Shown here piece after piece: positions 1 to 64,000 of a DNA stretch of 64,000 nt; within the stretch, counting starts at the first letter, position 1, and every line of letters starts with the position of its first letter. Under the pieces are notes generated by a model. That model saw only the letters and a list, made by a program, of their open reading frames with translations. It ran no database searches and was not told the DNA's origin. The translations under genes were made by a program, and so were the position numbers. The DNA is from Plantactinospora sp. BC1 (GTDB lineage: Bacteria; Actinomycetota; Actinomycetes; Mycobacteriales; Micromonosporaceae), in NCBI RefSeq assembly GCF_003030345.1, contig NZ_CP028158.1, forward strand, positions 7,812,001-7,876,000, in the 5' to 3' direction.

Positions 1-766
1 CGGCGAGACGGGCGCGGTCGCGATCGGCGCCGGTGGCCGGTTGGCGCTGTCCGGTGGTGTGGACGGCACAGTGCTGGTCTGGGAACTCGCCACCGGACGG
101 TACCGGCGCATGCTCGGCCCGGTCGACATGGAGATCGTCTCGGTCGCGCTGAGCCGGGACGGCAGCACCCTCGTGGGCGGCGGTCCGCAGGGCACGGTGG
201 CGGTCTGGGACCTGAGCGCCACCGGCCGGACTCCGCGCTTCCTGGGCGGTTCGGTGGGCCGCCGGTCCCCGGTGGCGGTGAGCGCGGACGGGCGGGTGGG
301 CCTGCTGGCCGGGCCGGGGAAAACGGTGTGCGGCTGGAACCTCCGCACCGGCGCCCGCCGGGCGGTCCTGCACGGGCACACCGACCGGGTGACCGACCTC
401 GCCGTGACGCCGGACGGGACTACCGGCGTCTCCAGCGGAGCGGATGGCGACCTGAGGGTGTGGGACCTGGTCGCCGGCCAATGCGTGGGCAGGCTTGCCG
501 GCCACTCCGGACCCGTGCCTGCCCTCGCGCTCACCCCGGATTGCCGGTTCGTGCTGTCCGCTGGTGCCGACGGCACAACCCGGGTGTGGGACGTCGGATC
601 GGGCCGCTGTCTGCGCGTCCTGACCGGCCACACCGGCGAGGTGGTGTCGGTGGCGGTGAGTGCGGACGCCCGGACGGTGCTGACCGCCGCCACCGACGGC
701 ACCGCTCGGCTGTGGGAGCTGGACTGGGATTACGAGCTGCCCGCGCAGGGCGGAAGGGAGTCCTGA
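1..766 (+). CDS. WD40-repeat protein, C-terminal part (5' truncated by window)
   Basis: The reading frame is open from base 2, with no stop before the window edge, so the gene begins upstream. The visible 254 or so residues are a series of WD40 blades, each ending in a V/L-W-D/E element (VWELATGR, VWDLSATG, VWDLVAGQ, VWDVGSGR, LWELDWDY) and preceded by GH-type turns (LHGHTD, LAGHSG, LTGHTG). These beta-propellers are protein-interaction platforms; in actinomycetes they are often the C-terminal half of Ser/Thr kinases or NTPase-type signalling proteins. Which N-terminal domain belongs here cannot be seen. The TPR gene follows after one base, so the two are probably co-transcribed and may work in one scaffold. 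Confidence 0.88.
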   Translation, partial: GETGAVAIGAGGRLALSGGVDGTVLVWELATGRYRRMLGPVDMEIVSVALSRDGSTLVGGGPQGTVAVWDLSATGRTPRFLGGSVGRRSPVAVSADGRVGLLAGPGKTVCGWNLRTGARRAVLHGHTDRVTDLAVTPDGTTGVSSGADGDLRVWDLVAGQCVGRLAGHSGPVPALALTPDCRFVLSAGADGTTRVWDVGSGRCLRVLTGHTGEVVSVAVSADARTVLTAATDGTARLWELDWDYELPAQGGRES

Positions 767-767
767 G

Positions 768-1685
768 GTGTTGCTCGCCTGTGCCGGCTGGTCCTGTCCC
801 CGGCTGATCTCGGTCTCGGCGGTGTCCGGCGGGAATCCGGTCGCCCGCGAGGACCCGGAGGGATTCGCGACGCGGTTCATGACCTGCGAGGACTGCGGAC
901 ACCACTTCTGTGACCGCTGCCTGGGTCGCATCTCCGGGCAGCAGCCGGAGGGGGTGCACTGCGTCCGGTGCGGCGGCCCGCTGTCGACGCGGTACCGGTT
1001 CCGGTACCACGAGGCGGTGAGCGCGTCGGTGCCGGAAGCCATCCGGCACTACGAGCAGGCGTTGACGCTCGTCGACGAGGGGCGGCGCGAAGAGGCGGTG
1101 CGGGAGCTGGACCGGGCCGTGCTGCTGCGCCCGGCGTTCGCGGCGGCCTACTACGAGCGCGGCGTGGCGCTGCGGCATCTGGACCGGCCGGCCGAGGCGG
1201 TGACCGCGTTCGAGGCGGTCCTGCGGCTCGACCCGGGCAACGTCGAGGCCCGGTTCGAGCTGGGCGGCGCCCTGCGCCGGCTTGGCCGGCTGCCCGAGGC
1301 CGCGCACGTCTACCGGGAGGCGGCACGGATCGAGCCGCGCTACACCTCGACCCTGATCAACCTCGGCATCACGCTGAACGAGCTGAACCGTTGGGAGGAG
1401 GCGTTGGAGGTCTTCGAGGAGGCGATCCGGCTGCACGCTGAGTTCCGGGCGATCGGCGACGCGACCGGGTACGGGGCCTCGGTCGCCCAGGCCGGCAAGG
1501 GCGCCACCCTGACCAATCTGGGACGCTATGCGGAGGCGCTGGCCGCCATCGACGCGTCGATCAGTTCCGGACCGGACGACCCGCTCAAATGCGCCAACCG
1601 GGCGTACGTCCTGAAACGGCTCGGCCGGCTCGAGGAGGCGCGGCTCGCCGCACAGGTGGCCGAGGAGATCCGCCGCCGCACCTGA
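768..1685 (+). CDS. TPR-repeat protein with N-terminal zinc ribbon
   Basis: A GTG start lies one base after the stop of the WD40 gene. The 305-residue product has a Cys-rich N-terminal segment (CEDCGHHFCDRC followed by CVRCGG about 25 residues later), consistent with a zinc-binding ribbon. From about residue 90 it is a run of tetratricopeptide repeats with typical A-x-x-Y-x-x-G and P-x-x-A signatures (AAYYERGVAL, ARFELGGALRRLGR, TLINLGITLNELNR). TPRs bind peptides or proteins. Pairing with a WD40 protein suggests a multiprotein scaffold or signalling module. No enzymatic domain is visible, and the biological target is unknown. Confidence 0.8.
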   Translation: MLLACAGWSCPRLISVSAVSGGNPVAREDPEGFATRFMTCEDCGHHFCDRCLGRISGQQPEGVHCVRCGGPLSTRYRFRYHEAVSASVPEAIRHYEQALTLVDEGRREEAVRELDRAVLLRPAFAAAYYERGVALRHLDRPAEAVTAFEAVLRLDPGNVEARFELGGALRRLGRLPEAAHVYREAARIEPRYTSTLINLGITLNELNRWEEALEVFEEAIRLHAEFRAIGDATGYGASVAQAGKGATLTNLGRYAEALAAIDASISSGPDDPLKCANRAYVLKRLGRLEEARLAAQVAEEIRRRT

Positions 1686-1825
1686 CCGCGCGCCGAGGCG
1701 ATCGAACTCCCGCGGTAGCCCCCAACGACCGCCGTTCAAGGCCCAACCATCGCCCACTGCGCGTCGGTTGATCAGTCGTCGGAGGCGTACGGGACGAAAT
1801 CCTCGCGCTCAGGGGTCGTGGCGCG

Positions 1826-2871
1826 TCACAACCACGGCCAGGTCGACCTCATGCGTCGTACGGGCTTGTCCAAGGGGATGATGATGGCCGGGTCGTGGTC
1901 GGGCGGGCGCTGCTGTCGTCCTTGATGCGGGCGGTGGTTGTTGAAGTGGTCGACGTACTCGCCGACGACGGTCAGTGCGTGGCGTTCGTTGTAGATCAAC
2001 ATGTCGTCGGTGAATTCGTTGCGGAGGCTGCGTCCCCAGCGTTCGATGTAGCAGTTGGCTCTCGGGGTGCGGGGCGGGGCCTTGACCACGGTGATGCCTT
2101 CGGCGGTGAACACCGTGTCGTGTACTTGGAGTCGCGGTCGCGGATGAGGAATCGGCACCGGTTGGCGTGCTCGTTCAGGTCGAGGGTGAGGTTGCGGGCT
2201 TGCTGGGTCACCCACTGTCCGGTGGGGCGCGTGGTGATGCCGAGGAGATGGACCCTACGGGTGGCTACCTCCATGACCACCAGCAGATACAGGCGTCGTA
2301 GCAGGATGGTGACGAGGTGGAAGAAGTCGATCGCTAGCAGGCCATCGGCCTGGTTGCGCAGGAAGGTGCGCCAGATGGTGTCCTGCTGGCGGGGCGGTGG
2401 GCCGATACGTCGGCGGGTCAGGATTCGTCGGATCGTTCCGGCGCCGATGCGATGGCCGAGTCGCTGGAGTTCGCCTTGGATTCTGCGGTGGCCCCATCGG
2501 GGGTTTTCTCTGGCTGTCCGCGGCACGAGGTCTCGGATCTGGTTGCTGACGGGTGGTCGGCCGGGGCGGTTGGGGTAGGTCCAGTGGCGTCGTACCAGGT
2601 GGTGGTGCCAAGCCAGCAGCGTGGCCGGGGTGACGATCCGATGTTCTCGTATCCGGCGGGGTAGTAAGCGGGCCAGGGCGGACAGGATCGCTCGGTCTGG
2701 CCAGGACAGCCGCGGCCGGCCGTGGACGTGGTGGTGGAGCACCGCTACCTCGTGCCGCAACGCGAGGATTTCGATCAGCAATGCCCTGTCGCTGCGGTTC
2801 AGCATCCCCAGGGCGTTGAACAGGCTGATGATTCCCAGGTGGAGCAATCGTAGGAGCATACCGGCGATCAT
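1826..2871 (-). pseudogene. DDE (rve-type) transposase, frameshifted
   Basis: The reverse-strand frame from 2871 encodes an N-terminal helix-turn-helix region, an [11 protein letters not shown] segment and the first two catalytic acidic sites (LAIDFFH and IRDRDSKY). It then shifts frame near 2120-2125. The continuation lies in another frame (1826-2215, reverse) and carries the third acidic site in an [17 protein letters not shown] context. Joined, the pieces make an integrase-core transposase of the kind with a D-D-E triad. The junction also seems to have lost a few residues between SKY and VFTAEG. The element is therefore probably inactive unless programmed frameshifting occurs; the missing residues argue against that. 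It sits just left of the tRNA-Pro scar. Confidence 0.82.
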
Positions 2872-2879
2872 CGACGGAA

Positions 2880-3080
2880 GTTGAGACCTTCCAGCTCACG
2901 GCGTGTGCGACGGGTTTTGGCGCGGTACAGGCCCTGCCCGTCACTCGTCGTGCCGGGCCGCTTGATCTCATCCCGCGACGTCTGGCGCAGGTCGGGGTGA
3001 GGGCCATGACTCCTTTACTCGGCCGGTTTATGCTTGCAGCGACCTGGGCAAACGTGCGTTAGCATGCCGCTGGGCCACCG
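2880..3080. other. Region between transposase and tRNA fragment
   Basis: No complete gene is visible. Read on the reverse strand, part of 2880-2980 looks like the end of a basic protein (phrases such as [16 protein letters not shown]), which could be a relic of the mobile element. I cannot assign it. No 5' half of a tRNA precedes the tRNA-Pro fragment that starts near 3083. Confidence 0.4.
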
Positions 3081-3082
3081 GA

Positions 3083-3128
3083 CTACTGGGGGTCAAGGGG
3101 TCGTCGGTTCGAATCCGGCCGTCCCGAC
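3083..3128 (+). tRNA. tRNA-Pro(GGG) 3' fragment, likely attachment site
   Basis: The sequence reads from the anticodon loop (CTGGGGG, anticodon GGG) through the 3' anticodon stem TCAAG, the variable loop, a T-arm (GTCGG TTCGAAT CCGGC) and the 3' acceptor strand CGTCCCG with discriminator A. The 5' half (acceptor 5' strand CGGGACG, D-arm and 5' anticodon stem) is absent upstream. Elements such as pSAM2 are known to integrate into tRNA-Pro genes, with a core covering anticodon loop to 3' end. This fragment fits the displaced host 3' end after such an integration. The element would then lie to the left. Confidence 0.75.
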
Positions 3129-3134
3129 AGACAG

Positions 3135-3170
3135 AAAGCCCTGAACAGCGGAAACGTTGGTCAGGGCTTT
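3135..3170 (+). terminator. Hairpin terminator after tRNA-Pro fragment
   Basis: Perfect 10-bp arms AAAGCCCTGA (3135-3144) and TCAGGGCTTT (3161-3170) enclose a 16-nt loop and end in a T-run, a normal intrinsic terminator for a tRNA gene. Its survival right after the tRNA fragment indicates that the native downstream flank of the tRNA gene is to the right. Confidence 0.85.
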
Positions 3171-3213
3171 AAGCTTGTCTATGAGGTTTTGAACCGCCCC
3201 GAAAACCTCCCAT

Positions 3214-3627
3214 CTACGGGTGTCGCAACCGGCCCTGTCTCACATTCGGTGGTGACGGAGGGTGGCGAGGCGTCGCTGATTCCTGCTCGACCAGCAGCCG
3301 CTCGAACGGCCTGGAGGCGAAGCCCTTCTCCGTGATCGGCAGGATCCTGTCGTGCTCGGCGACCACCCCGGCCACCACCTCCAGCATCGCCGCGAGGACC
3401 TCGCGTTCGCCGATCTTCGGGTTGGCCAGGGCCCACAAGATCGGCATCTTGATCGCAGCCTGGGCCCGACGACGAACGTGCTCGGCGTCGAGGTTCCCGG
3501 GCGCGACCATGCTGCCCTGGCGCCCGTCGAGGATCGACCAGGTCCGGCAGTGCGGTGGGCTTCGGCACCCAGCGTCTGCCGGGACGGGCGCGTGCGCGGG
3601 GGACGGATGCTGACTTCGACGCCACAA
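3214..3627 (-). pseudogene. Transposase remnant (IS982-like)
   Basis: A reverse-strand frame contains one convincing block, with ALANPKIGEREVLAAML followed by a TEKGFASRPFERLL segment. It resembles the A-D-K-G-F/Y catalytic region of IS982-type DDE transposases. Here the aspartate of the usual DKG is replaced by E, the regions before and after are not transposase-like, and no intact gene of normal length (about 280-300 residues) is present. I regard it as a degraded insertion-sequence fragment. The family call rests on motif resemblance only. Confidence 0.5.
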
Positions 3628-3629
3628 CG

Positions 3630-3740
3630 ATGCGCATGACCGTCCTCAATGGCGCAGCCCTCGGGGAGACGTGGAATCGCTGGATCGCGTCATTGATGGC
3701 GACAAATGGTATTGATCCCTCGATTCCGCTCGACCCCTAG
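3630..3740 (+). other. Possible short coding remnant
   Basis: A 36-codon frame starting MRMTVLNGAALGETWNRW and ending SIPLDP has composition unlike the arginine-rich out-of-frame reads around it. The same frame extends a little further upstream. It could be a relic of a small protein of the integrated element. There is no clear ribosome binding site and no functional assignment. Confidence 0.3.
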
Positions 3741-4010
3741 GCGCCACTTACCGCAATGTGTAAGGTGAGCGCACCGCCGGACAGGCCGACATCCCGGACC
3801 GGCGGCGCGGTTGTCTGGGGGGCAAGTCGGGGGAGAGTCCCGCCGCGTACCGGGGGCAACTTCCGATGACTGCGCGGCAGGGACGGGCTGCGACCGCTCG
3901 ATCGGGCGATCCGTCCTCGTGAGTGGTTCGCGGTGTCCACAGCGGAGGCGTGACGCTTCTCGGCCCCCTTCGACGTATAGCGGTGAGGTGAGACGAAGGA
4001 GGCAATAGCC
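3741..4010. promoter_or_regulatory. Upstream region of the sugar ABC operon
   Basis: There is no gene here. The region contains a short inverted repeat CTTAC-8nt-GTAAG around 3748-3765 and, just before the next gene, a strong ribosome binding site (AAGGAGG about 9 nt before the ATG at 4011). The promoter of the sugar importer operon must lie here. I cannot place -35/-10 boxes with confidence. Confidence 0.45.
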
Positions 4011-5441
4011 ATGGAGGACAACCCATTGCGATCCCGGCGCGGCTTTCTGGGAATGGGGGTGGGGCTGCTCGGCGCGGCCGGTCTGGCCGCGTGCGGGGAC
4101 ACTTCACCGTCGACCCCCCAGGTGCAGGCCGAGGTCCCAAAGGAGCTGATCGACGCTGCGGCATCGTTGAAGGGCTCCTCGATGGGCATGCTGTCGCAGA
4201 AGCTGTACTCGGAGGCGGCGAACGCCGCGCTCGACAGCTCCATCAAGAAGTTCGCCGACACCACCGGTACGAAGATCGACAACAGTCTGGTCCAGGCCGA
4301 CGCCGGAGACGTGGTGGCCAAGATCCACGCCGAGGTCGAGGGTGGCGTGGCTCGGGACCTCGCGTTCATGACCGACTCGCGGTTCGTCGCGCAGTTTCAG
4401 GCCCTCGGCGACCTGGAGGACGTGACGGACGTCGTCCAGGCGCTGACGGCCAAGTACGGCGAGCCCACCGCGGAGTCCAAGAACTTCTGCGTCTTCGACG
4501 GCAAATGGTTCGCCATCCCCTACCACTTCATCGGGATCGGCTCGTTCCTGCGCAAGGACTGGATGCAGGACAAGGGCATCACGCCCAAGGACATCTACAG
4601 CTGGGAGGAACTGCGAGACCTGTGCCTGGCCATCTCCGATCCGTCCAAGCGCCGGTTCGGCTGGGGCATGACCGTGAACCGGTCCGGTGACGCGAACGGC
4701 ATGATCGAGGCGCTGATCAACTCGTACGGCGGGTCGATCGCCTCGAACGACGGCCGGAAGGTCACGTTCAACTCGCCGGAGACGGTGCAGGCGGTGACCT
4801 TCCTCGGCGACATCTACACCAATCCCAAGTACAAGCCGATGTTGCCGCCGGGGGTGGCGGCCTGGACCGACTCCAGCAACAACGAGAACTGGCTCGCCGG
4901 GATCCTCGGCTACACCCGCAACCAGCTCAGCGTCTACGCGGACTCCAAGACCAAGAAGAATCCCGTCTACGACAAGACCCACGTCTTCGCCGACTGCATC
5001 GGACCGGCCACCGACAACCCGCTGCTGCTAGGCCAGTCCCAGGCCTTCGTCATCTTCAAGGGCGCCAAGAACGCCGCACTCGCCAAGCTCCTGGCGCAGT
5101 ACCTGGTGACTGCGCCCGCGCTGCTCGGGGTGGCGAAGGAAGCGCCCGGCCTGGCGCTGCCCGCCTGGCAGAAGGTCTGGGACGCCGACCCGTTCTTCAC
5201 CAGCGGTGACCCGGCGTTCCCCATCATGCGCAAGATCACCGAGCTGTCGCTGCCGCTGACCACCAAGAACGGCCTGAACTTCCCGCAGAAGGCCAGCGCG
5301 GGCCAGCAGGCCGCCGTCGGTGCCTACGTGCTCACCGACATGATGCAGCAGGTCATCCAGGGCACGGCGCCCGCGCAGGCCGTGCAGGCCGCCCACGCCA
5401 AGATGGTGCAGATCTTCAACCAGCAGGGGCTGCCGCAGTGA
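4011..5441 (+). CDS. ABC sugar-binding lipoprotein (family 1 SBP)
   Basis: The 476-residue protein opens with a twin-arginine signal (SRRGFLGM, residues 8-15) that merges into a lipobox LAAC with the lipidated Cys at residue 28. It should therefore be exported by Tat and anchored outside the membrane. The mature part has the fold and length of family 1 extracellular solute-binding proteins for sugars or oligosaccharides (around 420-450 residues, with a GGSIASNDGRKVTFNSPE hinge-type region). The start is well supported by AAGGAGG. The next gene, a fused permease, overlaps by 4 bp. The substrate is unknown; a plant or microbial oligosaccharide is plausible given the other glycan genes in the window. 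Confidence 0.9.
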   Translation: MEDNPLRSRRGFLGMGVGLLGAAGLAACGDTSPSTPQVQAEVPKELIDAAASLKGSSMGMLSQKLYSEAANAALDSSIKKFADTTGTKIDNSLVQADAGDVVAKIHAEVEGGVARDLAFMTDSRFVAQFQALGDLEDVTDVVQALTAKYGEPTAESKNFCVFDGKWFAIPYHFIGIGSFLRKDWMQDKGITPKDIYSWEELRDLCLAISDPSKRRFGWGMTVNRSGDANGMIEALINSYGGSIASNDGRKVTFNSPETVQAVTFLGDIYTNPKYKPMLPPGVAAWTDSSNNENWLAGILGYTRNQLSVYADSKTKKNPVYDKTHVFADCIGPATDNPLLLGQSQAFVIFKGAKNAALAKLLAQYLVTAPALLGVAKEAPGLALPAWQKVWDADPFFTSGDPAFPIMRKITELSLPLTTKNGLNFPQKASAGQQAAVGAYVLTDMMQQVIQGTAPAQAVQAAHAKMVQIFNQQGLPQ

Positions 5442-7456
5442 CGTCGGTCCGTCCAGCACCGGCCCCGGCGACGAAGGTGTCCTCGCCGCCGGGGCACGGC
5501 ACTCTCAGCACGACCCAGCGGCGGCTGGGTCGTGACTGGCGGCTGGCGGCGCTGTTCCTGGCGCCCACCGCCGTACTGGTCGGCGGACTCGTGCTCGTGC
5601 CGATCGCCTGGTCGATCGTCACCAGCACGACGGAACGGCACGGGCAGCAGAGCGTGTTCGTCGGGCTGGCCAACTACGTCACACTCGCCAGCGACGACCA
5701 GTTCCGCACCGGCGTGGTGAACTCGTTCGTCTTCACCGCGTACGCCGAGGTCTTCAAGGTGGTGCTCGGGCTGTCCGCGGCCCTGCTGCTGCACCATCTG
5801 CGCCGCGGGCGGGCGGTGTTGGCCGGGCTGCTCCTGTTGCCGTGGGTGGTGCCGACGGTGGTCACGGCGTTCAGCTGGCGCTCGCTGCTCGATCCGATCT
5901 TCGGCAGCGTCAACATGCTGCTCACCGAGTCGGGGATCGGGCCACTGCTGGCCAAGGCGCACCTGGTCGACACCTGGCCGGCAGGCTGGCTGTCCGAGGC
6001 GTCGCTGGCCATGCCATCGGTGATCCTCGTCAACGTGTGGAAAGGGGTGCCGTTCTTCACCGTCGCGTTCCTGGCGGGGCTGAAGGCCATCCCGGCGGAC
6101 CTGTACGAGGCCGCGACCGTCGACGGCGCCTCGTCGTTGCAGCGCTTCCGCCACGTGACGCTGCCCGGGCTGCGCCATGTGATCACCGTGACGGTGACCC
6201 TGTCCTCGATCTGGACGTTCAACAACTTCGACCTCATCTGGTTGCTGACGCAGGGCGGCCCGGGCAACGCGACCGCGCCGTATGTGCTGGTCGCCTACTC
6301 CAAGGCGATCCTGCAACTCCAGTACGGTGCGGGGGCAGCCGTCACGCTCGTGATGCTGCCGGTCATCGGCGTGCTGGTGTTCGTCCTGGTCCGGTTGTTG
6401 CGTCGGGACGCCGGCAACGGGCTGCCCCGACGTGTCCGCACGGCGTGGAAGGCGGAGAAGGCGCGGAAGGCGCTGCCGTGGGTCGTCGCTCTGGTGCTCA
6501 CCGGTCTGCTGGCCTGGGCGTCGCCACACATCGTCTGGAAGGCGGCGGTGGTCCTCGGGGTGATACTGCTGATCGCGGCGGCGGTCGGCCGGGTGGTGTC
6601 GGCACTCCAGACCTGGGGACGTCGCCGGGCGTCGTCGGTGGCGTCGCGCCTGGCGTCCGGTGTCGCGCTGGCCGGGTTGCTGCTCTTCGTCCTGGCCCCG
6701 CTGTACTGGATCGCCGTCACGGCATTCAAGTCCGAGGGTCAGATCGTCATGCGCGAGCACGACCTGTGGCCGACGCCCTGGACCTTGCAGCAGTTCACCG
6801 ACCTCTTCGCCACCAAGCCCTTCGGCCGCTGGTACCTCAACACCGTGCTGGTGTCCGCGGCGTCCACCGCGGTGGCACTGGTCTGCGCCGCCCTGGCGGG
6901 CTACGCGTTGGCCCGGCTGCGTTTCCGCGGTGCACAGAGTTTCACCGTCACGGTGTTGATCACCTACGTGATGCCGGGTGCGCTGCTGTTCATCCCGCTG
7001 TACCAGCTGCTCATCGGGATGCGGCTCACCGACTCGCTGTGGTCGCTGGTGGTGACGTACCCGACCTTCACGCTTCCGTTCGCCACCTGGCTGCTGGTGG
7101 GGTACTTCTCGTCGATCCCCATCGAGTTGGAGGAGGCCGCGCTGGTCGACGGCTGCACCCGCCTCCAGGCCTTCGGTCGGGTGGTGCTGCCGCTGGCCAA
7201 GCCGGGACTGCTGGCGGTCGCGCTGTTCACCCTGACCAACGCCTGGAACGAGTTCCTCTTCGCCTTCGTGTTCATCACCAAGGACGAGTACAAGACGCTC
7301 CCGGTGGGGATGCAGTCCATGATCACCGGGGACGTCGTGCCGCAGGGGCAGCTCGCTGCGGCGTCACTGCTGGTCAGCATCCCCGTGGTGATCATGTACG
7401 CCTTCGGGCAGCGCTTCCTGACCGAGGGACTCACCGCGGGGGCGGTGAAGGGCTGA
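5438..7456 (+). CDS. ABC sugar permease, fused MalF-like and MalG-like domains
   Basis: One uninterrupted 672-residue frame holds two binding-protein-dependent permease domains. The first (about 35-330) carries the EAA loop EAATVDGASSLQRFRHVTLP. The second (about 400-672) carries EEAALVDGCTRLQAFGRVVL. Between them is a basic linker and two extra hydrophobic segments around residues 345-390. In most sugar importers these are two separate polypeptides. The GTG start overlaps the stop of the SBP gene (GTGA), giving translational coupling. No ATPase gene follows. In Streptomyces a shared ATPase (MsiK) serves such importers, and the same is inferred here. The fusion is real as far as the sequence shows. 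Confidence 0.9.
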   Translation: MTSVRPAPAPATKVSSPPGHGTLSTTQRRLGRDWRLAALFLAPTAVLVGGLVLVPIAWSIVTSTTERHGQQSVFVGLANYVTLASDDQFRTGVVNSFVFTAYAEVFKVVLGLSAALLLHHLRRGRAVLAGLLLLPWVVPTVVTAFSWRSLLDPIFGSVNMLLTESGIGPLLAKAHLVDTWPAGWLSEASLAMPSVILVNVWKGVPFFTVAFLAGLKAIPADLYEAATVDGASSLQRFRHVTLPGLRHVITVTVTLSSIWTFNNFDLIWLLTQGGPGNATAPYVLVAYSKAILQLQYGAGAAVTLVMLPVIGVLVFVLVRLLRRDAGNGLPRRVRTAWKAEKARKALPWVVALVLTGLLAWASPHIVWKAAVVLGVILLIAAAVGRVVSALQTWGRRRASSVASRLASGVALAGLLLFVLAPLYWIAVTAFKSEGQIVMREHDLWPTPWTLQQFTDLFATKPFGRWYLNTVLVSAASTAVALVCAALAGYALARLRFRGAQSFTVTVLITYVMPGALLFIPLYQLLIGMRLTDSLWSLVVTYPTFTLPFATWLLVGYFSSIPIELEEAALVDGCTRLQAFGRVVLPLAKPGLLAVALFTLTNAWNEFLFAFVFITKDEYKTLPVGMQSMITGDVVPQGQLAAASLLVSIPVVIMYAFGQRFLTEGLTAGAVKG

Positions 7457-8015
7457 CCTGGGATGGCCGGATCCCTCGGGCGACATGGATCCCGTACCGG
7501 ACGGGTTACGCATGTGTCGCGCTCGGCATCCCGGCGATCGCGGTCGAGAGGCGATAGCGGGGGAGTCTGCGGGCCACCCGACGCAGGTTCGTGCGCGGTT
7601 GCCGTGCCGTCGTCCCACGGCACGGCAGCCGCGCACCGTGCACCGTGCTGGTCCGACCCGGTCCCGGCGGACACCCGGAGCAGCGCCGCACCGGGCCGCC
7701 GGTGCGAGGAGCCGTGGCCGGAATGATCATCGGGACCCTCGGTGACGTCAGAACCGGGGCGGGGATGGCCGGTTGGCGCCGAGACGGGGGTCAAGATGTC
7801 CTGGTCGGGGAAGGATAGGTGCGAGGATCTCGTCGATCAGGAGGGGACATCATGAACGGGTCCACGGCTGGCTACCGTGACCGGTGCCTTCGTGAGAGCG
7901 GCCAGCGAGCACGGAGATGATCGACCCTTCCACCCAAACGTGCCGGCCGGACGGCGGAGTCCGGACGACGTCGCCGACATCGCCCTGTGGGCCCGTACCG
8001 GAGGTCAGGTGAGCT
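7457..8015. other. Intergenic region before pta
   Basis: About 560 bases have no convincing gene; short frames in this stretch are arginine/proline-rich and have no family character. Nothing resembling an ABC ATPase is present, so the sugar operon ends at 7456. The promoter for pta-ackA should be in the right half. No clear terminator hairpin was found by eye. Confidence 0.5.
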
Positions 8016-10097
8016 GTGGCTCCGAGTGTGTACGTCGCCGGACTCGGCCCGGGTGCGGGCAAGGCCACCGTGGCGCTGGGCCTGGCCGAGTCGCTGTCGC
8101 GACGGGTGGCCTCGCTGGGCCTCTTCCGGCCGGTGGTGCCCGCATCCTGGGAAGACCCGGTGCTCGCGCTGCTGATCGCCCGATATCCGATCGCCGCCGG
8201 CTATCCCGACTCGTACGGCGTGACGAGCAGCCAAGCGGCCACCCTGGCGGCGGAGGGGCGTCAGGAGGAGCTGATCGGCCGGATCGTCGAGCGCTACCGG
8301 GAGTTGGAGCGCCGCTGCGCCGCCGTGGTCGTCGTCGGCGGCGACGTGGCCACCCGAGATGATGGGACGCCGAGTGGGCCCGACCGGCTGCTCGCCTTCC
8401 ACGCCCGGCTCGCCACCGAGTTCGGCAGTCTGGTCGTTCCGGTGGTGGACGGCCTGCACCAGCCGCCCGAGGTGGTCGCTACGGCGGCGCGGACGGCGTA
8501 CCACGACGTCGTCGAGGCGGGCGCCACGGTTCTGGCGGTGATCGCCAACCGGGTGCCGGCGGGTACGTCCGTGCCGGCCGGGCTGCCGGTGCCGGCGTAC
8601 GCGATCCCCGAGACACCGGCTGTCTCGGCGCCGACCGTGGCAGAGGTGGCGGCGGCGCTCGACGCCACCGTCCTGTCCGGCGATCCCGACGCGCTGGACC
8701 GCGACGTGCTGGACGTCGTGGTCGGTGCCGCGCACGTGCCGGTACTGCTCGACCATCTCACCGACGGCTGCCTCATGATCACCCCCGGGGACCGGGCCGA
8801 CCTGCTCGTCGCGGCCAGCGCGGCGCACGCTGCCGGAGTCGTCGCTCTCTCCGGCCTGGTACTCACCCTCGGCGAGCAGCCCGACGCACGGGCGATGCGG
8901 GTGATCGATCGGCTGCACACCGGGCTGCCCGTACTCGTCACGAAGAGCGACAGCTACCAGACGGTTGGTGTGGTCGGCCGGCTCGAAGGCCGACTCGCCA
9001 TCACCGCACCCCGCAAGGTCCAGGCGGCACTCGGTGCCTTCGAGGCCCACGTCGACATGATCGAACTGTCCCGCCGCATGGAGGTGACCCGCTCCCACCG
9101 GGTCACGCCCCTGATGTTCGAGAACGGCCTCATCGACCGGGCTCAGACACAGCGTCGACACCTCGTCCTACCCGAGGGTGGGGTGAAACGGATCCTGCGG
9201 GCGGCGGAGACGGTCCTCCGCCGGGGCGTCGCCGAGCTGACGCTGCTGGGCGACCCGTCCGAGATCAGCCGGCGGGCGAACGAACTGGGCGTCGACATCA
9301 CCGCGGCAAGGCTGGTCGACCCCGAGAGCAGCGCCTGGCGCGCCGACTTCGCCGCCCGCTACGCGCAGCTGCGCCGGCACCGCGGGATGCCGCTGGAGCT
9401 GGCGCACGACGTGGTGCGCGATGTCAACTACTTCGGCACGCTCATGGTCGAGGCCGGGCTGGCCGACGGCATGGTGTCCGGAGCGACGCACACGACCGCG
9501 GCGACGATCCGACCCGCGTTCGAGATCATCAAGACCGAACCGGGCGTATCGGTCGCCTCCAGCGTCTTCTTCATGCTGCTCGCCGACCGGGTCCTGGTGT
9601 ACGCCGACTGCGCGGTCAACCCTGATCCGGACGCGACCCAGCTCGCCGACATCGCGCTGTCCAGTGCCGATACCGCCGCCCGGTTCGGGATCGAACCCGT
9701 GCTGGCCATGCTCTCCTACGCCACCGGCACGTCTGGCGTCGGCGCGGACGTGGACAAGGTCGCCCAGGCCACGGCGATCGTCCGGGCCCGCCGGCCGGAT
9801 CTGCCGGTGGAGGGTCCGATTCAGTACGATGCCGCCGTCGACCCGGTGGTCGCGGCGGCGAAACTTCCGGGCAGCCCGGTCGCCGGGCATGCCACCGTGC
9901 TGGTCTTTCCGGATCTCAACACAGGGAACAACACCTACAAGGCGGTGCAACGGTCGGCGGGGGCGGTCGCGGTCGGCCCGATCCTGCAAGGGTTGCGCCG
10001 GCCGGTCAACGACCTGTCCCGCGGCGCGACGGTGAAGGACATCGTCAACACGATCGCCATCACCGCGATCCAGGCAGCCGGAAGGGGATCTGCGTGA
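8016..10097 (+). CDS. pta: Phosphate acetyltransferase
   Basis: The 693-residue, three-domain phosphotransacetylase interconverts acetyl-CoA and acetyl phosphate. The N-terminal part (1-220) is a P-loop-like dethiobiotin synthetase-type domain (YVAGLGPGAGKATVALGLA). It is followed by a DRTGG-type domain and, from about residue 370, the catalytic PTA_PTB domain (segments FEIIKTEPGVSVASSVFFM, DCAVNPDPDATQLADIA, FPDLNTGNNTYKAVQR). The length matches the long Pta class. The GTG start is chosen because the protein begins immediately with the conserved first strand. The acetate kinase gene overlaps by 4 bp, so the two form the classic acetate/overflow operon in the cytoplasm. Confidence 0.95.
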   Translation: MAPSVYVAGLGPGAGKATVALGLAESLSRRVASLGLFRPVVPASWEDPVLALLIARYPIAAGYPDSYGVTSSQAATLAAEGRQEELIGRIVERYRELERRCAAVVVVGGDVATRDDGTPSGPDRLLAFHARLATEFGSLVVPVVDGLHQPPEVVATAARTAYHDVVEAGATVLAVIANRVPAGTSVPAGLPVPAYAIPETPAVSAPTVAEVAAALDATVLSGDPDALDRDVLDVVVGAAHVPVLLDHLTDGCLMITPGDRADLLVAASAAHAAGVVALSGLVLTLGEQPDARAMRVIDRLHTGLPVLVTKSDSYQTVGVVGRLEGRLAITAPRKVQAALGAFEAHVDMIELSRRMEVTRSHRVTPLMFENGLIDRAQTQRRHLVLPEGGVKRILRAAETVLRRGVAELTLLGDPSEISRRANELGVDITAARLVDPESSAWRADFAARYAQLRRHRGMPLELAHDVVRDVNYFGTLMVEAGLADGMVSGATHTTAATIRPAFEIIKTEPGVSVASSVFFMLLADRVLVYADCAVNPDPDATQLADIALSSADTAARFGIEPVLAMLSYATGTSGVGADVDKVAQATAIVRARRPDLPVEGPIQYDAAVDPVVAAAKLPGSPVAGHATVLVFPDLNTGNNTYKAVQRSAGAVAVGPILQGLRRPVNDLSRGATVKDIVNTIAITAIQAAGRGSA

Positions 10098-11224
10098 CGA
10101 GGGTGCTCGTGGTCAACTGCGGGTCGTCGTCACTGAAGTACCGGCTCTTCGACGGTAGCCGGATCGTCAGGCGGGGGCTGGTGGAGCGGATCGGCGAGCC
10201 CGACGGTGGTGCACCGGACCACTCGACGGCCCTGCGTGACGTGTTGGCCGGACTGGACCTGGCGAACCTGGACGTCGTCGGCCACCGCGTCGTGCACGGT
10301 GGCACCGAGTTCACCGGGCCGACCCTCGTCGACGACGCTGTCGTGGCGGCCATCGAACGGTTGATTCCGCTGGCGCCGCTGCACAATCCCGCCAATCTGA
10401 CCGGGATCGCGGTGGCCCGCCAACTGCTGCCGGACGTGCCGCAGGTCGCGGTCTTCGACACCGCTTTCCACACCACGATGCCCCCGGAAGCGGCGACCTA
10501 CGCGCTGGACAGTGACCTGGCAGGTCGGCTGGGTGTACGCCGCTACGGCTTCCACGGCACGTCACACTCGTACGTGGCCCGGCGTACGGCGGATCTGCTG
10601 GGGCGCCGGCCGGACCAACTCGACCTGATCACGCTGCACCTGGGCAACGGGGCGAGCGCCTGCGCGGTCTCCGCTGGCCGCAGCGTCGCCACCTCGATGG
10701 GAATGTCGCCGCTGGCCGGCCTGGTGATGGGCACCCGCAGCGGTGACCTGGACCCGGCGGTGATGTTCCACCTGCACCGGGTCGGTGGCCTGTCCGTGCC
10801 GGAGATCGACGAGTTGCTCAATCACCGCGGCGGCCTGCTCGGGCTGACCGGCGACAACGACATGCGGGCCGTACTGCGGCGCCGGGCGGCCGGCGATCCC
10901 GCCGCAACCCTCGCCTTCGACGTCTACTCCCGGCGCATCACCGAGTACGTTGGCGCCTACCTCGCCGTCCTCGGCCGGCTGGACGCCATCACCTTCACCG
11001 GCGGCGTCGGCGAGCACGCCGTCGAGGTCCGCGCCGCTGCGTTGGCCGGGCTGGCGGGTCTGGGCATCGTCGTCGATCCGGCACGCAACGAACGCGGCGA
11101 GCAGATCATCTCCGCACCGGACGCACCCGTCTCGGTGTGTGTCGTCGCGACCGACGAGGAGCGGGAGATCGCCGACCAGGCGTTGGCGGTGCTCTCCGGG
11201 CGCCCGCCCCTGTCGAGCCCGTAA
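10094..11224 (+). CDS. ackA: Acetate kinase
   Basis: Acetate kinase converts acetyl phosphate and ADP to acetate and ATP. The 376-residue ASKHA-fold protein begins with the phosphate-binding VLVVNCGSSSLKYRLF. It has the acetate-kinase signature regions VGHRVVHGG, FDTAFHTTMP, YGFHGTSHSYVA and ITFTGGVGEH. The GTG start overlaps the pta stop (GTGA), the usual coupled pta-ackA arrangement. Two strong hairpins lie downstream before the convergent STAS gene. Confidence 0.96.
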   Translation: MTRVLVVNCGSSSLKYRLFDGSRIVRRGLVERIGEPDGGAPDHSTALRDVLAGLDLANLDVVGHRVVHGGTEFTGPTLVDDAVVAAIERLIPLAPLHNPANLTGIAVARQLLPDVPQVAVFDTAFHTTMPPEAATYALDSDLAGRLGVRRYGFHGTSHSYVARRTADLLGRRPDQLDLITLHLGNGASACAVSAGRSVATSMGMSPLAGLVMGTRSGDLDPAVMFHLHRVGGLSVPEIDELLNHRGGLLGLTGDNDMRAVLRRRAAGDPAATLAFDVYSRRITEYVGAYLAVLGRLDAITFTGGVGEHAVEVRAAALAGLAGLGIVVDPARNERGEQIISAPDAPVSVCVVATDEEREIADQALAVLSGRPPLSSP

Positions 11225-11226
11225 CT

Positions 11227-11367
11227 CCGGATGGCCCCTCGTGGCACGGCTTCGACGTCCTCGACGACGGCTCCCTGAAACTGGTCAGCACCACGACCGG
11301 CCTACCGCAAGCAACAAGCGACGGCGGCATCCTCAACGGGATGGAGGGCATCGCGGCGACCCCGTGA
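11227..11367 (+). other. Possible short gene remnant after ackA
   Basis: The frame that runs out of the ackA end encodes an unusually normal-looking stretch (HGFDVLDDGSLKLVSTT, then SDGGILNGMEGIAATP) before a stop at 11367. It has no start codon of its own outside ackA and no ribosome binding site. It may be the 3' relic of a lost gene. It is directly followed by a terminator hairpin, which fits a former gene end. Confidence 0.3.
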
Positions 11368-11374
11368 CCCACGA

Positions 11375-11418
11375 CACCCGACGCCGGCCCGGGAACCGCC
11401 AAGGGCCGGCGTCGGGTG
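11375..11418 (+). terminator. Strong hairpin (16-bp stem)
   Basis: Arms CACCCGACGCCGGCCC (11375-11390) and GGGCCGGCGTCGGGTG (11403-11418) are fully complementary around a 12-nt loop. It lies downstream of pta-ackA and the possible gene remnant. Confidence 0.8.
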
Positions 11419-11496
11419 CGGCAACAGAGCCCCGCCGGCACGCTCGACGCTTCCTGAGGACGTGACGGAGATCCAGCCGGGGACTGTGATGTGTAC

Positions 11497-11538
11497 GCGT
11501 GGCAGGGCCGTCTCGAACCGATGACGGCCCTGCCACGC
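11497..11538. terminator. Second strong hairpin, likely bidirectional
   Basis: Arms GCGTGGCAGGGCCGTC (11497-11512) and GACGGCCCTGCCACGC (11523-11538) are fully complementary around a 10-nt loop. It lies between the convergent ackA and STAS genes and could end transcription from both sides. Confidence 0.8.
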
Positions 11539-11584
11539 GGGTTCATCCGGTGAGCGAGGCATCGTGGAGCAGGGCGCGACGTGG

Positions 11585-11986
11585 CTAGGCGCGAGGGCGG
11601 TGCGCGCCGTTCGCCGCCTTCGATCCGTCGTCGTCGTTCTGCGCCCGCAGGGGGGAATCGACCCTTAACACATGGTCCACCCGGGCGATCTCGAGGAGCC
11701 GGGACAGTCGTGCTGACGGCTTCCGTAACTCCAGCATGCCGCCGGTACGCCGCAGTTGGCGGTGCATGTCGAGGAGCAACGCGATCCCGGCGGCATCGAC
11801 GTATTCGCAGTGCGCCATGTCGAGCACGATCCGTTCCGGCTTGCGGTCGAGCGCCGCGTCGAACGTCGTGTTGACCCCCGGTACCGCCGAATGGTCGAGC
11901 CAGCCGGTGATCGCCAACTCGATCGTCGAGACGGTCGCCGTGCCGTCGCGACGTCCGCCGTCACCCGCGTTGTCGTCCTCGGACAT
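11585..11986 (-). CDS. STAS-domain protein (anti-sigma antagonist-like), lacks phospho-Ser
   Basis: A roughly 133-residue STAS-domain protein. The start at 11986 is preferred because GGAGG sits about 6 nt upstream of that ATG; an in-frame codon 15 nt further upstream is less well placed. The core reads ERIVLDMAHCEYVDAAGIALLLDMH. Canonical anti-sigma antagonists have a phosphorylatable Ser at the D-S-S-G position. Here it is D-A-A-G, so the usual kinase/phosphatase switch cannot work. The protein may be a constitutive antagonist or a stress-signalling scaffold. A second STAS gene with intact DSSG lies at 13272, so the two may be paired. Confidence 0.8.
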   Translation of the reverse strand: MSEDDNAGDGGRRDGTATVSTIELAITGWLDHSAVPGVNTTFDAALDRKPERIVLDMAHCEYVDAAGIALLLDMHRQLRRTGGMLELRKPSARLSRLLEIARVDHVLRVDSPLRAQNDDDGSKAANGAHRPRA

Positions 11987-12132
11987 CGACGCCTCCTCCA
12001 CGACCTCGGATGTGCAGGATCAGCTTGGCTGCTGATCTTCGCGGCAGTCTGGCGGCGACATGACAGTTCCGTGACACTCGAGGTGCCGGCCGGGACCCGC
12101 ACTGCTGCGCCGGACCTCGCGGGTGGCGGACA

Positions 12133-12237
12133 CCGAACCTCACGGAGAATGCCGAACCTCACGCGTGGAGAATGTCCGGATCTCACGCGTGAAGAATGCC
12201 GGACCTCACGCGTGAAGAATGCCGGACCTCACGCGTA
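12133..12237. repeat. Five tandem ~23-bp repeats with TCACGCGTGA core
   Basis: Units begin at about 12133, 12152, 12176, 12199 and 12222. The clearest two (12199 and 12222) read CCGGACCTCACGCGT, and the fully formed units continue with GAAGAATG. The first unit is degenerate and the last is truncated. The core TCACGCGTGA is a perfect 10-bp palindrome in the better copies. The array lies between the divergent STAS gene (left) and the small gene at 12436, where an operator array or iteron would sit. Confidence 0.75.
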
Positions 12238-12435
12238 GCGGGATGGTGACCCGGAGCACGGCGGACGGATCGACGTGGTCGGCAGGGCCCCACGCCAGGT
12301 GCGGCGCGGATGCTGCCAGCACGGTGGTCGGCCATCGTGGCCGAGGTTGTCACGAGACTGTCACAGGTCCGCGTAAGCCTCTCCACATCGCCGCACGAGG
12401 CTGGCTCCAGTACCGGCGACGACAGGAGGGACGCG

Positions 12436-12801
12436 GTGACTACGGTTCGGCAACCAGCTGCCGTACCGGCGCCAGTAATCGGGGCCGGGTTCACCGACCG
12501 CCCGGACCTGGCGTACCCGGTGCCGGTGTGGGCAGCGCTGGACGCGGCCGTGCGGGTGAGCCCGAGTCGGTCGGCGCCCGACATGCCGCGACGCGTGGCG
12601 ACCGACGCGGCAGGCGTCGCCCAGCCCTTGGACGTGCGCCGGCACCCGCTGCGAAGCGGTACCCGTGTCGTCCTGCGTGCGCCGACGGCACAGCTCCGGG
12701 GGCTGTGCCGGGGTGCCCGCGTGGAGCAGGTGCTGCGGGCAGCGCCCGCAGCGCCTGGGGTTCCGCCGGGGCGGGCGGGGCGTGCTCGGAGCGCGCCGTG
12801 A
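12436..12801 (+). CDS. Small hypothetical protein coupled to BON gene
   Basis: The 121-residue product has no recognised domain. It is accepted as a gene because AGGAGGG lies 6 nt before the GTG at 12436 and its stop overlaps the GTG of the BON gene (GTGA at 12798-12801). The sequence is basic and Ala/Val/Pro-rich (for example DVRRHPLRSGTRVVLRAPTAQ) with no signal peptide or membrane segment. The two genes seem to form a small operon downstream of the tandem repeats. Function unknown. Confidence 0.55.
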   Translation: MTTVRQPAAVPAPVIGAGFTDRPDLAYPVPVWAALDAAVRVSPSRSAPDMPRRVATDAAGVAQPLDVRRHPLRSGTRVVLRAPTAQLRGLCRGARVEQVLRAAPAAPGVPPGRAGRARSAP

Positions 12802-13106
12802 CGGGGTTGTGGCCGCTCCCCGACGACGGCTCCTGGTCCGGCCCGCCGTCACGTCGCCAGACACCTCGAATCCACCAGGATCAGGTGCTCGCCGACCAGG
12901 TGGTCGCACAGTTGGTCCAGGACGAGCGGACTCGTCTGCAGGACATCGCCGTCGAGGTGCAGAACGGCGTCGCCATCCTCACCGGCCGGGTCGATACGGC
13001 GGAATTGATATTCGTCGCCGGCGCACTGGCGTGGCAGGCGATGGGCATCGCCGACGTCTGTAACGCCCTCGAGTCGCGCGACGGCGACGATCTGGCCGGC
13101 AGCTAG
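12798..13106 (+). CDS. BON-domain protein
   Basis: The 102-residue protein has a single BON-type domain (about 35-95), seen in VLADQVVAQLVQDERTRLQ, GVAILTGRVDT and AGALAWQAMGIADVCNAL. BON domains bind membranes or ligands and are found in osmotic-stress proteins such as OsmY. There is no signal peptide here, so it is probably cytoplasmic or associated with a partner. The GTG start is coupled to the upstream small gene. Its position beside STAS genes fits a stress-response locus. Confidence 0.75.
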   Translation: MTGLWPLPDDGSWSGPPSRRQTPRIHQDQVLADQVVAQLVQDERTRLQDIAVEVQNGVAILTGRVDTAELIFVAGALAWQAMGIADVCNALESRDGDDLAGS

Positions 13107-13167
13107 CCGATTTCAGGCATCGCCCCACCTGTACAGGATGGCTGCACCCGGTCAACAGGGAGGAACT

Positions 13168-13275
13168 GTGAAGGCGATGAGTTCCGGGGTCACCACCCTG
13201 CGCCGAGTCGCCCTCGGCCGAACGCGGGACGGCATCGTGACGAGGTCGGCGCAGACCGGGACGTGCGCGCTGTGA
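13168..13275 (+). CDS. Short leader-like ORF (35 residues) coupled to STAS gene
   Basis: A GTG with a very good ribosome binding site (GGGAGG about 5 nt upstream) opens a short basic reading frame (VKAMSSGVTTLRRVALGRT). It ends in TGA overlapping the GTG start of the STAS gene at 13272. The peptide has no known family. It could be a leader that delivers ribosomes to the STAS gene, which has no strong site of its own. Confidence 0.45.
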   Translation: MKAMSSGVTTLRRVALGRTRDGIVTRSAQTGTCAL

Positions 13276-13634
13276 ACGACCAGCGGGAACTCGGAACCAC
13301 CATTCTGATCACCGAGCGGCAGACCGATTCCGGCATCCGGCTGCTGCTGGCCGGCGAGATCGACCTGGCCACCGTGGGGCAGATCCGTGACGCGATCATC
13401 GACGTGCTGACCCGGGACAACCCGTCGGCCATCGTCCTGGATCTTGAGGGCGTGTCGTTCATCGACTCCTCCGGCATCGGTGAGCTGGTTCGTTGTCACC
13501 AGGCCGCTGCGGTGAGCGGTAGCGTCCTGACGCTGGAGAACCTTGCCCCGTTTCCACGCCGGCAGCTCTGGGCGACCGGGCTGCTCGGTCTGTTCGGCCT
13601 GGTCGACGTGCCCGGCCAGGACGGGGGAGGCTGA
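13272..13634 (+). CDS. Anti-sigma factor antagonist (STAS)
   Basis: The 120-residue STAS protein has an intact phosphorylation motif, VSFIDSSGIGELVRCH, preceded by the strand AIVLDLEG. Proteins of this family bind anti-sigma factors when unphosphorylated and free a stress or developmental sigma factor. The GTG at 13272 is preferred because it overlaps the stop of the leader-like ORF; an in-frame GTG at 13263 is the alternative. The C-terminal tail is Leu/Gly-rich (WATGLLGLFGLVDV) and does not look like a membrane anchor. No sigma or anti-sigma gene lies next to it. Confidence 0.85.
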   Translation: MNDQRELGTTILITERQTDSGIRLLLAGEIDLATVGQIRDAIIDVLTRDNPSAIVLDLEGVSFIDSSGIGELVRCHQAAAVSGSVLTLENLAPFPRRQLWATGLLGLFGLVDVPGQDGGG

Positions 13635-13684
13635 TCCCGCAACCCTCGGAAGCCGGGCCGGGAGGCGCCGATGGCAGCCCTTCT

Positions 13685-13731
13685 CGCCAGCTGACCACGG
13701 GCCGTTTTCGCCAGCTGACCACGGGCCGTCG
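13685..13731. repeat. Two direct copies of a 24-bp unit
   Basis: CGCCAGCTGACCACGGGCCGT occurs, apart from the last base, at 13685 and again at 13709 (period 24). It lies between the STAS gene and the convergent POT transporter gene. Confidence 0.75.
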
Positions 13732-13745
13732 AGGCGATGCCCGCA

Positions 13746-13821
13746 GCCGACGATTCCATCGGACCGCCGACGATTCAGCCGGGCCGCCGACGATCCAGCC
13801 GGGCCGCCGACGATTCCGCCC
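13746..13821. repeat. Four tandem copies of a 20-bp unit
   Basis: The unit GCCGACGATTCAGCCGGGCC, with small variations, repeats at 13746, 13766, 13786 and 13806 (partial), immediately before the stop of the reverse-strand POT gene. Function unknown; a minisatellite or transcription-end structure is possible. Confidence 0.8.
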
Positions 13822-13826
13822 GATGG

Positions 13827-15293
13827 TCAGCGGACGCCGTTCATGAGCCTTCGAACGAGCGGGCTGAGGGCGGCGAGTGCCAGGCCGAGCACGATGGCCG
13901 TACCGCCGAGGACGCCGAAGTAGCCGCTCTCCTGGTCCTCGTCGTAGTACCTGGCGAGAACGCCGGACATGGCCGTGCCGAGGGCCACCGAGAGGAAGAA
14001 CAGCGCGACCATCTGCGTCCGGAAGGCCCGGGGTGCGAGCTTGGTGGACAGCGACAGGCCGACCGGCGACAGCAGCAGTTCGGCGATGGTGAACACCAGC
14101 AGGATGCCGACCAGGGCGAGTAGCGGTGCGCTGTTCGGCCCGCCGCCGGCAAGTGGCAGGAACAGCAGGAACGCCACACCCATCACGGCCGTGCCGGTGG
14201 CGAACTTGATCGGGGCCGACGGCTGTCGTGGACCGAGTCTGGTCCACAGGGCGGCGAACAGACCCGAGAGGATGATGATGAAGACGGGGTTGATCGACTG
14301 TACCCAGGAGACCGGCATCTCCCAGCCGAGGATCCGGCGGTCCAGTCGGGTGTCCGAGTAGATGGTCACGACGGTGAACTGCTGCTGGTACAGCGACCAG
14401 AACGCCGCGCTGGCGACGAACATCGGGATGAATGCGATGACCCGCCGCCGTTCGGTGCCGGTGATCGCCCTACTGGCCAGGATCACCACGAAGTACGCTA
14501 CCGCCGCGGCGGCGCTGAGCACCACGACGATGGCCGACAGCCGCCGCGCCGGCAGCAGCCCCGCGAACGCCGCCACGACGACGAACCCGATCACGACGAC
14601 GGCGGCCGCCGCGACCAGGGGCCGACGAGCGGCCGGCAACGGATTCGGCACCTCACGCGCCGCGCCGGTCAGCCGTCGGCGGCCGAACGTGTACTGCGCC
14701 AGACCGGCCGCCATGCCGACCGCGGCGAGGCCGAACCCGTAGTGGAAGCCGGCGGTCTTCTGTAGCAGACCGGTAGCCAGCGGCCCGAACAGGGCACCGA
14801 GGTTGATCCCCAGATAGAACAGCGAGAACCCGGCGTCCCTGCGGTCGTCGTCCTCGGCGTAGAGCGTGCCGACCAGCGACGTGGCGGTGGCTTTCACACC
14901 GCCGCTGCCGAACGCGATCAGGACCAGGCCGACCCCCACCCCGAGCAGGCCGGGCAGCACCGCGAGGGAGACGTGTCCGGCCATGACCAGAACGGCGCTG
15001 TGGAACAGTACCCGTTCGGCACCGAACAACCGGTCGGCCAACCAAGCCCCGAGCACGGTGGAGAGGTACACCATCCCGCCGTACGCCCCGACGATGCTGG
15101 TGGCGGTGTCGCGGTCGATGCCGAGGCCGCCGTCGGCACTGGCGTAGTAGAGGTAGATGAGCAGGATGCCCTGCATGCCATAGAAGGAGAACCGTTCCCA
15201 CAGCTCGACACCGAACAGATTCGCCAGCAGGGGCGGCTGCCCGAAGAAGGTCCTGCTCCGCTCTGGCCTCGGCGCGACATCGGGGGTCACCAT
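13827..15293 (-). CDS. POT/PTR2-family oligopeptide:proton symporter
   Basis: A 488-residue integral membrane protein with about 12-14 hydrophobic helices. The proton-coupled oligopeptide transporter signature ELWERFSFYGMQG (ExxERFxYYG type, residues about 30-42) lies in the first helix. A second family block around GAYGGMVYLSTVLGAWLADR follows. It imports di- and tripeptides with protons. The ATG at 15293 is used, with GGCGAG just upstream as a modest ribosome binding site. It stands alone, convergent with the STAS operon and divergent from the two-component operon. Confidence 0.92.
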   Translation of the reverse strand: MVTPDVAPRPERSRTFFGQPPLLANLFGVELWERFSFYGMQGILLIYLYYASADGGLGIDRDTATSIVGAYGGMVYLSTVLGAWLADRLFGAERVLFHSAVLVMAGHVSLAVLPGLLGVGVGLVLIAFGSGGVKATATSLVGTLYAEDDDRRDAGFSLFYLGINLGALFGPLATGLLQKTAGFHYGFGLAAVGMAAGLAQYTFGRRRLTGAAREVPNPLPAARRPLVAAAAVVVIGFVVVAAFAGLLPARRLSAIVVVLSAAAAVAYFVVILASRAITGTERRRVIAFIPMFVASAAFWSLYQQQFTVVTIYSDTRLDRRILGWEMPVSWVQSINPVFIIILSGLFAALWTRLGPRQPSAPIKFATGTAVMGVAFLLFLPLAGGGPNSAPLLALVGILLVFTIAELLLSPVGLSLSTKLAPRAFRTQMVALFFLSVALGTAMSGVLARYYDEDQESGYFGVLGGTAIVLGLALAALSPLVRRLMNGVR

Positions 15294-15732
15294 GAGCTCG
15301 CCGGTACCCCGTTCATCCGAGAACTACGCTGAACCGGCCGTGGTGTTTCCGTCCCGTCGGCACGTCCACGTCGGGCCGGCCGGTGTTCTCGGCCCAGACG
15401 CACATCCGGTGCGCGACCTCGTCGGCCAGGGTCGGGCGTACGCTTCGGTCGACGGCCTGCCTCACCCCGTCCACGCCGGGGGGTGCGGTGGGCGGGGTGA
15501 GGGCTCAGGGCCGACGCACCCTCGGGGAGGGCGGGTAGGTGCGGAACGGCCCACGCGTCGATCACCCGGGTGAGGGCAACGACCTCCGCGTTGCCCAGGT
15601 GCTGTCCTGGACCGTATTCAGCCTCTGATCGGGGTATGGCGGTACCTCGACGGTTGTGTGACAGTCTCGTGACAAGCCGCCAGGACACCCCGCCAGGGTG
15701 CTTACGGTTGTGCCGCTGGGCATGATTTAGCG
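15294..15732. promoter_or_regulatory. Divergent intergenic region, POT transporter / response regulator
   Basis: About 440 bases contain no convincing gene; the frames here are low-quality. Both the POT gene and the response-regulator operon must be promoted from this stretch. No inverted repeat strong enough to call was seen. Confidence 0.4.
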
Positions 15733-16410
15733 ATGGAACAGGTGCTGTTGATCGAAGACGATGATCGTATCCGGCTGTCGTTGACGCTCGGCCTGGAAGA
15801 CGAGGGGTACGCGGTCCGGGGCGCGGCGACAGCGGAGGAAGGTCTGCGGGAGCAGCGACGTGCCCCCGCCGACACCGTGCTGATCGACCTGATGCTGCCC
15901 GGCCTCGACGGTTTCGAGTGCATCCGGCAGCTGCGTTCTCGCGACGACGTGCCGATCGTCGTGGTCAGCGCGCGCGACGACACGCATGACATCGTGGCGG
16001 CGCTCGGCGCTGGCGCGGACGACTACGTGGTCAAACCGGTGGCGGTGAAGGAGCTGTCCGCGCGGCTGCGGGCGTTGCGGCGCCGAGCCCGGGCGAGTAC
16101 GGTCTCGGCCGTACCGGCGCTGGTCTTCGACGATCTGGAGATCCGGCCGCAGGCCGGCGAGGTGGCCCTGCGGGGCGAGCCGGTGGCGGTGACCCGCACC
16201 GAGTTCCGGCTGTTGTGTGAGCTGGCCGAGCATCCTGGCCGGGTGCTGTCCCGGGCACAGCTGCTGGAGCGGGTCTGGGAGTACACGTACGGGGACGAGC
16301 GCCTCGTCGACGTGCACGTCGGCAGGCTGCGGCAGAAGATCGAGGACGACCCGACGGCGCCACGACATCTTCTGACCGTCCGCGGCATGGGATACAAGCT
16401 CGTCGGATGA
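15733..16410 (+). CDS. OmpR-family response regulator
   Basis: The 225-residue protein has an N-terminal receiver domain with the acidic pocket EDDD, phospho-acceptor Asp in LIDLMLPG, Thr/Ser switch in VVVSARD and Lys in YVVKPV. A C-terminal winged-helix Trans_reg_C domain (about 130-225) includes TRTEFRLLCELAEHPGRVLS and VDVHVGRLRQKIE. It is a DNA-binding regulator activated by the adjacent kinase. The kinase gene start overlaps this gene's stop (ATGA). The order regulator, kinase, GerMN lipoprotein recalls MtrA-MtrB-LpqB, but this set is a paralogue and the receiver is too short of evidence to name it. Confidence 0.93.
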   Translation: MEQVLLIEDDDRIRLSLTLGLEDEGYAVRGAATAEEGLREQRRAPADTVLIDLMLPGLDGFECIRQLRSRDDVPIVVVSARDDTHDIVAALGAGADDYVVKPVAVKELSARLRALRRRARASTVSAVPALVFDDLEIRPQAGEVALRGEPVAVTRTEFRLLCELAEHPGRVLSRAQLLERVWEYTYGDERLVDVHVGRLRQKIEDDPTAPRHLLTVRGMGYKLVG

Positions 16411-17762
16411 GGCGTCCTGGCCTGCGTACCCGGGTCGCCGCTGGTTTCACGGCCGGCGCGTTCGCCCTCTCCACGTCGATGGCCGCCCTTTCGTACGGGT
16501 TCACCAGCCAGGCGCTGATGGCCGGCCGGGAACGCAGTGCCCTGCGCTCGGCGTACCTCGATGCCGGTGTCGTGCACGCGGGTCTGGCCACCGAGCCGCC
16601 GGACATCTCGGCCGTGCTCAGCACCCTCAACACGGGCAACACCCGACGGGCCCTGCTTCGCCGGGAGAGCCGTTGGTACGCCCGCGCCGCCGACGCGGGC
16701 ATGACCGACGCGATACCGCCCGGGTTGCAGCGGCTGGTCGAGCAGGGCAAGGTCGGGATGCAGCGGGTTCGCACCGACAGCGGTCCCGCCGTGGTCGTCG
16801 GTGTCCCGTTGCCGTCCGAGACCGGCTTCTACGTCATCGACTCGATGCACGAACTCGACCAGACTCTGCGTACCCTCGCCCTGGTACTCACTCTCGTGGC
16901 AGCGGGCACGACCGCGGCCGGCGCCGGACTTGGCTGGAATCTGACTCGGCGCGTGCTGCGCCCGCTGGACACGGTCACCGCCGCCGCGCGCGAGATCACC
17001 GCCGGCGACCTCGGCGCCCGCCTCGACCCGGCCACGGAACCGGATCTCGAACGGTTGACGACATCGTTCAACGAGATGGTCGACCGGCTCGCCGATCGGA
17101 TGGAACGGGACCGACGGTTCGCCGCGGACGTCAGCCACGAGCTGCGCTCGCCGCTGCAGACACTGTCCGCCGCCGCCAGTGTGCTGGACCGGCACCGCCC
17201 GCGCCTCGACGACCGTGCCGCGACCGCGGTCACCCTGCTCTCCGACGAGGTGGTCCGCTTCCAGCGGCTGGTCACCGACCTGCTGGAACTGGCCCGCGAC
17301 GACCAGGCCGCGCAGCGCACACCTGTCCAGGTCGCCGACCTGGCCCGCGAGGAATGCCAGGCGCGCGGACTGCCGGCGGAGGTGGTGCAGGTGGTCGACG
17401 GAAGCCCGGCTGTCTGGTCGATCGACCGGCGTCGGTTCAGCCAGATCCTGAGCAACCTGCTCGACAACGCCGAACGGTACGGGGGCGGGCCGTGCGCCGT
17501 GCGCCTCAGCCAGACACCCGGTGCGTTCGTGCTGGAGGTCGACGACGAGGGGCCGGGGGTACGACCGGAAGACCGCACCGCGATCTTCGACCGGTTCGTC
17601 CGTGGCCGTGCCGCAAGCGCGAGAGGAGCCAGCGACGGCACCGGCCTCGGCCTCGCCCTCGTCGCCCGGCACGCTTCCGCGCACGGTGGACATGCGACGG
17701 TCGTGGACCGGCCGGGCGGCGGGGCCCGCTTCCGTGTCGAACTGGGTGGGACGAACCCGTGA
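16407..17762 (+). CDS. Membrane sensor histidine kinase
   Basis: The 451-residue kinase has an N-terminal transmembrane helix (about 12-35), an extracytoplasmic sensor region and a second transmembrane helix (about 155-180). HAMP (about 180-230), HisKA with DVSHELRSPLQTL (phospho-His) and HATPase_c follow, with N box LSNLLDNAERYG and G box DGTGLGLAL. It autophosphorylates and passes phosphate to the upstream OmpR-type regulator. Both flanking genes overlap it by 4 bp, so the three are one translationally coupled operon. The signal sensed is unknown. Confidence 0.93.
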   Translation: MRRPGLRTRVAAGFTAGAFALSTSMAALSYGFTSQALMAGRERSALRSAYLDAGVVHAGLATEPPDISAVLSTLNTGNTRRALLRRESRWYARAADAGMTDAIPPGLQRLVEQGKVGMQRVRTDSGPAVVVGVPLPSETGFYVIDSMHELDQTLRTLALVLTLVAAGTTAAGAGLGWNLTRRVLRPLDTVTAAAREITAGDLGARLDPATEPDLERLTTSFNEMVDRLADRMERDRRFAADVSHELRSPLQTLSAAASVLDRHRPRLDDRAATAVTLLSDEVVRFQRLVTDLLELARDDQAAQRTPVQVADLAREECQARGLPAEVVQVVDGSPAVWSIDRRRFSQILSNLLDNAERYGGGPCAVRLSQTPGAFVLEVDDEGPGVRPEDRTAIFDRFVRGRAASARGASDGTGLGLALVARHASAHGGHATVVDRPGGGARFRVELGGTNP

Positions 17763-18349
17763 GCGCCCCGCTCGGATCCCGTCGGGCCGCCGCGCTGCCA
17801 CTGTTGCTCGCGGCCGTCGTCGCCGGCTGCGGAGTACCGGCCGAGGAGACCGCCCGCGAGGTGGAGCCACCCGACGGGGTAACCCACGCGTGGGCGACCC
17901 CGACACCGCCGGACCCCACCCCGAGTATCGGTGCCGTCCCGGCGCGCCTCTACCTGCTCCGGGACGGCGAACTCGTCGCCGTCACCCGGCATGTCGACGC
18001 CGCACCCAGCGTCGACGAACTCGTCGACAACCTGCTCGCCGGTCCGACCGATGCCGAGCAACGCGACGGCCTGACCAGCGCGCTGCTCGGCAACGACATC
18101 GTCGTCGGCGTTCAGGTCAGCGACGGTCGGGCCACGGTCGAACTGACCGATACCCTGGACGAGACCGGCCGCAGCGACCAGATCCTCGCGTTCGCGCAGA
18201 TCGTCTGCACCCTCGCCGCCAAGCCGGGCGTCACCGCCGTGTCGTTCACCCGTGCCGGGCAGCCCGTCGGCGTTCCCCGCGCCGACGGCTCGCTGTCCGA
18301 AGCTCCGGCGACCGCCGCCGACTACACGAGCCTCGTCAGCGGCGGATGA
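17759..18349 (+). CDS. GerMN-domain lipoprotein
   Basis: The 196-residue exported lipoprotein has a basic N-terminus, a hydrophobic stretch and a lipobox ending VAGC (Cys about residue 23). A spacer rich in Pro/Thr follows, then a GerMN domain (about 60-175) with RLYLLRDGELVAVTRH and DGRATVELTD. GerMN lipoproteins accompany MtrAB-type two-component systems and, in the LpqB case, modulate the kinase from outside the membrane. The GTG start overlaps the kinase stop, which supports that role here. It lacks the C-terminal propeller of LpqB. Confidence 0.85.
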   Translation: MSAPLGSRRAAALPLLLAAVVAGCGVPAEETAREVEPPDGVTHAWATPTPPDPTPSIGAVPARLYLLRDGELVAVTRHVDAAPSVDELVDNLLAGPTDAEQRDGLTSALLGNDIVVGVQVSDGRATVELTDTLDETGRSDQILAFAQIVCTLAAKPGVTAVSFTRAGQPVGVPRADGSLSEAPATAADYTSLVSGG

Positions 18350-18377
18350 ACGGTAGTTCGAATGGCGGAGTGCTGAC

Positions 18378-18413
18378 CCTGCCCCGCCCGAATCTGCTGA
18401 TCGTCGGGGCAGG
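18378..18413 (+). terminator. Hairpin after GerMN lipoprotein operon
   Basis: Arms CCTGCCCCG (18378-18386) and CGGGGCAGG (18405-18413) pair perfectly around an 18-nt loop, 28 nt after the GerMN stop codon. Confidence 0.6.
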
Positions 18414-18874
18414 TTGGTTGCTACCGGGCCAACTTCCGGTTCACCGGCTGCGCATGCAGCCCGCGCTGGTACTAGGAGGATTGGCTGGTGCACGTCAGCT
18501 ACGGCCAGGTGGCCGACGACCGCTTCGTGCGCGACCAACCGGACCGCGTTGCCGACCATCGCGTGCATCTTTACGGCGGGACCGGACGCCGCTCACGCCC
18601 CCATCCGGGAAGTGGGCAACCCTGAGCGACAGGGCCAAGCCGCACTACCAGGTCCTGCACGAGCCGGCAGGGTGGTGGCGTCGTTGTGCAGACGCGGCTT
18701 GCGGCTACTTGTTTCATTGACCTGCGACCGTGGCCCGGCCAGGCTTCGGTCGAGGCGCCCGGGCTGTCGCTCTTATCGCGGCTGCCCACGCTGGTCGTGT
18801 GGCTCCCATCTGGCCTGCGCGGCCCGGGCGTCACCCCAGGGCGGGGAGAGGCTCAAGAGGGGTTTGCTCGGCTC
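18414..18874. other. Region without a recognisable gene
   Basis: About 460 bases between the two-component operon and the first IS110 fragment. Several short frames exist but none looks like a protein family member. A GGAGG at 18476-18480 precedes a short frame beginning LVHVSYGQVADDRF that dissolves after about 30 codons, so this may be a decayed gene. Confidence 0.4.
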
Positions 18875-19046
18875 GAAGTAGCGTTGCCCTCCCGGCTCGA
18901 CAAGCCAGGTGGATCGAGCATCGGAGGACGCGGTGAGTGTCACGCCAGACCGTGTGGTCATCGGAATGGACCCGCACAAACGCTCGGCAACGATCGAGGT
19001 CATGACCCGCGACGAGACCATCGTCGGCGGCGGCCGGTTCGACACC
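18875..19046 (+). mobile_element. IS110-family 5' end, truncated (copy 1)
   Basis: From the GTG at 18932 the frame reads DRVVIGMDPHKRSATIEVM, the typical N-terminus of an IS110 (DEDD/RuvC-like) transposase. It breaks off after GGGRFDT at 19046. The preceding 57 bases are IS leader sequence shared with copy 2. The rest of the roughly 400-codon transposase is absent. Copy 2 is at 21277-21446 in the same orientation. Confidence 0.85.
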
Positions 19047-19067
19047 AGAAGAGTGCGTTGTAGCTCT

Positions 19068-19562
19068 TCAGGAGAAGGGCTGCTCGGCGAAGCTCGTGCC
19101 GAGCCGCTCGGCTGCGGTAAGAACTTGCCGCGAAACGTGCTGAGGTTGCAGCCTCAAGAACTGTGTGTAGCCGGCTGCCCGGAGGCGTAGGTCGAAGTTC
19201 TGGCCCTCGATATGCCACAAAGGATCGGCGTTATCGGCTGTTGCCTCGAGCCGGTGGATGTCGGCAATCTCCATAGCTTCATGCATCGGCCCCAGTTGGC
19301 CGCTGACGTCCCAGGCTCCGTCGAACACGAGGGTTGCCGGCGAGATCCAGAAGGTGAAGTGCTTCTCGCCGGGAGCAGGCTCTACCCAGCGCACGATGTA
19401 GTCCAGATCAAGTAACAGCCTTGCGGGCGGTAGCGTGTTGTCGTCGTGCTCGCTGATGCTGATTGCATGAATCCGACAGTCGTGCCATCCCATAGTCGCG
19501 AAGTCGGCGTCCGTCCAGGTGGCTCGGGACAGACCCGACGGACCATGCGGCAAGTCGATCAT
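19068..19562 (-). CDS. Conserved hypothetical protein (164 residues)
   Basis: The protein has normal, non-arginine-biased composition and features such as MGWHDCRIHAISISEH, LLLDLDYIVRWVEP, FTFWISPATLVFDGAWDVSG and DPLWHIEGQNFDLRL. It has no signal peptide, membrane helix or catalytic motif I can name. The strand-rich pattern with a WHD segment near the start resembles small cytoplasmic proteins sometimes found as immunity or accessory genes in actinomycetes; that is a guess. It lies between the two IS110 fragments, next to a dead epimerase gene, in a segment that looks horizontally shuffled. Confidence 0.65.
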   Translation of the reverse strand: MIDLPHGPSGLSRATWTDADFATMGWHDCRIHAISISEHDDNTLPPARLLLDLDYIVRWVEPAPGEKHFTFWISPATLVFDGAWDVSGQLGPMHEAMEIADIHRLEATADNADPLWHIEGQNFDLRLRAAGYTQFLRLQPQHVSRQVLTAAERLGTSFAEQPFS

Positions 19563-19699
19563 CAGCCCAGTATCGTCCGTTCCGGAGTCGCCGCCGCGTT
19601 CAGCGCCGCCACGAATTGGTCGGGAGTCCGCACGTGGTCCGGGTCCGGAGCGAGCACCGGACCACGGTAGGTGCGGCCCTGCCCCGGCCGGAACACCCG

Positions 19700-20162
19700 G
19701 TCGCCGGATTCACCGGTCCGGGCGGGTCCGGACCGGTGGCCGGACCCGCCGACCGACCACGAGTCTGCGCGCTCGACTACGTCACCACCCGCCTGCACGG
19801 CGCCACCGCCCGCCTGACCCCAATCCGCGCCGGGATGGGCGTCACGGCCGGAGGACGCCCTCGACCTTCTCTACGTCAGGGACGCCGGCCGCGCCCTCGC
19901 GCTCCTGCAGCTCACCGGCGAACTGCACCACGCGACGTACAACATCGCCTCCGGTCGTGCCACCAGCAACGACGAGGTCATCGCCGCGATCCGGACCGTC
20001 GAGCCCGGTTTCCGGTTCGAACTCCTCTCGGCCGGAGACCGCTGACCGGCCTGGCTCGACATCACCCGCCTGCGCGAGGACACCGGATTCGAGCCCCACT
20101 ACGATACCGCCGCCGGCGTGGCCGACTACATCGCCTGGTTCCGCGCCGGGAACCTGCGGTGA
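19700..20162 (+). pseudogene. NAD-dependent epimerase/dehydratase, C-terminal relic
   Basis: From about 19850 the frame reads ALDLLYVRDAGRALALLQL, then HHATYNIASGRATSNDEV, which is the C-terminal half of an extended-SDR sugar epimerase. An in-frame TGA interrupts it after SAGDR (20042-20044), after which the same frame resumes with AWLDITRLREDTGFEPHYD and ends at 20162. A further upstream block (DYVTTRLHGATARL, about 19775) lies in a different frame. The N-terminal Rossmann motif is missing. Both frame damage and truncation make it non-functional. Confidence 0.7.
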
Positions 20163-20314
20163 CACCCAACCGAGATTTCCGGGGATTTTCGGAGGTTGTT
20201 GACACTGTCGCGGAATCAACCGAATACTGTGACTCATCCCCAGGCATCGACTTTCATCACTAGGTTGGCTCTCGGAACTTCCACATTGGTCGGCCGGCCG
20301 AGGCAGGAGTACAG

Positions 20315-21103
20315 ATGACCGAGATTCCCGTCAGGCCGGTGCGCCAGCGGGGTGGCCGAGTGCGGCTGCTGCTCGGTGGCGCCTGCGCCGTCGTGCTGAC
20401 CGTGACCGGGGTGACCATGGCCGAAACCGCCCACGCCGAAGTCGACCGGACCGTCACCGCCAACGAGGAGGGCACGCACAACGGGTACTTCTTCTCGTAC
20501 TGGAAGGACAGCGGCAACGTCACGATGACGCTGGGCGCCGCCGGCAGCTACCGGGTCCAGTGGGCCAGCGGCACCATCAGCACGATCGTGGGCAAGGGCT
20601 GGAACCCCGGCGCCCGCCGCGTGGTCACCTACTCCGGCACCTGGCGCAGCAACGGCAACAGCTGGCTGGCGCTGTACGGCTGGACCCGCAACCCGCTGAT
20701 CGAGTACTACGTGGTCGAGACGTTCGGAACCTTGATTCCCACCGCCGGCGCCAGCCGGCTCGGGACGATCCAGAGCGACGGCGGCACCTACGATATCTAC
20801 CGCACCCGGCGGGTGAACCAGCCGTCGATCGACGGCACCGCGACCTTCTACCAGTACTGGAGCGTCCGGCGGCAGAAGCGCGTCGGCGGGACGATCACCG
20901 TCGGCAACCACTTCGACGCGTGGGAGCAGTCCGGTATGCAACTGGGCACGCACCATTACCAGATTTTGGCCACCGAGGCCTACCAGAGCAGCGGCAGTTC
21001 CACCATCACCGTGAGCGAGGTCTTGGGTCCGCAGCCGAGTGCCAGCACCCCCGGACCGGAGTCGTCGACTCCGCCGCCGAGCACGGCGGAGGCTGTCGGG
21101 TGA
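20315..21103 (+). CDS. Secreted GH11 endo-1,4-beta-xylanase
   Basis: The 262-residue protein has a signal peptide (basic start, hydrophobic core at 18-35, cleavage after AHA at about residue 41). A GH11 beta-jelly-roll follows (about 45-235), with NGYFFSYWKDSGNVTM, GWNPG, YSGTW and SWLALYGWTRNPLIEYYVVE. E130 in the P-L-I-E-Y-Y block is the expected nucleophile and E221 in ILATEAYQSSG the acid/base. It hydrolyses xylan outside the cell. A short Pro/Ser/Thr tail replaces the carbohydrate-binding module often found in actinomycete xylanases. The catalytic module looks intact. It is bounded by two IS110 fragments. Confidence 0.93.
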   Translation: MTEIPVRPVRQRGGRVRLLLGGACAVVLTVTGVTMAETAHAEVDRTVTANEEGTHNGYFFSYWKDSGNVTMTLGAAGSYRVQWASGTISTIVGKGWNPGARRVVTYSGTWRSNGNSWLALYGWTRNPLIEYYVVETFGTLIPTAGASRLGTIQSDGGTYDIYRTRRVNQPSIDGTATFYQYWSVRRQKRVGGTITVGNHFDAWEQSGMQLGTHHYQILATEAYQSSGSSTITVSEVLGPQPSASTPGPESSTPPPSTAEAVG

Positions 21104-21276
21104 CCAACCCTCAACGGCACCCCTGCGGCTGACACCGGGACGAAACGCCGGGCATTCGGGCTGCAAGGGGTTCCGTCGACCGCAGCCCCGAGTACCGGAT
21201 GCTATTGAAGTTGCTGGACTTGCACCCGGGCCCAGAGTCACCAACGGATGCCTGACTCCCTCAACTGCGACCGGGC

Positions 21277-21446
21277 GAAGCAGCGTTGCCCTCCCGGCTC
21301 GACGACCGAGGTGGATCGAGCATCGGGGACGCGGTGAGTGTCACGTCAGACCGTGTGGTCATCGGGATGGACCGCACAAGCGTTCGGCAACGATCGAGGT
21401 CGTGGCCGGCGACGGGACCATCGTCGGCGACGGTCGGTTCGACACC
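21277..21446 (+). mobile_element. IS110-family 5' end, truncated and frameshifted (copy 2)
   Basis: This is a near copy of 18875-19046, sharing the leader and the transposase start (DRVVIGMD). One C is missing after GGGATGGAC, so the frame shifts within the DPHKRSAT region. Transposase-like sequence continues in another frame to about 21480 (GRDGYAAMRKYA) and then ends. It is in direct orientation to copy 1, and neither copy can make transposase. Confidence 0.85.
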
Positions 21447-21530
21447 GGTCGGGACGGCTACGCGGCGATGAGGAAGTACGCCAGCCAATGGCCCAGCCGG
21501 CCCGACCAGCGCTCGACAGAGAGGGTGCCG

Positions 21531-21602
21531 TGATCGGGCCTGCGCGCCAGCCGTACGCCGCCACGCTCTGTGACCACCTCGCAGGCCGCCGCGCCTGCTC
21601 TG
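21531..21602. repeat. 72-bp direct repeat, copy A
   Basis: This 72-bp segment (begins TGATCGGGCCTGCGCGCCAG) recurs at 23543-23614 in the same orientation with only a handful of mismatches. The two copies flank the phosphotransferase and RCC1 genes. Confidence 0.85.
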
Positions 21603-21650
21603 TGGCAGATTAGTACGGTCCATGCGGAGGAGGTGCGGAGGACCGTGGGA

Positions 21651-22394
21651 GTGAGCGCGGACGGGCCGGAGTCGCTGCCTGGTGGTTTCGTCAATGCTGT
21701 GGTGCGGGTGAGCGACACGGTGCGGCGACCGGTCTCGGCGTCCGGTGGGTTCGTTCAGGACCTCCTGCGGTTTCTTGGGCATCACCAATGGCCGGGCGCG
21801 CCCCGCCACCTCGGCTTCGATGAACTGGGCCGTGAGATCCTCACCTTCCTGGCCGGACACGTGGCCTGGGAGGAGGTGCAGCCGGTTGAGGTGCGATCGG
21901 ACGCGAGTCTGGTGGCGGTGGCCCGCCTGGTACGTCAGCTTCATGATCTGACTGCGGGGACGGATCTCGCCGATGATCAGGAGGTCGTTTGTCACAACGA
22001 CCTGTCCCCGAAGAACACTGTTTACCGCGATCTCGGAGAGGGCCTGCGTCCGGTGGCTATCATCGACTGGGATCTGGCGGCGCCGGGGGCTCGGGTGCAT
22101 GACGTGGCCCACGTGTGCTGGCAGTTTGTCGGCCTGGGCCCGGGGATGGACGTCGGTGAGGCCGTGAGGCTGGTGCGACTGATCGCGGACGCCTACGGCC
22201 TGCGGACCCGCGGAGAACTGATTCGGACGGTTCTGTGGTGGCAGGACCGCTGTTGGAGGGGGATCGAGGCCGGCGCGGCGGCCGGCGAGCCAGCGATGAT
22301 GCGGCTACGCGCGCTCGGCGCGGTGGACGAGGTACGGGGGGCCTATCAGTGGACGGCCGAGCACCGTGTCACGTTGGAGCGGGCGCTGTCGTAG
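21651..22394 (+). CDS. Aminoglycoside phosphotransferase (APH)-family kinase
   Basis: The 247-residue kinase-fold protein has the APH catalytic loop VVCHNDLSPKNTVY (HND...N) at about residue 117 and the metal-binding VAIIDWDLAAPGARVHD. It likely phosphorylates a small molecule, with choline, an aminoglycoside or a macrolide as family precedents. The start at 21651 is preferred, with CGGAGGACC upstream; the frame is also open from a GTG at 21570, but that part lies in the 72-bp repeat. An N-terminal lobe shorter than typical suggests either truncation or a short subfamily. Nothing around it indicates the substrate. Confidence 0.8.
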   Translation: MSADGPESLPGGFVNAVVRVSDTVRRPVSASGGFVQDLLRFLGHHQWPGAPRHLGFDELGREILTFLAGHVAWEEVQPVEVRSDASLVAVARLVRQLHDLTAGTDLADDQEVVCHNDLSPKNTVYRDLGEGLRPVAIIDWDLAAPGARVHDVAHVCWQFVGLGPGMDVGEAVRLVRLIADAYGLRTRGELIRTVLWWQDRCWRGIEAGAAAGEPAMMRLRALGAVDEVRGAYQWTAEHRVTLERALS

Positions 22395-22574
22395 GCGGCG
22401 GCTGATGCGTGGCAGCAGCCGGCGAGCTTCGAATCGTCAGATTCGCGGGACCGGCCCCGGGGAGCAGGCGGGTACGAGGCGTGACGACTGTCAGCTGAGC
22501 GACGTACCCGGCCGGCGGCAGATGAGGATGTTGGCCTAGAACCGGCAGCAGGGCAGCAAACCTCCGTGCAACAG

Positions 22575-23429
22575 CTAGTCAGGCGACCGGATCGCGTCCC
22601 AGCCGGTGATGTCGCACTGACCGTGTTCGTTATTCCCGGCGGCGACAACAGTTCCGTCCGCGTGTAGTCCGAGAGTGTGGGTCGATCCTGCCGCCACCGC
22701 CACGATCCCGCGCCAGTCGGCCACGTCGCACTGGCCGAAATCGTTGCTACCCACGGCCACGACTCGGCCAGCCGCGGTGACTGCGACGGTGTGGTAGCTC
22801 CCGCCTGCCACTGCCACGACGTCCCGCCAAGCACCGACGTCACAGGCGCCTGTCGATCGATCCCCGACCGCGAAGACGCGTCCGTCGTTGGTAAGACCGA
22901 CCGTGTGAAGGTAGCCGGCGGCGACGGCGGCAACGTCACGCCACGTGTCGACCGCGCACTGCCCACGGCGATCGTTCCCCACGGCATCGGTGGTCCCATC
23001 GGCTCTGAGGCCCACCGAATGCCAGTCGCCACAAGCCAACGCGACAACCTCACGCCATTGGCTCACGTCGCACGCTCCCTCGCGGAGCCGTCCCGCAGCC
23101 AGCACGGTGCCGTCACCAACGAGCCCCAAGGTGCGGCGCCAGCCTGCAGCGACAAGGGTCACGCCGCGCCATGACGCGACGTCACACTGCCCGTCACCAT
23201 TCCAGCCCGTCGCCAGCACAGTGCCGTCCGCGCGGAGGCCGACGCTGTGCGACCGTCCAGTGTTCGACGCCGTGTGCACGTTGCCCGCCGCCACTGCGAC
23301 CACCTGGACCCAATCTTCGACTCGACACTCACCGGACGTCCCCGTGCCGGCCGCAACCACGGTGCCGTCAGCACACAGCCCTAACGAGTGTCGCCGTCCA
23401 GCGGCGATGACAGGACTACTCACGTGCAC
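22575..23429 (-). CDS. RCC1-repeat beta-propeller protein
   Basis: The protein is a series of about seven RCC1-like repeats of about 37-40 residues, each built on H-T/S-x-G-L-x-x-D-G-x-V-x-A-x-G (HSLGLCADGTVVAAG, HSVGLRADGTVLATG, HTVGLTNDGRVFAVG, HTLGLHADGTVVAAG) followed by GQCDV and W-R-x-V. Such domains form seven-bladed propellers. No signal peptide or partner domain is present. The start is uncertain (GTG at 23444, 23429 or 23423), because the frame remains open into a repeat upstream and no strong ribosome binding site is seen. Role unknown; propellers usually mediate protein contacts. Confidence 0.8.
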   Translation of the reverse strand: MHVSSPVIAAGRRHSLGLCADGTVVAAGTGTSGECRVEDWVQVVAVAAGNVHTASNTGRSHSVGLRADGTVLATGWNGDGQCDVASWRGVTLVAAGWRRTLGLVGDGTVLAAGRLREGACDVSQWREVVALACGDWHSVGLRADGTTDAVGNDRRGQCAVDTWRDVAAVAAGYLHTVGLTNDGRVFAVGDRSTGACDVGAWRDVVAVAGGSYHTVAVTAAGRVVAVGSNDFGQCDVADWRGIVAVAAGSTHTLGLHADGTVVAAGNNEHGQCDITGWDAIRSPD

Positions 23430-23542
23430 AGCATGACGGATCACATGACCCGGGCAGATCCAACCCGCTCCACGCCTCCAGGCTGATGAGCCTCGCCCCG
23501 AAGTCGTTGAGATTCCGGCGCTCCAGCACCCGCTCATCGGCA

Positions 23543-23614
23543 TGATCGGACCTGCGCGCCAGCCGTACACCGCCACGCTCTATGACCACCGCGCAGGCCG
23601 CCGGGCCTGCTCTG
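23543..23614. repeat. 72-bp direct repeat, copy B
   Basis: Copy of 21531-21602, same orientation. Together with copy A it brackets a roughly 1.9-kb segment with the APH-like and RCC1 genes. Confidence 0.85.
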
Positions 23615-23635
23615 GGCATGAGCGGAAGTCACCGG

Positions 23636-24085
23636 TCAGTCCATCGACGCGATAGCGTTTTTGATCGCTTGCGCGTCGCTGTCGAGAAGCGACCTCTCGC
23701 GCTCCGGCGAGCTGGCCTTGAAGGTCCAGCCGTCTCCCGCGTAGCGAGGGATGACGTGAAGGTGGAAGTGGAAGACCGTCTGGAAGGCCACTTCGCCATC
23801 ACAGAGGAGGACGTTGATTCCCTCGCAGCGCATGTTCGAGCGTCGCAAGGCTCGTGCCATGTTATGACCGACCGACCAAACGTGAGCGCTCGTGGCTCCG
23901 TCGAGGTCTTCGAGGCCCACCGCGTGCTCGCGTGTCACGACGAGTAGATGGCCGCGGGTAACGGGGTTCAGGTCCATGAAGACCGTGACGGTCTCGTCTT
24001 CGTACACCACACTGACCTCGGCCTGTCGGGCCACAATGGCGCAGAATACGCATCCCTGCGCCGCCGGTGTCGCACCCTGTGTCAT
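23636..24085 (-). CDS. HIT-family hydrolase
   Basis: The 149-residue histidine-triad protein has the triad HFHLHVIPR at about residues 109-117 and a zinc-type CVFCAI motif near the start (residues about 12-17). HIT enzymes hydrolyse nucleotide phosphoramidates or dinucleoside polyphosphates in the cytoplasm. The ATG start is placed directly before the short leader to CVFC. It stands alone on the reverse strand. Confidence 0.92.
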   Translation of the reverse strand: MTQGATPAAQGCVFCAIVARQAEVSVVYEDETVTVFMDLNPVTRGHLLVVTREHAVGLEDLDGATSAHVWSVGHNMARALRRSNMRCEGINVLLCDGEVAFQTVFHFHLHVIPRYAGDGWTFKASSPERERSLLDSDAQAIKNAIASMD

Positions 24086-24366
24086 GCGTGCAATGGTCCC
24101 AGTGCACCCCGGACAACTGCTACGTAATTGTTGCCGCGCCTGACCTCCACCGACCGCTCATCGGCGTGACTGGACTGCTACGAGACTTGCAGGGTGCAAG
24201 CCACGTCGGCCAGGGTGAGACCCCGGGCCGGCCGTCCTCCGCCGGCGCGCTTCCGCTCGCTACCTCTCGCGAATAGGCCGCGACCGGAGTTCTGGAACGT
24301 CGATAACGGCAGACGCAACGATCCGGGAAGGCCGAACATGGCTTTCCGGTCGGAAAGCCGGGGCGA
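24086..24366. other. Intergenic region
   Basis: No gene seen. It separates the HIT gene (promoted leftward from here) and the 3' end of the PPOX gene. Confidence 0.4.
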
Positions 24367-24747
24367 TCAGAACGACACGATGATGCCGACCATCGGGGGG
24401 CGGCGTAGCCGCAGCAGGCGAGCGAACCAGTTCCCTGCCCGTGACATGACGTATCGCCTAGCCAGCAGCTTGCGGGCCAGCGCCGTCCCGTCGTCGTCGA
24501 GCAACCGGGCCGTTCCCGTCACGCTCGGCGCATCCGGCGCCACCGTCCCGCGTACGGAGCACGGCCGCACACGCACTTGTGGGTTGTTCCGGATCCGCTT
24601 GACCTTGCCCGAGCCCGCTTCGGTCACGATCCAGAGCTCAGCACCGTGCGGTACGTGCCAGACCGGCGTGCTCACCGGGGTGCCGTCCTTGCGGTAGGTG
24701 GTCAGACTGACGTACCGGCTACGGACGATCTCGTCGGCCACTGTCAT
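24367..24747 (-). CDS. PPOX-class F420-dependent oxidoreductase family protein
   Basis: The 126-residue split-barrel protein has the PPOX-type pattern VSLTTYRKDGTPVSTPVW and later VKRIRNNPQVRVRPC. Proteins of this actinobacterial group bind F420 (or FMN) and reduce small molecules. The start MTVADEIV at 24747 is chosen because it begins the conserved domain; the upstream frame is not protein-like. It is divergently arranged with the VOC gene at 24912. Substrate unknown. Confidence 0.85.
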   Translation of the reverse strand: MTVADEIVRSRYVSLTTYRKDGTPVSTPVWHVPHGAELWIVTEAGSGKVKRIRNNPQVRVRPCSVRGTVAPDAPSVTGTARLLDDDGTALARKLLARRYVMSRAGNWFARLLRLRRPPMVGIIVSF

Positions 24748-24911
24748 CGTGCCAGCGTAGCGAGCCGCGCCCCGGCCGCGCCCGGGAAGGTGCCGCCGAT
24801 GGCTCGGCTCGGCGGCGTTACGTTCTGGGGTATCAGCCGATCGGATGGCCGAAGGCGATGATCGGCTATTTCCATGTGCGACGGACACCCTGCGACGCCT
24901 AGGAAGGAGGC

Positions 24912-25640
24912 ATGACCAACGAGGTGACCGTTCCCCTGCTGCCGTGCGCATCCATTGACGACATCGAAACCTTCTACGGAGTTCTCGGTTTCCGCACCAC
25001 GTACAAGCAGCGCAAGCCCAACGCGTGTGTGGGCGTGCAGCGGGAAGACCTGCATCTGCAATTCTTCGAGATCGCCGGGTTTGACCCGGAGCAGTCCTAC
25101 GGCTCCTGCCTGGTACTCACCGCGGACATCGAGGGACTACACCGGGCATTCGCCGCCGGCATGCGCGCCGCGTACGGCAAGGTACTGGTGTCGGGAACGC
25201 CGCGGATGACGCGGCCCAGGGCGCGGAAGAACGCCGACGGGTTGGGTGGATTCAGCGTCATCGACCCGGGCGGCAACTGGATCCGCGTCTTTCGGAACGC
25301 CACCACCGCGCCCATCCCGGCCGCCACGCCTGCGGGGCGGCTGGCCAAGGCGTTAGCGAATGCTGTCGTGCAGGCCGATTCCAGGGGAAGCGTCGGACAG
25401 GCCGTTCGGATCCTCGACAGCGCGTTGGCCCGCCCGCAAGCCGACGACGACCCGGTCGAGCAGGTAGAGGTGCTGGTCTACCGCGCCGAACTCGCGATGG
25501 TGCTGCACGATCCAAAGACTGCGGCCGAGATGCTGGCCCGCGCCCAGTCCGTCACGCTCACCGAAGACGAGTCCGAAAGGGCGGCACCCGCGTTCGACAA
25601 CGCCGCCGAACTCGCAGTAGCGCTGCGTCATGACCGGTGA
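24912..25640 (+). CDS. VOC/glyoxalase-family protein with C-terminal helical extension
   Basis: The 242-residue protein has an N-terminal VOC (glyoxalase/bleomycin-resistance) domain (1-130), seen in IDDIETFYGVLGFRTTYKQ, HLQFFEI and GGFSVIDPGGNWIRVF. From about 145 to 242 it has a helical extension of the kind found in tetratricopeptide-like proteins (ALANAVVQADSRGSVGQAV, ARAQSVTLTEDESERAAP). VOC proteins bind toxins or catalyse metal-dependent chemistry. The stand-alone resistance proteins are half this length, so the extension is notable. AAGGAGG is 6 nt upstream of the ATG. Confidence 0.85.
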   Translation: MTNEVTVPLLPCASIDDIETFYGVLGFRTTYKQRKPNACVGVQREDLHLQFFEIAGFDPEQSYGSCLVLTADIEGLHRAFAAGMRAAYGKVLVSGTPRMTRPRARKNADGLGGFSVIDPGGNWIRVFRNATTAPIPAATPAGRLAKALANAVVQADSRGSVGQAVRILDSALARPQADDDPVEQVEVLVYRAELAMVLHDPKTAAEMLARAQSVTLTEDESERAAPAFDNAAELAVALRHDR

Positions 25641-25729
25641 TGAACGCCAGCACGCCGGGAGCGGCAGAAACGGACAGCGGACGAAGCGAGTGACTCTGAT
25701 TGTCTTGGCAGGTCTGTACCGTGCGTCCG

Positions 25730-26572
25730 ATGCCAGGCAATCCGTTGACGTACCTTCGACACGACTCGGACGGCGGCTTTCTCGGCCTTGACCTTCCGCC
25801 AGGCCGAGCCGTGCACGAGACCGAGGCCGGGGTTCTCGAGGAGCCGATCCTGTGGATCAGCGACACCCGACCGGACGCGGGTCTGTGGGGGGCACTTCAG
25901 GCCCACCACGGCCGGACGGGTTTGTGGCCACTGCTGCTCGGAGGCAGTTCGTACGAGCCGGGCAGTCCTTGGACGACCGGTGAACTCGATCCGGGTCTCG
26001 TCAAGTCCAGGCCGGACGATCATGACGCTGACGTACTGCTGGCTGAGTGGTGGTCTGGCTACACGACGGTGGATGAGGACGACGACATGCTCAGCGCGCC
26101 GCAGCGGCTGGCCGTAACAGCGCCGTTCGGCGATCGGTGGCCTGGGCCCGCGCCTGCCGGAAGGCTGCGGGAAGATCCCAGGATTCGGGCTGCCGAGTTC
26201 GCGGAACATCTGATGGCCGACTCGTGGCTGACCGCGCCGCGCCTCGGGCTGAGCGCCAGTTCCCGTGGTGCGGACGCGCCGGCCGATCTGGGGTGGAGTG
26301 GGCCGTTGAACTACGAAAACGACACCGCGCAGTTCAGCACGGTGCTGCGTAGCTGGGAAGAACGTTTCGGTGCCAGGGTCGTCGGCCTCGGACCAGCCGA
26401 GCTGTACATCAGCGTCGCTGCTCCGCCCACCGACGCAGACCACGCGCTGCGCGTTGCCGCGGAACACTTCGCGTTCTGCCCCGACAACGTGTGGCAGTCC
26501 AGCACGGACACCCTCGTCCGGTACGCCGAGAGCCTCACGAACCGGGCTTGGTGGTCGTTCTGGTGGGACTGA
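25730..26572 (+). CDS. DUF4253-type protein
   Basis: The 280-residue protein resembles the DUF4253 group: an N-terminal half with GLWPLLLGGSSYEPG and a C-terminal module ending AAEHFAFCPDNVWQSS then RYAESLTNRAWWSFWWD. It has no signal peptide, membrane helix or known catalytic motif. This family is common in actinomycetes and often sits in polymorphic-toxin or immunity neighbourhoods. That association is family knowledge, and nothing next to this gene proves it. The ATG at 25730 is used; an in-frame codon at 25700 adds ten residues. Confidence 0.7.
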   Translation: MPGNPLTYLRHDSDGGFLGLDLPPGRAVHETEAGVLEEPILWISDTRPDAGLWGALQAHHGRTGLWPLLLGGSSYEPGSPWTTGELDPGLVKSRPDDHDADVLLAEWWSGYTTVDEDDDMLSAPQRLAVTAPFGDRWPGPAPAGRLREDPRIRAAEFAEHLMADSWLTAPRLGLSASSRGADAPADLGWSGPLNYENDTAQFSTVLRSWEERFGARVVGLGPAELYISVAAPPTDADHALRVAAEHFAFCPDNVWQSSTDTLVRYAESLTNRAWWSFWWD

Positions 26573-26629
26573 GCCGCCACGCTGCCGGTGCCGGGCAGAC
26601 GATGCATTGCACCGCCGTCCTCACATCGG

Positions 26630-26716
26630 CAGTTTCCGACGTCGACCGGCACGGGGACCAGTTCCCGACGTCGACCGGCACGGGGACCAGTTTCCGACGT
26701 CGACAGGCACGAGGAC
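26630..26716. repeat. Three tandem 29-bp repeats
   Basis: Units start at 26630, 26659 and 26688 and share CAGTTTCCGACGTCGACCGG plus nine more bases, with only a few differences. They lie between the DUF4253-type gene and the convergent MerR gene. The GACGTC core is palindromic. Confidence 0.85.
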
Positions 26717-26847
26717 CGGTCACGGGCGTAACGGCTCGCATCTGGCTGGCGCGAACGCGAACGGGGACGGCGGCATGAGCCTGTGCGCCGAGGTAACCGC
26801 CAGCGGCCGCACCCACCACAAGCGGCCGTTGATCCCTTGTCTCCAGC

Positions 26848-27849
26848 TCAGGGAGCCGGTACGGCGGATGCGCGTAGTGCCGCGGCCAGCCACTCGAACG
26901 GGAACCGTTCCGGCGGCAGACCGTTCACGGCGGTGACCAGCGCCATGTACCGGTCGAACGGTCCCGCCGGCTCCGGCGGAGTGCGATCCCACTCCGCGCC
27001 CGCGAGCATGTGGTCGGCCGCCTGGATCCGGAACTCGGGCGTGTCCGGCGTACCGGGACTGTCCGGTGTCGCGAAGATGCCGGTCAGCCAGGCGATCCAT
27101 TGGTCGGCGATCTCCCGCCCTCTCGGCGAGTCCGGCGGCACCTGCTCCCGCGCCGCGTCCATCGCCGCCTGGCCGATCGGTGTGGCCGCTTCCAGGGCGT
27201 CCAGCATCGGCGACGAGGTCATCAGCGGTCCGGCCCCGGTGGTGCACACCTCGTACAGCTCACGACGCACGGCCTGCCGGACCTCGGTGTCCCGGACCAG
27301 CTCGGCCAGCTCGATCCACGCCTCCAGTTGGGCCGCGGTGGGATGTTCGGGCAGTTCCGGACGGGCCGCCCGCCACCACTCGACCATCCGCTCCGGCGGC
27401 TTCCAGCCGGTGGAGACTTCGGTCCAGAACTCGTCGATCAGCCGGTGCCGCTCCTCGTCCGGCATGCCAACCAGCCTGTGCATCAGGGTGACCTGCTCGG
27501 CCGTGGAGTCTTGCCGCGCGATGGTCGACAGCACCGCGCGACGGCTGCGCAGCCGTGCCTCCTGCCGTGCCAGCAGGGCCAGGTGGGTGGCGGCCAGCTC
27601 GCGCAGCGTCGCCTCGCCGGCCAGCACCTGCCGGATCTCGTCCAGGCCGGCGTCGAGTTCCCGTAGCGTCCGGACCAGTTCCAGCCGGGCGATGGCCGAC
27701 ACGTCGTACAGGCGGTGACCGGACGAAGTGGTGGCGGACGGCATGACGACACCGGCGTCCGCGTAGTACCGGACGGCGCTGACGCTCAGACCGGTCCGCC
27801 GGGCGACATCCCCGATACCGTACAGCTCGTTCGTGTCCACGCCGCCCAC
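26848..27849 (-). CDS. MerR-family transcriptional regulator
   Basis: The 333-residue regulator has an N-terminal MerR winged helix (YGIGDVARRTGLSVSAVRYYADAGVV, residues about 10-35, then HRLYDVSAIARLELVRTLRELD). A coiled-coil dimerisation helix follows (about 75-130). The large C-terminal region (about 130-333) lacks metal-binding cysteines and probably binds an organic ligand or is a TipAS-like helical domain. A perfect palindrome CTCAAGC-G-GCTTGAG lies 8 bp upstream of its start, a likely autoregulatory operator. Confidence 0.9.
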   Translation of the reverse strand: MGGVDTNELYGIGDVARRTGLSVSAVRYYADAGVVMPSATTSSGHRLYDVSAIARLELVRTLRELDAGLDEIRQVLAGEATLRELAATHLALLARQEARLRSRRAVLSTIARQDSTAEQVTLMHRLVGMPDEERHRLIDEFWTEVSTGWKPPERMVEWWRAARPELPEHPTAAQLEAWIELAELVRDTEVRQAVRRELYEVCTTGAGPLMTSSPMLDALEAATPIGQAAMDAAREQVPPDSPRGREIADQWIAWLTGIFATPDSPGTPDTPEFRIQAADHMLAGAEWDRTPPEPAGPFDRYMALVTAVNGLPPERFPFEWLAAALRASAVPAP

Positions 27850-27857
27850 TATGCGAC

Positions 27858-27872
27858 CTCAAGCGGCTTGAG
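27858..27872. promoter_or_regulatory. Putative MerR operator palindrome
   Basis: CTCAAGC and GCTTGAG face each other across one base, just upstream of the MerR gene start. MerR regulators of this type bind palindromes with this CTCAAGC...GCTTGAG look near their own promoters. The site could also control a promoter reading rightward. Confidence 0.5.
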
Positions 27873-28169
27873 ACACAAGCCCTACTCAGGTCGCCTGGCA
27901 ATCCCGGGAGACGACCCGGCGAGAACGACCGCGCTATTCCAGGATGACGTCCCGGTCGTCGTCGGCGGACCGGGCATCACACATCAGCCGAGGCCGTCAC
28001 CCTGCTTATTCGTAGGCGACCTGTCGGCGCGCGTACTGGGCGGCAGGTGGGGGAGCGCGTCGATGGTGTCCCGTCTCACCGCGGTCTCCCTCGGCGGATC
28101 ACCGCAGCGGCCCGGTACCCTTGATCGGGTACAGATTGTGACTTTATGTCCGCCAGTCGAGGGGTGCCC
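27873..28169. other. Intergenic region before acyl-CoA oxidase gene
   Basis: About 300 bases without a credible gene. They hold the promoter for the gene at 28170; GAGGGG 8 nt before its ATG is the ribosome binding site. Confidence 0.4.
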
Positions 28170-30161
28170 ATGCCCGACCACGCATCCGGCCACATCGCGC
28201 TCGCTCACCTACAGAACGTGCTCGACGGACCGTGGGCTGCCGTTCGCAGGGCGCACCGGGATCACTTGAATGGGAAGTTTCTCCCGGTTTACGGCGAGAC
28301 CGTTGACCAGGCACGTGAGCGGGTCTCCCGGCTGCTCACCGAGCTTCCCGTCGAGCTGGGTATGGGCTCGGCGTTCCCTGTCGAGTACGGCGGCAGATCC
28401 GACGTGGGGGGCTCGATCGTCGCCAGTGAGATGCTGGCGCAGGTCGACCTGTCGCTGATGGTCAAGGCGGGAGTGCAGTGGGGCCTGTTCGGCGGAGCGA
28501 TCGCGGCCCTGGGCACCCGGCGGCACCACGACGCCTACCTCCGGGACATCGTATCCGGCAAGATTCTCGGCTGCTTCGCGATGACCGAGACCGGCCACGG
28601 TTCCGACGTCCAGCAGCTGCGCACCACCTGCGCCTACGATCCCCACACGCAGACCTTTGATCTGCACACCCCGCACGAGGCGGCTCGCAAGGACTACATC
28701 GGCAACGCGGCCCGGGACGGGCGGATGGCGGTGGTCTTCGCGCAGCTGATCACCAACGGGCGACAGCACGGCGTACACGCCTGGCTGGTCCCGATCCGCG
28801 ACGCTCGGGGCAACCCGCTGCCCGGCGTGACCATCGGCGACGCCGGGCCCAAGGCCGGTCTGCTCGGCGTGGACAACGGACGGATCAGCTTCGACCATGT
28901 GACGGTACCGCGTGACATGCTGCTGGACCGGTACGGGCAGGTCGCGGAAGACGGGACGTACTCCAGCCCGATCGAGAACGACTCACGGCGCTTCTTCACC
29001 ATGCTCGGCACGCTGGTTCGCGGCCGGGTGAGCGTGGGTGGCGCCGCGTCGGCGGCCACCAAGTCGGCGCTGACCATCGCGGTGCGCTACGGCGACGTCC
29101 GCCGCCAGTTCGGCACCCCCGACGCGGACCGGGAGGTGCTGCTCAACGACTACCTGGCCCACCAGCGCAAGCTGCTTCCCGCCCTGGCCACCACGTACGC
29201 GTTGCATTTTGCCCAGGCCGAACTGGTCGCCGCGTTGGACGAGGTCCAGGGCGGCAGCGGCCCGGTCGACGAGCATCGGCAACGGGAGCTGGAGTCCCGG
29301 GCCGCCGGTCTCAAGGCCGCACAGACCTGGCACGCGACCCGCACCATCCAGATGTGCCGCGAGGCGTGCGGCGGCGCCGGCTACATGGCCGAGAACCGGC
29401 TGCCCGGTCTCAAGGCCGACACCGACGTCTTCACCACGTTCGAGGGCGACAACACGGTGCTGCTGCAGCTGGTGGCCAAGGGGCTGCTCACCGGCTACCG
29501 GGACGAGTTCGGCTCGTTGGACGGCTGGGGGCGGGCCTCCTTCGTCGCCGAGCAGGTCCGCGCGATGGTGCTCGAGCGCACCGCCGCGCGAGCGGTCATC
29601 GAACGGCTGATCAGCGCCGTGCCCGGCCGTGACGAGGAGGTTGCCGTCACCGACCGCGGCTGGCAGCTCAAGGTGTTCGAGGACCGCGAGGACCACCTCC
29701 TCGACGGCGCGGTCCGTCGCCTCCGCAACGGCGCGGCCACCAAGAAGGACCGTCCCTTCGACATCTTCAACGACGTTCAGGACCACGTCCTGGCCGCCGC
29801 CGCCGCGCACATCGACCGGGTCACCCTGGAGGCGTTCGTCGCCGGCATCGAGGGCACCGCCGACCCGGCGGTTCGGGCGCTGCTCTCCCGGGTCTGTGAC
29901 CTGTACGCGCTCAGCGTCATCGAGGCCCACAAGGGGTGGTTCCTGGAACACGGCCGGCTCACGCCAGCCCGCTCGAAGGCGATCACCGCCGTGGTGAACA
30001 GCCTGCTCAAGGAGCTGCGCCCGCACATGCGGACGCTGGTGGACGGGTTCGCCATCCCGGAGGAGTGGCTGCACTGCGCCATCCTGCGCGAGGAACCCGA
30101 CCGGCAGGAGACCATGGCCGCCCATGATGCCGCCAGTGCTCCGCAGGCGGTCCCGGCGTAG
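28170..30161 (+). CDS. Acyl-CoA oxidase/dehydrogenase
   Basis: The 663-residue flavoprotein of the acyl-CoA oxidase type is longer than the usual 380-residue dehydrogenases. It has N-terminal and middle domains with CFAMTETGHGSDVQQLRTT and a helical domain with the MCREACGGAGYMAENRLPG and FTTFEGDNTVLLQLVAK blocks, where the catalytic Glu of the family is expected. A second C-terminal helical domain (about 480-663) follows. It introduces the trans-2 double bond in acyl-CoA, giving hydrogen peroxide if it is a true oxidase. The ATG at 28170 is preferred over one 24 bases upstream because of the ribosome binding site. Confidence 0.9.
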   Translation: MPDHASGHIALAHLQNVLDGPWAAVRRAHRDHLNGKFLPVYGETVDQARERVSRLLTELPVELGMGSAFPVEYGGRSDVGGSIVASEMLAQVDLSLMVKAGVQWGLFGGAIAALGTRRHHDAYLRDIVSGKILGCFAMTETGHGSDVQQLRTTCAYDPHTQTFDLHTPHEAARKDYIGNAARDGRMAVVFAQLITNGRQHGVHAWLVPIRDARGNPLPGVTIGDAGPKAGLLGVDNGRISFDHVTVPRDMLLDRYGQVAEDGTYSSPIENDSRRFFTMLGTLVRGRVSVGGAASAATKSALTIAVRYGDVRRQFGTPDADREVLLNDYLAHQRKLLPALATTYALHFAQAELVAALDEVQGGSGPVDEHRQRELESRAAGLKAAQTWHATRTIQMCREACGGAGYMAENRLPGLKADTDVFTTFEGDNTVLLQLVAKGLLTGYRDEFGSLDGWGRASFVAEQVRAMVLERTAARAVIERLISAVPGRDEEVAVTDRGWQLKVFEDREDHLLDGAVRRLRNGAATKKDRPFDIFNDVQDHVLAAAAAHIDRVTLEAFVAGIEGTADPAVRALLSRVCDLYALSVIEAHKGWFLEHGRLTPARSKAITAVVNSLLKELRPHMRTLVDGFAIPEEWLHCAILREEPDRQETMAAHDAASAPQAVPA

Positions 30162-30189
30162 GCAGCGAGACCTGTGCGCCCGGGAACAG

Positions 30190-30214
30190 CCCCCACCGCA
30201 CGATGCGGTGGGGC
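30190..30214 (+). terminator. Hairpin after acyl-CoA oxidase gene
   Basis: CCCCACCGCA and TGCGGTGGGG pair perfectly around a CGA loop, about 30 nt after the stop codon. Confidence 0.65.
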
Positions 30215-30456
30215 TGTCAACGGACGGTAGGTCTGCGGTCGGTTCTGGAATTGGCTGGGTCCGCCCACCCGGCATATCCAAGCCGGCACCCGCTACACAC
30301 TCTTCCGGACCCGTTGACTGCATGGCGGTGTTCGACGGACTCAGGCTCGTCCCGCAGAGACCGCCAGAGCACGTCCGGACGGCGCAGGTCCGTCCGCTCC
30401 TGCTCGGGCTGCCCGATCAGCCCAGCCCGTGCGACTTGAAGGGATGACCAGCCACT

Positions 30457-31254
30457 GTGACCGACACCAACCGGGAAATACTGCGTACCACGTTCGGCCA
30501 GGACGCCGAACTCTACGACCAGTGCCGTCCCGGCTATCCACACCAGTTGTTCACCGACCTCGTCACGCTCGCGGATCTCGGTCCACCCGCTCGGGTCCTG
30601 GAGATCGGCTGCGGTACCGGCCAAGCGACCCTGCCCCTGGCACAACTGGGATGCCATGTCGTCGCGATGGATCTCAGCCCCGACATGACCGCCGTCGCCC
30701 GGCGCAACCTCGCAGAGTTCCCGAACGTCACCGTCGTCACGGCAGCGTTCGAGGACTGGCAGTCCTCGGAGGGCGCCTTCGACGCGGTTCTCTCCGCGAC
30801 CGCGTTCCACTGGCTCGACCCCGAGATGCGCATGATCAAGGTAGCTGACCTGCTGCGTCCCGGCGGCACCCTCGGCATCGTCTCGACCCACCACATCGCC
30901 GGCGGGACGAACGCCTTCTTCGCCGACGCACAACGATGCTACGAACGTTTCGACCCCACCACACCGCCCGGCATGCGCCTGACGACCGATGACGAGACCG
31001 CCGAAGAGACAGCAGAGTTCGATCGATCGGCACGATTCGGGCCGGTCGAATTCCGGCGCTACGAGTGGCAACAGACCTACACGGCCCACGAGTACCTGAA
31101 CCTGCTCATGACCTACTCCGGCCATCGAGCCATGGCACCGCAGGCACGCAGCGGCCTGTTCGCCTGCATCACTCATCTGATCGACGACGTCTACGACGGA
31201 GAGATCACCAAGCAGTACCGGACCCGCCTCGCAATCGCGCACAAGACACCGTGA
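30457..31254 (+). CDS. Class I SAM-dependent methyltransferase
   Basis: The 265-residue Rossmann-fold methyltransferase has motif I ARVLEIGCGTGQATLPLAQ, motif II VVAMDLSPDMTAVARRNL, the acidic VVTAAFEDW and post-motif FDAVLSATAFHWLDP. It transfers methyl from SAM to an unknown acceptor. The GTG start is supported by a GAAGGGATGA region about 10 nt upstream. It stands alone after the terminator hairpin. Confidence 0.9.
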   Translation: MTDTNREILRTTFGQDAELYDQCRPGYPHQLFTDLVTLADLGPPARVLEIGCGTGQATLPLAQLGCHVVAMDLSPDMTAVARRNLAEFPNVTVVTAAFEDWQSSEGAFDAVLSATAFHWLDPEMRMIKVADLLRPGGTLGIVSTHHIAGGTNAFFADAQRCYERFDPTTPPGMRLTTDDETAEETAEFDRSARFGPVEFRRYEWQQTYTAHEYLNLLMTYSGHRAMAPQARSGLFACITHLIDDVYDGEITKQYRTRLAIAHKTP

Positions 31255-31355
31255 CTCGGCTCGGCACCCGATCCGCGCACTACCGCCACCTCGGGCAGAC
31301 AGCGAACGCCCGGTGTGTCAGGCCGGAAACACCCTTCGGTCCACAGACCCCGGGG

Positions 31356-32012
31356 TTACGACAGGCCGGCCTGGTGGGCGAGGACGGCGGCCTGGACCCG
31401 GTTCTGTGCGTCGAGCTTGATGAGGATCGAGCTGACGTGCGCCTTCACGGTTCCCTCGACGACGTGCAGGGAGCGAGCGATCTGGCCGTTGGAGTGTCCG
31501 GTGCCGAGCAGCGCGAGTACCTCGCGTTCCCGCTCGGTCAGCGACCCGACGCGCCGCGCCGCGTCGGCGGCCCGGCGGCGGTGGCTGTCGCGGTAGGTGG
31601 CGATGACCTGCCGGGCGATGGCCGGCGAGAGGAAGGCGGCTCCGTCGTTGACGGCGTGCACCGCGGCGATCAGTTCGCGCGGGTCGGCGGCCTTGAGCAG
31701 GAACCCGGCGGCACCACCGCCGAGCGCCCGCACGATGTACTCCTCCTCGCCGAAGGTGGTGAGCATCACGATGCTGGTGGTCGGTACCGTGCCGGCGATC
31801 TCGTCGGCCGCGGCGAGTCCGTCGAGAACCGGCATCCGGATGTCCAGCAGCGCGATGTCGGGACGGTGGGCGCGGCACAGCTCGACGGCTCGGCGTCCGT
31901 CGGCGGCCTCGGCGACGACCTCGATACGGTCGTCGGTATCCAGGATCGCCCGGACACCGGCGCGGATCATGGCCTCGTCGTCGGCCAGCAGTACCCGGAT
32001 CGGGGTCGCCAT
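31356..32012 (-). CDS. NarL/LuxR-type response regulator
   Basis: The 218-residue regulator has a receiver domain (DD pocket in LLADDEAM, phospho-Asp in IALLDIRMPV, Thr in VMLTTFGEEE, Lys in FLLKAADP) and a LuxR helix-turn-helix (SLTEREREVLALLGTGHSNGQIARSL). It pairs with the kinase encoded just upstream on the same strand (its ATG lies at the kinase stop). It probably controls the ABC exporter divergently encoded at 33486-35200, as such trios commonly do; this is inference. Confidence 0.93.
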   Translation of the reverse strand: MATPIRVLLADDEAMIRAGVRAILDTDDRIEVVAEAADGRRAVELCRAHRPDIALLDIRMPVLDGLAAADEIAGTVPTTSIVMLTTFGEEEYIVRALGGGAAGFLLKAADPRELIAAVHAVNDGAAFLSPAIARQVIATYRDSHRRRAADAARRVGSLTEREREVLALLGTGHSNGQIARSLHVVEGTVKAHVSSILIKLDAQNRVQAAVLAHQAGLS

Positions 32013-33391
32013 CACACCTTTTCCATCCGGTCCTTGGCGACGAGTAGGTCTTCGTCGCTGAAACAGAGTCGGTAGACGCTGGCGGCGTCGCTGAACATGC
32101 TGGTACCGGCCTGGAAGTAGGCGCAGGTCGAGCCGGCCGGGGTCGGTGGCTCGTTCAGGATTCGCGGCAGCGGGTCGATCTCGCGTGGCGGCAACTGCGG
32201 CTGGATCTGTGCACGCGTCTGGCCGAGCCGCAGGTGTTGGTACAGCTCGTCGGAGAGCCCGGTGCGTGACACGGTGTACATCTGCAGGATGGCGAGGGCC
32301 GCGACGAGCAGGAGCGCGGCGCCGAGGGGAAGGGCGGCGGACTGCATCTGCCGGCGGCGGGTGAGCCGCCTCGTGCCTTGCAGTTCGAATCCGGCGGGAC
32401 CGTCGTCGAGCCGCGATCCGGCCTCGTCGGGCAGCACCGCGGTGACGGCCCAGCCGCCGTCCGGCCGGGGTCCGGCTTCGAGTCGGCCGCCGACCAGCCG
32501 GACCCGCTCGTCCAGCCCGATCAGCCCCTGCCCGCTGCCGCTACCGTCGCCCGGCCGCGCCGGTGCCTCGTTCACGACGTCGATGCGGGTGCCGGCGTGC
32601 TGGCGGGTGATAGTGACGGTGACCTGCGCTCCGGGTGCGTGTCGGGCGGCGTTCGTCAACGACTCCTGGACCACGCGGTGCACCGCCTGGCTGCTCATCG
32701 GCAACCATGTCGGGCCTGATCCGTCACGGCGGAGCCGCACCCGCATGCCGGCCGTGACGGCGCGGCGGACCAGCTCGTCGACGCTCTCGTCGGCGGGTTG
32801 CAGGTCGGCGGCGGCATCGGCGTTGCCGAGTACCCGGAGGATGTCGCGCAGCCGTTCGGTGGCCCGGACCGCGCTCGCCCGCAGTGCGCCGGCGGCGTGA
32901 CGGTGCTTGTCGGTGAGGTCGCCGGCCAGTTCCAGCGCACCGCTGTGCAGCGCGATCAGGGCCAGTTCGTGTCCGAGCGAGTCATGCATGTCCCGGGCGA
33001 TCGTCGCCCGCTCGCGCAGCCGGGCCTGTCCCGCGACGATCGTGCGCTCGCGCTCGCCGTGCTCGGCACTCAGGCGCCGGTAGCGGCCCACCCACCACGG
33101 CAGCACCGAGACGACGAACAACAGCAGGACCAGCGTGAGCCAGTACGACAACGGATTGGTGGAGCGCCACAGCGCCACCGCGAGCCCGGCGAACGCCGCC
33201 GCCGTGAAAACCCAGAGCGCGACCGAGAGCGAGGCCATCCGCCGCCCGGCAACGAAAGCCGGCAGGATTGCCACCAGGGGCAGCCAGCCGGCGGTGGTGA
33301 AGACCTCCGAGACCGACACCCCGGCCGACACGATCAGCAGCGGTGTCCACGCCCGGTCCGCCCGGTCGTAACGCACCAGGCCACGATACAT
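32012..33391 (-). CDS. LuxR-system sensor histidine kinase with C-terminal membrane tail
   Basis: The 459-residue kinase has four to five N-terminal transmembrane helices (1-115), a HisKA_3 domain with RATIARDMHDSLGHELALI and a HATPase_c domain with VVQESLTNAARHAPG and a GQGLIGL turn (to about 330). After the catalytic domain there is an unusual tail: basic RRLTRRRQ, another transmembrane helix (LPLGAALLLVAALAIL) and a roughly 85-residue presumed outside domain with two cysteines and an LRLGQTRAQI motif. The start at 33391 is chosen because it begins the first helix region; the frame is open further upstream, but that part is a shadow of the ABC gene. Confidence 0.88.
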   Translation of the reverse strand: MYRGLVRYDRADRAWTPLLIVSAGVSVSEVFTTAGWLPLVAILPAFVAGRRMASLSVALWVFTAAAFAGLAVALWRSTNPLSYWLTLVLLLFVVSVLPWWVGRYRRLSAEHGERERTIVAGQARLRERATIARDMHDSLGHELALIALHSGALELAGDLTDKHRHAAGALRASAVRATERLRDILRVLGNADAAADLQPADESVDELVRRAVTAGMRVRLRRDGSGPTWLPMSSQAVHRVVQESLTNAARHAPGAQVTVTITRQHAGTRIDVVNEAPARPGDGSGSGQGLIGLDERVRLVGGRLEAGPRPDGGWAVTAVLPDEAGSRLDDGPAGFELQGTRRLTRRRQMQSAALPLGAALLLVAALAILQMYTVSRTGLSDELYQHLRLGQTRAQIQPQLPPREIDPLPRILNEPPTPAGSTCAYFQAGTSMFSDAASVYRLCFSDEDLLVAKDRMEKV

Positions 33392-33485
33392 ACGCCGGTG
33401 CCGGCGGCACCCTTGACGAAAGTCAGGGGTGGGCCTGACGACAGACCGATGTCCGGCAGACCGGCTCCTCGTAGCGTCCGGGGAC

Positions 33486-34415
33486 ATGATCAGAGCCCAA
33501 GGACTGCACAAACGGTACGGCGAGAAGGTCGCCGTCGATGATCTCTCGTTCGAGGTACTTCCGGGTATGGTGACGGGTTTCCTCGGTCCCAACGGGGCCG
33601 GCAAGTCCACCACCATGCGCCTGATGCTCGGTCTCGACCACGGCGGCGGCGAGACCCTGTTCGACGGACGCCGGTTCGGCACGATCCGGCATCCGATCCG
33701 CCAGATCGGTGCCGTACTGGAGGCCAGGGCGTTCCACCCGACCCGTACCGCCCGGAACCATCTGCGGATGCTGGCTGCCGGCGGCGGGCTCCCGGCGGCC
33801 CGGGCGGACGAGGTGTTGGAGTTCGTCGGGTTGGCGGAGGTGGCCCGGAAGAAGCCGCGGAGCTTCTCGTTGGGCATGGCGCAGCGGCTGGGGCTGGCGC
33901 AGGCCCTGTTGGGGGATCCGCGGACGCTGATTCTCGACGAGCCGGCCAACGGGCTGGACCCGCACGGCATCCACTGGCTGCGCGACATATTGAAGTCGCT
34001 CGCGGCGCAGGGGCGCACCATCCTCGTCTCCAGTCACCTGCTGTCGGAGATGGAGCTGATGGCCGACGAACTGGTGGTGATCGGCCGCGGAAGAATGATC
34101 TACAACGGCGACGTGGACGGGTTCGTGAGGCAGTTCACCCAGGCGACCGTCCAGATCCGCAGCCCCCGGTCCGACCGGCTCGCCCAGGTGCTGAAGGGTA
34201 CCCACGGCGTCGAGGTCGAGGTCGCCGATGGCGGCACGCTGCGGGTGTCCGGGGCCGACGCGGCCGCCGTGGGCGAGATCGCGTTCGCCAACAACATCCC
34301 GCTGCACGAGCTGACCACTCTGACCGCGTCGCTGGAAACGGCGTTCATCTCCGCCACCGGCGCCTCCGAGGAGTACGTCGCCCGTCAGCTCAGCACGGCC
34401 GGCGGTGCCGCATGA
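33486..34415 (+). CDS. ABC transporter ATP-binding protein
   Basis: The 309-residue ATPase has Walker A GPNGAGKST, Q-loop, signature SFSLGMAQRLGLAQALL (S-x-G-M/Q form) and Walker B TLILDEPANGLD, then a switch His in LVSSHLLSEME. It powers the membrane partner encoded at 34412 (4-bp overlap). With the divergent two-component system it forms a typical antibiotic- or lipid-exporter locus. The C-terminal extension (about 225-309) is usual for this exporter class. Confidence 0.93.
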   Translation: MIRAQGLHKRYGEKVAVDDLSFEVLPGMVTGFLGPNGAGKSTTMRLMLGLDHGGGETLFDGRRFGTIRHPIRQIGAVLEARAFHPTRTARNHLRMLAAGGGLPAARADEVLEFVGLAEVARKKPRSFSLGMAQRLGLAQALLGDPRTLILDEPANGLDPHGIHWLRDILKSLAAQGRTILVSSHLLSEMELMADELVVIGRGRMIYNGDVDGFVRQFTQATVQIRSPRSDRLAQVLKGTHGVEVEVADGGTLRVSGADAAAVGEIAFANNIPLHELTTLTASLETAFISATGASEEYVARQLSTAGGAA

Positions 34416-35200
34416 TCGACGCGTTGCGCTTCGAATGGGTACGCCTCCGTACCATCCGCTCGACGTACTGGCTCATCGGCCTGGCCCTGTTCCTCAACGC
34501 CGCGGTGGCGTTCCTGGTCAACCTCGCCACCCGGAACAATCCGCTGGACACTGACATCGTCGGGGCTACCGTGACCGGCGGAGGCACCGCCTCGCCGCTG
34601 CCGCTGCTGGCGGTGTTCATGGCCGCCGTCGGCATCCTGGCCACCGGTCACGAGTACCGGTACGGCACGATCCAGCCAACGCTGACCACCATTCCGCGCC
34701 GAGCCACCGTCCTGACCGCCAAGCTCGCGGTCGTGGCCGCCGCGGCGGTGGCGGCCACGGTCGCCTCCATGCTCGTCGACGTCGCCGTCGGCCTCGCCTT
34801 CTGGGGTGAGTTCCCGGCGCTGACCGAGCAGCCTCTCGATGCGGCACTGCCCGGCTACGTCCTGCTCGTCGTGCTGTGGGCCGTACTGGGCGCCGCACTG
34901 GCCCAGTTGTTCCGCAGCGTGCCGGCGGCGCTGGTGACGATCCTCGTGACGCCACTCGTCGTGGAACAGATCATCTTCAGGCTGTCGCTCGTCCCCGCGC
35001 TCGACTGGCTCGCGCCCATGATCAAATTCCTGCCCTTCTCCGCCGGCCTCCGGCTGGTCGATCTCAGCGGAACCGCCGCTCTCACCGACGCCGACAACTT
35101 CGACCTGTTCGACCGCTGGGCGGCCGGTGGCGTCTTCACGGCCTTTGTCGCCATCGTCCTGACCGCCGCCTGGACATTGTTCGCGCGCCGGGACGCCTGA
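34412..35200 (+). CDS. ABC-2 type membrane permease
   Basis: The 262-residue hydrophobic protein has about six transmembrane helices (first at about 18-38, others around 65-85, 105-130, 150-175, 180-200, 235-255) and a GHEYRYGTIQPTLTTIPRR loop typical of ABC-2 exporters. It forms the membrane half of the exporter with the upstream ATPase, whose stop overlaps its start. Substrate unknown. Confidence 0.88.
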   Translation: MIDALRFEWVRLRTIRSTYWLIGLALFLNAAVAFLVNLATRNNPLDTDIVGATVTGGGTASPLPLLAVFMAAVGILATGHEYRYGTIQPTLTTIPRRATVLTAKLAVVAAAAVAATVASMLVDVAVGLAFWGEFPALTEQPLDAALPGYVLLVVLWAVLGAALAQLFRSVPAALVTILVTPLVVEQIIFRLSLVPALDWLAPMIKFLPFSAGLRLVDLSGTAALTDADNFDLFDRWAAGGVFTAFVAIVLTAAWTLFARRDA

Positions 35201-35428
35201 CCGGAGCTGCCGGGTGAGCCATCGATGCCAGCCCCTCGCGGAGGAGAGGTCAGCCTCCATCGCCGGCCTCGCGCTCGCCTGTCGGCGGCGCGTGAGCCTC
35301 CAGCCCGCCGTGGGCGACGAACGTCACTGTCTTCCACGGCGGGACGCCGACGAGCGCCGTGCACGAGGTCCGCACCGGCTTGCCGGTGGGACGCGTTACG
35401 GCCGGCGGGTGGTCCCGGTCCGGCCCGG
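35201..35428. other. Intergenic region between convergent genes
   Basis: No gene seen. It includes an inverted repeat CCGGCCCG-7nt-CGGGCCGG (35420-35442) overlapping the serpin stop that may end transcription. Confidence 0.4.
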
Positions 35429-36721
35429 TCAGGCCGGGCCGGTGACCAGCGGGTCGTGGACCCGGCCGAGGAACAGCGGTACGCCGGTGAACCGGTCGTG
35501 GATGACGTACAGGAACGGCCGGTTGACGAAGAACTGCGGCCCCTGCGGGATCGACGGCGGCCGGATGATGACGGCCGACGCGGCCGCCGCCTCGGTGCCC
35601 TTCTCGTCCACCGCGATGAACGTCTCGTGCACCACGTTGTCGATGTACAGCGCCGGGTCGGTGCTCATGCCGGTGAAGTCGGCGCGCGGCGTGAACGCCG
35701 TGGGCATGCCGAGGCTGCCCAGTACGGCACCCAGCTCGGCCGGCAGCCGGAAACTCCACCTGGGCAGGCGCAGTTGGACGGTGGTGGGCCGAAACCCGGT
35801 CGACAACGCGGCCAGCCACGTCTCATCGAGATTCGCCTCGACCGTGGCGAGATCGTCCCGGGTCGGCATGACGACGGCCATGGCCAGCCCACCGCCCGCG
35901 TACGGGATGTCGACCGCACGCCACCCGTCCCCCTCGAGGTAGCCCATCGTGTCGAACGGCCCGCGCATCATCGGAACGTCGACGACGACGCCGTCATCCC
36001 TGGTGAACGGTTCCGCCGCCGTGGCGGTCGCGATGAACGGGTACGTCCAGGCCGCCATGAGATAGGTGGTGTTGGTCAGCATCAGGCTGGTGTCGGGACT
36101 CACGACGCCGGACCGCAACAGCTCCGGGATCTTCGCGTTGGTCCGGTGGGACACCCAGGCGTTGATCTCCTGGCGGGTCGCCTCCGGCGCGCCGCGGAAG
36201 TCGACCGGGTGCGGCGCGGCACCGTAGTAGCCGGCCAGGGTGTCCCGGAACCCTGGTCGCAGGCCCAGGTCGAGCCGTGTCCACAGGGCGTTAGCCGTGG
36301 TCAGCCGGGGCTGCCTGGTGCCGTCGCCGTCCCGGTACCGGCCGGCGAGCGCCTGATCCACGGCGTTCAGCCCGCTGTCGAGCGCGTCGGGTCGCGGATT
36401 CGGCGCGTGGAGCACGGCATCCATCTCGTCCGCCGTGGTCGAGCCCGCGCCGGCCCTGGTCATCGCGAGCGCCAGCCCGACCGAGTACGGCGCGCACACC
36501 ATGTTGCCGCCCGCGCGGGTCGACGCCAGCGTGCGGTAGAGGTCGGCCGTGAAGCCGCGTACCGCGGTCGCGGCGGCCTGCATCGTGGTCGCGTCGGGGG
36601 GTACGCGTACCGGATCCGTCGAGGTGGACGACCTGCCGGAGCGATGGGGAGGTGCTGGGGCGGCGGCAAGGGCAGCCGCCGCGAGCGGCACCGCCCGCAG
36701 GACGGATCGACGCGAGACCAT
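35429..36721 (-). CDS. Secreted serpin (serine-protease inhibitor)
   Basis: A 430-residue serpin with an N-terminal Tat-type signal (SRRSVLRA then AAAALAAAPA). The fold is recognisable from SVGLALAMTRAGAGSTTADEM, LTTANALWTR, TNTTYLMAAW and, near the C-terminus, the hinge VDEKGTEAAAASAVIIRPPS followed by FFVNRPFLYVIHDRFTGVPLFLGRV. The small, Ala-rich hinge (GTEAAAASA) fits an inhibitory serpin whose reactive loop can insert. The P1 residue probably lies in AVIIRPPS. It would inhibit a protease outside the cell, host- or self-derived. It is the sole such gene here and its promoter reads leftward from 36722 on. Confidence 0.93.
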   Translation of the reverse strand: MVSRRSVLRAVPLAAAALAAAPAPPHRSGRSSTSTDPVRVPPDATTMQAAATAVRGFTADLYRTLASTRAGGNMVCAPYSVGLALAMTRAGAGSTTADEMDAVLHAPNPRPDALDSGLNAVDQALAGRYRDGDGTRQPRLTTANALWTRLDLGLRPGFRDTLAGYYGAAPHPVDFRGAPEATRQEINAWVSHRTNAKIPELLRSGVVSPDTSLMLTNTTYLMAAWTYPFIATATAAEPFTRDDGVVVDVPMMRGPFDTMGYLEGDGWRAVDIPYAGGGLAMAVVMPTRDDLATVEANLDETWLAALSTGFRPTTVQLRLPRWSFRLPAELGAVLGSLGMPTAFTPRADFTGMSTDPALYIDNVVHETFIAVDEKGTEAAAASAVIIRPPSIPQGPQFFVNRPFLYVIHDRFTGVPLFLGRVHDPLVTGPA

Positions 36722-36796
36722 GTCACGACGGTAGAGCAGTCCTCCGGCCGCGCACCAGGTACAGGTCCTAGATGCATCGAAGTTCGATAATGTTAA

Positions 36797-37302
36797 TCAT
36801 CTGCGCGGAAGTCCTGGTCCGCGGTCGAGGTCGGTGTAGAAGGCGCCTGGGTCGGCGGCCAGCGACGCCTTGACGTGGACGCTCCACTCGTCGGCGACGA
36901 CCTCCAGCCTGCCGGCTTCGGTGCCGTCGAGAGCGGCGCGGACGACGTCCGCCGGGTCGCCCTTCTCGCCGTGGTAATCGGCCATCATGTCGGTGTCGGC
37001 GGCACCCAGATGCAGGCCGGTCACCAGAGTGCCCTGGCCGGCCAGTTCGAGCCGAATGCCGTTGGTGAGGCTCCAGGCCGCCGCCTTCGCCGCGCCGTAG
37101 GCGGTCGCCCCGTCGTACGAGAACCAGGACGCGGCGGACGGCGCGTTGAGGATGGCGCCGCCGCCGTTGCCGCCGAGTACCGGGGCGAAGGCCCGCACCA
37201 TGCCGAGCGTGCGTAGAAGTGGGTGTCCACTTCCAGCCGGACCTTGGCCAGGTCGCCGGTGACCAGGTTGGTCCAGGTGCCGACCGAACCGTTGATCTTC
37301 AT
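36797..37302 (-). pseudogene. Short-chain dehydrogenase, N-truncated and frameshifted
   Basis: On the reverse strand, 37200-36797 reads as SDR sequence (LGMVRAFAPVLGGNGGGA, then ILNAPSAASWFSYDGATAYGAAKAAAW, with the catalytic S and YxxxK present). A short upstream block (GDLAKVRLEVDTHFYA) lies in another frame, so a shift occurs near 37215. The N-terminal Rossmann glycine motif is missing. A MerR-type relic lies upstream, so this was probably a regulator/SDR pair. Confidence 0.7.
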
Positions 37303-37384
37303 GTCCTGCCTCCAGGCGGGTAGCGGTGGCGAGGACGATCCTCGACCTGCTGCCCCGCGTCGACCCGAAGGTCAACACCCCCGG

Positions 37385-37524
37385 CGTCCCGCGCCCTGCT
37401 ACGCACCGAACGGGACCGCATCGACCGGCGGATCTCCGAGCTCGTCGCAGCCAGGGAACGACTCGATGCGGTCATCGCTTCCAGCGAAAGCCCGGCAAGC
37501 GGGTGCACCCGCGTGGATCTCGCG
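37385..37524 (+). pseudogene. MerR-type regulator C-terminal relic
   Basis: The phrase ALLRTERDRIDRRISELVA followed by RERLDAVIASSESPASG is the coiled-coil tail of a small MerR regulator. Its DNA-binding half is not present. It lies divergent from the SDR relic, as MerR-SDR pairs often do. Confidence 0.55.
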
Positions 37525-37673
37525 CCCGGTCGTCCGGGTGGTCACACCCGGTGGGCTCTGCGTCGGCGGGTGCTGCCGGGGCGCGGGAGGGTGGCTGACC
37601 ACGAATCGGGCCAGCCGTGACAATTCGTCGCTTATGTTACTGCACAGGAGGCTGTCGAAAACGGGGAGGTGAC

Positions 37674-39521
37674 GTGGAGAGCTATCCGGCGATCGAGGAT
37701 CACGGACTCATCGGCGACCTGCAGACCGCCGCGCTGGTGACGTGCGACGGCACGATCGACTGGTTCTGCGCGCCCCGCTTCGACTCGCCGAGCATCTTCG
37801 CCGCGCTGCTGGACCGCGAGCGGGGTGGCTACTTTCGCATCGCCCCGCGCGACGTCCGGTACGTCACCAAGCAGCTCTACCTGCCCGGCACCCCTATCCT
37901 GATCACCCGGTTCATCAGCGCGGACGGCGTCGCCGAGGTGATGGACTTCATGCCGGTCACCGGTGAGCGCGCCACCGACTCGCACCGCCTGGTCCGCATG
38001 GTCAACATGGTGCGGGGCAGCATGCGGTTCCGGGTGGAGTGCCGGCCCCGGTTCGACTACGCCCGGGAGAGCCACGAGCTGGAGCGCCACCGCAACGGTT
38101 TCCTGTTCCGCAGCCCGTCGGCGACGCTCGCCTTCAACCCGATCGACCCGGTGCGGCACGTCTGGGCCCAGACCGGGAGCGTCCGCCTGGAGGACGGCGA
38201 CCTGATCGCGTACGGCACGTTCAACGAGGGCGACACCGGCGGGGTGGTCCTGGAGACGGGCAGTACCGAACCCCGGTTCGTCCCGCAGGAAGAGATCCAG
38301 GGCATGTTCGAGTGGACCCGGAACTACTGGCGGCGCTGGGTCGAACGCTCCCGCTACACCGGGCGGTGGCGGGAAATGGTCGAGCGCTCGGCCATCACGC
38401 TGAAGCTCATGACGTACGCGCCGACCGGCGCCATGATCGCCGCCCCGACCGCCGCGCTGCCCGAGCTGGTCGGCGGCACCCGCAACTGGGACTACCGCTA
38501 CACCTGGGTACGCGACACGTCGTTCTCGGTGCACGCGCTACTGGGCCTCGGCTTCACCGAGGAGGTCAGCCGGTACATGAACTGGCTGGACGAGCGGATC
38601 CGTGAGGCCGGTGACCACCAGGACCCGCTGAAGATAATGTATCGGGTCGACGGCTCCTCCGACCTGCACGAGGAGATCCTCGACCACCTGGAGGGATACC
38701 ACGGCTCACGGCCGGTGCGGATCGGCAACGGCGCCGCCGACCAGCTCCAGCTCGACATCCACGGCGAGGCGCTGTACGCCATGCACCTCGCCGACGAGCA
38801 GGGCATCCGCGTCTCGCACCAGGTGTGGAAGAGCACCGTCCGGCTCGTCGACTGGCTCTGCCAACACTGGGACCAGGCCGACGCCGGAATCTGGGAGAGC
38901 CGCCACCACCCCCGCAACTACACCTTCGGCCGGGTGATGTCCTGGGTCGCGCTGGACCGGGCCATCCGCCTCGCCACCCGCACCGGCCGCCCCGGCGACA
39001 TCACCCGCTGGGTCGAACAACGCAACGAGATCTACAACCAGGTCATGGCCCGCGGATATCACCGGGCCCGCGGCAGCTTCGTGCAGGCGTACGACGAGAA
39101 CATGCTGGACGCATCGCTGCTCGCCATGCCGGCGGTCGGCTTCATCACGCCGAGCGACCCCCTCTGGCAATCCACCCTGAGCGCGATCGAGCGCGAGCTG
39201 ATCTCCGACAGCCTGGTCCACCGGTACGACCCGGTCCACTCTCCCGACGGCCTTCCCGGGCACGAGGGCACCTTCAACATGTGCACGTTCTGGTACGTCG
39301 AGGCGCTGGCCCGCTCGGGTCGCCTGGACGACGCCCGGCTCACCCTCGAGAAGATGTTCACCTTCAGCAACCACCTCGGCCTCTACGCCGAGGAGATCGC
39401 CGCGACCGGTGAGCAGATCGGCAACTACCCGCAGGCGTTCAGCCACCTCTCCCTGATCAACTCGGCACTGGCGGTGAACGACCTGCTCGACGTCGAGGCC
39501 GACGCCCGGCACCGCCGGTAG
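37674..39521 (+). CDS. GH15 family glucoamylase/trehalase-like enzyme
   Basis: The 615-residue GH15-type protein has an N-terminal beta-sandwich domain beginning ESYPAIEDHGLIGDLQTAAL (1-215) and a C-terminal (alpha/alpha)6 catalytic domain. The catalytic domain has GTRNWDYRYTWVRDTSFSV, DQADAGIWESRHHPRNYTF and an EGTFNMCTFWYVEALARSG block that carry the expected general acid and base. Actinobacterial proteins of this type hydrolyse trehalose or alpha-glucans in the cytoplasm. The GTG start at 37674 follows GGGGAGGT closely; the longer upstream frame is not needed. It stands just before the AHBA cluster and is probably not part of it. Confidence 0.88.
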   Translation: MESYPAIEDHGLIGDLQTAALVTCDGTIDWFCAPRFDSPSIFAALLDRERGGYFRIAPRDVRYVTKQLYLPGTPILITRFISADGVAEVMDFMPVTGERATDSHRLVRMVNMVRGSMRFRVECRPRFDYARESHELERHRNGFLFRSPSATLAFNPIDPVRHVWAQTGSVRLEDGDLIAYGTFNEGDTGGVVLETGSTEPRFVPQEEIQGMFEWTRNYWRRWVERSRYTGRWREMVERSAITLKLMTYAPTGAMIAAPTAALPELVGGTRNWDYRYTWVRDTSFSVHALLGLGFTEEVSRYMNWLDERIREAGDHQDPLKIMYRVDGSSDLHEEILDHLEGYHGSRPVRIGNGAADQLQLDIHGEALYAMHLADEQGIRVSHQVWKSTVRLVDWLCQHWDQADAGIWESRHHPRNYTFGRVMSWVALDRAIRLATRTGRPGDITRWVEQRNEIYNQVMARGYHRARGSFVQAYDENMLDASLLAMPAVGFITPSDPLWQSTLSAIERELISDSLVHRYDPVHSPDGLPGHEGTFNMCTFWYVEALARSGRLDDARLTLEKMFTFSNHLGLYAEEIAATGEQIGNYPQAFSHLSLINSALAVNDLLDVEADARHRR

Positions 39522-39729
39522 GGCGACCTCAGCCTGCCACGGTTGCGACTCGGATCGCCCTCAGCCAGGTTCCGGGTGATGCCGGAGGTCGGGCCGCCGT
39601 TCCGCCGCCCGCTCGGGCTGTGCCACCCGTACCCTGAGGATCTGTCGGATCTCCTCGCGGGTCCTGGTCGGATCGCCGGGTCGAGTGCCTCCGGCGGCCG
39701 TAGCTGCCCACAGACAGGGGTGTGAGGCC
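39522..39729. other. Left border of the AHBA cluster
   Basis: About 200 bases with no gene. They contain the start region of the RifI-like gene; GAGG 4 nt before its GTG is the only ribosome binding feature. No clear terminator separates it from the GH15 gene. Confidence 0.4.
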
Positions 39730-40527
39730 GTGACCGTTCCTCCGATCTCCGGCACGACCCGGCTGTACGCGGTGTTGGGCGACCCGGTCACCCAGGTCAA
39801 GGCGCCCGGCCTGGTGAATCCGCTCTTCGCGGCGGAGGGGGTCGACGCGGTGCTGGTGCCGGTACACGTGCGGCCCGACCGGCTGGGCGAGGTCGTGGCC
39901 GGGCTGACGGCAATGACCAACGTGGACGGTCTGTTGGTGACCGTGCCGCACAAGGTTGCGGTGTGCCGGTATGCCGACCGGTTGGCCCCCGCCGCTCTCA
40001 TTGCCGGGAGCGCCAACGCCCTGCGGCGGGAGCCCGACGGTGGATGGCTGGCGGACAACTTCGACGGGGTCGGGTTTGTCCGTGGGCTGCGGGCGGCTGG
40101 GCACGATCCGGCCGGCCGGTACGTCGCGCTGGTCGGCGCGGGCGGTGCCGGCGGCGCGATCGCGGCGGCGCTGGCCGACGCGGGCGTGGCCCAACTGCGC
40201 ATCTCCGACACCGACCAGGTCCGACGCGACGATCTGGTGTCGCGGTCGAACCGGCGTCGTCCGGGATTGGCGGTCGGCGTGGACGAGCACTCCGGCAGCG
40301 ACGTGCACCTTGCCGTCAACGCGACGCCACTGGGCCTGCGCGACGACGACCCGCTGCCGTTCAGCCCCGGATCGCTGCCCCGGGACTGCGTCGTGGCGGA
40401 CATCATCATGGTTCCCGCGCAGACCCGGCTCCTGCGCGAGGCCGAGGCGGCCGGTCGGCCCGTCCACCCGGGCATCCACATGCTCCGCTTCCAGCTCGAC
40501 TCGTACCGCGCGTTCTTCGGCTTCTAG
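39730..40527 (+). CDS. RifI-like shikimate/aminoshikimate dehydrogenase
   Basis: The 265-residue shikimate dehydrogenase-fold protein has the N-terminal substrate domain (TRLYAVLGDPVTQVKAP, LLVTVPHK with the catalytic Lys, ADNFDG with the catalytic Asp) and the NAD(P)-binding VALVGAGGAGGAIAAAL. The C-terminal helix is HPGIHMLRFQLDSYRAF. It resembles RifI of rifamycin biosynthesis, which serves the aminoshikimate branch that also yields AHBA, more than housekeeping AroE; this is judged from the overall text. The AHBA synthase gene lies 10.5 kb downstream. The GTG start fits the first strand. Confidence 0.85.
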   Translation: MTVPPISGTTRLYAVLGDPVTQVKAPGLVNPLFAAEGVDAVLVPVHVRPDRLGEVVAGLTAMTNVDGLLVTVPHKVAVCRYADRLAPAALIAGSANALRREPDGGWLADNFDGVGFVRGLRAAGHDPAGRYVALVGAGGAGGAIAAALADAGVAQLRISDTDQVRRDDLVSRSNRRRPGLAVGVDEHSGSDVHLAVNATPLGLRDDDPLPFSPGSLPRDCVVADIIMVPAQTRLLREAEAAGRPVHPGIHMLRFQLDSYRAFFGF

Positions 40528-40721
40528 TGGCCCAGCCGGCCTGAGCCGGCGGGCGCCGGGGGAGCCCTCCACGGGGTCGGGCCACTGGCGTCACGTGAAG
40601 AGGTGACGTGTGGCGGCCGGGTGGTCGGACACACACTGATTCCGATTCGTCGTCGCGATTTGCCCGACGGGAGCAGGTGTGCCGTGCCTGCCGGTTGTTG
40701 GTGTCTAGTGGGGGGCCAGCA
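40528..40721. promoter_or_regulatory. Upstream region of the radical SAM operon
   Basis: No gene. It contains the inverted repeat CGTCAC-8nt-GTGACG (40589-40608), a possible operator for the long operon 40722-50660. This is a low-confidence reading. Confidence 0.35.
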
Positions 40722-42077
40722 TTGACTTCGGCTTTCATCGTTCAACTGCCCTTTCCGTCGACGCGGGCACCGGATCCACGCCTGTCCGCGTATTACCGGG
40801 ACTATGATCGCCTGTTCAGACTGACGTTCCCGGATTACTTCATCCCGGGTGACGGACTGTGGGAGATGCCGCTGTGGGTCGCCCACCTGACCGCCCTGAT
40901 CCGGGTGGCCGGGCTCGACTCGGCGTTCTGCGACCTGTCTCGACGACCGGCCGACGCCCAGGAGTGCGCCGACCATGTCCAGGAGGCGAGCGACCCCGGT
41001 GACCTGATCCTGATGTCACCGCTGGCGCAGAACATGGGGCTCGCATTGGAGACCGCTGCGCTGCTCAGGACGGCCGGCCGACGTGTCGTCATCGGTGGCA
41101 ACATGGCGCCGCTCGTGCCGGCCGGCGCGGTGGACCTGGTACATCGTGGTCAGCTCGACCCGACCCTGGTCGGCAAGCTGGTCCGGCTGGCCACCTCCGG
41201 CGGTGGCGAGATCGTCAACCCGCCGGGCCGGGGTCGCTCCGCCAACATGATCGACTGGGCGCCTGACTACCGGCACCTGGACGGCTACCGGGGGCGGGTT
41301 CCGCTACTGCGGCTGAATGCCAGCCACGGGTGCCTCTACAGCTGCTCGTTCTGCGGTGACGCCTGGACGAACCAGCTCGTACTCGTCGACCGCGCCGCGC
41401 TGGCCGCCGAGGTGGACGAACTCACGAAACGGTTTCCGGACACCAGGCTGGTCTACATCGGGGACAAGACGTTCGGCCAGTCCAAAGAGGCCACCCGCAA
41501 CCTGGTCGAGGTGTTCCGGGACCGGCCGGGCTTCCAGTTCGTCGTGCAGACGCACGTCATGCAGGTCCGGCCGTGGGTGATCGACGCGATGCGGGAGCTG
41601 GGCGTGGTGGCCGTGGAGCTCGGCTTCGAGTCCGGCGACTCGCAACTGCTCGCGCGGCTCAACAAGCTCTCCCGGGGTCTCGACGACTATGCCGAGAAGA
41701 TTCGCATGCTCGACGACGCCGGCATGAAGATCGTGCTCAACGTACTGGGTGGGTTGGACGAGGAGACCGAGGTGTCCCACCGGGAAACCGTGGAATGGTT
41801 GTGGGACAACCGCTCCATGCTCTGGTTGTTCAACCTGTACAACTTCGTCCCCTATCCGCTCGTGCCGGACTTCCCCCGGCTGCGGGACCGGATATTCGAC
41901 TGGGATTTCGCCAACTGGCGCGAAGACTGCCCACCGGTGTACCGGCCACAGAACCTCACCCCAGAGCGGAGCTGGGAATTGTTCACCGAAAAGGTCGACG
42001 TCGCACACCGAATCGTGCGGGAGGGCATCGAGATGGCCTTCCGGGGAGCGGAGCAGGGCTGTGGATCACCTGCCTGA
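40722..42077 (+). CDS. Radical SAM enzyme with B12-binding-like N-terminal domain
   Basis: A roughly 451-residue protein. The N-terminal part (1-165) looks like a cobalamin-binding-type Rossmann domain (DLILMSPLAQNMGLALETA, then RVVIGGNMAPLVPAGAVDLVHRG), but no clear DxHxxG is seen, so real B12 use is uncertain. The radical SAM core (about 190-400) has the cluster motif CLYSCSFCG (CxxxCxxC) and FGQSKEATRNLVEVF. It could methylate, rearrange or epimerise an intermediate. The TTG at 40722 is preferred for GGGGG about 7 nt upstream; GTG 40701 and ATG 40608 are in-frame alternatives. The next gene overlaps its 3' end by 17 bases. Confidence 0.82.
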   Translation: MTSAFIVQLPFPSTRAPDPRLSAYYRDYDRLFRLTFPDYFIPGDGLWEMPLWVAHLTALIRVAGLDSAFCDLSRRPADAQECADHVQEASDPGDLILMSPLAQNMGLALETAALLRTAGRRVVIGGNMAPLVPAGAVDLVHRGQLDPTLVGKLVRLATSGGGEIVNPPGRGRSANMIDWAPDYRHLDGYRGRVPLLRLNASHGCLYSCSFCGDAWTNQLVLVDRAALAAEVDELTKRFPDTRLVYIGDKTFGQSKEATRNLVEVFRDRPGFQFVVQTHVMQVRPWVIDAMRELGVVAVELGFESGDSQLLARLNKLSRGLDDYAEKIRMLDDAGMKIVLNVLGGLDEETEVSHRETVEWLWDNRSMLWLFNLYNFVPYPLVPDFPRLRDRIFDWDFANWREDCPPVYRPQNLTPERSWELFTEKVDVAHRIVREGIEMAFRGAEQGCGSPA

Positions 42078-43137
42078 CTTCGCGGAGCTTGCCGCCCGGG
42101 CCACACCTGCGGACTTCCGCGACGACCCGCTGCCGGGCTGGGCCGGTCTCGGCACACTCTTCGGCGCGCCCGCCGCCCGGCTGGACGAGCTGGGTCAGGT
42201 CGACGGCTGGGCGGTAGCCGCGGTCCCGTTCGACGGTACGGCGAGTTCCCGGCCCGGTGCTGCCGAGGGACCCCGCGCACTCCGGACCGCCAGCGTGGTC
42301 TTCGCGAACTCCCTTGCCAGCCTTGGCACCTGGGAGATGCTCGACACCCGGACCGGAGAGGCGTTCCGGTACGTCGCGCCGCAGGTGGTCGACGTCGGCG
42401 ACCTGCACGTCTATCCCACCGACACCTTCCGGACCTACCAGGCGGTGGCGGCGGAGAGCCGGTCGCTGTGCGCGCGGGCCGGACGGGTGATCTTCCTCAA
42501 CGGCGACCACTCCACCACGTTCGCGACCTTCAGCGGCTTCCGCGCCGCCCAACTGGACCGCGCGGCTGGCCGACGGATCGGCTTCGTCAACATCGACCAC
42601 CACTTCGACTTCGGCAGGTGGAGCGCCCTGCACGGCGCGCTGTACCACGGATCGAACTCGCGTCGGATCAGCGAACTGCCCGGGATGCGGCCCGAGGACA
42701 TCGCCTTCGTCGGCGTCGGCGACACGACCCGGTTCGACCAGTTCCGGTCACTGGTCGAGCAGGGCTTCCAAGTCGTCCCGGCGGCGCGGATCATGCGTAC
42801 CGGCGCCGACGCGGCACTTCGTCCCGTGGTCGAGCGGCTGGCCGCCGTGTGTGACGCCGTCTACGTGTCGCTCGACATCGATGTGCTGGACACCGCCGCG
42901 GTCACCGGGACCGGACACGTGACGATGGGCGGCCTCCAGGTGGCGCACCTGCTCGACGTCTACGAGGTCTTGCGCGAGCTACCGATCGGTGCGCTGGACG
43001 TGGCCGAGATCGCGCCACGGTACGACCCGACCGGCGCGACGGCGCAGGTCGTCGCCCGGCTGCTCTTCGAATTCCTCTTCCGCACCGGCCGCCACGATCC
43101 CGGCCTGCCCCATTGGCGATTCGACGAAGGAGGGTGA
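42061..43137 (+). CDS. Ureohydrolase-fold (agmatinase/arginase family) enzyme
   Basis: The 358-residue protein of the arginase superfamily has all likely metal ligands: H150 in LNGDHS, D179, H181 and D183 in IDHHFDFG, and D272 and D274 in SLDIDVLD. An N-terminal extension of about 50 residues precedes the fold. Such enzymes hydrolyse a guanidino or formimino group, releasing urea (or formamide). In this cluster it probably processes an arginine-derived building block or an intermediate carrying a guanidine group. The GTG overlaps the radical SAM gene, so they are co-translated. The exact substrate cannot be read from the sequence. Confidence 0.85.
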   Translation: MDHLPDFAELAARATPADFRDDPLPGWAGLGTLFGAPAARLDELGQVDGWAVAAVPFDGTASSRPGAAEGPRALRTASVVFANSLASLGTWEMLDTRTGEAFRYVAPQVVDVGDLHVYPTDTFRTYQAVAAESRSLCARAGRVIFLNGDHSTTFATFSGFRAAQLDRAAGRRIGFVNIDHHFDFGRWSALHGALYHGSNSRRISELPGMRPEDIAFVGVGDTTRFDQFRSLVEQGFQVVPAARIMRTGADAALRPVVERLAAVCDAVYVSLDIDVLDTAAVTGTGHVTMGGLQVAHLLDVYEVLRELPIGALDVAEIAPRYDPTGATAQVVARLLFEFLFRTGRHDPGLPHWRFDEGG

Positions 43138-43142
43138 CGATC

Positions 43143-44192
43143 GTGCGATTCGCATCGACCGACCAGTACCTGGACTGCGCGGAGCTGGTCCACGGAGAGG
43201 ACACCGAGGCAGCCGCGCGAGCCCTGGCCGAACGCGCGGTGCCGCTGGTCCAGCGTGCCGGTTCCGTCGTGTTCCGCCTCGGTCGGCTACGGCTCGGCAT
43301 CGAGGACAGCCGTGCGCTGAGCAGGGCGATCTGCGAGGCGCTGCGCCGGGCGCTCGTCGCCGGTGGAGCACCGGCCTCGATGCGGCTGGAGCACGATCGT
43401 GCGCAGTCCACGCACGTTCCGAGCGGATATCCGACCCGTACGCTGCTGCCGCACCACGACGGCCAGCACTGCTCGTACCTCACCCCGAGCACCCGGGACG
43501 ACCCGAGCTGGCTGCCGGAGTGGCGCGAGTTCGGCCGGTCCGGATACACCACGACCCCGGCACACAAGATGTACCAGGGGGTGTTCATCGCGGACCCGGG
43601 CGAGGCGTTGAGCGTGACGACGTACTACGACTGGCTGGACCTGCTGACAACCGTGTACGCCGAGCGTCACCGCCGCCCGGCCGCCGAGGTACCCCTCGGC
43701 GCGGTGGCCGAGTGGTTGGGCCGGAACCTGCGCGCGGCCCTGGACCGGCAGGCCAAGCATGGCAGCCCGTACCCGACGATCGGGGCGATGCTCGGCGTGG
43801 AGGAGCCGATGTGGCACGGCCTCTCCTTCCACCACGCCGAGGCCGAACTCTCCGGCGAGGATCGGGAGCGCTACCCGATGTCGGGTCCGTTGGCCAGAGC
43901 CTGTCCGTGTGGCGACTGCGTCGGGGACACCGCGCGACTTTTCTGCCACCAGACACTGCTGGCGACCGGACGCGACTGGCGGCAGTTTCGCGCGCGCTGG
44001 GAGGTCTGTGCGCCGAGCGAGCGGTTCGACCTGCTCTTCGGGCACAACCTGACCATGCTGCACGGCGGGTTGGCCGGCGGCGGGCACCGGGTGATCGAGC
44101 CGATGTGCCTGGTGGTCGACGAGCCGTCGGGTCCCGAGTACGAGGACTGGCTCGCCGCGTCCTGGCGGCGTCGGCTGCCGGTCGGCGAATGA
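43143..44192 (+). CDS. Probable Fe(II)/2-oxoglutarate-dependent oxygenase (TauD-like)
   Basis: The 349-residue protein has an H-x-D dyad (H104, D106 in LPHHDGQHC) and a C-terminal His/Arg block LHGGLAGGGHRVIEPMCLVV (H about 307, R about 316) that fits the facial triad and 2-oxoglutarate Arg of TauD/clavaminate-synthase-like oxygenases. Between them is a CPCGDC cluster of cysteines, unusual for the family. Start GTG 43143 is chosen because AAGGAGGG lies 8 nt upstream; the ATG at 43113 is inside the previous gene. It would hydroxylate, halogenate or desaturate a cluster intermediate. The family call is by motif only. Confidence 0.65.
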   Translation: MRFASTDQYLDCAELVHGEDTEAAARALAERAVPLVQRAGSVVFRLGRLRLGIEDSRALSRAICEALRRALVAGGAPASMRLEHDRAQSTHVPSGYPTRTLLPHHDGQHCSYLTPSTRDDPSWLPEWREFGRSGYTTTPAHKMYQGVFIADPGEALSVTTYYDWLDLLTTVYAERHRRPAAEVPLGAVAEWLGRNLRAALDRQAKHGSPYPTIGAMLGVEEPMWHGLSFHHAEAELSGEDRERYPMSGPLARACPCGDCVGDTARLFCHQTLLATGRDWRQFRARWEVCAPSERFDLLFGHNLTMLHGGLAGGGHRVIEPMCLVVDEPSGPEYEDWLAASWRRRLPVGE

Positions 44193-45091
44193 TGAGGACC
44201 ACCGATCCGCCGGCCCGGATCGAGGAGTTCGCCGCCAGCGGCGGGTACACGGACCTGCGGCCGCTTGGCCAAGGGCTGGAGTTCCTGGCCTTCGGTGCCA
44301 CGGCGGCGGACGGCTCGCCGGTCGTGCTGCGGACAGCGGTCGGTGCCCGGATCCAGTCCAACGCCAATGACCCGTACGTCGACACCCGGCAACTGCTGCG
44401 TTGGGAGCAGAGCGTCACGGTCCATCTCACCCGGCTGGGTTTCCCCGTCGCCGCCCCGCGCGAGCTGGTCCTCGGCGAGGTCGACGTGCTGATCAGCGAG
44501 TACCTCCCGGACGACGGTCGCGGGGCCGACCAGCAGCAGCTCGGTACCCTGCTACGGCGCCTGCACGACCTTCCGCCGCCGCTGGCCGAACCGGTGGCGG
44601 CGGAGGGAACCACCTCGGCCGAGCTGCTGCCTCGGCGGATCGTCCGCCGCTGGCGGGAGCTGGCCGCCCTGGTGCCGGACCTGCCCACCGCGCCGGACAC
44701 CGAGCGCCTGGCCGCCGAGCTGGCCCGCCCCCGTCCCGGCGCTCTGGTCCACCTCGACGTCCGGGCGGCCAACCTGCGCTGCACCGCCGGCCGGGTGCGG
44801 GGCCTGATCGACTGGTCGAACGCCATGGTCGCCGACCCCGTCCTGGAGCTGGCCCGGCTGGCGGAGTTCGCCCGGCTGCCCGGCAACGGGCTCGATCTCG
44901 ACGCGGTCCTGGCCGGCTACGGGTGTTCCGGGCTGCCGGACTCGCCCACCACCTCGATCTACCGCCTCGACGCCGCGGTGATGCTCGCCGTGGTCTTCCG
45001 CTGCGAGGCACCCGATCCGCAGTTGGGCTCCCGGGCGGTCGACCGCCTCCGCGAGCTGCGGGCCCAGCTCGACCGGGAGCTGAGCCGATGA
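44189..45091 (+). CDS. APH-family kinase
   Basis: The 300-residue kinase-fold protein has a nucleotide-binding N-lobe (LGQGLEFLAFGATAADGSPV) and a catalytic-loop region LVHLDVRAANLRC with metal-binding LIDWSNAMVADPVLELA. The APH family usually has HGD-x-x-x-x-N; here it is HLDVRAAN, with His and Asp displaced but plausible. It may phosphorylate a hydroxyl of an intermediate (activation or self-resistance) or protect the host from the product. The start overlaps the previous stop (ATGATG), and its own stop overlaps the ATP-grasp start, so it belongs to the tight operon. Confidence 0.78.
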   Translation: MMRTTDPPARIEEFAASGGYTDLRPLGQGLEFLAFGATAADGSPVVLRTAVGARIQSNANDPYVDTRQLLRWEQSVTVHLTRLGFPVAAPRELVLGEVDVLISEYLPDDGRGADQQQLGTLLRRLHDLPPPLAEPVAAEGTTSAELLPRRIVRRWRELAALVPDLPTAPDTERLAAELARPRPGALVHLDVRAANLRCTAGRVRGLIDWSNAMVADPVLELARLAEFARLPGNGLDLDAVLAGYGCSGLPDSPTTSIYRLDAAVMLAVVFRCEAPDPQLGSRAVDRLRELRAQLDRELSR

Positions 45092-46341
45092 GGCACGTAC
45101 TGCTGGTCGGCGGCGGCAGCCCGCTTCCGCAGCGGATCCGTTCCCTGCGCGACCCGGTGCGGACCTCGGTCATGGTGCGTAACCGCAACTTCGGCGATGT
45201 CCCGGAACCCGGCGAGAACGTCCGGGTCCTCGGCATGCGGGACGAGGCTCCGGCCGAGGAGTGGGTACGGACCGCGGCGGCGATCCACGAGTGCGACCCG
45301 TTCGACGGGATCGGCGCCTTCGCCGAGGACGACCAGGACAAGGCGGCGGCGATCGCCGCGAAACTCGGGCTGCGCTTTCACGCCGTGGGCACCGTCGAGT
45401 CGGTGTACGACAAGCTCCGGATGCGCGAGCGGCTGGCCGCCGCCGGAGTCGAGACGGTCCCGGCCGTCGCGGTGGAGTCCGCCGACGACGTGCGCGCGTT
45501 CGCCCGCCAGGTCGGCTACCCCGTGATCGTCAAACCGCGGACCGGTACCGGAAGCGCCGGTGTGGTGGCCGTCCGGGCCGAGCCGGACGTCGCCGAGGCC
45601 GTCGACTGGGCGGTCGGCACCGGCGTCCACGGAAACCGCCTGGTCATGGCGGAGCCGCTGCTCACCGGCCGGGAACTGACGGTGGAGGCGTTCTCCGAGG
45701 ACGGCGTGCACCGACTGGTGGGCACGACACAGAAGTCTCGGAGCCCCCGGCACTACGTCGACGTCGGCCACTGGATGCCGGCGACCCTGCGCCCCGACGA
45801 GACCGACCTCGTCTGGTCGCACGTCGCCCGGATGCTGGACGCGCTGGGCATCGGGTACGGGCCGACGCACACCGAGCTGATCCTGACCGGGGCCGGACCG
45901 CGCGTGGTGGAGACACACATCCGCTGTGCGGGCGACCACCTGCCGGTGCTGGCGCAGGACGTCCGGGGAGTCGACCTGTACGAGCTCACCGCCCGGCAGG
46001 TGGCTGGCGAGCGGGTACTTCCGGTCCTGGACCAGCAGCTCGCGAACCCGGCGAGCGGCGGTGCCGCGGTCTGGTACGCGGCCCCGGCCGCACGGGGAGT
46101 GCTGGTCTCCGTCGACAACCTGGCGGAGGCGCAGGCGCTGGAGGGGGTCCGGGCCATCGAGGTGCTGGTGCCGCAGGGCAGCGACTTCGACGGCATCCGG
46201 GTGTCGGACTCGTTCGGGCGGGTAGTGGGCTGCCGGGCCGTGGGCCCGGACGGGGAGCGGGCCGCGCGGACCGCGCGCGAGGCGTTGGCGGCACTGGTCT
46301 TCGCGGTGCGCTGTACGGTGACGGACAACGACTTTGACTGA
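45088..46341 (+). CDS. ATP-grasp ligase (peptide/amide-forming)
   Basis: The 417-residue ATP-grasp protein has an N-terminal preATP-grasp domain (1-105). The ATP-grasp core includes VGYPVIVKPRTGTGSAGVVAV, ELTVEAFSEDGVHRLVGTT and the metal-binding VVETHIRCAGDHLP (acidic E and H/R cluster). The C-terminal domain (about 315-417) is characteristic of L-amino acid ligases (BacD type). It activates a carboxylate as acyl phosphate and joins it to an amine. Both flanks overlap neighbouring genes. It probably forms an amide bond in the product without a carrier protein. Confidence 0.88.
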   Translation: MRHVLLVGGGSPLPQRIRSLRDPVRTSVMVRNRNFGDVPEPGENVRVLGMRDEAPAEEWVRTAAAIHECDPFDGIGAFAEDDQDKAAAIAAKLGLRFHAVGTVESVYDKLRMRERLAAAGVETVPAVAVESADDVRAFARQVGYPVIVKPRTGTGSAGVVAVRAEPDVAEAVDWAVGTGVHGNRLVMAEPLLTGRELTVEAFSEDGVHRLVGTTQKSRSPRHYVDVGHWMPATLRPDETDLVWSHVARMLDALGIGYGPTHTELILTGAGPRVVETHIRCAGDHLPVLAQDVRGVDLYELTARQVAGERVLPVLDQQLANPASGGAAVWYAAPAARGVLVSVDNLAEAQALEGVRAIEVLVPQGSDFDGIRVSDSFGRVVGCRAVGPDGERAARTAREALAALVFAVRCTVTDNDFD

Positions 46342-47587
46342 CCGGATCGCGACCTCGCTGGCGGACATCGAAGCCGCTGTCTGGGACCGTGCCGGGTGCA
46401 GCTCCTCGGTCTACCTCACCCACGCCTGGCTCTGCTCGGTCGAGGGACGAATCTCGCCGACGCAGTTCTACCTGCTCTCCGGCCCTGACTCGCGACCCAG
46501 CGGGCGGCTCAGCTGTTACCTGCTCCCCGAGCCGGCCGGGAACTACGCGACCTTCGATCCGGTCGAGACGCTGCTCGTCGCGGACTCGCGCGCCCGGGTG
46601 ACCGGGTACGGCGCCGAGGGGGACGCCGACGCCTACGATGCCGCGCTCGCCGAGGTGGCCCGGAATCGCGCCACGCTGTATCCGGCGCTGGTCTGCGCGG
46701 TGCCGAACGGCTACCTGGCCGGGATCGACCGGGCGCGCACCGGCGGCCCCGACCCGGACCGAGCCGCCCCGGACCGAGCCGACCCGGACGGAACCGACCC
46801 GGACGGAGCCGTGCTGACGCACCTGCTCGACCGCTTCGAGGCACTGGCCCGCTCGGTGGGGGCGCGTACGGCCGCCGTGCTGTACGTGCCGGACGGCGAC
46901 CTCGCCCTGGCCCGGCAGTTGCGGGTTCGCGGCTACGTGGAGGCCGTGGCCGGCGCGAACAGCGTGCTGGAGGTCCCCGCCGGCACCTTCGAGGACTACC
47001 TGGGCGGCCTGCGCGGCATCAGGGCCAGGAAGGAGGTCGAGCGTTTCCGGGGGTACGGCCTCACCGTCGAGATCTGCGACAGTTCGGTCCTCGACGAGCG
47101 CCTTGCCGAGCTTCAGCTCCAGCACTACCGGCAGTACGGGTTGCGGGGATCGCTGGACCACGTGCTGCGTTCCTTCCGGGAAACCCGACGGCATCTCGGG
47201 GACAAGCTGCGGGTCATCCGGGTCCACCGGAGGGAGACGATCGTCGGCTTCCACTCCGGTTTCCGGTACGGACGCAGCCTCTTCAGCCGCTACGGGGCCT
47301 TCGACAGGGACCTGCTCGGCCGGGAGACCTTCGCGCACTTCAACCTCCAGTACTACGAGATGGTTCGGCTGGCGCAGGCGGAGGGGGTGCGGGAAATCCA
47401 CTATGGACTGGGCAGCTATCCGACCAAGGTGCGCCGGGGTTGCCGGCTCGACGCGTTGCGCACCTTCGTCCGACCGATGGCCACCGGGCCGGCGACGTCG
47501 GCCCTGGCCACCTGCTGGCGCCTGCTCGGCCGGGCGAACGAACGCGAGATCGCCGCGGTGACGGGAGGGGTGCAGCATGACACGTGA
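46334..47587 (+). CDS. FemAB/GNAT-fold peptidoglycan-type acyltransferase, copy 1
   Basis: The 417-residue protein resembles the bacterial FemAB-like group with two GNAT lobes; the C-terminal lobe includes LRVIRVHRRETIVGFHSGFRYG, FAHFNLQYYEMVRLAQAEGV and IHYGLGSYPTKVRRGC. A low-complexity acidic linker (repeated PDPDR/PDGTD) splits it near residues 138-160. The start is an unusual TTG overlapping the ATP-grasp stop, read as L-T-D-R. Family members transfer aminoacyl groups from tRNA or CoA to an amine. It probably adds an amino acid in this pathway. It is a paralogue of the protein at 48281. Confidence 0.75.
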   Translation: MTDRIATSLADIEAAVWDRAGCSSSVYLTHAWLCSVEGRISPTQFYLLSGPDSRPSGRLSCYLLPEPAGNYATFDPVETLLVADSRARVTGYGAEGDADAYDAALAEVARNRATLYPALVCAVPNGYLAGIDRARTGGPDPDRAAPDRADPDGTDPDGAVLTHLLDRFEALARSVGARTAAVLYVPDGDLALARQLRVRGYVEAVAGANSVLEVPAGTFEDYLGGLRGIRARKEVERFRGYGLTVEICDSSVLDERLAELQLQHYRQYGLRGSLDHVLRSFRETRRHLGDKLRVIRVHRRETIVGFHSGFRYGRSLFSRYGAFDRDLLGRETFAHFNLQYYEMVRLAQAEGVREIHYGLGSYPTKVRRGCRLDALRTFVRPMATGPATSALATCWRLLGRANEREIAAVTGGVQHDT

Positions 47588-48284
47588 CGCCGAGGCGTAT
47601 CTCTTCGACGGCGCCGGTACCCTCTTCGACTGCCACCCGACGCTCGCCGAGTACATCGCGCAGACCAGCCGGAGCTTCGGGTTCACCATCGAGCCGGCCG
47701 ACGCCGGGCAGGCGCTGGCCACGGTCGGCGGCGCGTACGGTTGGCCGGACGACACCGATGACGTCGCGGCGCGGAAGGCCGGATGGCTGGCCTTCTTCGA
47801 CCGGGTACTGCTGACCTGCGGTGCCCGGCACCACCGGGCCGAGCACGCCGAGGTGGTGGCGAACTTCGTGCTCGACCCGGGCAGCTACCTCCGCTACGAC
47901 GATGCCCTGCCCATCCTGCGCGCGGTGCGGGACGGTGGGCTCAAGCTCGGGCTGGTCTCCAACTTCGACAGATGGCTGCGGGACGTGTTGCGGAAGCTGG
48001 ACCTGCTGGACTACTTCGACGTGGTCACGATCTCGACCGAGGTCGGCGTGGCGAAGCCGGATCCGCGCATCTTCCGGGCGGCGCTGGGCCAGCTCGGCGT
48101 ACCCGCCGGGCGTTCGGTCTTCGTCGGCGACTCGCTCCTCGCCGACGTGGCCGGCGCGCAGGCCGCCGGCATGATCCCGGTGTTGCTCGACCGCGACGGC
48201 ACCCACCCGGACCATCCGGGGTGGCGGGTGCGGTCCCTCGACGAGCTGCACCGGTGCATTGCGACCGGTCCGGGCAGGGGGTGA
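47577..48284 (+). CDS. HAD-superfamily hydrolase
   Basis: The 235-residue HAD fold has nucleophile Asp in YLFDGAGTLFD, motif II GLVSNFD, motif III VAKPDPRIF and motif IV VFVGDSLLADV. The second Asp of the usual DxD is Ala, as in dehalogenase-like members, so a classical phosphatase mechanism may be altered. It overlaps the FemAB-type genes on both sides. It could dephosphorylate the product of the APH-type kinase, a phosphorylation/dephosphorylation pair being seen in some antibiotic pathways; this is inference. Confidence 0.85.
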   Translation: MTRDAEAYLFDGAGTLFDCHPTLAEYIAQTSRSFGFTIEPADAGQALATVGGAYGWPDDTDDVAARKAGWLAFFDRVLLTCGARHHRAEHAEVVANFVLDPGSYLRYDDALPILRAVRDGGLKLGLVSNFDRWLRDVLRKLDLLDYFDVVTISTEVGVAKPDPRIFRAALGQLGVPAGRSVFVGDSLLADVAGAQAAGMIPVLLDRDGTHPDHPGWRVRSLDELHRCIATGPGRG

Positions 48285-49417
48285 CGGTGACCGATCCACC
48301 CCGGGTGACCGTGGCCGGGTCGCTCTCGGAGGTCGAGCCGGCCCGGTGGGCGAGCCTGGCCACGGGCTGGCCGGTCGAGCTGTCGCACGCCTGGCTCAGG
48401 GCGGAGGAGGGCCGGACCGCCGCCGCGCAGTGGTACCTGCTCGCCTGGCGCCCCGACGGCCGGTTGCTCGGAGCCCTTGCCGCCTACCTGTTCGACGGCC
48501 CCATCACGCACACCGCTTACCCGGTGCAGAGCGTACTGCGCGGCACCTCGCAGGATCTCGACCCGGCGCTGCATCCCAGCCTGGTCTGCGTGGCACCCGG
48601 GTCCTACCGTCCAGGACTGCTCTCCGACCGGACGCTGGACCCGGAGTCGACCATGCGGGTCCGGGAGGCGCTCCTCACGGCGTTCGAGGAGCACGCGCGC
48701 GACCTCGGCTGCGCCGCGATCTCGGTCATGCACGTCTCCGGCGGAGACACCGGGCTGGCCGGGTTGCTGGCCGGACGCGGGTACGCGAAGGCTCTGGTGA
48801 GCGCCGACGCCGTGCTCCGGGTGCCGGCCGGCTCGTTCCCCGACTACCTGGCAACGCTGCCCCCGGACCGGCGCCGCAAGGTACGTCGAGAGCGGCGGAC
48901 GTTCCTGGACAGCGGCGTCACGGTGCACGCCGGGGGCGCCGAGCTGCTCACCGAGAGCCTGGCACCACTGCTGGTGGATCACTACCGACGGTACGGCCAC
49001 CCGGCGGACGAGCGTGGTGTGCTCGACCGGTTCCACCGCGTCCGGCGACAGGGCGAGCTACGGGTCTTCCTCGCCCGTGCCGGCGACGAGATCGCCGGCT
49101 TCTCCGCGTTCTTCACCGACGGCGCGGACCGTCTCGTGGGCCGGCTGTACGCCGCGCGGTCGGCCGGCGCGTTCGAGTACTTCAACCTGGTCTACTACGA
49201 GCCGATCACGGCGGCCGCCCGAGACGGAATCCGGGCGATCCACTACGGCTCGGAGTCGTTCGACGCGAAGGTGTTCCGCGGCTGCACCCTTCGCCCGCTG
49301 TACGGACACTTCGGGTCGGTCGCCGGTCACGCCGGGACGCTGTCCCGGATGGCGTACGAGCGTTGCGCGGCGGAACGGACGAGGTTGCGCGACTTCGTGC
49401 CGTACCTGGCGGAGTGA
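48281..49417 (+). CDS. FemAB/GNAT-fold acyltransferase, copy 2
   Basis: The 378-residue paralogue of the protein at 46334 shares the N-terminal LSHAWLRAEEGR, the central RRRKVRRERRTFLDSGVTV and the C-terminal GAFEYFNLVYYEPITAAA plus FDAKVFRGCTLRP blocks. It has no signal peptide or membrane helix, so it is a cytoplasmic transferase. Start GTG 48281 overlaps the HAD stop (GTGA); GTG 48287 is an alternative. The two copies in one operon suggest two successive amide or ester transfers in the product. The donor (aminoacyl-tRNA or CoA) cannot be told from the sequence. Confidence 0.75.
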   Translation: MTVTDPPRVTVAGSLSEVEPARWASLATGWPVELSHAWLRAEEGRTAAAQWYLLAWRPDGRLLGALAAYLFDGPITHTAYPVQSVLRGTSQDLDPALHPSLVCVAPGSYRPGLLSDRTLDPESTMRVREALLTAFEEHARDLGCAAISVMHVSGGDTGLAGLLAGRGYAKALVSADAVLRVPAGSFPDYLATLPPDRRRKVRRERRTFLDSGVTVHAGGAELLTESLAPLLVDHYRRYGHPADERGVLDRFHRVRRQGELRVFLARAGDEIAGFSAFFTDGADRLVGRLYAARSAGAFEYFNLVYYEPITAAARDGIRAIHYGSESFDAKVFRGCTLRPLYGHFGSVAGHAGTLSRMAYERCAAERTRLRDFVPYLAE

Positions 49418-49424
49418 TCGTCGG

Positions 49425-50660
49425 ATGACGTCGTCGGCGGGTGGGGTCTACGCCGCCCTGGCGGAGCGGCGGTTCCGGTCGTACTGGATCAGCCAACTGC
49501 CGTCGCTGCTGGGTGACGCCCTCGTCCCGGTGACGCTGAGTTTCGCGGTGCTCGGCGGGGGCGGCTCGGCGGCCGATCTCGGCCTGCTGCTTGCCGCACA
49601 GTTGCTTCCGCAGATCCTGCTGCTGGGCCCCGGTGGGGTACTCGCCGACCGCGTGTCGCGGGTTCGGCTGATGGTCGCCGCCGACGTGCTGCGCGGTCTT
49701 GCCCAACTGACCACCGCTGCCCTGCTGCTCACCAACCAGACGTGGCTTTCGATGGTCCTCCCGCAACTGCTGCTCGGCGCGGCGGCGGCGGTGTTCCGGC
49801 CGGCCGCGTACGGGTTGATCCCTTCGCTGGTCTCGAAGCCCCGGCTGCACAGCGCCAACGCCCTGGTCACCGCGTCGACGACGGTCACGGCGATGGTCGG
49901 CCCACTGATCGCCGCGCTGCTGCTGGCCGTGATGCCGGCCGGCCTTGTCGTCGCCGTGGACGGCCTGAGCTATCTGGTCAGCGCGTTCGCGCTGGTGGTG
50001 TTCCGGCTCGGCGGCAGGGCACCGGACCGGTCCGGGCACCAGAGCTTTCTGCGTGACGCCCGGGCCGGCCTCACCGAGATCCGGACGCGTCCCTGGATCT
50101 GGATCGGCCTGATCTGCACCGCCGTCTCCCTGACGCTGGTCACCTCACCGTTTCTGGTCCTCGGACCGCTGGTGGCCGAGAGGTCCTTCGGCGGGGCGTC
50201 GACCTGGGCGGTCTGGCTCGTCGCCTTCAGCATCGGCGAGTTGGTTGGCAGTTATCTCGCGGCACGGGTCAGACCGGAACGTCCGGCCCTGTGGGCGTCC
50301 GCCGCGCTGATCCTGTTGGCGATCCCACCCCTGCTCCTGGCCCTACCCGCGTCCGCGCCCGCGATCACCGCGGCGGAGGCCGGTGCCGGCCTGGCCATCG
50401 GCTGGCACGCCGTGCTCTGGTCCACCGCCATACAGTCCGACGTGCCCGACGAGGCGATGTCCAAGGTGGGCGCGATGGTGACCTTCGGCTCGTTCGCCCT
50501 GCAACCGCTCGGCTTGGCGGTCACCGGCCCGTTCTCCGAAGTTGTGGGTGTCGAAACGGTCTTCTGGATCGCCAGCGTCAGCGCACTCCTCTCGACCGGC
50601 GTCCTCGTCGCCTCACGGTCGATCCGACGCTTCGTGGTCGTGCCGGCGTCGTCGGCCTGA
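49425..50660 (+). CDS. MFS exporter
   Basis: The 411-residue MFS-fold protein has twelve predicted helices, a cytoplasmic loop GVLADRVSRVRLMVAADVLR (motif A type) and the typical halves of an enterobactin-exporter-like family. It begins with a short soluble N-terminus and the first helix SQLPSLLGDALVPVTLSF. It very likely exports the cluster product or gives self-resistance. It is the last gene of the tight operon that starts at 40722; the ATG at 49425 lies 7 nt after the previous stop. Confidence 0.9.
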   Translation: MTSSAGGVYAALAERRFRSYWISQLPSLLGDALVPVTLSFAVLGGGGSAADLGLLLAAQLLPQILLLGPGGVLADRVSRVRLMVAADVLRGLAQLTTAALLLTNQTWLSMVLPQLLLGAAAAVFRPAAYGLIPSLVSKPRLHSANALVTASTTVTAMVGPLIAALLLAVMPAGLVVAVDGLSYLVSAFALVVFRLGGRAPDRSGHQSFLRDARAGLTEIRTRPWIWIGLICTAVSLTLVTSPFLVLGPLVAERSFGGASTWAVWLVAFSIGELVGSYLAARVRPERPALWASAALILLAIPPLLLALPASAPAITAAEAGAGLAIGWHAVLWSTAIQSDVPDEAMSKVGAMVTFGSFALQPLGLAVTGPFSEVVGVETVFWIASVSALLSTGVLVASRSIRRFVVVPASSA

Positions 50661-50690
50661 CACGTCCGCGCGAAACCGGTTCCGGAGCAC

Positions 50691-50804
50691 CGGGAAGCGC
50701 GCGGAACTGTCGCCGCCACGCGACGGGGAGCAACTGCGGAAATCCGCCGGGAAGCGTGCGGAACTGTCGCTGCGGTGCGACGGGAGCAACTGCGGAATTT
50801 CCGC
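50691..50804. repeat. 57-bp tandem duplication with inverted repeats
   Basis: Copy 1 (50691-50747) and copy 2 (50748-50804) share CGGGAAGCG, GCGGAACTGTCG, AGCAACTGCGGAA and TCCGC, with about six substitutions and two single-base indels. Each copy ends in an inverted repeat GCGGA-N2/3-TCCGC. It lies 30 bases after the MFS stop. Confidence 0.85.
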
Positions 50805-50805
50805 A
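50791..50805. promoter_or_regulatory. Putative cluster operator, palindrome TGCGGAATTTCCGCA
   Basis: A perfect 15-bp palindrome at the end of the second 57-bp repeat. A site differing at only two positions (TGCGGAATACCCGCA) lies at 55747-55761 upstream of the PhyH gene. Sharing between two promoter regions of the same cluster suggests a regulator-binding site, but no regulator gene is in the window. Confidence 0.5.
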
Positions 50806-51080
50806 CCCGTGACCGCCGCACACCGGAGGCGTGCGAGAGCGGGGTCTCGCGCTCGTCCGTCGACCCGTTCGCAACCGAGGAACGGCACAGCGGGTGCAGG
50901 GCTCTCGATTATGTCATGGTCGGCTCCGTTCGTCGGCGCTTTGCCGGGACCGATCCGGTCAGCGAATACGGGGCCGCGACGGCCTTGCTGGTATCAGTCG
51001 GGTGCTCCTAAGCTGGCTGAAACGATCCGCCCGTAGCCTCGCCGATCCTGCGTTTGTGTCGGCGCCGGGCAGTACAGCGA

Positions 51081-52265
51081 ATGGACGTGGTTGCCATTTC
51101 TCGTCAAAGCCTCGATCTGCCGCGCTGGCCACAGTTCGACGATAGGGAAAAAGCGGCCCTGCTCCGCGCACTCGAGCAGAGCGGATGGTGGCGCTTTGAC
51201 GGGCACGAGGTCTCGGAGTTCGAAAAGGAGTTCGCCGGCTATCACGGCGCGCGTAGGGCACTGGCGGTGACCAGCGGCACCCATGCGTTGGAACTCGCGC
51301 TCCAGGTCGTCGGTGTGGGGCCCGGCACGGAGGTCATCGTGCCGGCGTTCACCTTCATCTCGTCCTCCCAGGCGGCACAGCGACTCGGCGCGGTGGCCGT
51401 GCCCGTCGACGTCGACCCCGTCACCTACTGCATGGACGTGCCGGCGGCGGAGGCCGCGATAACCGAGAGGACCCGCGCGATCATGCCGGTGCACATGGCC
51501 GGCCTGCTCGCCGGCATCGACGCGCTCGGCAAGCTGTCCGACGATTCCGGTGTGCCCCTGGTGCACGACGCGGCGCACGCCCACGGTGCGCAGTGGCGCG
51601 GACTGCGGCTCGGCGAGCTGGCCTCCATCGCCACCTACAGCTTCCAGAACGGCAAGCTGATGACGGCGGGCGAGGGCGGCGCGGTGACCTTCTCCGACGC
51701 GCAGGAGTACGAGGCGGCCTTCTTGCGGCACAGCTGTGGGCGCCCGCGAGCCGACCGCGCATACCGGCACGAGGTGTCGGGGTCGAACTTCCGCATGAAC
51801 GAGTTCTCGGCGAGCGTGCTGCGCGTGCAGCTTGCCAGGCTCGACGAGCAGATCGACATCCGCGAGCGGCGCTGGCCGGTGCTGGCGGACCTGCTTGCGC
51901 GAATTCCCGGCGTACTTCCGCAGGGATCGGACGAGGGGTGCACCCGCAACCCGCACTACATGGCGATGTTCCGGGTGCCGGGGATCACGGCGGAGCGGCG
52001 TCAGACACTGGTGGACGAGATGGTCGCCCGTGGGGTGCCGGCATTCGCGGCGTTCCGGGCGATCTATCGCACCAGCGCCTTCTGGGAGGCGGCGGCCCCC
52101 GCCGAGGATGTCGAGAGCATCGCTCGTCGATGCCCGAACGTCGAGGCGATCACGAACGACTGCATCTGGCTGCACCATCGCGCACTGCTCGGCACCGAAG
52201 AGCAGATGTCCGCCATCGCGGAGGTCGTTTCCGACGTGGTCGGAAACACCGTCGCCTCGTCGTAG
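51081..52265 (+). CDS. rifK: 3-amino-5-hydroxybenzoate (AHBA) synthase
   Basis: The 394-residue PLP enzyme of the DegT/DnrJ/EryC1 fold is very close to RifK/AHBA synthases in conserved wording: GTHALELALQVVGVGPGTEV, VPAFTFISSSQAAQRLGAV, MPVHMAGL, HDAAHAHGA, TYSFQNGKLMTAGEGGAV (PLP Lys192), FLRHSCGRPRAD and AFRAIYRTSAFWE. It aromatises aminodehydroshikimate to AHBA; with its oxidoreductase partner it is also held to transaminate the UDP-3-keto-sugar at the start of the pathway. The ATG start fits the RifK N-terminus (PRWPQFDD). It heads a four-gene set with the HAD, AMP ligase and P450 genes. Confidence 0.96.
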   Translation: MDVVAISRQSLDLPRWPQFDDREKAALLRALEQSGWWRFDGHEVSEFEKEFAGYHGARRALAVTSGTHALELALQVVGVGPGTEVIVPAFTFISSSQAAQRLGAVAVPVDVDPVTYCMDVPAAEAAITERTRAIMPVHMAGLLAGIDALGKLSDDSGVPLVHDAAHAHGAQWRGLRLGELASIATYSFQNGKLMTAGEGGAVTFSDAQEYEAAFLRHSCGRPRADRAYRHEVSGSNFRMNEFSASVLRVQLARLDEQIDIRERRWPVLADLLARIPGVLPQGSDEGCTRNPHYMAMFRVPGITAERRQTLVDEMVARGVPAFAAFRAIYRTSAFWEAAAPAEDVESIARRCPNVEAITNDCIWLHHRALLGTEEQMSAIAEVVSDVVGNTVASS

Positions 52266-52290
52266 CGGTGCCAGTCAGGGGGAGTTCGCA

Positions 52291-53028
52291 ATGTCCGAGG
52301 AGACCGTTCCTTGCCATTCTTCGGCCGCTCGGCCAGGTCTCGTGACCGGTACCGCACTGCGGGGCGTGGTCTTCGACCTCGACGGCGTACTCGTGAATTC
52401 CTTCGATGTGATGCGCCTCGCGTTCGACCATGCGTTCCGGGAGGTGGTTGGCGACGGTGAGGCGCCCTTCGAGGCTTACCGGCAGCATCTCGGCGGATAT
52501 TTTCCCGACATCATGCGACTGATGGGTCTCCCGCCGGAGTTGGAAGGCCCCTTCGTACGCGAGAGCTATCGGCTGGCACACCAGATCAATCTGTACGACG
52601 GCGTCGGCGAGATGCTGGTCGAGTTGCGCGAGCGTGGCATCCGCTGCGCTGTCGCCACCGGAAAGAGCGGTCCCCGGGCCCGGTCACTTCTTGACGGGCT
52701 GGGCGTGTTGGAGATTTTCGACTGCGTCGTGGGGTCGGACGAGGTCGACCGGCCCAAACCCGCTCCCGACATCGTACGCCGGGCCCTGTACCTGATGGAC
52801 GTCGACAGGGATGCCGCGGTGATGATCGGTGACGCGGTCTTCGACGTCATGAGTGCTCGCGCCGCGGGTGTCGGCGCCGTCGCCGCACTCTGGGGAGAGT
52901 GCGACCGCGAGGTGCTGCTGGCGGCAGGTCCGGACGCGAGCGTGGAGAACCCCGCGGAGTTCCTCGCCCTGCTGCGTGCCCGGGACGGCGCGGCCGGGTC
53001 GCCGCGACGAGACGACCGCGCGACATGA
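52291..53028 (+). CDS. RifM-like HAD phosphatase
   Basis: The 245-residue HAD phosphatase has motif I FDLDGVLVNSFD (both Asp present), motif II VATGKSG, Lys in RPKPAPD and motif IV MIGDAVFDV. In AHBA pathways RifM-type phosphatases act at the sugar-phosphate (kanosamine) stage. The position right after the AHBA synthase gene matches the rifamycin K-L-M grouping, although the oxidoreductase gene lies elsewhere here. ATG 52291 has GGGGGAG about 7 nt upstream. Confidence 0.85.
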   Translation: MSEETVPCHSSAARPGLVTGTALRGVVFDLDGVLVNSFDVMRLAFDHAFREVVGDGEAPFEAYRQHLGGYFPDIMRLMGLPPELEGPFVRESYRLAHQINLYDGVGEMLVELRERGIRCAVATGKSGPRARSLLDGLGVLEIFDCVVGSDEVDRPKPAPDIVRRALYLMDVDRDAAVMIGDAVFDVMSARAAGVGAVAALWGECDREVLLAAGPDASVENPAEFLALLRARDGAAGSPRRDDRAT

Positions 53029-53071
53029 ACGTACGCCGGGGTCCGGTTACCACCTGGAGGGACGGTGCAGG

Positions 53072-54454
53072 ATGGTCGTGACAATCGAACGGATCCTGGT
53101 CGACTGCCGAGAAGCCAGGCTTGTCGTCGGCGATGCCGCATGGTCGTCCGAGGAGCTTCTTCGCTGCGGTGGGCGACTCGCCGAGGAGATTTCCAGCCGC
53201 TTCGACGGGTTGCGGCTCCTGACGGTTTCCAGCGCGAACGCCGCCCTGCTCGTGGTCGCCGCAGTCGCGGCCGGTCGCCTGGGCGTGCCCGTACTCCTCC
53301 TCGACCCCGAGGCCACCAGCACCTCGACCGGGTATGCCGACGACGTCCTGATCAGCGACCACCGAGTTCCCGACTGCGACCAGGGTGTCACGATCAGCCC
53401 GAGCCTTGCGTGTTGGCTGGCCGGGCGCACGAGCGGGAGCGTCTGCGCCCTGCCGGGCGACTCGATCCTCTTCCAGACCTCCGGCTCGACGGCCACGCCC
53501 CGGGCGGTGGTGAAGTCCGTCGCCGCCGTCGTCCGGGACAGTGCGCGGGTGGCCGACCATCTCTACGGCGATATCTCCTCCGCCGAGGTTGTCTGCGCCG
53601 CGCCGGTCTTCCACTCCTACGGGTTCACGCACGGGCTGCTTGCCGGCCTGCTCGTCGAGGCGAGAACGGTGTTCCGGTCGCCGTCGTCACCGCCTCTCTC
53701 GCTGGCCAGGGCGGCGGCCCGGTCGGGGGCGAGCACCCTGATCGCGCTGCCGACCCAGGTGCAGATGATCGCCGGATCCCGACCGTCGGAATTTGCCGGA
53801 CTGAAGCAGGTGGTCTCGGCCGGCGCGCCACTCCGCACGGAGACGGTGCTGCGGGTCTGCGGCGACTTCGGCTTCCGTCTCCGCAACGCGTACGGGGCGT
53901 CGGAGGTCGGCACGTGTGCGATAGGGACCCTGACGGCGACGTCGGCGCCGGGCAGTGTCGGCGAGCCGTTGGACGGGGTCGACGTCCGGGTCGAGCCCGG
54001 AGACGGCGAACTCATGGTCAGAAACGACTCGTTCGCCGTCGGCTATCTCGCCGACGGGCTGCTCCGTCCGCTGCCGACCGAGGACGGTTGGTACCGCACC
54101 GGCGACCTCGCGCAACGGGACGCGGACGGCGTTCGGATCACCGGACGCCGGGACGACCTCATCAATATCGCCGGCCGCAAGACTCGCCGTTCCCGCCTGG
54201 AGGCCGTCCTCGCGGCTCATCCGGACGTGCTCGAGGTTCAGGTGGTCGTCGCAGAGGACGAGGTGCGCGGCGCGGTTCCGGTAGCCAGAGTCGTCGTCAA
54301 GCCGGGGCATCCACGGCCCGACATCGTGGGGTGGAGTCGGAGCAGGCTCGACCCGTTCGAAGCGCCGCGCCAGGTCGAGTGGGTGGACCGGCTGCCACGG
54401 TCCGCAACGGGAAAGCTGATCTACGCGGCCAGTCCCACCGAGGCCCAGCGTTGA
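53072..54454 (+). CDS. Acyl-AMP ligase (adenylation enzyme)
   Basis: The 460-residue ANL-fold enzyme is shorter than NRPS A domains. Core motifs: FQTSGSTATPRAVVKS (A3), RNAYGASEVG (A5), WYRTGDLAQRD (A7), RRDDLINIAGRKTRRS (A8) and the A10 Lys in SATGKLIY. It resembles the group of MitE-type ligases that activate AHBA and load it on a carrier protein. The pairing with a free-standing ACP at 61780 favours that role. It could instead activate another aryl acid. Start ATG 53072 lies downstream of a GGAGGG at 53057. Confidence 0.82.
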   Translation: MVVTIERILVDCREARLVVGDAAWSSEELLRCGGRLAEEISSRFDGLRLLTVSSANAALLVVAAVAAGRLGVPVLLLDPEATSTSTGYADDVLISDHRVPDCDQGVTISPSLACWLAGRTSGSVCALPGDSILFQTSGSTATPRAVVKSVAAVVRDSARVADHLYGDISSAEVVCAAPVFHSYGFTHGLLAGLLVEARTVFRSPSSPPLSLARAAARSGASTLIALPTQVQMIAGSRPSEFAGLKQVVSAGAPLRTETVLRVCGDFGFRLRNAYGASEVGTCAIGTLTATSAPGSVGEPLDGVDVRVEPGDGELMVRNDSFAVGYLADGLLRPLPTEDGWYRTGDLAQRDADGVRITGRRDDLINIAGRKTRRSRLEAVLAAHPDVLEVQVVVAEDEVRGAVPVARVVVKPGHPRPDIVGWSRSRLDPFEAPRQVEWVDRLPRSATGKLIYAASPTEAQR

Positions 54455-54483
54455 CGGCCGAATGAGTGCCTGGGAGGAAAAGC

Positions 54484-55692
54484 ATGTCAAGCAGTGACCG
54501 GGAGGCATGCGTGTCGCCCGAGAGCGAGATCGTCGACCTGTACCAGATCAGGGACGAGTTCTACCGGGACCCGCATGCCGTGATGAAGTCCTTACAGGAA
54601 TCCGGGCCGGTGCACCGGGTCCGACTACCGAACGATCTGGACGCCTGGCTGGTCGTCGGCGCCGACGTGATCCGTGAACTCCTCTCGGAGCCGACGTTCG
54701 TCAGTGGCCCGCGATTCCTCGGTGTCGCGCAGGAGGACACGGGCGGCAGTTCCACGCTCGGCATGCTCACCTGTGACGAGCCGCGTCACGGGCAGCTGCG
54801 CAGCCTGGTCGCCAGCACCTTCAAGCCCCGCGAGGTCGCCCGGCTCGAACCAGGCATCGAGGCGATCGCCAATGACCTCCTCGACCGGCTTCGCGAGGGC
54901 GAGGAGGTCGACCTGGTCGAGGCGTTCGCGTACCGGCTGACCCTCGAAGTCATCATCGAGATCCTCGGTGTGTCGTCGGTCGACCGGGCCGCATTCCGCA
55001 GGTGGACGAACGAAACCGTGGTGGACGGCGACGACTCCGCGGCCATCCGTGCGGCTCGCAGGCACCTGGAAGACGTCCTGGCGCGGACACTGCGCGAGGG
55101 CGACGGCAGCACTCTGGTGGAACGTATCGCGAATGCCGGCGGTACCGCCGACGCGCCGCCGATCTCCTTCGACGAGCTCGTCTCGATGACGTACCTGCTA
55201 CTGATCGCCGGTCATGAGAGTGCCACCAACCTGATAGCGAACACCCTGGTGACGGTCCTCAACTCGGAGGAACTGGTCGACCAGATCCGCGCCGGGAGCC
55301 TGCCGTTCGAGGAGCTCGTCGAGGAGTCGCTGCGGTTCGATCCGCCTTTGATGATTTCGACGAGCCGCATCACCACCTGCCCGGTCTCTGCCGGTGGACG
55401 GACGATACCGGGAGGGGGTGAGCGGGTGTTCCTGGCGTGGGCTGCTGCGGAACGAGACCCGTCGGTGGTGCCGGACTCCGACACCTTCGATCCGCACCGT
55501 CGACGCACGCGTACGTTGGCTTTCGGCGGAGGTGGCCACTACTGCCTCGGCGCCAACCTGGCGCGCCTCGAGGCCACTGTCGCGCTGCGTACGCTCTTTC
55601 GGCGCTTTCCGTCGATGGAGTTGGTGAAGCCGCCACAACGCTGGCGTAGCACCGTGACGCGAGGGATAGAGAGCCTCTTCGTCCGGCTGTAG
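54484..55692 (+). CDS. Cytochrome P450
   Basis: The 402-residue bacterial P450 has the I-helix LLIAGHESATN (oxygen-binding AGxxS/T), ExxR in EESLRF and the heme loop FGGGGHYCLGANLA (Cys ligand at about residue 354). No signal or anchor is present. It likely oxidises the AHBA ring or the assembled product. GGGAGGAAAAGC ends at the ATG at 54484, a strong ribosome binding site. A palindrome 52 nt after the stop could terminate this operon or belong to the next promoter. Confidence 0.93.
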   Translation: MSSSDREACVSPESEIVDLYQIRDEFYRDPHAVMKSLQESGPVHRVRLPNDLDAWLVVGADVIRELLSEPTFVSGPRFLGVAQEDTGGSSTLGMLTCDEPRHGQLRSLVASTFKPREVARLEPGIEAIANDLLDRLREGEEVDLVEAFAYRLTLEVIIEILGVSSVDRAAFRRWTNETVVDGDDSAAIRAARRHLEDVLARTLREGDGSTLVERIANAGGTADAPPISFDELVSMTYLLLIAGHESATNLIANTLVTVLNSEELVDQIRAGSLPFEELVEESLRFDPPLMISTSRITTCPVSAGGRTIPGGGERVFLAWAAAERDPSVVPDSDTFDPHRRRTRTLAFGGGGHYCLGANLARLEATVALRTLFRRFPSMELVKPPQRWRSTVTRGIESLFVRL

Positions 55693-55990
55693 CGGCCCGC
55701 CCGCCGGGCGGGGCGTCCGTAATGCCCACAGAGTCACCCGGTTGACTGCGGAATACCCGCAGTCGAACAGCGGAAGTGTTTGCGCGCCGCCGTTGGCGCC
55801 GGTCGCGTCGCGTTTGCGGGCCAGGCCGGGCGATGTTCTCCGACAGCTACGAAACCGTTCGATGCTTGCCGTGTCCGGCGAGGGTCGAAAGGATGTTTTC
55901 CACAGGAGCTGCGGAAATGCGGCGCGGTCTCGGAATGGCGAGGCCGGGCATTGGTTGCTCCAGAGTCGAAGTTGATGGGTGGTGTAACGA
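55693..55990. promoter_or_regulatory. Intergenic region before the PhyH gene
   Basis: About 300 bases with no gene. An inverted repeat GACTGCGG-5nt-CCGCAGTC (55744-55764) is the only clear structure; it contains the 15-bp site related to that at 50791. The PhyH start has GGTGG 9 nt upstream. Confidence 0.5.
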
Positions 55991-56764
55991 ATGACCTTGC
56001 GTGATGGCCTCACGGACGCGGAGATGGCCCGATTCTCCGAGGACGGCTTCCTGCTACTCGGGCGTTTCGTCGACGATGACCAGCTGGCGGTCCTGCGCGG
56101 CATCTACGACCAGATGCTGGCCCGGGATCTCGGTGACAGGCTCCTCGGCACCACCTCGGACGGGACGGCCGTGTCCCTCGTGCAGGTGCCGAAGCCCGAG
56201 AAGCTGTTCCCGGAGCTGTGGCAGACGTCCTACTTCTCCCGGAGCCGCCGGCTCGCCTCACAACTGCTGGAAACTCCGGAGGAGGAGCTGGAGGGGGTCA
56301 GCCACCTCATCCACAAGCAGGCGATGACCGGCCGTGACACGCCATGGCACCAGGACGACGCCTGCTGGCTCGCGCCGGAGTTCCAGACGCACGAGCCCCG
56401 CGCGGTGACGATCTGGATCGCCCTGGACGACGCGACCACGACGAGCGGCTGCATGAGCTTCATCCCCGGTTCGCACACGCGCACGGCGCGACACGTCTTC
56501 ATCGACGACGAGTCGGCGTTCGTGATGGTCGCGGATCCGGCCACCGAGTCGGCACTCCAGTGTCCGATGCGCGCCGGTGAGGCGAGCATCCACCATTGCA
56601 GGACCGTGCACTACGCCGGAGCCAACACCTCGGCCCGACAACGCCGGGCGTGGGCGCTGGAGTTCTACGCCTCCCCGGTGCCGCGGTCGGAGCCGGACCC
56701 GCGGACCTGGCTGCCGGAGATGCGCGAACGCATGGCCCGCAGAGCTGACCTGCGGCTCATCTAG
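55991..56764 (+). CDS. PhyH-type (phytanoyl-CoA dioxygenase family) oxygenase
   Basis: The 257-residue Fe/2OG oxygenase has H120 and D122 in TPWHQDDACW, distal His207 in HHCRTVHYAGANTSARQRR and R216 as the likely 2-oxoglutarate binding residue. Substrate-binding residues SCMSFIPGSHTR-like text (GCMSFIPGSHT) follow the family. It would hydroxylate, desaturate or cyclise an intermediate. It is not part of the tight P450 operon, because it has its own upstream region. An SDR gene follows after 58 bases. Confidence 0.9.
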   Translation: MTLRDGLTDAEMARFSEDGFLLLGRFVDDDQLAVLRGIYDQMLARDLGDRLLGTTSDGTAVSLVQVPKPEKLFPELWQTSYFSRSRRLASQLLETPEEELEGVSHLIHKQAMTGRDTPWHQDDACWLAPEFQTHEPRAVTIWIALDDATTTSGCMSFIPGSHTRTARHVFIDDESAFVMVADPATESALQCPMRAGEASIHHCRTVHYAGANTSARQRRAWALEFYASPVPRSEPDPRTWLPEMRERMARRADLRLI

Positions 56765-56822
56765 GCCGACTCGCCCTTGCCCACAACGGTTGGCGAGCCA
56801 GCCGTCCTGATTGGAGTGTGCC

Positions 56823-57782
56823 ATGCGGGTGACGGTGATCGGCGGGACCGGGCACGTGGGCGGGTACCTCGTGCCTCGGCTCTCGGCGTCGGGCTGCGAC
56901 GTGACAGTGGTGACGCGGGGGAAGAGCACGCCGTACCGGAGGCACGGTGCCTGGGACCAGGTCGAGCTGGTGGTGGCGGACCGGGAGGCGGAGGAGGCAG
57001 CGGGCACGTTCGGAGAGCGGATCGCGGCGCTCGATCCCGACGTGGTGATCGACATGATCTGCTTCACCGAGGAGAGCGCCCGACAGCTTGTCGAGGCGGT
57101 GCGCGGCCGGGTCGGGCACCTGCTGCACTGCGGCACGATCTCGGTGCACGGGCCGAGTCGGGTGTTGCCGACCACCGAGGCGGCGCCGCGCCGGCCGATC
57201 GACGAATACGGGATGGGGAAGGCGGCCGTCGAGCGGTACCTGCTCGACCAGGCGCACCGTCACGGGCTGCCCGCGACGGTGATCCATCCGGGGCACATCA
57301 CCGGACCGGGGTGGGTGCCGGTCAACCCGGCCGGCAACCTGGACCCGGCGGTCTTCCAGCGGCTTGTCGACGGCGCCGAACTGGCCCTGCCCAACCTGGG
57401 GCTGGAGACGCTGCAACACGTGCACGCCGACGACGTCGCGGCGCTGTTCACCGCCGCGATGGCGAGCCGGTCCACGGCGGTGGGGGAGAGCTTCCACTCG
57501 GTGGGCGCCACCACGCTGACGCTGCGCGGGTACGCCGAGGCCGTCGCCGCCTGGTACGGCCGGGAGGCGAACCTGGTCTTCCAGCCGTACGACCGCTGGC
57601 GGGAGAACGTGCCGGACCGAGACGCCCGAGCCACCTGGAACCACATCGCGCACAGCCCGCACTGCTCGATGGCGAAGGCCGAGCGCCTGCTCGGCTACCG
57701 TCCCCGGTTCGGTGCGCTGGAAGCTGTCCAGGAGTCCGTCGACTGGCTGGTCGCACACGGCGAGCTGACCGCGCCGGTCTAG
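56823..57782 (+). CDS. NAD-dependent epimerase/SDR
   Basis: The 319-residue extended SDR has the nucleotide-binding VTVIGGTGHVGGYLV, active-site region CGTISVHG and YxxxK in DEYGMGKAAVE. It resembles reductases or epimerases of antibiotic clusters. The last 4 bases overlap the stop of the convergent LLM gene. The start at 56823 is chosen for the Rossmann strand. Confidence 0.88.
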   Translation: MRVTVIGGTGHVGGYLVPRLSASGCDVTVVTRGKSTPYRRHGAWDQVELVVADREAEEAAGTFGERIAALDPDVVIDMICFTEESARQLVEAVRGRVGHLLHCGTISVHGPSRVLPTTEAAPRRPIDEYGMGKAAVERYLLDQAHRHGLPATVIHPGHITGPGWVPVNPAGNLDPAVFQRLVDGAELALPNLGLETLQHVHADDVAALFTAAMASRSTAVGESFHSVGATTLTLRGYAEAVAAWYGREANLVFQPYDRWRENVPDRDARATWNHIAHSPHCSMAKAERLLGYRPRFGALEAVQESVDWLVAHGELTAPV

Positions 57783-58612
57783 CCGGTACGGCGGAAGACC
57801 GATCGGTTCTTCTCGTCCCGCCAGTCGATCCAGCTGCGCAGTGGCGCCAGGTCGTATCTCGGGCCGCTGCTGCTGATGGTGAACAGTCGGGTCCCGAGCG
57901 CGTAGAGGGCCTCGGCCAGCTCGCCCGGCTCGCCGATGCCGGACGGCCCGGTCACTCCGGCGGACCGCTCGATCTCGACGGGGTCGCGGCCGATGGCGGC
58001 GCAGTACCCGTCGAGGACGCGATGCTTGCGCTCGATCTGCGCCGGGTCGCCGATGCCGTGCCAGATGTCCGCGTGCGCGGCGACCAGCTTGAGCGTCCTC
58101 TTCTCGCCGCCGCCACCGACCAGCACGGGCACCTTCCGGGTGGGTGCCGGGTTCAGCTTGCCGAGCCGGCTCCGGATCCGGGGCAGCGCCTCGGCGAGAT
58201 TGTCCAGCCGGCCGCCGGCGGTGCCGAACTCGTAGCCGTATTCGAGGTAGTCCCGCTCGAACCAGCCCGCGCCGATGCCGAGGATCAGCCGGCCGTCGGA
58301 GATGTGGTCGACGGTACGCGTCATGTCCGCCAGCAGTTCCGGGTTGCGGTAGCTGTTGCAGGTGACGAGAGCGCCGATCTCGACGCTGGTGGTCGCCTCG
58401 GCCCACGCGCCGAGCATCGTCCAGCATTCGAAGTGTTTACCGTCGGGATCGCCGAAGACCGGGAAGAAGTGGTCCCAGGTGAAGATGATGTCGACGCCGA
58501 TCTCCTCCGCCTCGGCGACCGCCCGGCGGATCTCGGCATAGTCGGCGTGCTGGGGCCACAGTTCCAGGCCGATGCGTACCGGACCGGTGTACGTGCGCAC
58601 CACGAAATCCAA
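57779..58612 (-). CDS. LLM-class F420-dependent oxidoreductase
   Basis: The 277-residue TIM-barrel oxidoreductase has the LLM pattern: TWDHFFPV near the start, LGALVTCNSYRNPELLADM-type block (ALVTCNSYRNPELLADMT), GIGAGWFERDYLEYG and VPVLVGGGGEKRTLKLVA. Actinomycete members use F420 to reduce or oxidise intermediates. It is read on the reverse strand, opposite to the SDR, so it has its own promoter in the divergent region 58613-58776. Substrate unknown. Confidence 0.9.
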   Translation of the reverse strand: MDFVVRTYTGPVRIGLELWPQHADYAEIRRAVAEAEEIGVDIIFTWDHFFPVFGDPDGKHFECWTMLGAWAEATTSVEIGALVTCNSYRNPELLADMTRTVDHISDGRLILGIGAGWFERDYLEYGYEFGTAGGRLDNLAEALPRIRSRLGKLNPAPTRKVPVLVGGGGEKRTLKLVAAHADIWHGIGDPAQIERKHRVLDGYCAAIGRDPVEIERSAGVTGPSGIGEPGELAEALYALGTRLFTISSSGPRYDLAPLRSWIDWRDEKNRSVFRRTG

Positions 58613-58776
58613 TCCCTCCTCGATCCGGCGCTAGGCGCATCTGGTCTGGTCGGTCACCAGGCGCGGAGAGCGTCTGCGACGCACCGCCCGCCCCAATAAA
58701 TCAGTTTCGGCGGCCAGGAGCCAGTCGCCGATTCCCGTTCCAATCGCCGCGCACCGAATTCTGGCAGAATGTACGG

Positions 58777-60249
58777 ATGGATTGTTCACCGCAGGCGCGA
58801 ATCGCCACCGGAGTGCTGGAAGGTGAATGGAAAAACGGGATAGCGGCGTTCCTGGGTATTCCGTTCGCCGCTGCACCCGTCGGTGCGAACCGGTTCGCCG
58901 CGCCTCGCCCGGCGCCGCCCTGGGACGGGGTGCGACGTGCCACCGAGTTCGGTTCGGCACCCCCGCAGCCTCGACGGGAGTCGGAGGACGACGACTGGTT
59001 GAACCTGGCGGTCTGGACGCCCGACCCCGGCGCGCGGGGTCTGCCGGTGCTGGTCTGGATCAGCGGCGGGGCGTACCTGCAATGCTCCACCGCGAATCCG
59101 CACCACGACGGCAGGATCCTGGCGGCCGGCGGCGCGGTGGTGGTCAGCGTCAACTACCGGGTCGGGGCCGAGGGGTGGGCGCACCTGCCCGGTTACCCCG
59201 ACAACCGGGGGCTGCTCGACCAGATTGCCGCGTTGCGCTGGGTGCGGGAGAACATCGCCGCGTTCGGGGGCGCCCCGGACAACGTCGCCGTGTTCGGCCA
59301 GTCGTCCGGAGCCGGGTCGGTGGCCGCGCTGCTGGTGATGCCTCGGGCGGCCGGACTCTTCGACCGGGCCATCGTGCAGAGCCTGCCCGGTACGTACTTC
59401 ACGTCGGAACTGGCCGCCGAGGTCACCGGCCGCATCCTTGCCGAACTCGACCCTTCCCTCGCCCCGGAGCAGCTCGCCGAGGTCTCCCCGCAACGGCTGA
59501 CGACCGCGGTGACCCAGATGAGCGAAGAGTTGCTACCGACGATGGCTGCCCGCTGGGGCCCGGTCGCCTACACCCCGACCCCGTTCTCCCCGGTCGTGGA
59601 CGGTGAAATCCTGCCCGTCACCCCGTGGGAGGGACTGGCCGCCGGCCCGGCGAACCAGGTGCCGATGCTGCTCGGCCACGTCCGCGACGAGGGGCGGCTG
59701 CTCGCTGCCCGGCTCGGTCCCGCCGAGGACGCCGCGGTCGACCAAATGATCAACAGTCTTGCCCCGGCGGCGGACGCCGCTCGCTACCGAGCGGACTTCC
59801 CGGAACTGGCCGCGGCCGAGCTGCGAGAGGTCGCGCTGGGGGACTGGTTGATGCGGATGCCGACGCTGAAGCTGGCCGAAGCCGCCCACCGCGGACGGGT
59901 CCCGGTGTGGCTCTCCGAACTCTGCTGGGGCCACGGACCCGGGGGTGCCGCGCACACCCTGGACGCGTTGCTCGTCTTCGGCACCGCGGACATTTTCGGC
60001 GAGGTCACGACGGCCGGATCGGCGAAGGTGGAGGAATACCGCAGGCTCTCGGAGCTGATGCGTACCGAATATCTCACCTTCGCCGCGACCGGCGACCCGG
60101 GCTGGTCCCGCTTCGATCCGGACAGGCGCGCCACCCGGATCTACGGTACCGACCCGTCGGTGCGGCCCTACCCGGAACAACGGTCCCAGGCAATATGGTC
60201 CGGTCATCGGTACCCGGCCATGGATCGACTCACGACAGTCGCAGGCTGA
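58777..60249 (+). CDS. Type B carboxylesterase
   Basis: The 490-residue alpha/beta hydrolase has the elbow FGQSSGAGS (Ser177), oxyanion text WISGGAYLQ, the acid in LLGHVRDEGRLL and a His in the ELCWGHGPGGAAHTLDAL block. It has the length of carboxylesterase/para-nitrobenzylesterase types. No signal peptide, so cytoplasmic. It may remove a protecting ester or amide acyl group from a late intermediate. The divergent LLM gene shares its promoter region (58613-58776). Confidence 0.88.
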   Translation: MDCSPQARIATGVLEGEWKNGIAAFLGIPFAAAPVGANRFAAPRPAPPWDGVRRATEFGSAPPQPRRESEDDDWLNLAVWTPDPGARGLPVLVWISGGAYLQCSTANPHHDGRILAAGGAVVVSVNYRVGAEGWAHLPGYPDNRGLLDQIAALRWVRENIAAFGGAPDNVAVFGQSSGAGSVAALLVMPRAAGLFDRAIVQSLPGTYFTSELAAEVTGRILAELDPSLAPEQLAEVSPQRLTTAVTQMSEELLPTMAARWGPVAYTPTPFSPVVDGEILPVTPWEGLAAGPANQVPMLLGHVRDEGRLLAARLGPAEDAAVDQMINSLAPAADAARYRADFPELAAAELREVALGDWLMRMPTLKLAEAAHRGRVPVWLSELCWGHGPGGAAHTLDALLVFGTADIFGEVTTAGSAKVEEYRRLSELMRTEYLTFAATGDPGWSRFDPDRRATRIYGTDPSVRPYPEQRSQAIWSGHRYPAMDRLTTVAG

Positions 60250-60308
60250 GGCACCGCCGTCGGCGATGGGCGGCGGCGCCCGGTGGCGTCGAGGCCGGGC
60301 CGCCGGTC

Positions 60309-61505
60309 CTACCGGGGGCGCACGGCCGTCAGCTGCGGCACCCCGGCCGACTGGTAGAGCCGCTCGATGATGTCGATCGTCCGGGTCACCTCGGCGATGG
60401 CTGATCCGGGCCGCCCCGGATCAGCCAGCAGCGCCGGCACCAGGTCGAGCTGGCGGCGGTACTCCGCCCCCCGGTCCTGCTGCGGCACGTCGACGGATTC
60501 GGCCCGCCCGTCCCGGTGCAGCAGCAGGGTCGAGCCGCCAACCCCGTTCGGGCTGAGGCCGAAGGTGCAGGTCAACTCGGCACGGCCGGTGGCGCCGTCG
60601 AGCACCACCCGGGTCACGTCGCGCTCGGAATGCGAGGCCCAGGCCGCGCAGACGGTGACGAGCGGGCCGCCCTCGATTTCGAGTACGCCGCGAGCGGTGT
60701 CCTCGACGTCCTTCGGAGCGCCGGCGTACGGGGCAGCGTGCGCGGCCGGACCGGTCCCGCGCCAGGTCGCTTCGGTGCCGGCCCGGGCGAGGAAGTCCCC
60801 CGACACGGCGCAGGTCACCTGCGTGACCCGCGGCCAGGACAACATCCGCATGCCGATGGTGATCAGGTGCCAGCCCAGGTCGATCAGTGCGCCGCCACCG
60901 GCCCGGCGGCGGTCGGTGAACCAGCCGCCCGGAGCGGGAATGCCGCGGGCCCGGATCCACGACAGTTCAACGGCCCGCAGCGGGCCGAGCCGCGGCAGCA
61001 GCGTACGCAGGGCCGTGACGTCCGCGCGATGCCAGGCCGCGCTGCCCGCCAGTAGGCGGGCACCACCCACCCGCTCCGCCTCGGCCAACGCCGCCGCCTC
61101 ATCGGAACTGACGCAGACCGGCTTCTCGACGAACGTGGAGATTCCCCGCTCCAGCAGCGAGATCGCGATCGGGGCGTGCAGGTGATTGGGGGTCACGACC
61201 ACGGCCAGGTCGACCTCGTCGGGACGGAGGTCGCCGGGCTCGTTCAGCAGCCGTGCGGCGGGGAACCTGCCGCCGGCCCACCTGACCGCGACGGGGTCCG
61301 GGTCGTGCACGGCGACGACGGTGAACCCGGGATGACCGCCGAGCAGCGGCGCCCAGAGCTCGTGGACGGCCCAGCCGAGGCCGATGAGCGCCAGCCGGAC
61401 CGGGGCGACGTCGGACACCAGCGCCGCGCTCCGCCGCCGGCCGGCTCCCCGGACCGGACCCGGCGGGCGTGCACCCGTGCCGGGGGAGACACCGCTTCCG
61501 GTCAC
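60309..61505 (-). CDS. RifL-like Gfo/Idh/MocA oxidoreductase
   Basis: The 398-residue Gfo/Idh/MocA enzyme has NAD(P)-binding LALIGLGWAVHELW, the EKPVCVSSDEA block (catalytic Lys) and D-x-G-x-H in ALIDLGWHLITIG. In the AHBA pathway RifL is the oxidoreductase partner of AHBA synthase for making the amino sugar precursor; the other pathway genes here favour this role. The start GTG 61505 overlaps the stop of the ACP gene (GTGA), so the ACP, this enzyme and the condensation gene form one reverse-strand operon. Confidence 0.82.
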   Translation of the reverse strand: MTGSGVSPGTGARPPGPVRGAGRRRSAALVSDVAPVRLALIGLGWAVHELWAPLLGGHPGFTVVAVHDPDPVAVRWAGGRFPAARLLNEPGDLRPDEVDLAVVVTPNHLHAPIAISLLERGISTFVEKPVCVSSDEAAALAEAERVGGARLLAGSAAWHRADVTALRTLLPRLGPLRAVELSWIRARGIPAPGGWFTDRRRAGGGALIDLGWHLITIGMRMLSWPRVTQVTCAVSGDFLARAGTEATWRGTGPAAHAAPYAGAPKDVEDTARGVLEIEGGPLVTVCAAWASHSERDVTRVVLDGATGRAELTCTFGLSPNGVGGSTLLLHRDGRAESVDVPQQDRGAEYRRQLDLVPALLADPGRPGSAIAEVTRTIDIIERLYQSAGVPQLTAVRPR

Positions 61506-61780
61506 CGGGGGCAGCCGACCAGTCGAACGATGCTCTCCGCCAGCGAGCTGACCGAGGCCGCGCTCTGGATCGTCTGGTCCTCGTCGGCGAGGTCGACGCC
61601 GAACTCGTCTTCCGCCCTGGCGAGCAACTGGACGATGGCGATCGAGTCGAACCCGGCGAACTGGGTGAGTGAGGTCTCCTCGTCGATCCCGGACTCCGCG
61701 CAGCTCGGCACCAGCTCCACCACCCAGGCCATCAGTCGCCGCACCACCGCCGAACGCTCAACCATCTCCGCTTCGTTCAT
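61502..61780 (-). CDS. Free-standing acyl/peptidyl carrier protein
   Basis: The 92-residue carrier protein has phosphopantetheine-accepting Ser46 in AGFDSIAIVQLL. The start at 61780 is chosen because GGAGAGG lies 9-10 nt upstream of that ATG; the frame could extend 9 residues further. It overlaps the condensation gene's stop by 23 bases and the next start by 4. It is the natural partner of the acyl-AMP ligase at 53072 and of the condensation protein, so AHBA or another aryl acid would be carried on it. Confidence 0.9.
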   Translation of the reverse strand: MNEAEMVERSAVVRRLMAWVVELVPSCAESGIDEETSLTQFAGFDSIAIVQLLARAEDEFGVDLADEDQTIQSAASVSSLAESIVRLVGCPR

Positions 61781-63170
61781 CAAGAGAGACCTCTCCTTCC
61801 GTATCAACAGCTTCGGTCAGCGCCACCCTGAAGGCGTCGACCGCTGGCAGGTGACGACCCTCGGTCAGTACGGCGAGTGCGAAAGCCTCCATCGCGACGA
61901 GGATGTCGCGCGGTTCCGCCACGGGCAGGTAGCTGCGGTCGATCAGAACTGCCGGCGCCGGCCCGCCCGCTCCGTTCCGCACCTCGACGTGGAACTTGTC
62001 GTCGTAGTACCGAAGACCCTGGGGCGGTCCGATGACGGTCCGGGAGCGGAGCGAATGGATCGCGGGAACGGACCGGAGCCGCTGCGGCCGGGAACTGGCC
62101 GCGGCGTCCCGGAAGTCGTTGTGCATGGCGTCGAACCTGGTCGGATCGACGATCGCCTCCAACTCGTCGGTGCGGTACCTGCCCATCGAGTAACCACGGA
62201 TGCTGGCCGCCATGGAGCGCCGGACAACCTCGTCGAACACCGCGTCGCCCACCTCGACGTCGAAGGCGCACGCCTGCGACAGATTGCCGATGTAGCGCTT
62301 CTCGGCGTCGGTGAACCGGTTCGAGATCATGCAGCGGAGCACAGCGGTAGGGCGGTCCGACAGTGCTGACACCGCCGTCGCCGACAGGGCCACGTAAACG
62401 GCCGGCGAGGTGACCGCGTTCCGGTCGGCGATCCGGTCGAACGCGCACCCGAGTGCCGGGGAGAACATCGAGGCGCGCATCCAACGCGGCTCGCGGTCGG
62501 CAGGCAGCCGGCTCGGGAAGTTCGTGACATCGGCCCGCTCCACGAACCGCTTCCAGCGGCCGATCGTCCGCGCGTTCCGCAGCACGCCCGTCGGGGTGCC
62601 CTCCGCCAACGCTCTCGCCACCGGTGTCAGCAGGGCCCGGTCGTCGCCGTACCGGTGGTCGCCGTTCAGCCGCGCGGTGAACTCCTCCACCAGGCGGTTA
62701 CGGGCCAGTCCGTCGATCGACAGGTGCGACACCACGATCAGCAGCCAGGCGGGACGCCCCTCGACGTGCACGACGCCGAATCGCGCGGGGAGTTCGGAGT
62801 CGAAGTCGAACGACCGATCGGCCAGCCGATCGAGGAGGCCATCCAGCGACTCCTCGGTGCCCTGCTCCACCACCACCTCGACCCCACCCGCCCCGACCAC
62901 CTCCTGCCGGCCGGAGCCATCCGCCGAGTCGAAGTAGCGGGTCCGCAGCGCCTCGTGCTTGACGAGCATTTCCCGGATCACCGACAACACGTCGTCGAGT
63001 GAGCAGCCGGCCGGTATCTCGACCCTGAAACGGACGTTCAGATAGGTGTCGTAGGGATGGAATTTCTTGACCGCTCCCCACATCCCGAACTGGGACCATG
63101 TCATCGGCGCGACAGCGCCGGTCAGGCCCGAAAAATGCACGGTCGTCGACGTGGTTGACGAGGCATTCAT
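61758..63170 (-). CDS. Free-standing NRPS condensation-domain protein
   Basis: The 470-residue condensation-fold protein has SHLSIDG at 148-154 in place of the canonical HHxxxDG: the first His is Ser, the second (catalytic) His149 and D153 are kept. The fold runs from the N-terminal block VAPMTWSQFGMWGAVKKF (about 20-37) to the C-terminal PPQGLRYYDDKFHVEVR region. It may join the carrier-bound aryl acid to an amine or alcohol acceptor. The start at 63170 is supported by AGGAGG about 9 nt upstream. It heads the operon with the ACP and RifL-like genes. Confidence 0.85.
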   Translation of the reverse strand: MNASSTTSTTVHFSGLTGAVAPMTWSQFGMWGAVKKFHPYDTYLNVRFRVEIPAGCSLDDVLSVIREMLVKHEALRTRYFDSADGSGRQEVVGAGGVEVVVEQGTEESLDGLLDRLADRSFDFDSELPARFGVVHVEGRPAWLLIVVSHLSIDGLARNRLVEEFTARLNGDHRYGDDRALLTPVARALAEGTPTGVLRNARTIGRWKRFVERADVTNFPSRLPADREPRWMRASMFSPALGCAFDRIADRNAVTSPAVYVALSATAVSALSDRPTAVLRCMISNRFTDAEKRYIGNLSQACAFDVEVGDAVFDEVVRRSMAASIRGYSMGRYRTDELEAIVDPTRFDAMHNDFRDAAASSRPQRLRSVPAIHSLRSRTVIGPPQGLRYYDDKFHVEVRNGAGGPAPAVLIDRSYLPVAEPRDILVAMEAFALAVLTEGRHLPAVDAFRVALTEAVDTEGEVSLDERSGDG

Positions 63171-63371
63171 TGTGGCTCGACCTCCTGGTGATTGGCTGCC
63201 CGGCACGCATGGTCTGGCCTCGGTGCGGATGCCCGTCGAGAGTGCGGAAAGCTTCTCTGTCAGCCGGCAGCCTTCGGTCAAAGTAGGGATCTCCCGAGCG
63301 GGAGTCAAACGTTTCCGTCTCCCGCCGGACACCTCCCGACAGGGCCGCGGTCGCCGTACGCCCCGGGACGG

Positions 63372-64000
63372 TCAGGCGCCGGTGAGGACCTCGGTGAACC
63401 GCTCGACGAGAGCGATGGCCTGGGCGGGGTTGAGGCGGGGATCGCACGCCGATCTGTATCGGGAGCGGGCCGGCCCCGGACCCAACTCCGCGCAGTTCTC
63501 CACGCATTCGGTCACCTCGTCCGGGGTCATCTCCAGATGCAGCCCACCGGGCTGGACCCGGTGCCGGTGCAGCACCGCACAGAACCGCTCGACCTCCTCG
63601 GTCATCCGCCGCATAACGCGGGTTTTCAGCCCCCGGGCCGAGCGGACGGTGTTGCCGTGCATGGGGTCGCTGAGCCACACGACGCGGGCCGCGTCCTCGC
63701 CCAGGGCGCGGACGACGGGCGGCAGCCGCTCACCGATCCGGTCGGCGCCCATCCGGACGATCAGACTCAGGCGGCCGGGTGGCCTCGTCCCGGCCAGTCG
63801 CGAGACCAACGCGGCTGCCTCGGCCGGGTCGACGCCCGGCCCGATCTTCACCCCGATCGGGTTGCTGACGCTGGCGGCGAATTCGACGTGCGGCCCGCCG
63901 ACGTCCCGGGTGCGTTCGCCGATCCAGACCGTGTGGGCCGACGAGGCGAAGACCCCGCCCCGGATCGGGTCGGGGCGTACGAGGGCGCGCTCGTACTCCA
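63372..64000 (-). CDS. Class II (amino)DAHP synthase, RifH-like, cut by window end
   Basis: The reverse-strand frame is open from the right edge of the window to the stop at 63372, so its N-terminus lies beyond base 64000. The visible part shows class II DAHP synthase motifs: SSAHTVWIGERTRDVGGPHVE, VSNPIGVKIGPGVDP, WLSDPMHGNTV, HRVQPGGLHLEMT and the terminal SACDPRLNPAQAIALVERF. In AHBA clusters this enzyme (RifH) condenses PEP with an amino sugar phosphate (aminoDAHP). Housekeeping AroH-type enzymes look alike, and the neighbourhood decides for the AHBA role. About 200 residues are visible. Confidence 0.9.
   Translation of the reverse strand, partial: EYERALVRPDPIRGGVFASSAHTVWIGERTRDVGGPHVEFAASVSNPIGVKIGPGVDPAEAAALVSRLAGTRPPGRLSLIVRMGADRIGERLPPVVRALGEDAARVVWLSDPMHGNTVRSARGLKTRVMRRMTEEVERFCAVLHRHRVQPGGLHLEMTPDEVTECVENCAELGPGPARSRYRSACDPRLNPAQAIALVERFTEVLTGA

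Follow-up and report, generated by a model that had tools for sequence, protein, structure and literature searches.

A PKS-free AHBA gene cluster with a predicted chorismatase and condensation enzyme in Plantactinospora sp. BC1

Introduction

To our knowledge, every product built on AHBA, the same aromatic building block as rifamycin's, requires either a polyketide synthase (PKS) or the mitomycin route. In vibriobactin biosynthesis, VibE, VibB and VibH are one aryl-acid ligase, one carrier and one free condensation enzyme. In the mitomycin pathway, MitE activates AHBA for the 93-aa carrier MmcB, as stated in the available excerpt of PMC8621148. A Hyg5-type chorismatase, or presumed 3-hydroxybenzoate (3-HBA) genes, give the 3-hydroxybenzoyl unit of the scaffold in unantimycins, cuevaene and brasilicardin (excerpts of PMC7170507 and PMC7837296), and AHBA or Hyg5-made 3-HBA is predicted as the aromatic unit of AHBA- or 3-HBA-primed polyenes (excerpts of PMC8944477 and PMC5183585).

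Here, we analyze a 64,000-nucleotide stretch of the Plantactinospora sp. BC1 genome (the window), in which an initial annotation had proposed an AHBA cluster without a PKS as the candidate source of a new AHBA-derived product. The cluster is indeed an orphan, no matching compound having been found in the literature searched; the novelty of its product stays a proposal. Our main reading, to which we give a probability of roughly 0.45, is that the cluster makes a polyketide-free aromatic product from two C7 acids, AHBA and 3-hydroxybenzoate, via a ligase (g44), a carrier (g51) and a condensation enzyme (g52).

Results

The AHBA cluster extends from 51081 to about 73330, with a RifI-like gene apart at 39730. 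Its core is about 22 kb, and coordinates past 64000 continue the window numbering into the 60 kb on the right. The initial annotation had treated 39730 to 64000 as one cluster and had counted amide-forming ATP-grasp and FemAB enzymes and an exporter among its parts. All of these lie instead in a neighboring forward-strand operon (g33 to g41, 40722 to 50660), recognized from family matches and gene spacing, that encodes in order a B12-type radical SAM protein, a ureohydrolase, g35 (no known family), an APH kinase, an ATP-grasp ligase, a FemAB-like protein, a HAD protein, a second FemAB-like protein and an MFS protein. Successive gene gaps are -17 to +20 nt; the g33 start at 40722 was picked by eye to fit its homologue in another genome, G126. 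The operon genes are absent from the 21-60 kb stretches around the AHBA-cluster relatives in Amycolatopsis azurea, Amycolatopsis sp. CA-128772, Streptomyces sp. SBT349 and Pseudonocardia, the sole exception being that g39 weakly matches RifM at the level of the HAD family. Because it is tightly coupled within itself and absent beside these relatives, the operon, with its own MFS exporter, is separate from the AHBA cluster. One could still propose a single cluster from 39730, in which the operon would append amino acids to the AHBA-derived product, as it is flanked by the RifI-like gene on the left and AHBA synthase on the right (same strand, 420-nt gap). However, in addition to the absence described above, homologues of g33 to g35 lie in G126 near a homologue of g31, in a 40-kb stretch that lacks AHBA genes, and we regard this proposal as improbable.

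Searches for g35 returned only itself in 394 genomes of the class, only itself and the G126 homologue in 397 genomes of the order, and nothing in plasmids; a profile of g35 and the G126 homologue gave no credible hit to any solved structure (best E 0.097), and its predicted structure was too poor to use (mean pLDDT 39.8). The first FemAB-like protein, g38, matched only itself in the 397 order genomes at E 1e-40.

The gene set of the AHBA cluster is rarely seen. The cluster is conserved in A. azurea, where 16 cluster genes were matched at 43-84% identity, and in CA-128772; all 23 gene pairs compared between these two had dN/dS values of 0.13-0.39. Part of it is visible on a short contig of A. 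kentuckyensis, and two Pseudonocardia plasmids carry truncated copies. The SBT349 copy is eroded: AHBA synthase and RifM survive only as short relics, the RifL gene is broken, and RifH and RifJ were not found in 21 kb of the locus. A 42-residue match to RifN sits at the edge of this stretch. The ligase, P450, esterase, carrier, condensation enzyme, chorismatase, BBE oxidase and GT8 of this copy are free of stop codons. The SBT349 genome encodes two other AHBA synthases (69 and 66%), so AHBA could come from elsewhere in the genome.

The AHBA supply genes RifK, L, M, N and J were all found in the window and its right flank. The AHBA synthase gene g42 (RifK-like; 51081 to 52265, forward strand) is intact. 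Its product matches DegT_DnrJ_EryC1 (1.9e-93, scored with a shortened start), shares 65-79% identity with AHBA synthases from 21 other genomes over almost the entire sequence (79% to the A. azurea copy, 65-74% to other loci), and groups with the A. azurea and CA-128772 enzymes in a tree (support 100/99). The adjacent g43 (52291 to 53028, forward), a RifM-like UDP-kanosamine phosphatase, scores 321 bits against the cut-off of 247 for NCBIfam TIGR01454, "AHBA synthesis associated protein", and is 72% identical to the A. azurea copy. The RifL-like Gfo/Idh oxidoreductase g50 (60309 to 61418, reverse; GFO_IDH_MocA 1.2e-15) is 75% identical to the A. azurea copy and has a counterpart of 47-52% identity in 20 of 23 other AHBA loci. 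The RifI-like (amino)shikimate dehydrogenase g32 (39730 to 40527, forward; Shikimate_dh_N 1.3e-16) is 57-62% identical to a gene in 12 of those 23 loci, compared to 36% to two paralogues in its own genome, and is unmatched in the stretches from A. azurea and CA-128772; the 10-kb operon sits between it and the rest of the cluster. These genes bear out the initial assignment of AHBA synthase with RifI-, RifL- and RifM-like companions; the candidate RifH-like companion is g53 (63372 to 64529, reverse, its last part beyond the window), a class II DAHP synthase.

Three further supply genes had been predicted to the right of the window, unless supplied from elsewhere. Two are there, namely a RifJ-like dehydratase (g55, 65652-66089, reverse) and a RifN-like ROK kinase for the kanosamine step (g60, 71320-72282, forward); the third, the RifG aminoDHQ synthase, had no match in 124 kb (the window plus 60 kb on the right), nor was it found in A. 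azurea. At other AHBA loci, RifG-like genes share 66-72% identity with the RifG-like protein G219_8, whereas three of four DHQ-synthase-family genes elsewhere in the BC1 genome are 34-41% identical to it, and BLAST returned no match for the fourth (27 bits). Between A. azurea and CA-128772, only the latter carries a RifG-like gene (69%) at another place in its genome. We also weighed G090_51, a sugar-phosphate cyclase encoded next to the Amycolatopsis copies of the cluster, as a candidate RifG; it is only 30-32% identical to a RifG-like protein and is therefore not RifG. The DAHP synthase g53 is 36-46% identical to those of other AHBA loci and branches outside them as a separate clade. With no RifG found in BC1 or A. 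azurea and g53 outside the AHBA-locus clade, AHBA supply is incomplete on paper.

These two features are also consistent with a different product, in which RifK, RifL and RifM make kanosamine, g52 couples 3-hydroxybenzoate to the kanosamine amine, and RifH and RifJ feed ordinary shikimate. The free sugar amine would be a good nucleophile, and the sugar enzymes GT8 and GH13 are present. However, g55 is 74-84% identical to AHBA-locus dehydratases compared to about 46% to another dehydratase in the same genome, the cluster has a RifN-like kinase, and SBT349 lost RifH and RifJ together with RifK and RifM while its chorismatase stayed. We consider a kanosamine product very unlikely. The loss of g53 alongside RifK, RifM and RifJ in SBT349 likewise weakens the idea that g53 feeds only 3-hydroxybenzoate.

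The proposed lack of a PKS is upheld. One ketosynthase query (E 1e-8) had zero matches in the 124 kb, in 60 kb around the A. azurea relative and in 54 kb around the CA-128772 relative. Large type I PKS genes directly on the right flank would, by the initial annotation's own criterion, have refuted its proposal; we considered a PKS there and rejected it on the zero matches in those 60 kb. A ketosynthase is present in 19 of 20 other AHBA loci with at least 35 kb fetched, and in four of four Streptomyces plasmid AHBA loci opened (one unannotated). Conversely, g51, g52, g54, g56, g57 and g59 had no match in any of the 23 other AHBA loci (E 1e-8; 9-46 kb stretches).

The initial annotation overlooked the carrier, the condensation-domain protein and the chorismatase. 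The stand-alone AMP-dependent aryl-acid ligase g44 (53072 to 54454, forward; AMP-binding 1.3e-25, C-terminal domain 2.6e-15) is 65% identical to the A. azurea copy and 69% to the SBT349 copy, compared to 31-34% for the PKS loading domains found at other AHBA loci. The motif FHSLSH, which we take to line the acid pocket, is present in all 15 PKS loading domains taken from AHBA loci and absent from g44. The free-standing 92-aa phosphopantetheine carrier g51 (61502 to 61780, reverse; GFDSI motif, PP-binding 5.2e-8) is 71% identical to the A. azurea copy and 74% to the SBT349 copy. The free-standing g52 (61758 to 63170, reverse) is a predicted NRPS-type condensation enzyme. Its Pfam Condensation match (2.6e-12) spans just residues 20-165 of 470, and a profile of its four relatives matched the PCP-C didomains 7kw2 and 8fx7 at positions 24/25-359 of 463 (E ~5e-10). 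Its catalytic motif, HLSIDG, fits HxxxDG, with H149 and D153 invariant in five of five aligned sequences; the structure prediction, made with the four relatives, was too poor to use (mean pLDDT 32.5).

A stand-alone ligase and a 92-aa carrier beside AHBA genes match MitE and the 93-aa MmcB, and the excerpt of PMC8621148 describes AHBA-CoA, AHBA-MmcB and GlcNAc transfer by MitB. One interpretation is that g44 loads AHBA on g51, a glycosyltransferase acts on it while it is carrier-bound, and g52 then releases or couples the AHBA unit, with 3-hydroxybenzoate as a late acyl decoration. Candidate sugar enzymes exist, namely the GT8 in the cluster and a GT2-type gene and polysaccharide deacetylase in A. 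azurea. However, g44 differs in motif from the loading domains of AHBA loci, and we know of no chorismatase or condensation enzyme in the mitomycin pathway. This mitomycin-like order of events seems unlikely to us.

The chorismatase g54 (64534 to about 65526, reverse, outside the window) is predicted to be of the 3-hydroxybenzoate-forming Hyg5 type. It is nearer Hyg5 (5ag3, 258 bits) than FkbO (4bps, 211 bits), and it scores 307 bits with NCBIfam TIGR04444, slightly below the cut-off of 325 (a fragment with a shortened start was scored). Residues Gly-164, Gly-231, Cys-318 and Glu-325 of Nat-Hyg5, transferred through the Hyg5 alignment, are all kept in g54 and in four of four relatives; Gly, Gly, Cys and Glu are the residues given for the CH-II/Hyg5 class in the excerpt of PMC7170507. 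The first Gly is also found in FkbO and is non-discriminating.

The cytochrome P450 g45 (54484 to 55692, forward; p450 5.5e-24) is 71% identical to the A. azurea copy and 80% to the SBT349 copy, and the carboxylesterase-family protein g49 (58777 to 60249, forward; COesterase 2.3e-55) 70% and 76%, respectively. The PhyH-type oxygenase g46 (55991 to 56764, forward; PhyH 2.5e-33) and the NAD-dependent epimerase/dehydratase-like g47 (56823 to 57782, forward; Epimerase 6e-22) lack counterparts in the stretches around the A. azurea, CA-128772 and SBT349 relatives. The F420-dependent luciferase-like oxidoreductase g48 (57779 to 58603, reverse; TIGR03856, 382 bits) has a gapped 57% match within the SBT349 locus. 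Outside the window, a BBE oxidase (g56, 66424-67950), a GH13 (g57, 68016-69599) and a GT8 (g59, 70490-71323) are encoded on the forward strand, and a regulator-like protein (g61, 72318-73328) on the reverse.

Discussion

In our main reading, AHBA would be supplied by RifL, RifK, RifM and RifN, the DAHP synthase g53, RifJ, and RifK again, with the aminoDHQ step, which has no cluster gene, probably carried out by the host AroB. The Hyg5-type chorismatase would form 3-hydroxybenzoate. The ligase g44 would then adenylate one of the two acids, most likely 3-hydroxybenzoate, for loading on g51, and g52 may hand the acyl group to a soluble amine. The most likely acceptor is the amine of AHBA, in which case a 3-hydroxybenzoyl-AHBA aryl amide would form. 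Tailoring could involve the P450, the BBE oxidase and, in the BC1 genome, the PhyH-type g46. Glycosylation is probable, in which the GT8 and GH13 enzymes would add and trim a sugar.

Gene content, conservation, reading frames, the chorismatase residues and the lack of a PKS are observed, whereas the substrates of the ligase and condensation enzyme, the step order and the sugar steps are inferred. The reading is supported by the gene set shared with A. azurea and CA-128772 and its dN/dS values, by the lack of a ketosynthase, by the Hyg5-type features of g54, by the absence of g51, g52, g54, g56, g57 and g59 from the other AHBA loci, by the genes kept open in SBT349 and by the lack of FHSLSH in g44. 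However, the parallel with MitE would place AHBA, rather than 3-hydroxybenzoate, on g51; the weak nucleophilicity of aryl amines counts against the AHBA amine as acceptor; and the SBT349 assembly genes, kept with no AHBA genes in cis, also fit an AHBA-free product. We suggest, somewhat more tentatively than the main reading itself, that this is a third kind of AHBA assembly, in which a free-standing ligase-carrier-condensation set joins 3-hydroxybenzoate and AHBA as an aryl amide that is then glycosylated and oxidized, and which has moved horizontally between actinomycete families and reached plasmids. If true, a PKS-free AHBA cluster with a 3-hydroxybenzoate enzyme and a mini-assembly line would be a new use of a drug precursor. 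The cluster is small, and a named strain, A. azurea DSM 43854, carries it. The eroded SBT349 copy, beside other AHBA loci in the same genome, offers a natural test of cross-supply between clusters.

Several described systems share part of this gene content. Unantimycins, cuevaene and brasilicardin have in common with the BC1 cluster the Hyg5-type chorismatase or 3-HBA unit, whereas their scaffolds are of PKS/NRPS or terpene type and the excerpts consulted mention no AHBA genes. In the AHBA- or 3-HBA-primed polyenes, as far as the excerpts describe them, the aromatic acid primes a giant PKS, in contrast to the PKS-free cluster of BC1. Mitomycin and FR900482 likewise use AHBA without a PKS, with a stand-alone ligase and a carrier of about 92 aa (excerpt of PMC8621148); compared by description only, the BC1 cluster differs in its condensation enzyme, Hyg5-type chorismatase, GT8 and GH13. 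With ansamycin clusters of the rifamycin type it shares the supply genes RifK, L, M, N, J and I, but it has no PKS, no RifG that we could find and a DAHP synthase of another clade, and has instead a stand-alone ligase, a carrier, a condensation enzyme and a chorismatase. In its predicted logic, the BC1 cluster resembles vibriobactin-type assembly, with which it shares the trio of ligase, carrier and condensation enzyme.

Results

The window covers bases 7812001-7876000 of the 8.33-Mb, single-contig genome, and we also read the 60 kb to its right, giving 124 kb in total. Genes were called by a simple codon-usage script and their starts were corrected by hand. The AHBA cluster begins on the plus strand at 51081 with genes for AHBA synthase, RifM, an AMP ligase (g44), a P450, a PhyH protein, an epimerase-like protein and, after a minus-strand F420 oxidoreductase, a carboxylesterase. 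The minus strand then encodes RifL, a 92-aa carrier, a condensation-domain protein (g52), a class II DAHP synthase (g53), an FkbO/Hyg5-type chorismatase (g54) and RifJ. Plus-strand genes for a BBE oxidase, a GH13 (amylase-like) enzyme, a cobalamin adenosyltransferase, a GT8 enzyme and a RifN-like ROK kinase follow, and the last gene, regulator-like, is on the minus strand. The GH13 and GT8 genes flank the cobalamin adenosyltransferase gene, which lies beyond the window at 69691-70251 (numbering continued past 64000). Among the AHBA cluster genes no B12 enzyme was recognised, although the neighbouring operon encodes a B12-type radical SAM protein. Searching 60 relatives, six of them congeners, with g44 at E 1e-60 gave no match, so the cluster looks acquired. 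Elsewhere in the genome are a bacterial serpin gene (window 35429-36583; Pfam Serpin, 6.5e-93) and, at about 137-138.4 kb on another stretch (L046), another free-standing protein resembling a condensation domain (28% to g52), next to large genes whose matches are ligase- and condensation-like.

The initial annotation had proposed an AHBA cluster without a PKS, and extending the sequence rightward bore this out: a ketosynthase from an AHBA-linked PKS found no match in the 124 kb. To the left, nine genes (g33-g41, 40722-50660) are coupled, with intergenic gaps of -17 to +20 nt, and are set off by 149 nt upstream of g33 (from the script's start) and 420 nt downstream of g41. They encode a B12-type radical SAM protein, a ureohydrolase, g35 (no Pfam or NCBIfam match), an APH kinase, an ATP-grasp ligase, two FemAB-like proteins, a HAD phosphatase and an MFS protein. 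Such a gene set resembles a cluster for a small peptide or amide that includes a kinase/phosphatase pair. In the stretches read around relatives of the AHBA cluster, no homologues of g33-g41 were found, except that g39 weakly matched RifM as a fellow HAD-family protein. In a genome of the same family (G126), g33, g34 and g35 have homologues (72, 79 and 67%) near a g31 homologue (65%), with no AHBA genes within 40 kb; they form a three-gene unit without g36-g41 (L117/L118, about 16064-19515). The only tie of AHBA genes across the operon is the RifI-like g32 to its left, which matches a gene in 12 of the 23 other AHBA loci at 57-62%, versus 36% for its own-genome paralogues. Judged from the sequence, the stretch from g32 rightward is two clusters, not one. 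The main claim of the initial annotation stands, while its boundaries, which placed a single cluster at 39730-64000, and its enzymology do not.

Across 397 genomes of the order we found 25 AHBA loci, spread over 22 genomes; with the window's genome and Amycolatopsis azurea left out, 23 loci formed the comparison set. Ketosynthase matches occurred in 19 of the 20 other loci with at least 35 kb fetched and, as a control, in all four Streptomyces plasmid AHBA loci. Locus G150b has no ketosynthase in 40 kb, which counts against this absence being unique to the present cluster family, though its sister G083b (paired at 100/100) has two matches. Three short stretches (G145b, G118 and G204) also lacked one, but at their length say little. 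Homologues of the carrier, condensation enzyme, chorismatase, BBE, GH13, GT8 and regulator were found in 0 of 23 loci at E 1e-8; one of the four plasmid loci weakly matched BBE (34%) and the regulator (38%). Plasmid-borne AHBA synthases (E 1e-60) came from Streptomyces only (11 records).

To find relatives, named species genomes were scanned with two short peptide patterns drawn from the profile of the condensation protein, and then by tblastn. Of the four loci that emerged, one is in Streptomyces sp. SBT349 (78%) and three are in Amycolatopsis: A. azurea DSM 43854, A. kentuckyensis NRRL B-24129 (on a contig of 5.8 kb) and Amycolatopsis sp. CA-128772. Sixteen cluster genes have homologues in A. 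azurea (43-84%), in conserved order, the regulator excepted, and CA-128772 is 74-92% to A. azurea across the cluster. The AHBA synthases of these two and the window's genome form one clade (100/99 support). By a simple count, dN/dS was 0.13-0.39 in all 23 A. azurea/CA-128772 gene pairs, which fits selection for function. In both, an aldo/keto reductase replaces the PhyH, epimerase and F420 enzymes, an O-methyltransferase lies to the left, and further genes encode a GT2-type protein, a deacetylase, GNATs, a decarboxylase, a DUF6271 protein and a sugar-phosphate cyclase. This cyclase (DHQ synthase family, not RifG-like) is encoded to the right of the cluster in both genomes (L032:15280-16449 in A. 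azurea; on L061 in CA-128772) and may add a cyclitol unit; TIM-barrel and ROK/ADH genes accompany it in A. azurea.

The ant-associated Pseudonocardia plasmids pFRP1-1 (L111) and pBCI1-1 (L116) carry the condensation gene through to a ROK kinase (45%), with an IS110 element directly after the condensation gene and, beyond it, an O-methyltransferase that matches its A. azurea counterpart at 68%. The ligase, carrier, P450, RifL, RifM and AHBA synthase were not found on these stretches; the GT8 gene of pFRP1-1 is split over two frames.

The SBT349 copy (L047) is eroded. AHBA synthase matched over only 42 residues and RifM over 26, RifL is in two pieces, and RifH, RifJ and GH13 were not found in 21 kb. 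The ligase, P450, esterase, carrier, condensation enzyme, chorismatase, BBE, GT8 and regulator have stop-free frames. This genome encodes two other AHBA synthases, each accompanied by further AHBA genes at its locus. On the simplest interpretation, the SBT349 product still uses AHBA supplied from elsewhere, although it could conceivably do without it.

Discussion

The AHBA cluster is real, conserved, orphan and PKS-free. Its supply pathway is a known one, as is every enzyme family in it; so far as we searched, their combination is new. No paper describing the cluster or a matching product was found under AHBA with chorismatase, Amycolatopsis, non-ansamycin AHBA, A. azurea, or AHBA with 3-hydroxybenzoic acid, which is weak evidence of absence since these searches largely did not cover subscription literature. 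A. azurea makes azureomycins, octacosamicins and dipyrimicins and has further orphan clusters on contig 2, according to the portion consulted of PMC13122635, whose main text lacks the term AHBA; contig 2 carries the present cluster. The consulted portion of an Amycolatopsis review (PMC8037709) contains nothing fitting and does not mention A. azurea.

RifG was found neither in the window's genome nor in A. azurea. Because the aminoDHQ step is assigned to RifG (PMC8788734, in part), AroB must be assumed to stand in. The DAHP synthase g53 falls outside those of other AHBA loci in a tree; that it was lost together with RifK, RifM and RifJ in SBT349 nevertheless speaks for its taking part in AHBA supply.

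With just one each of ligase, carrier and condensation enzyme, the gene content suggests a single acyl transfer to a soluble amine. The acid loaded could be 3-hydroxybenzoate. The chorismatase g54 is nearer Hyg5 than FkbO, and the four residues that define the 3-hydroxybenzoate class (PMC7170507, in part) are kept in g54 and all four relatives, with positions transferred via Hyg5 and the first Gly also present in FkbO. Where the AHBA genes are lost, in SBT349, the chorismatase is kept alongside the ligase, carrier and condensation enzyme, and the ligase reads FHSYGF, versus FHSLSH in 15 of 15 PKS loading domains. Alternatively, the acid could be AHBA itself, as in mitomycin biosynthesis, where MitE and MmcB load AHBA (PMC8621148, in part); a ligase and carrier pair is likewise found in the present cluster.
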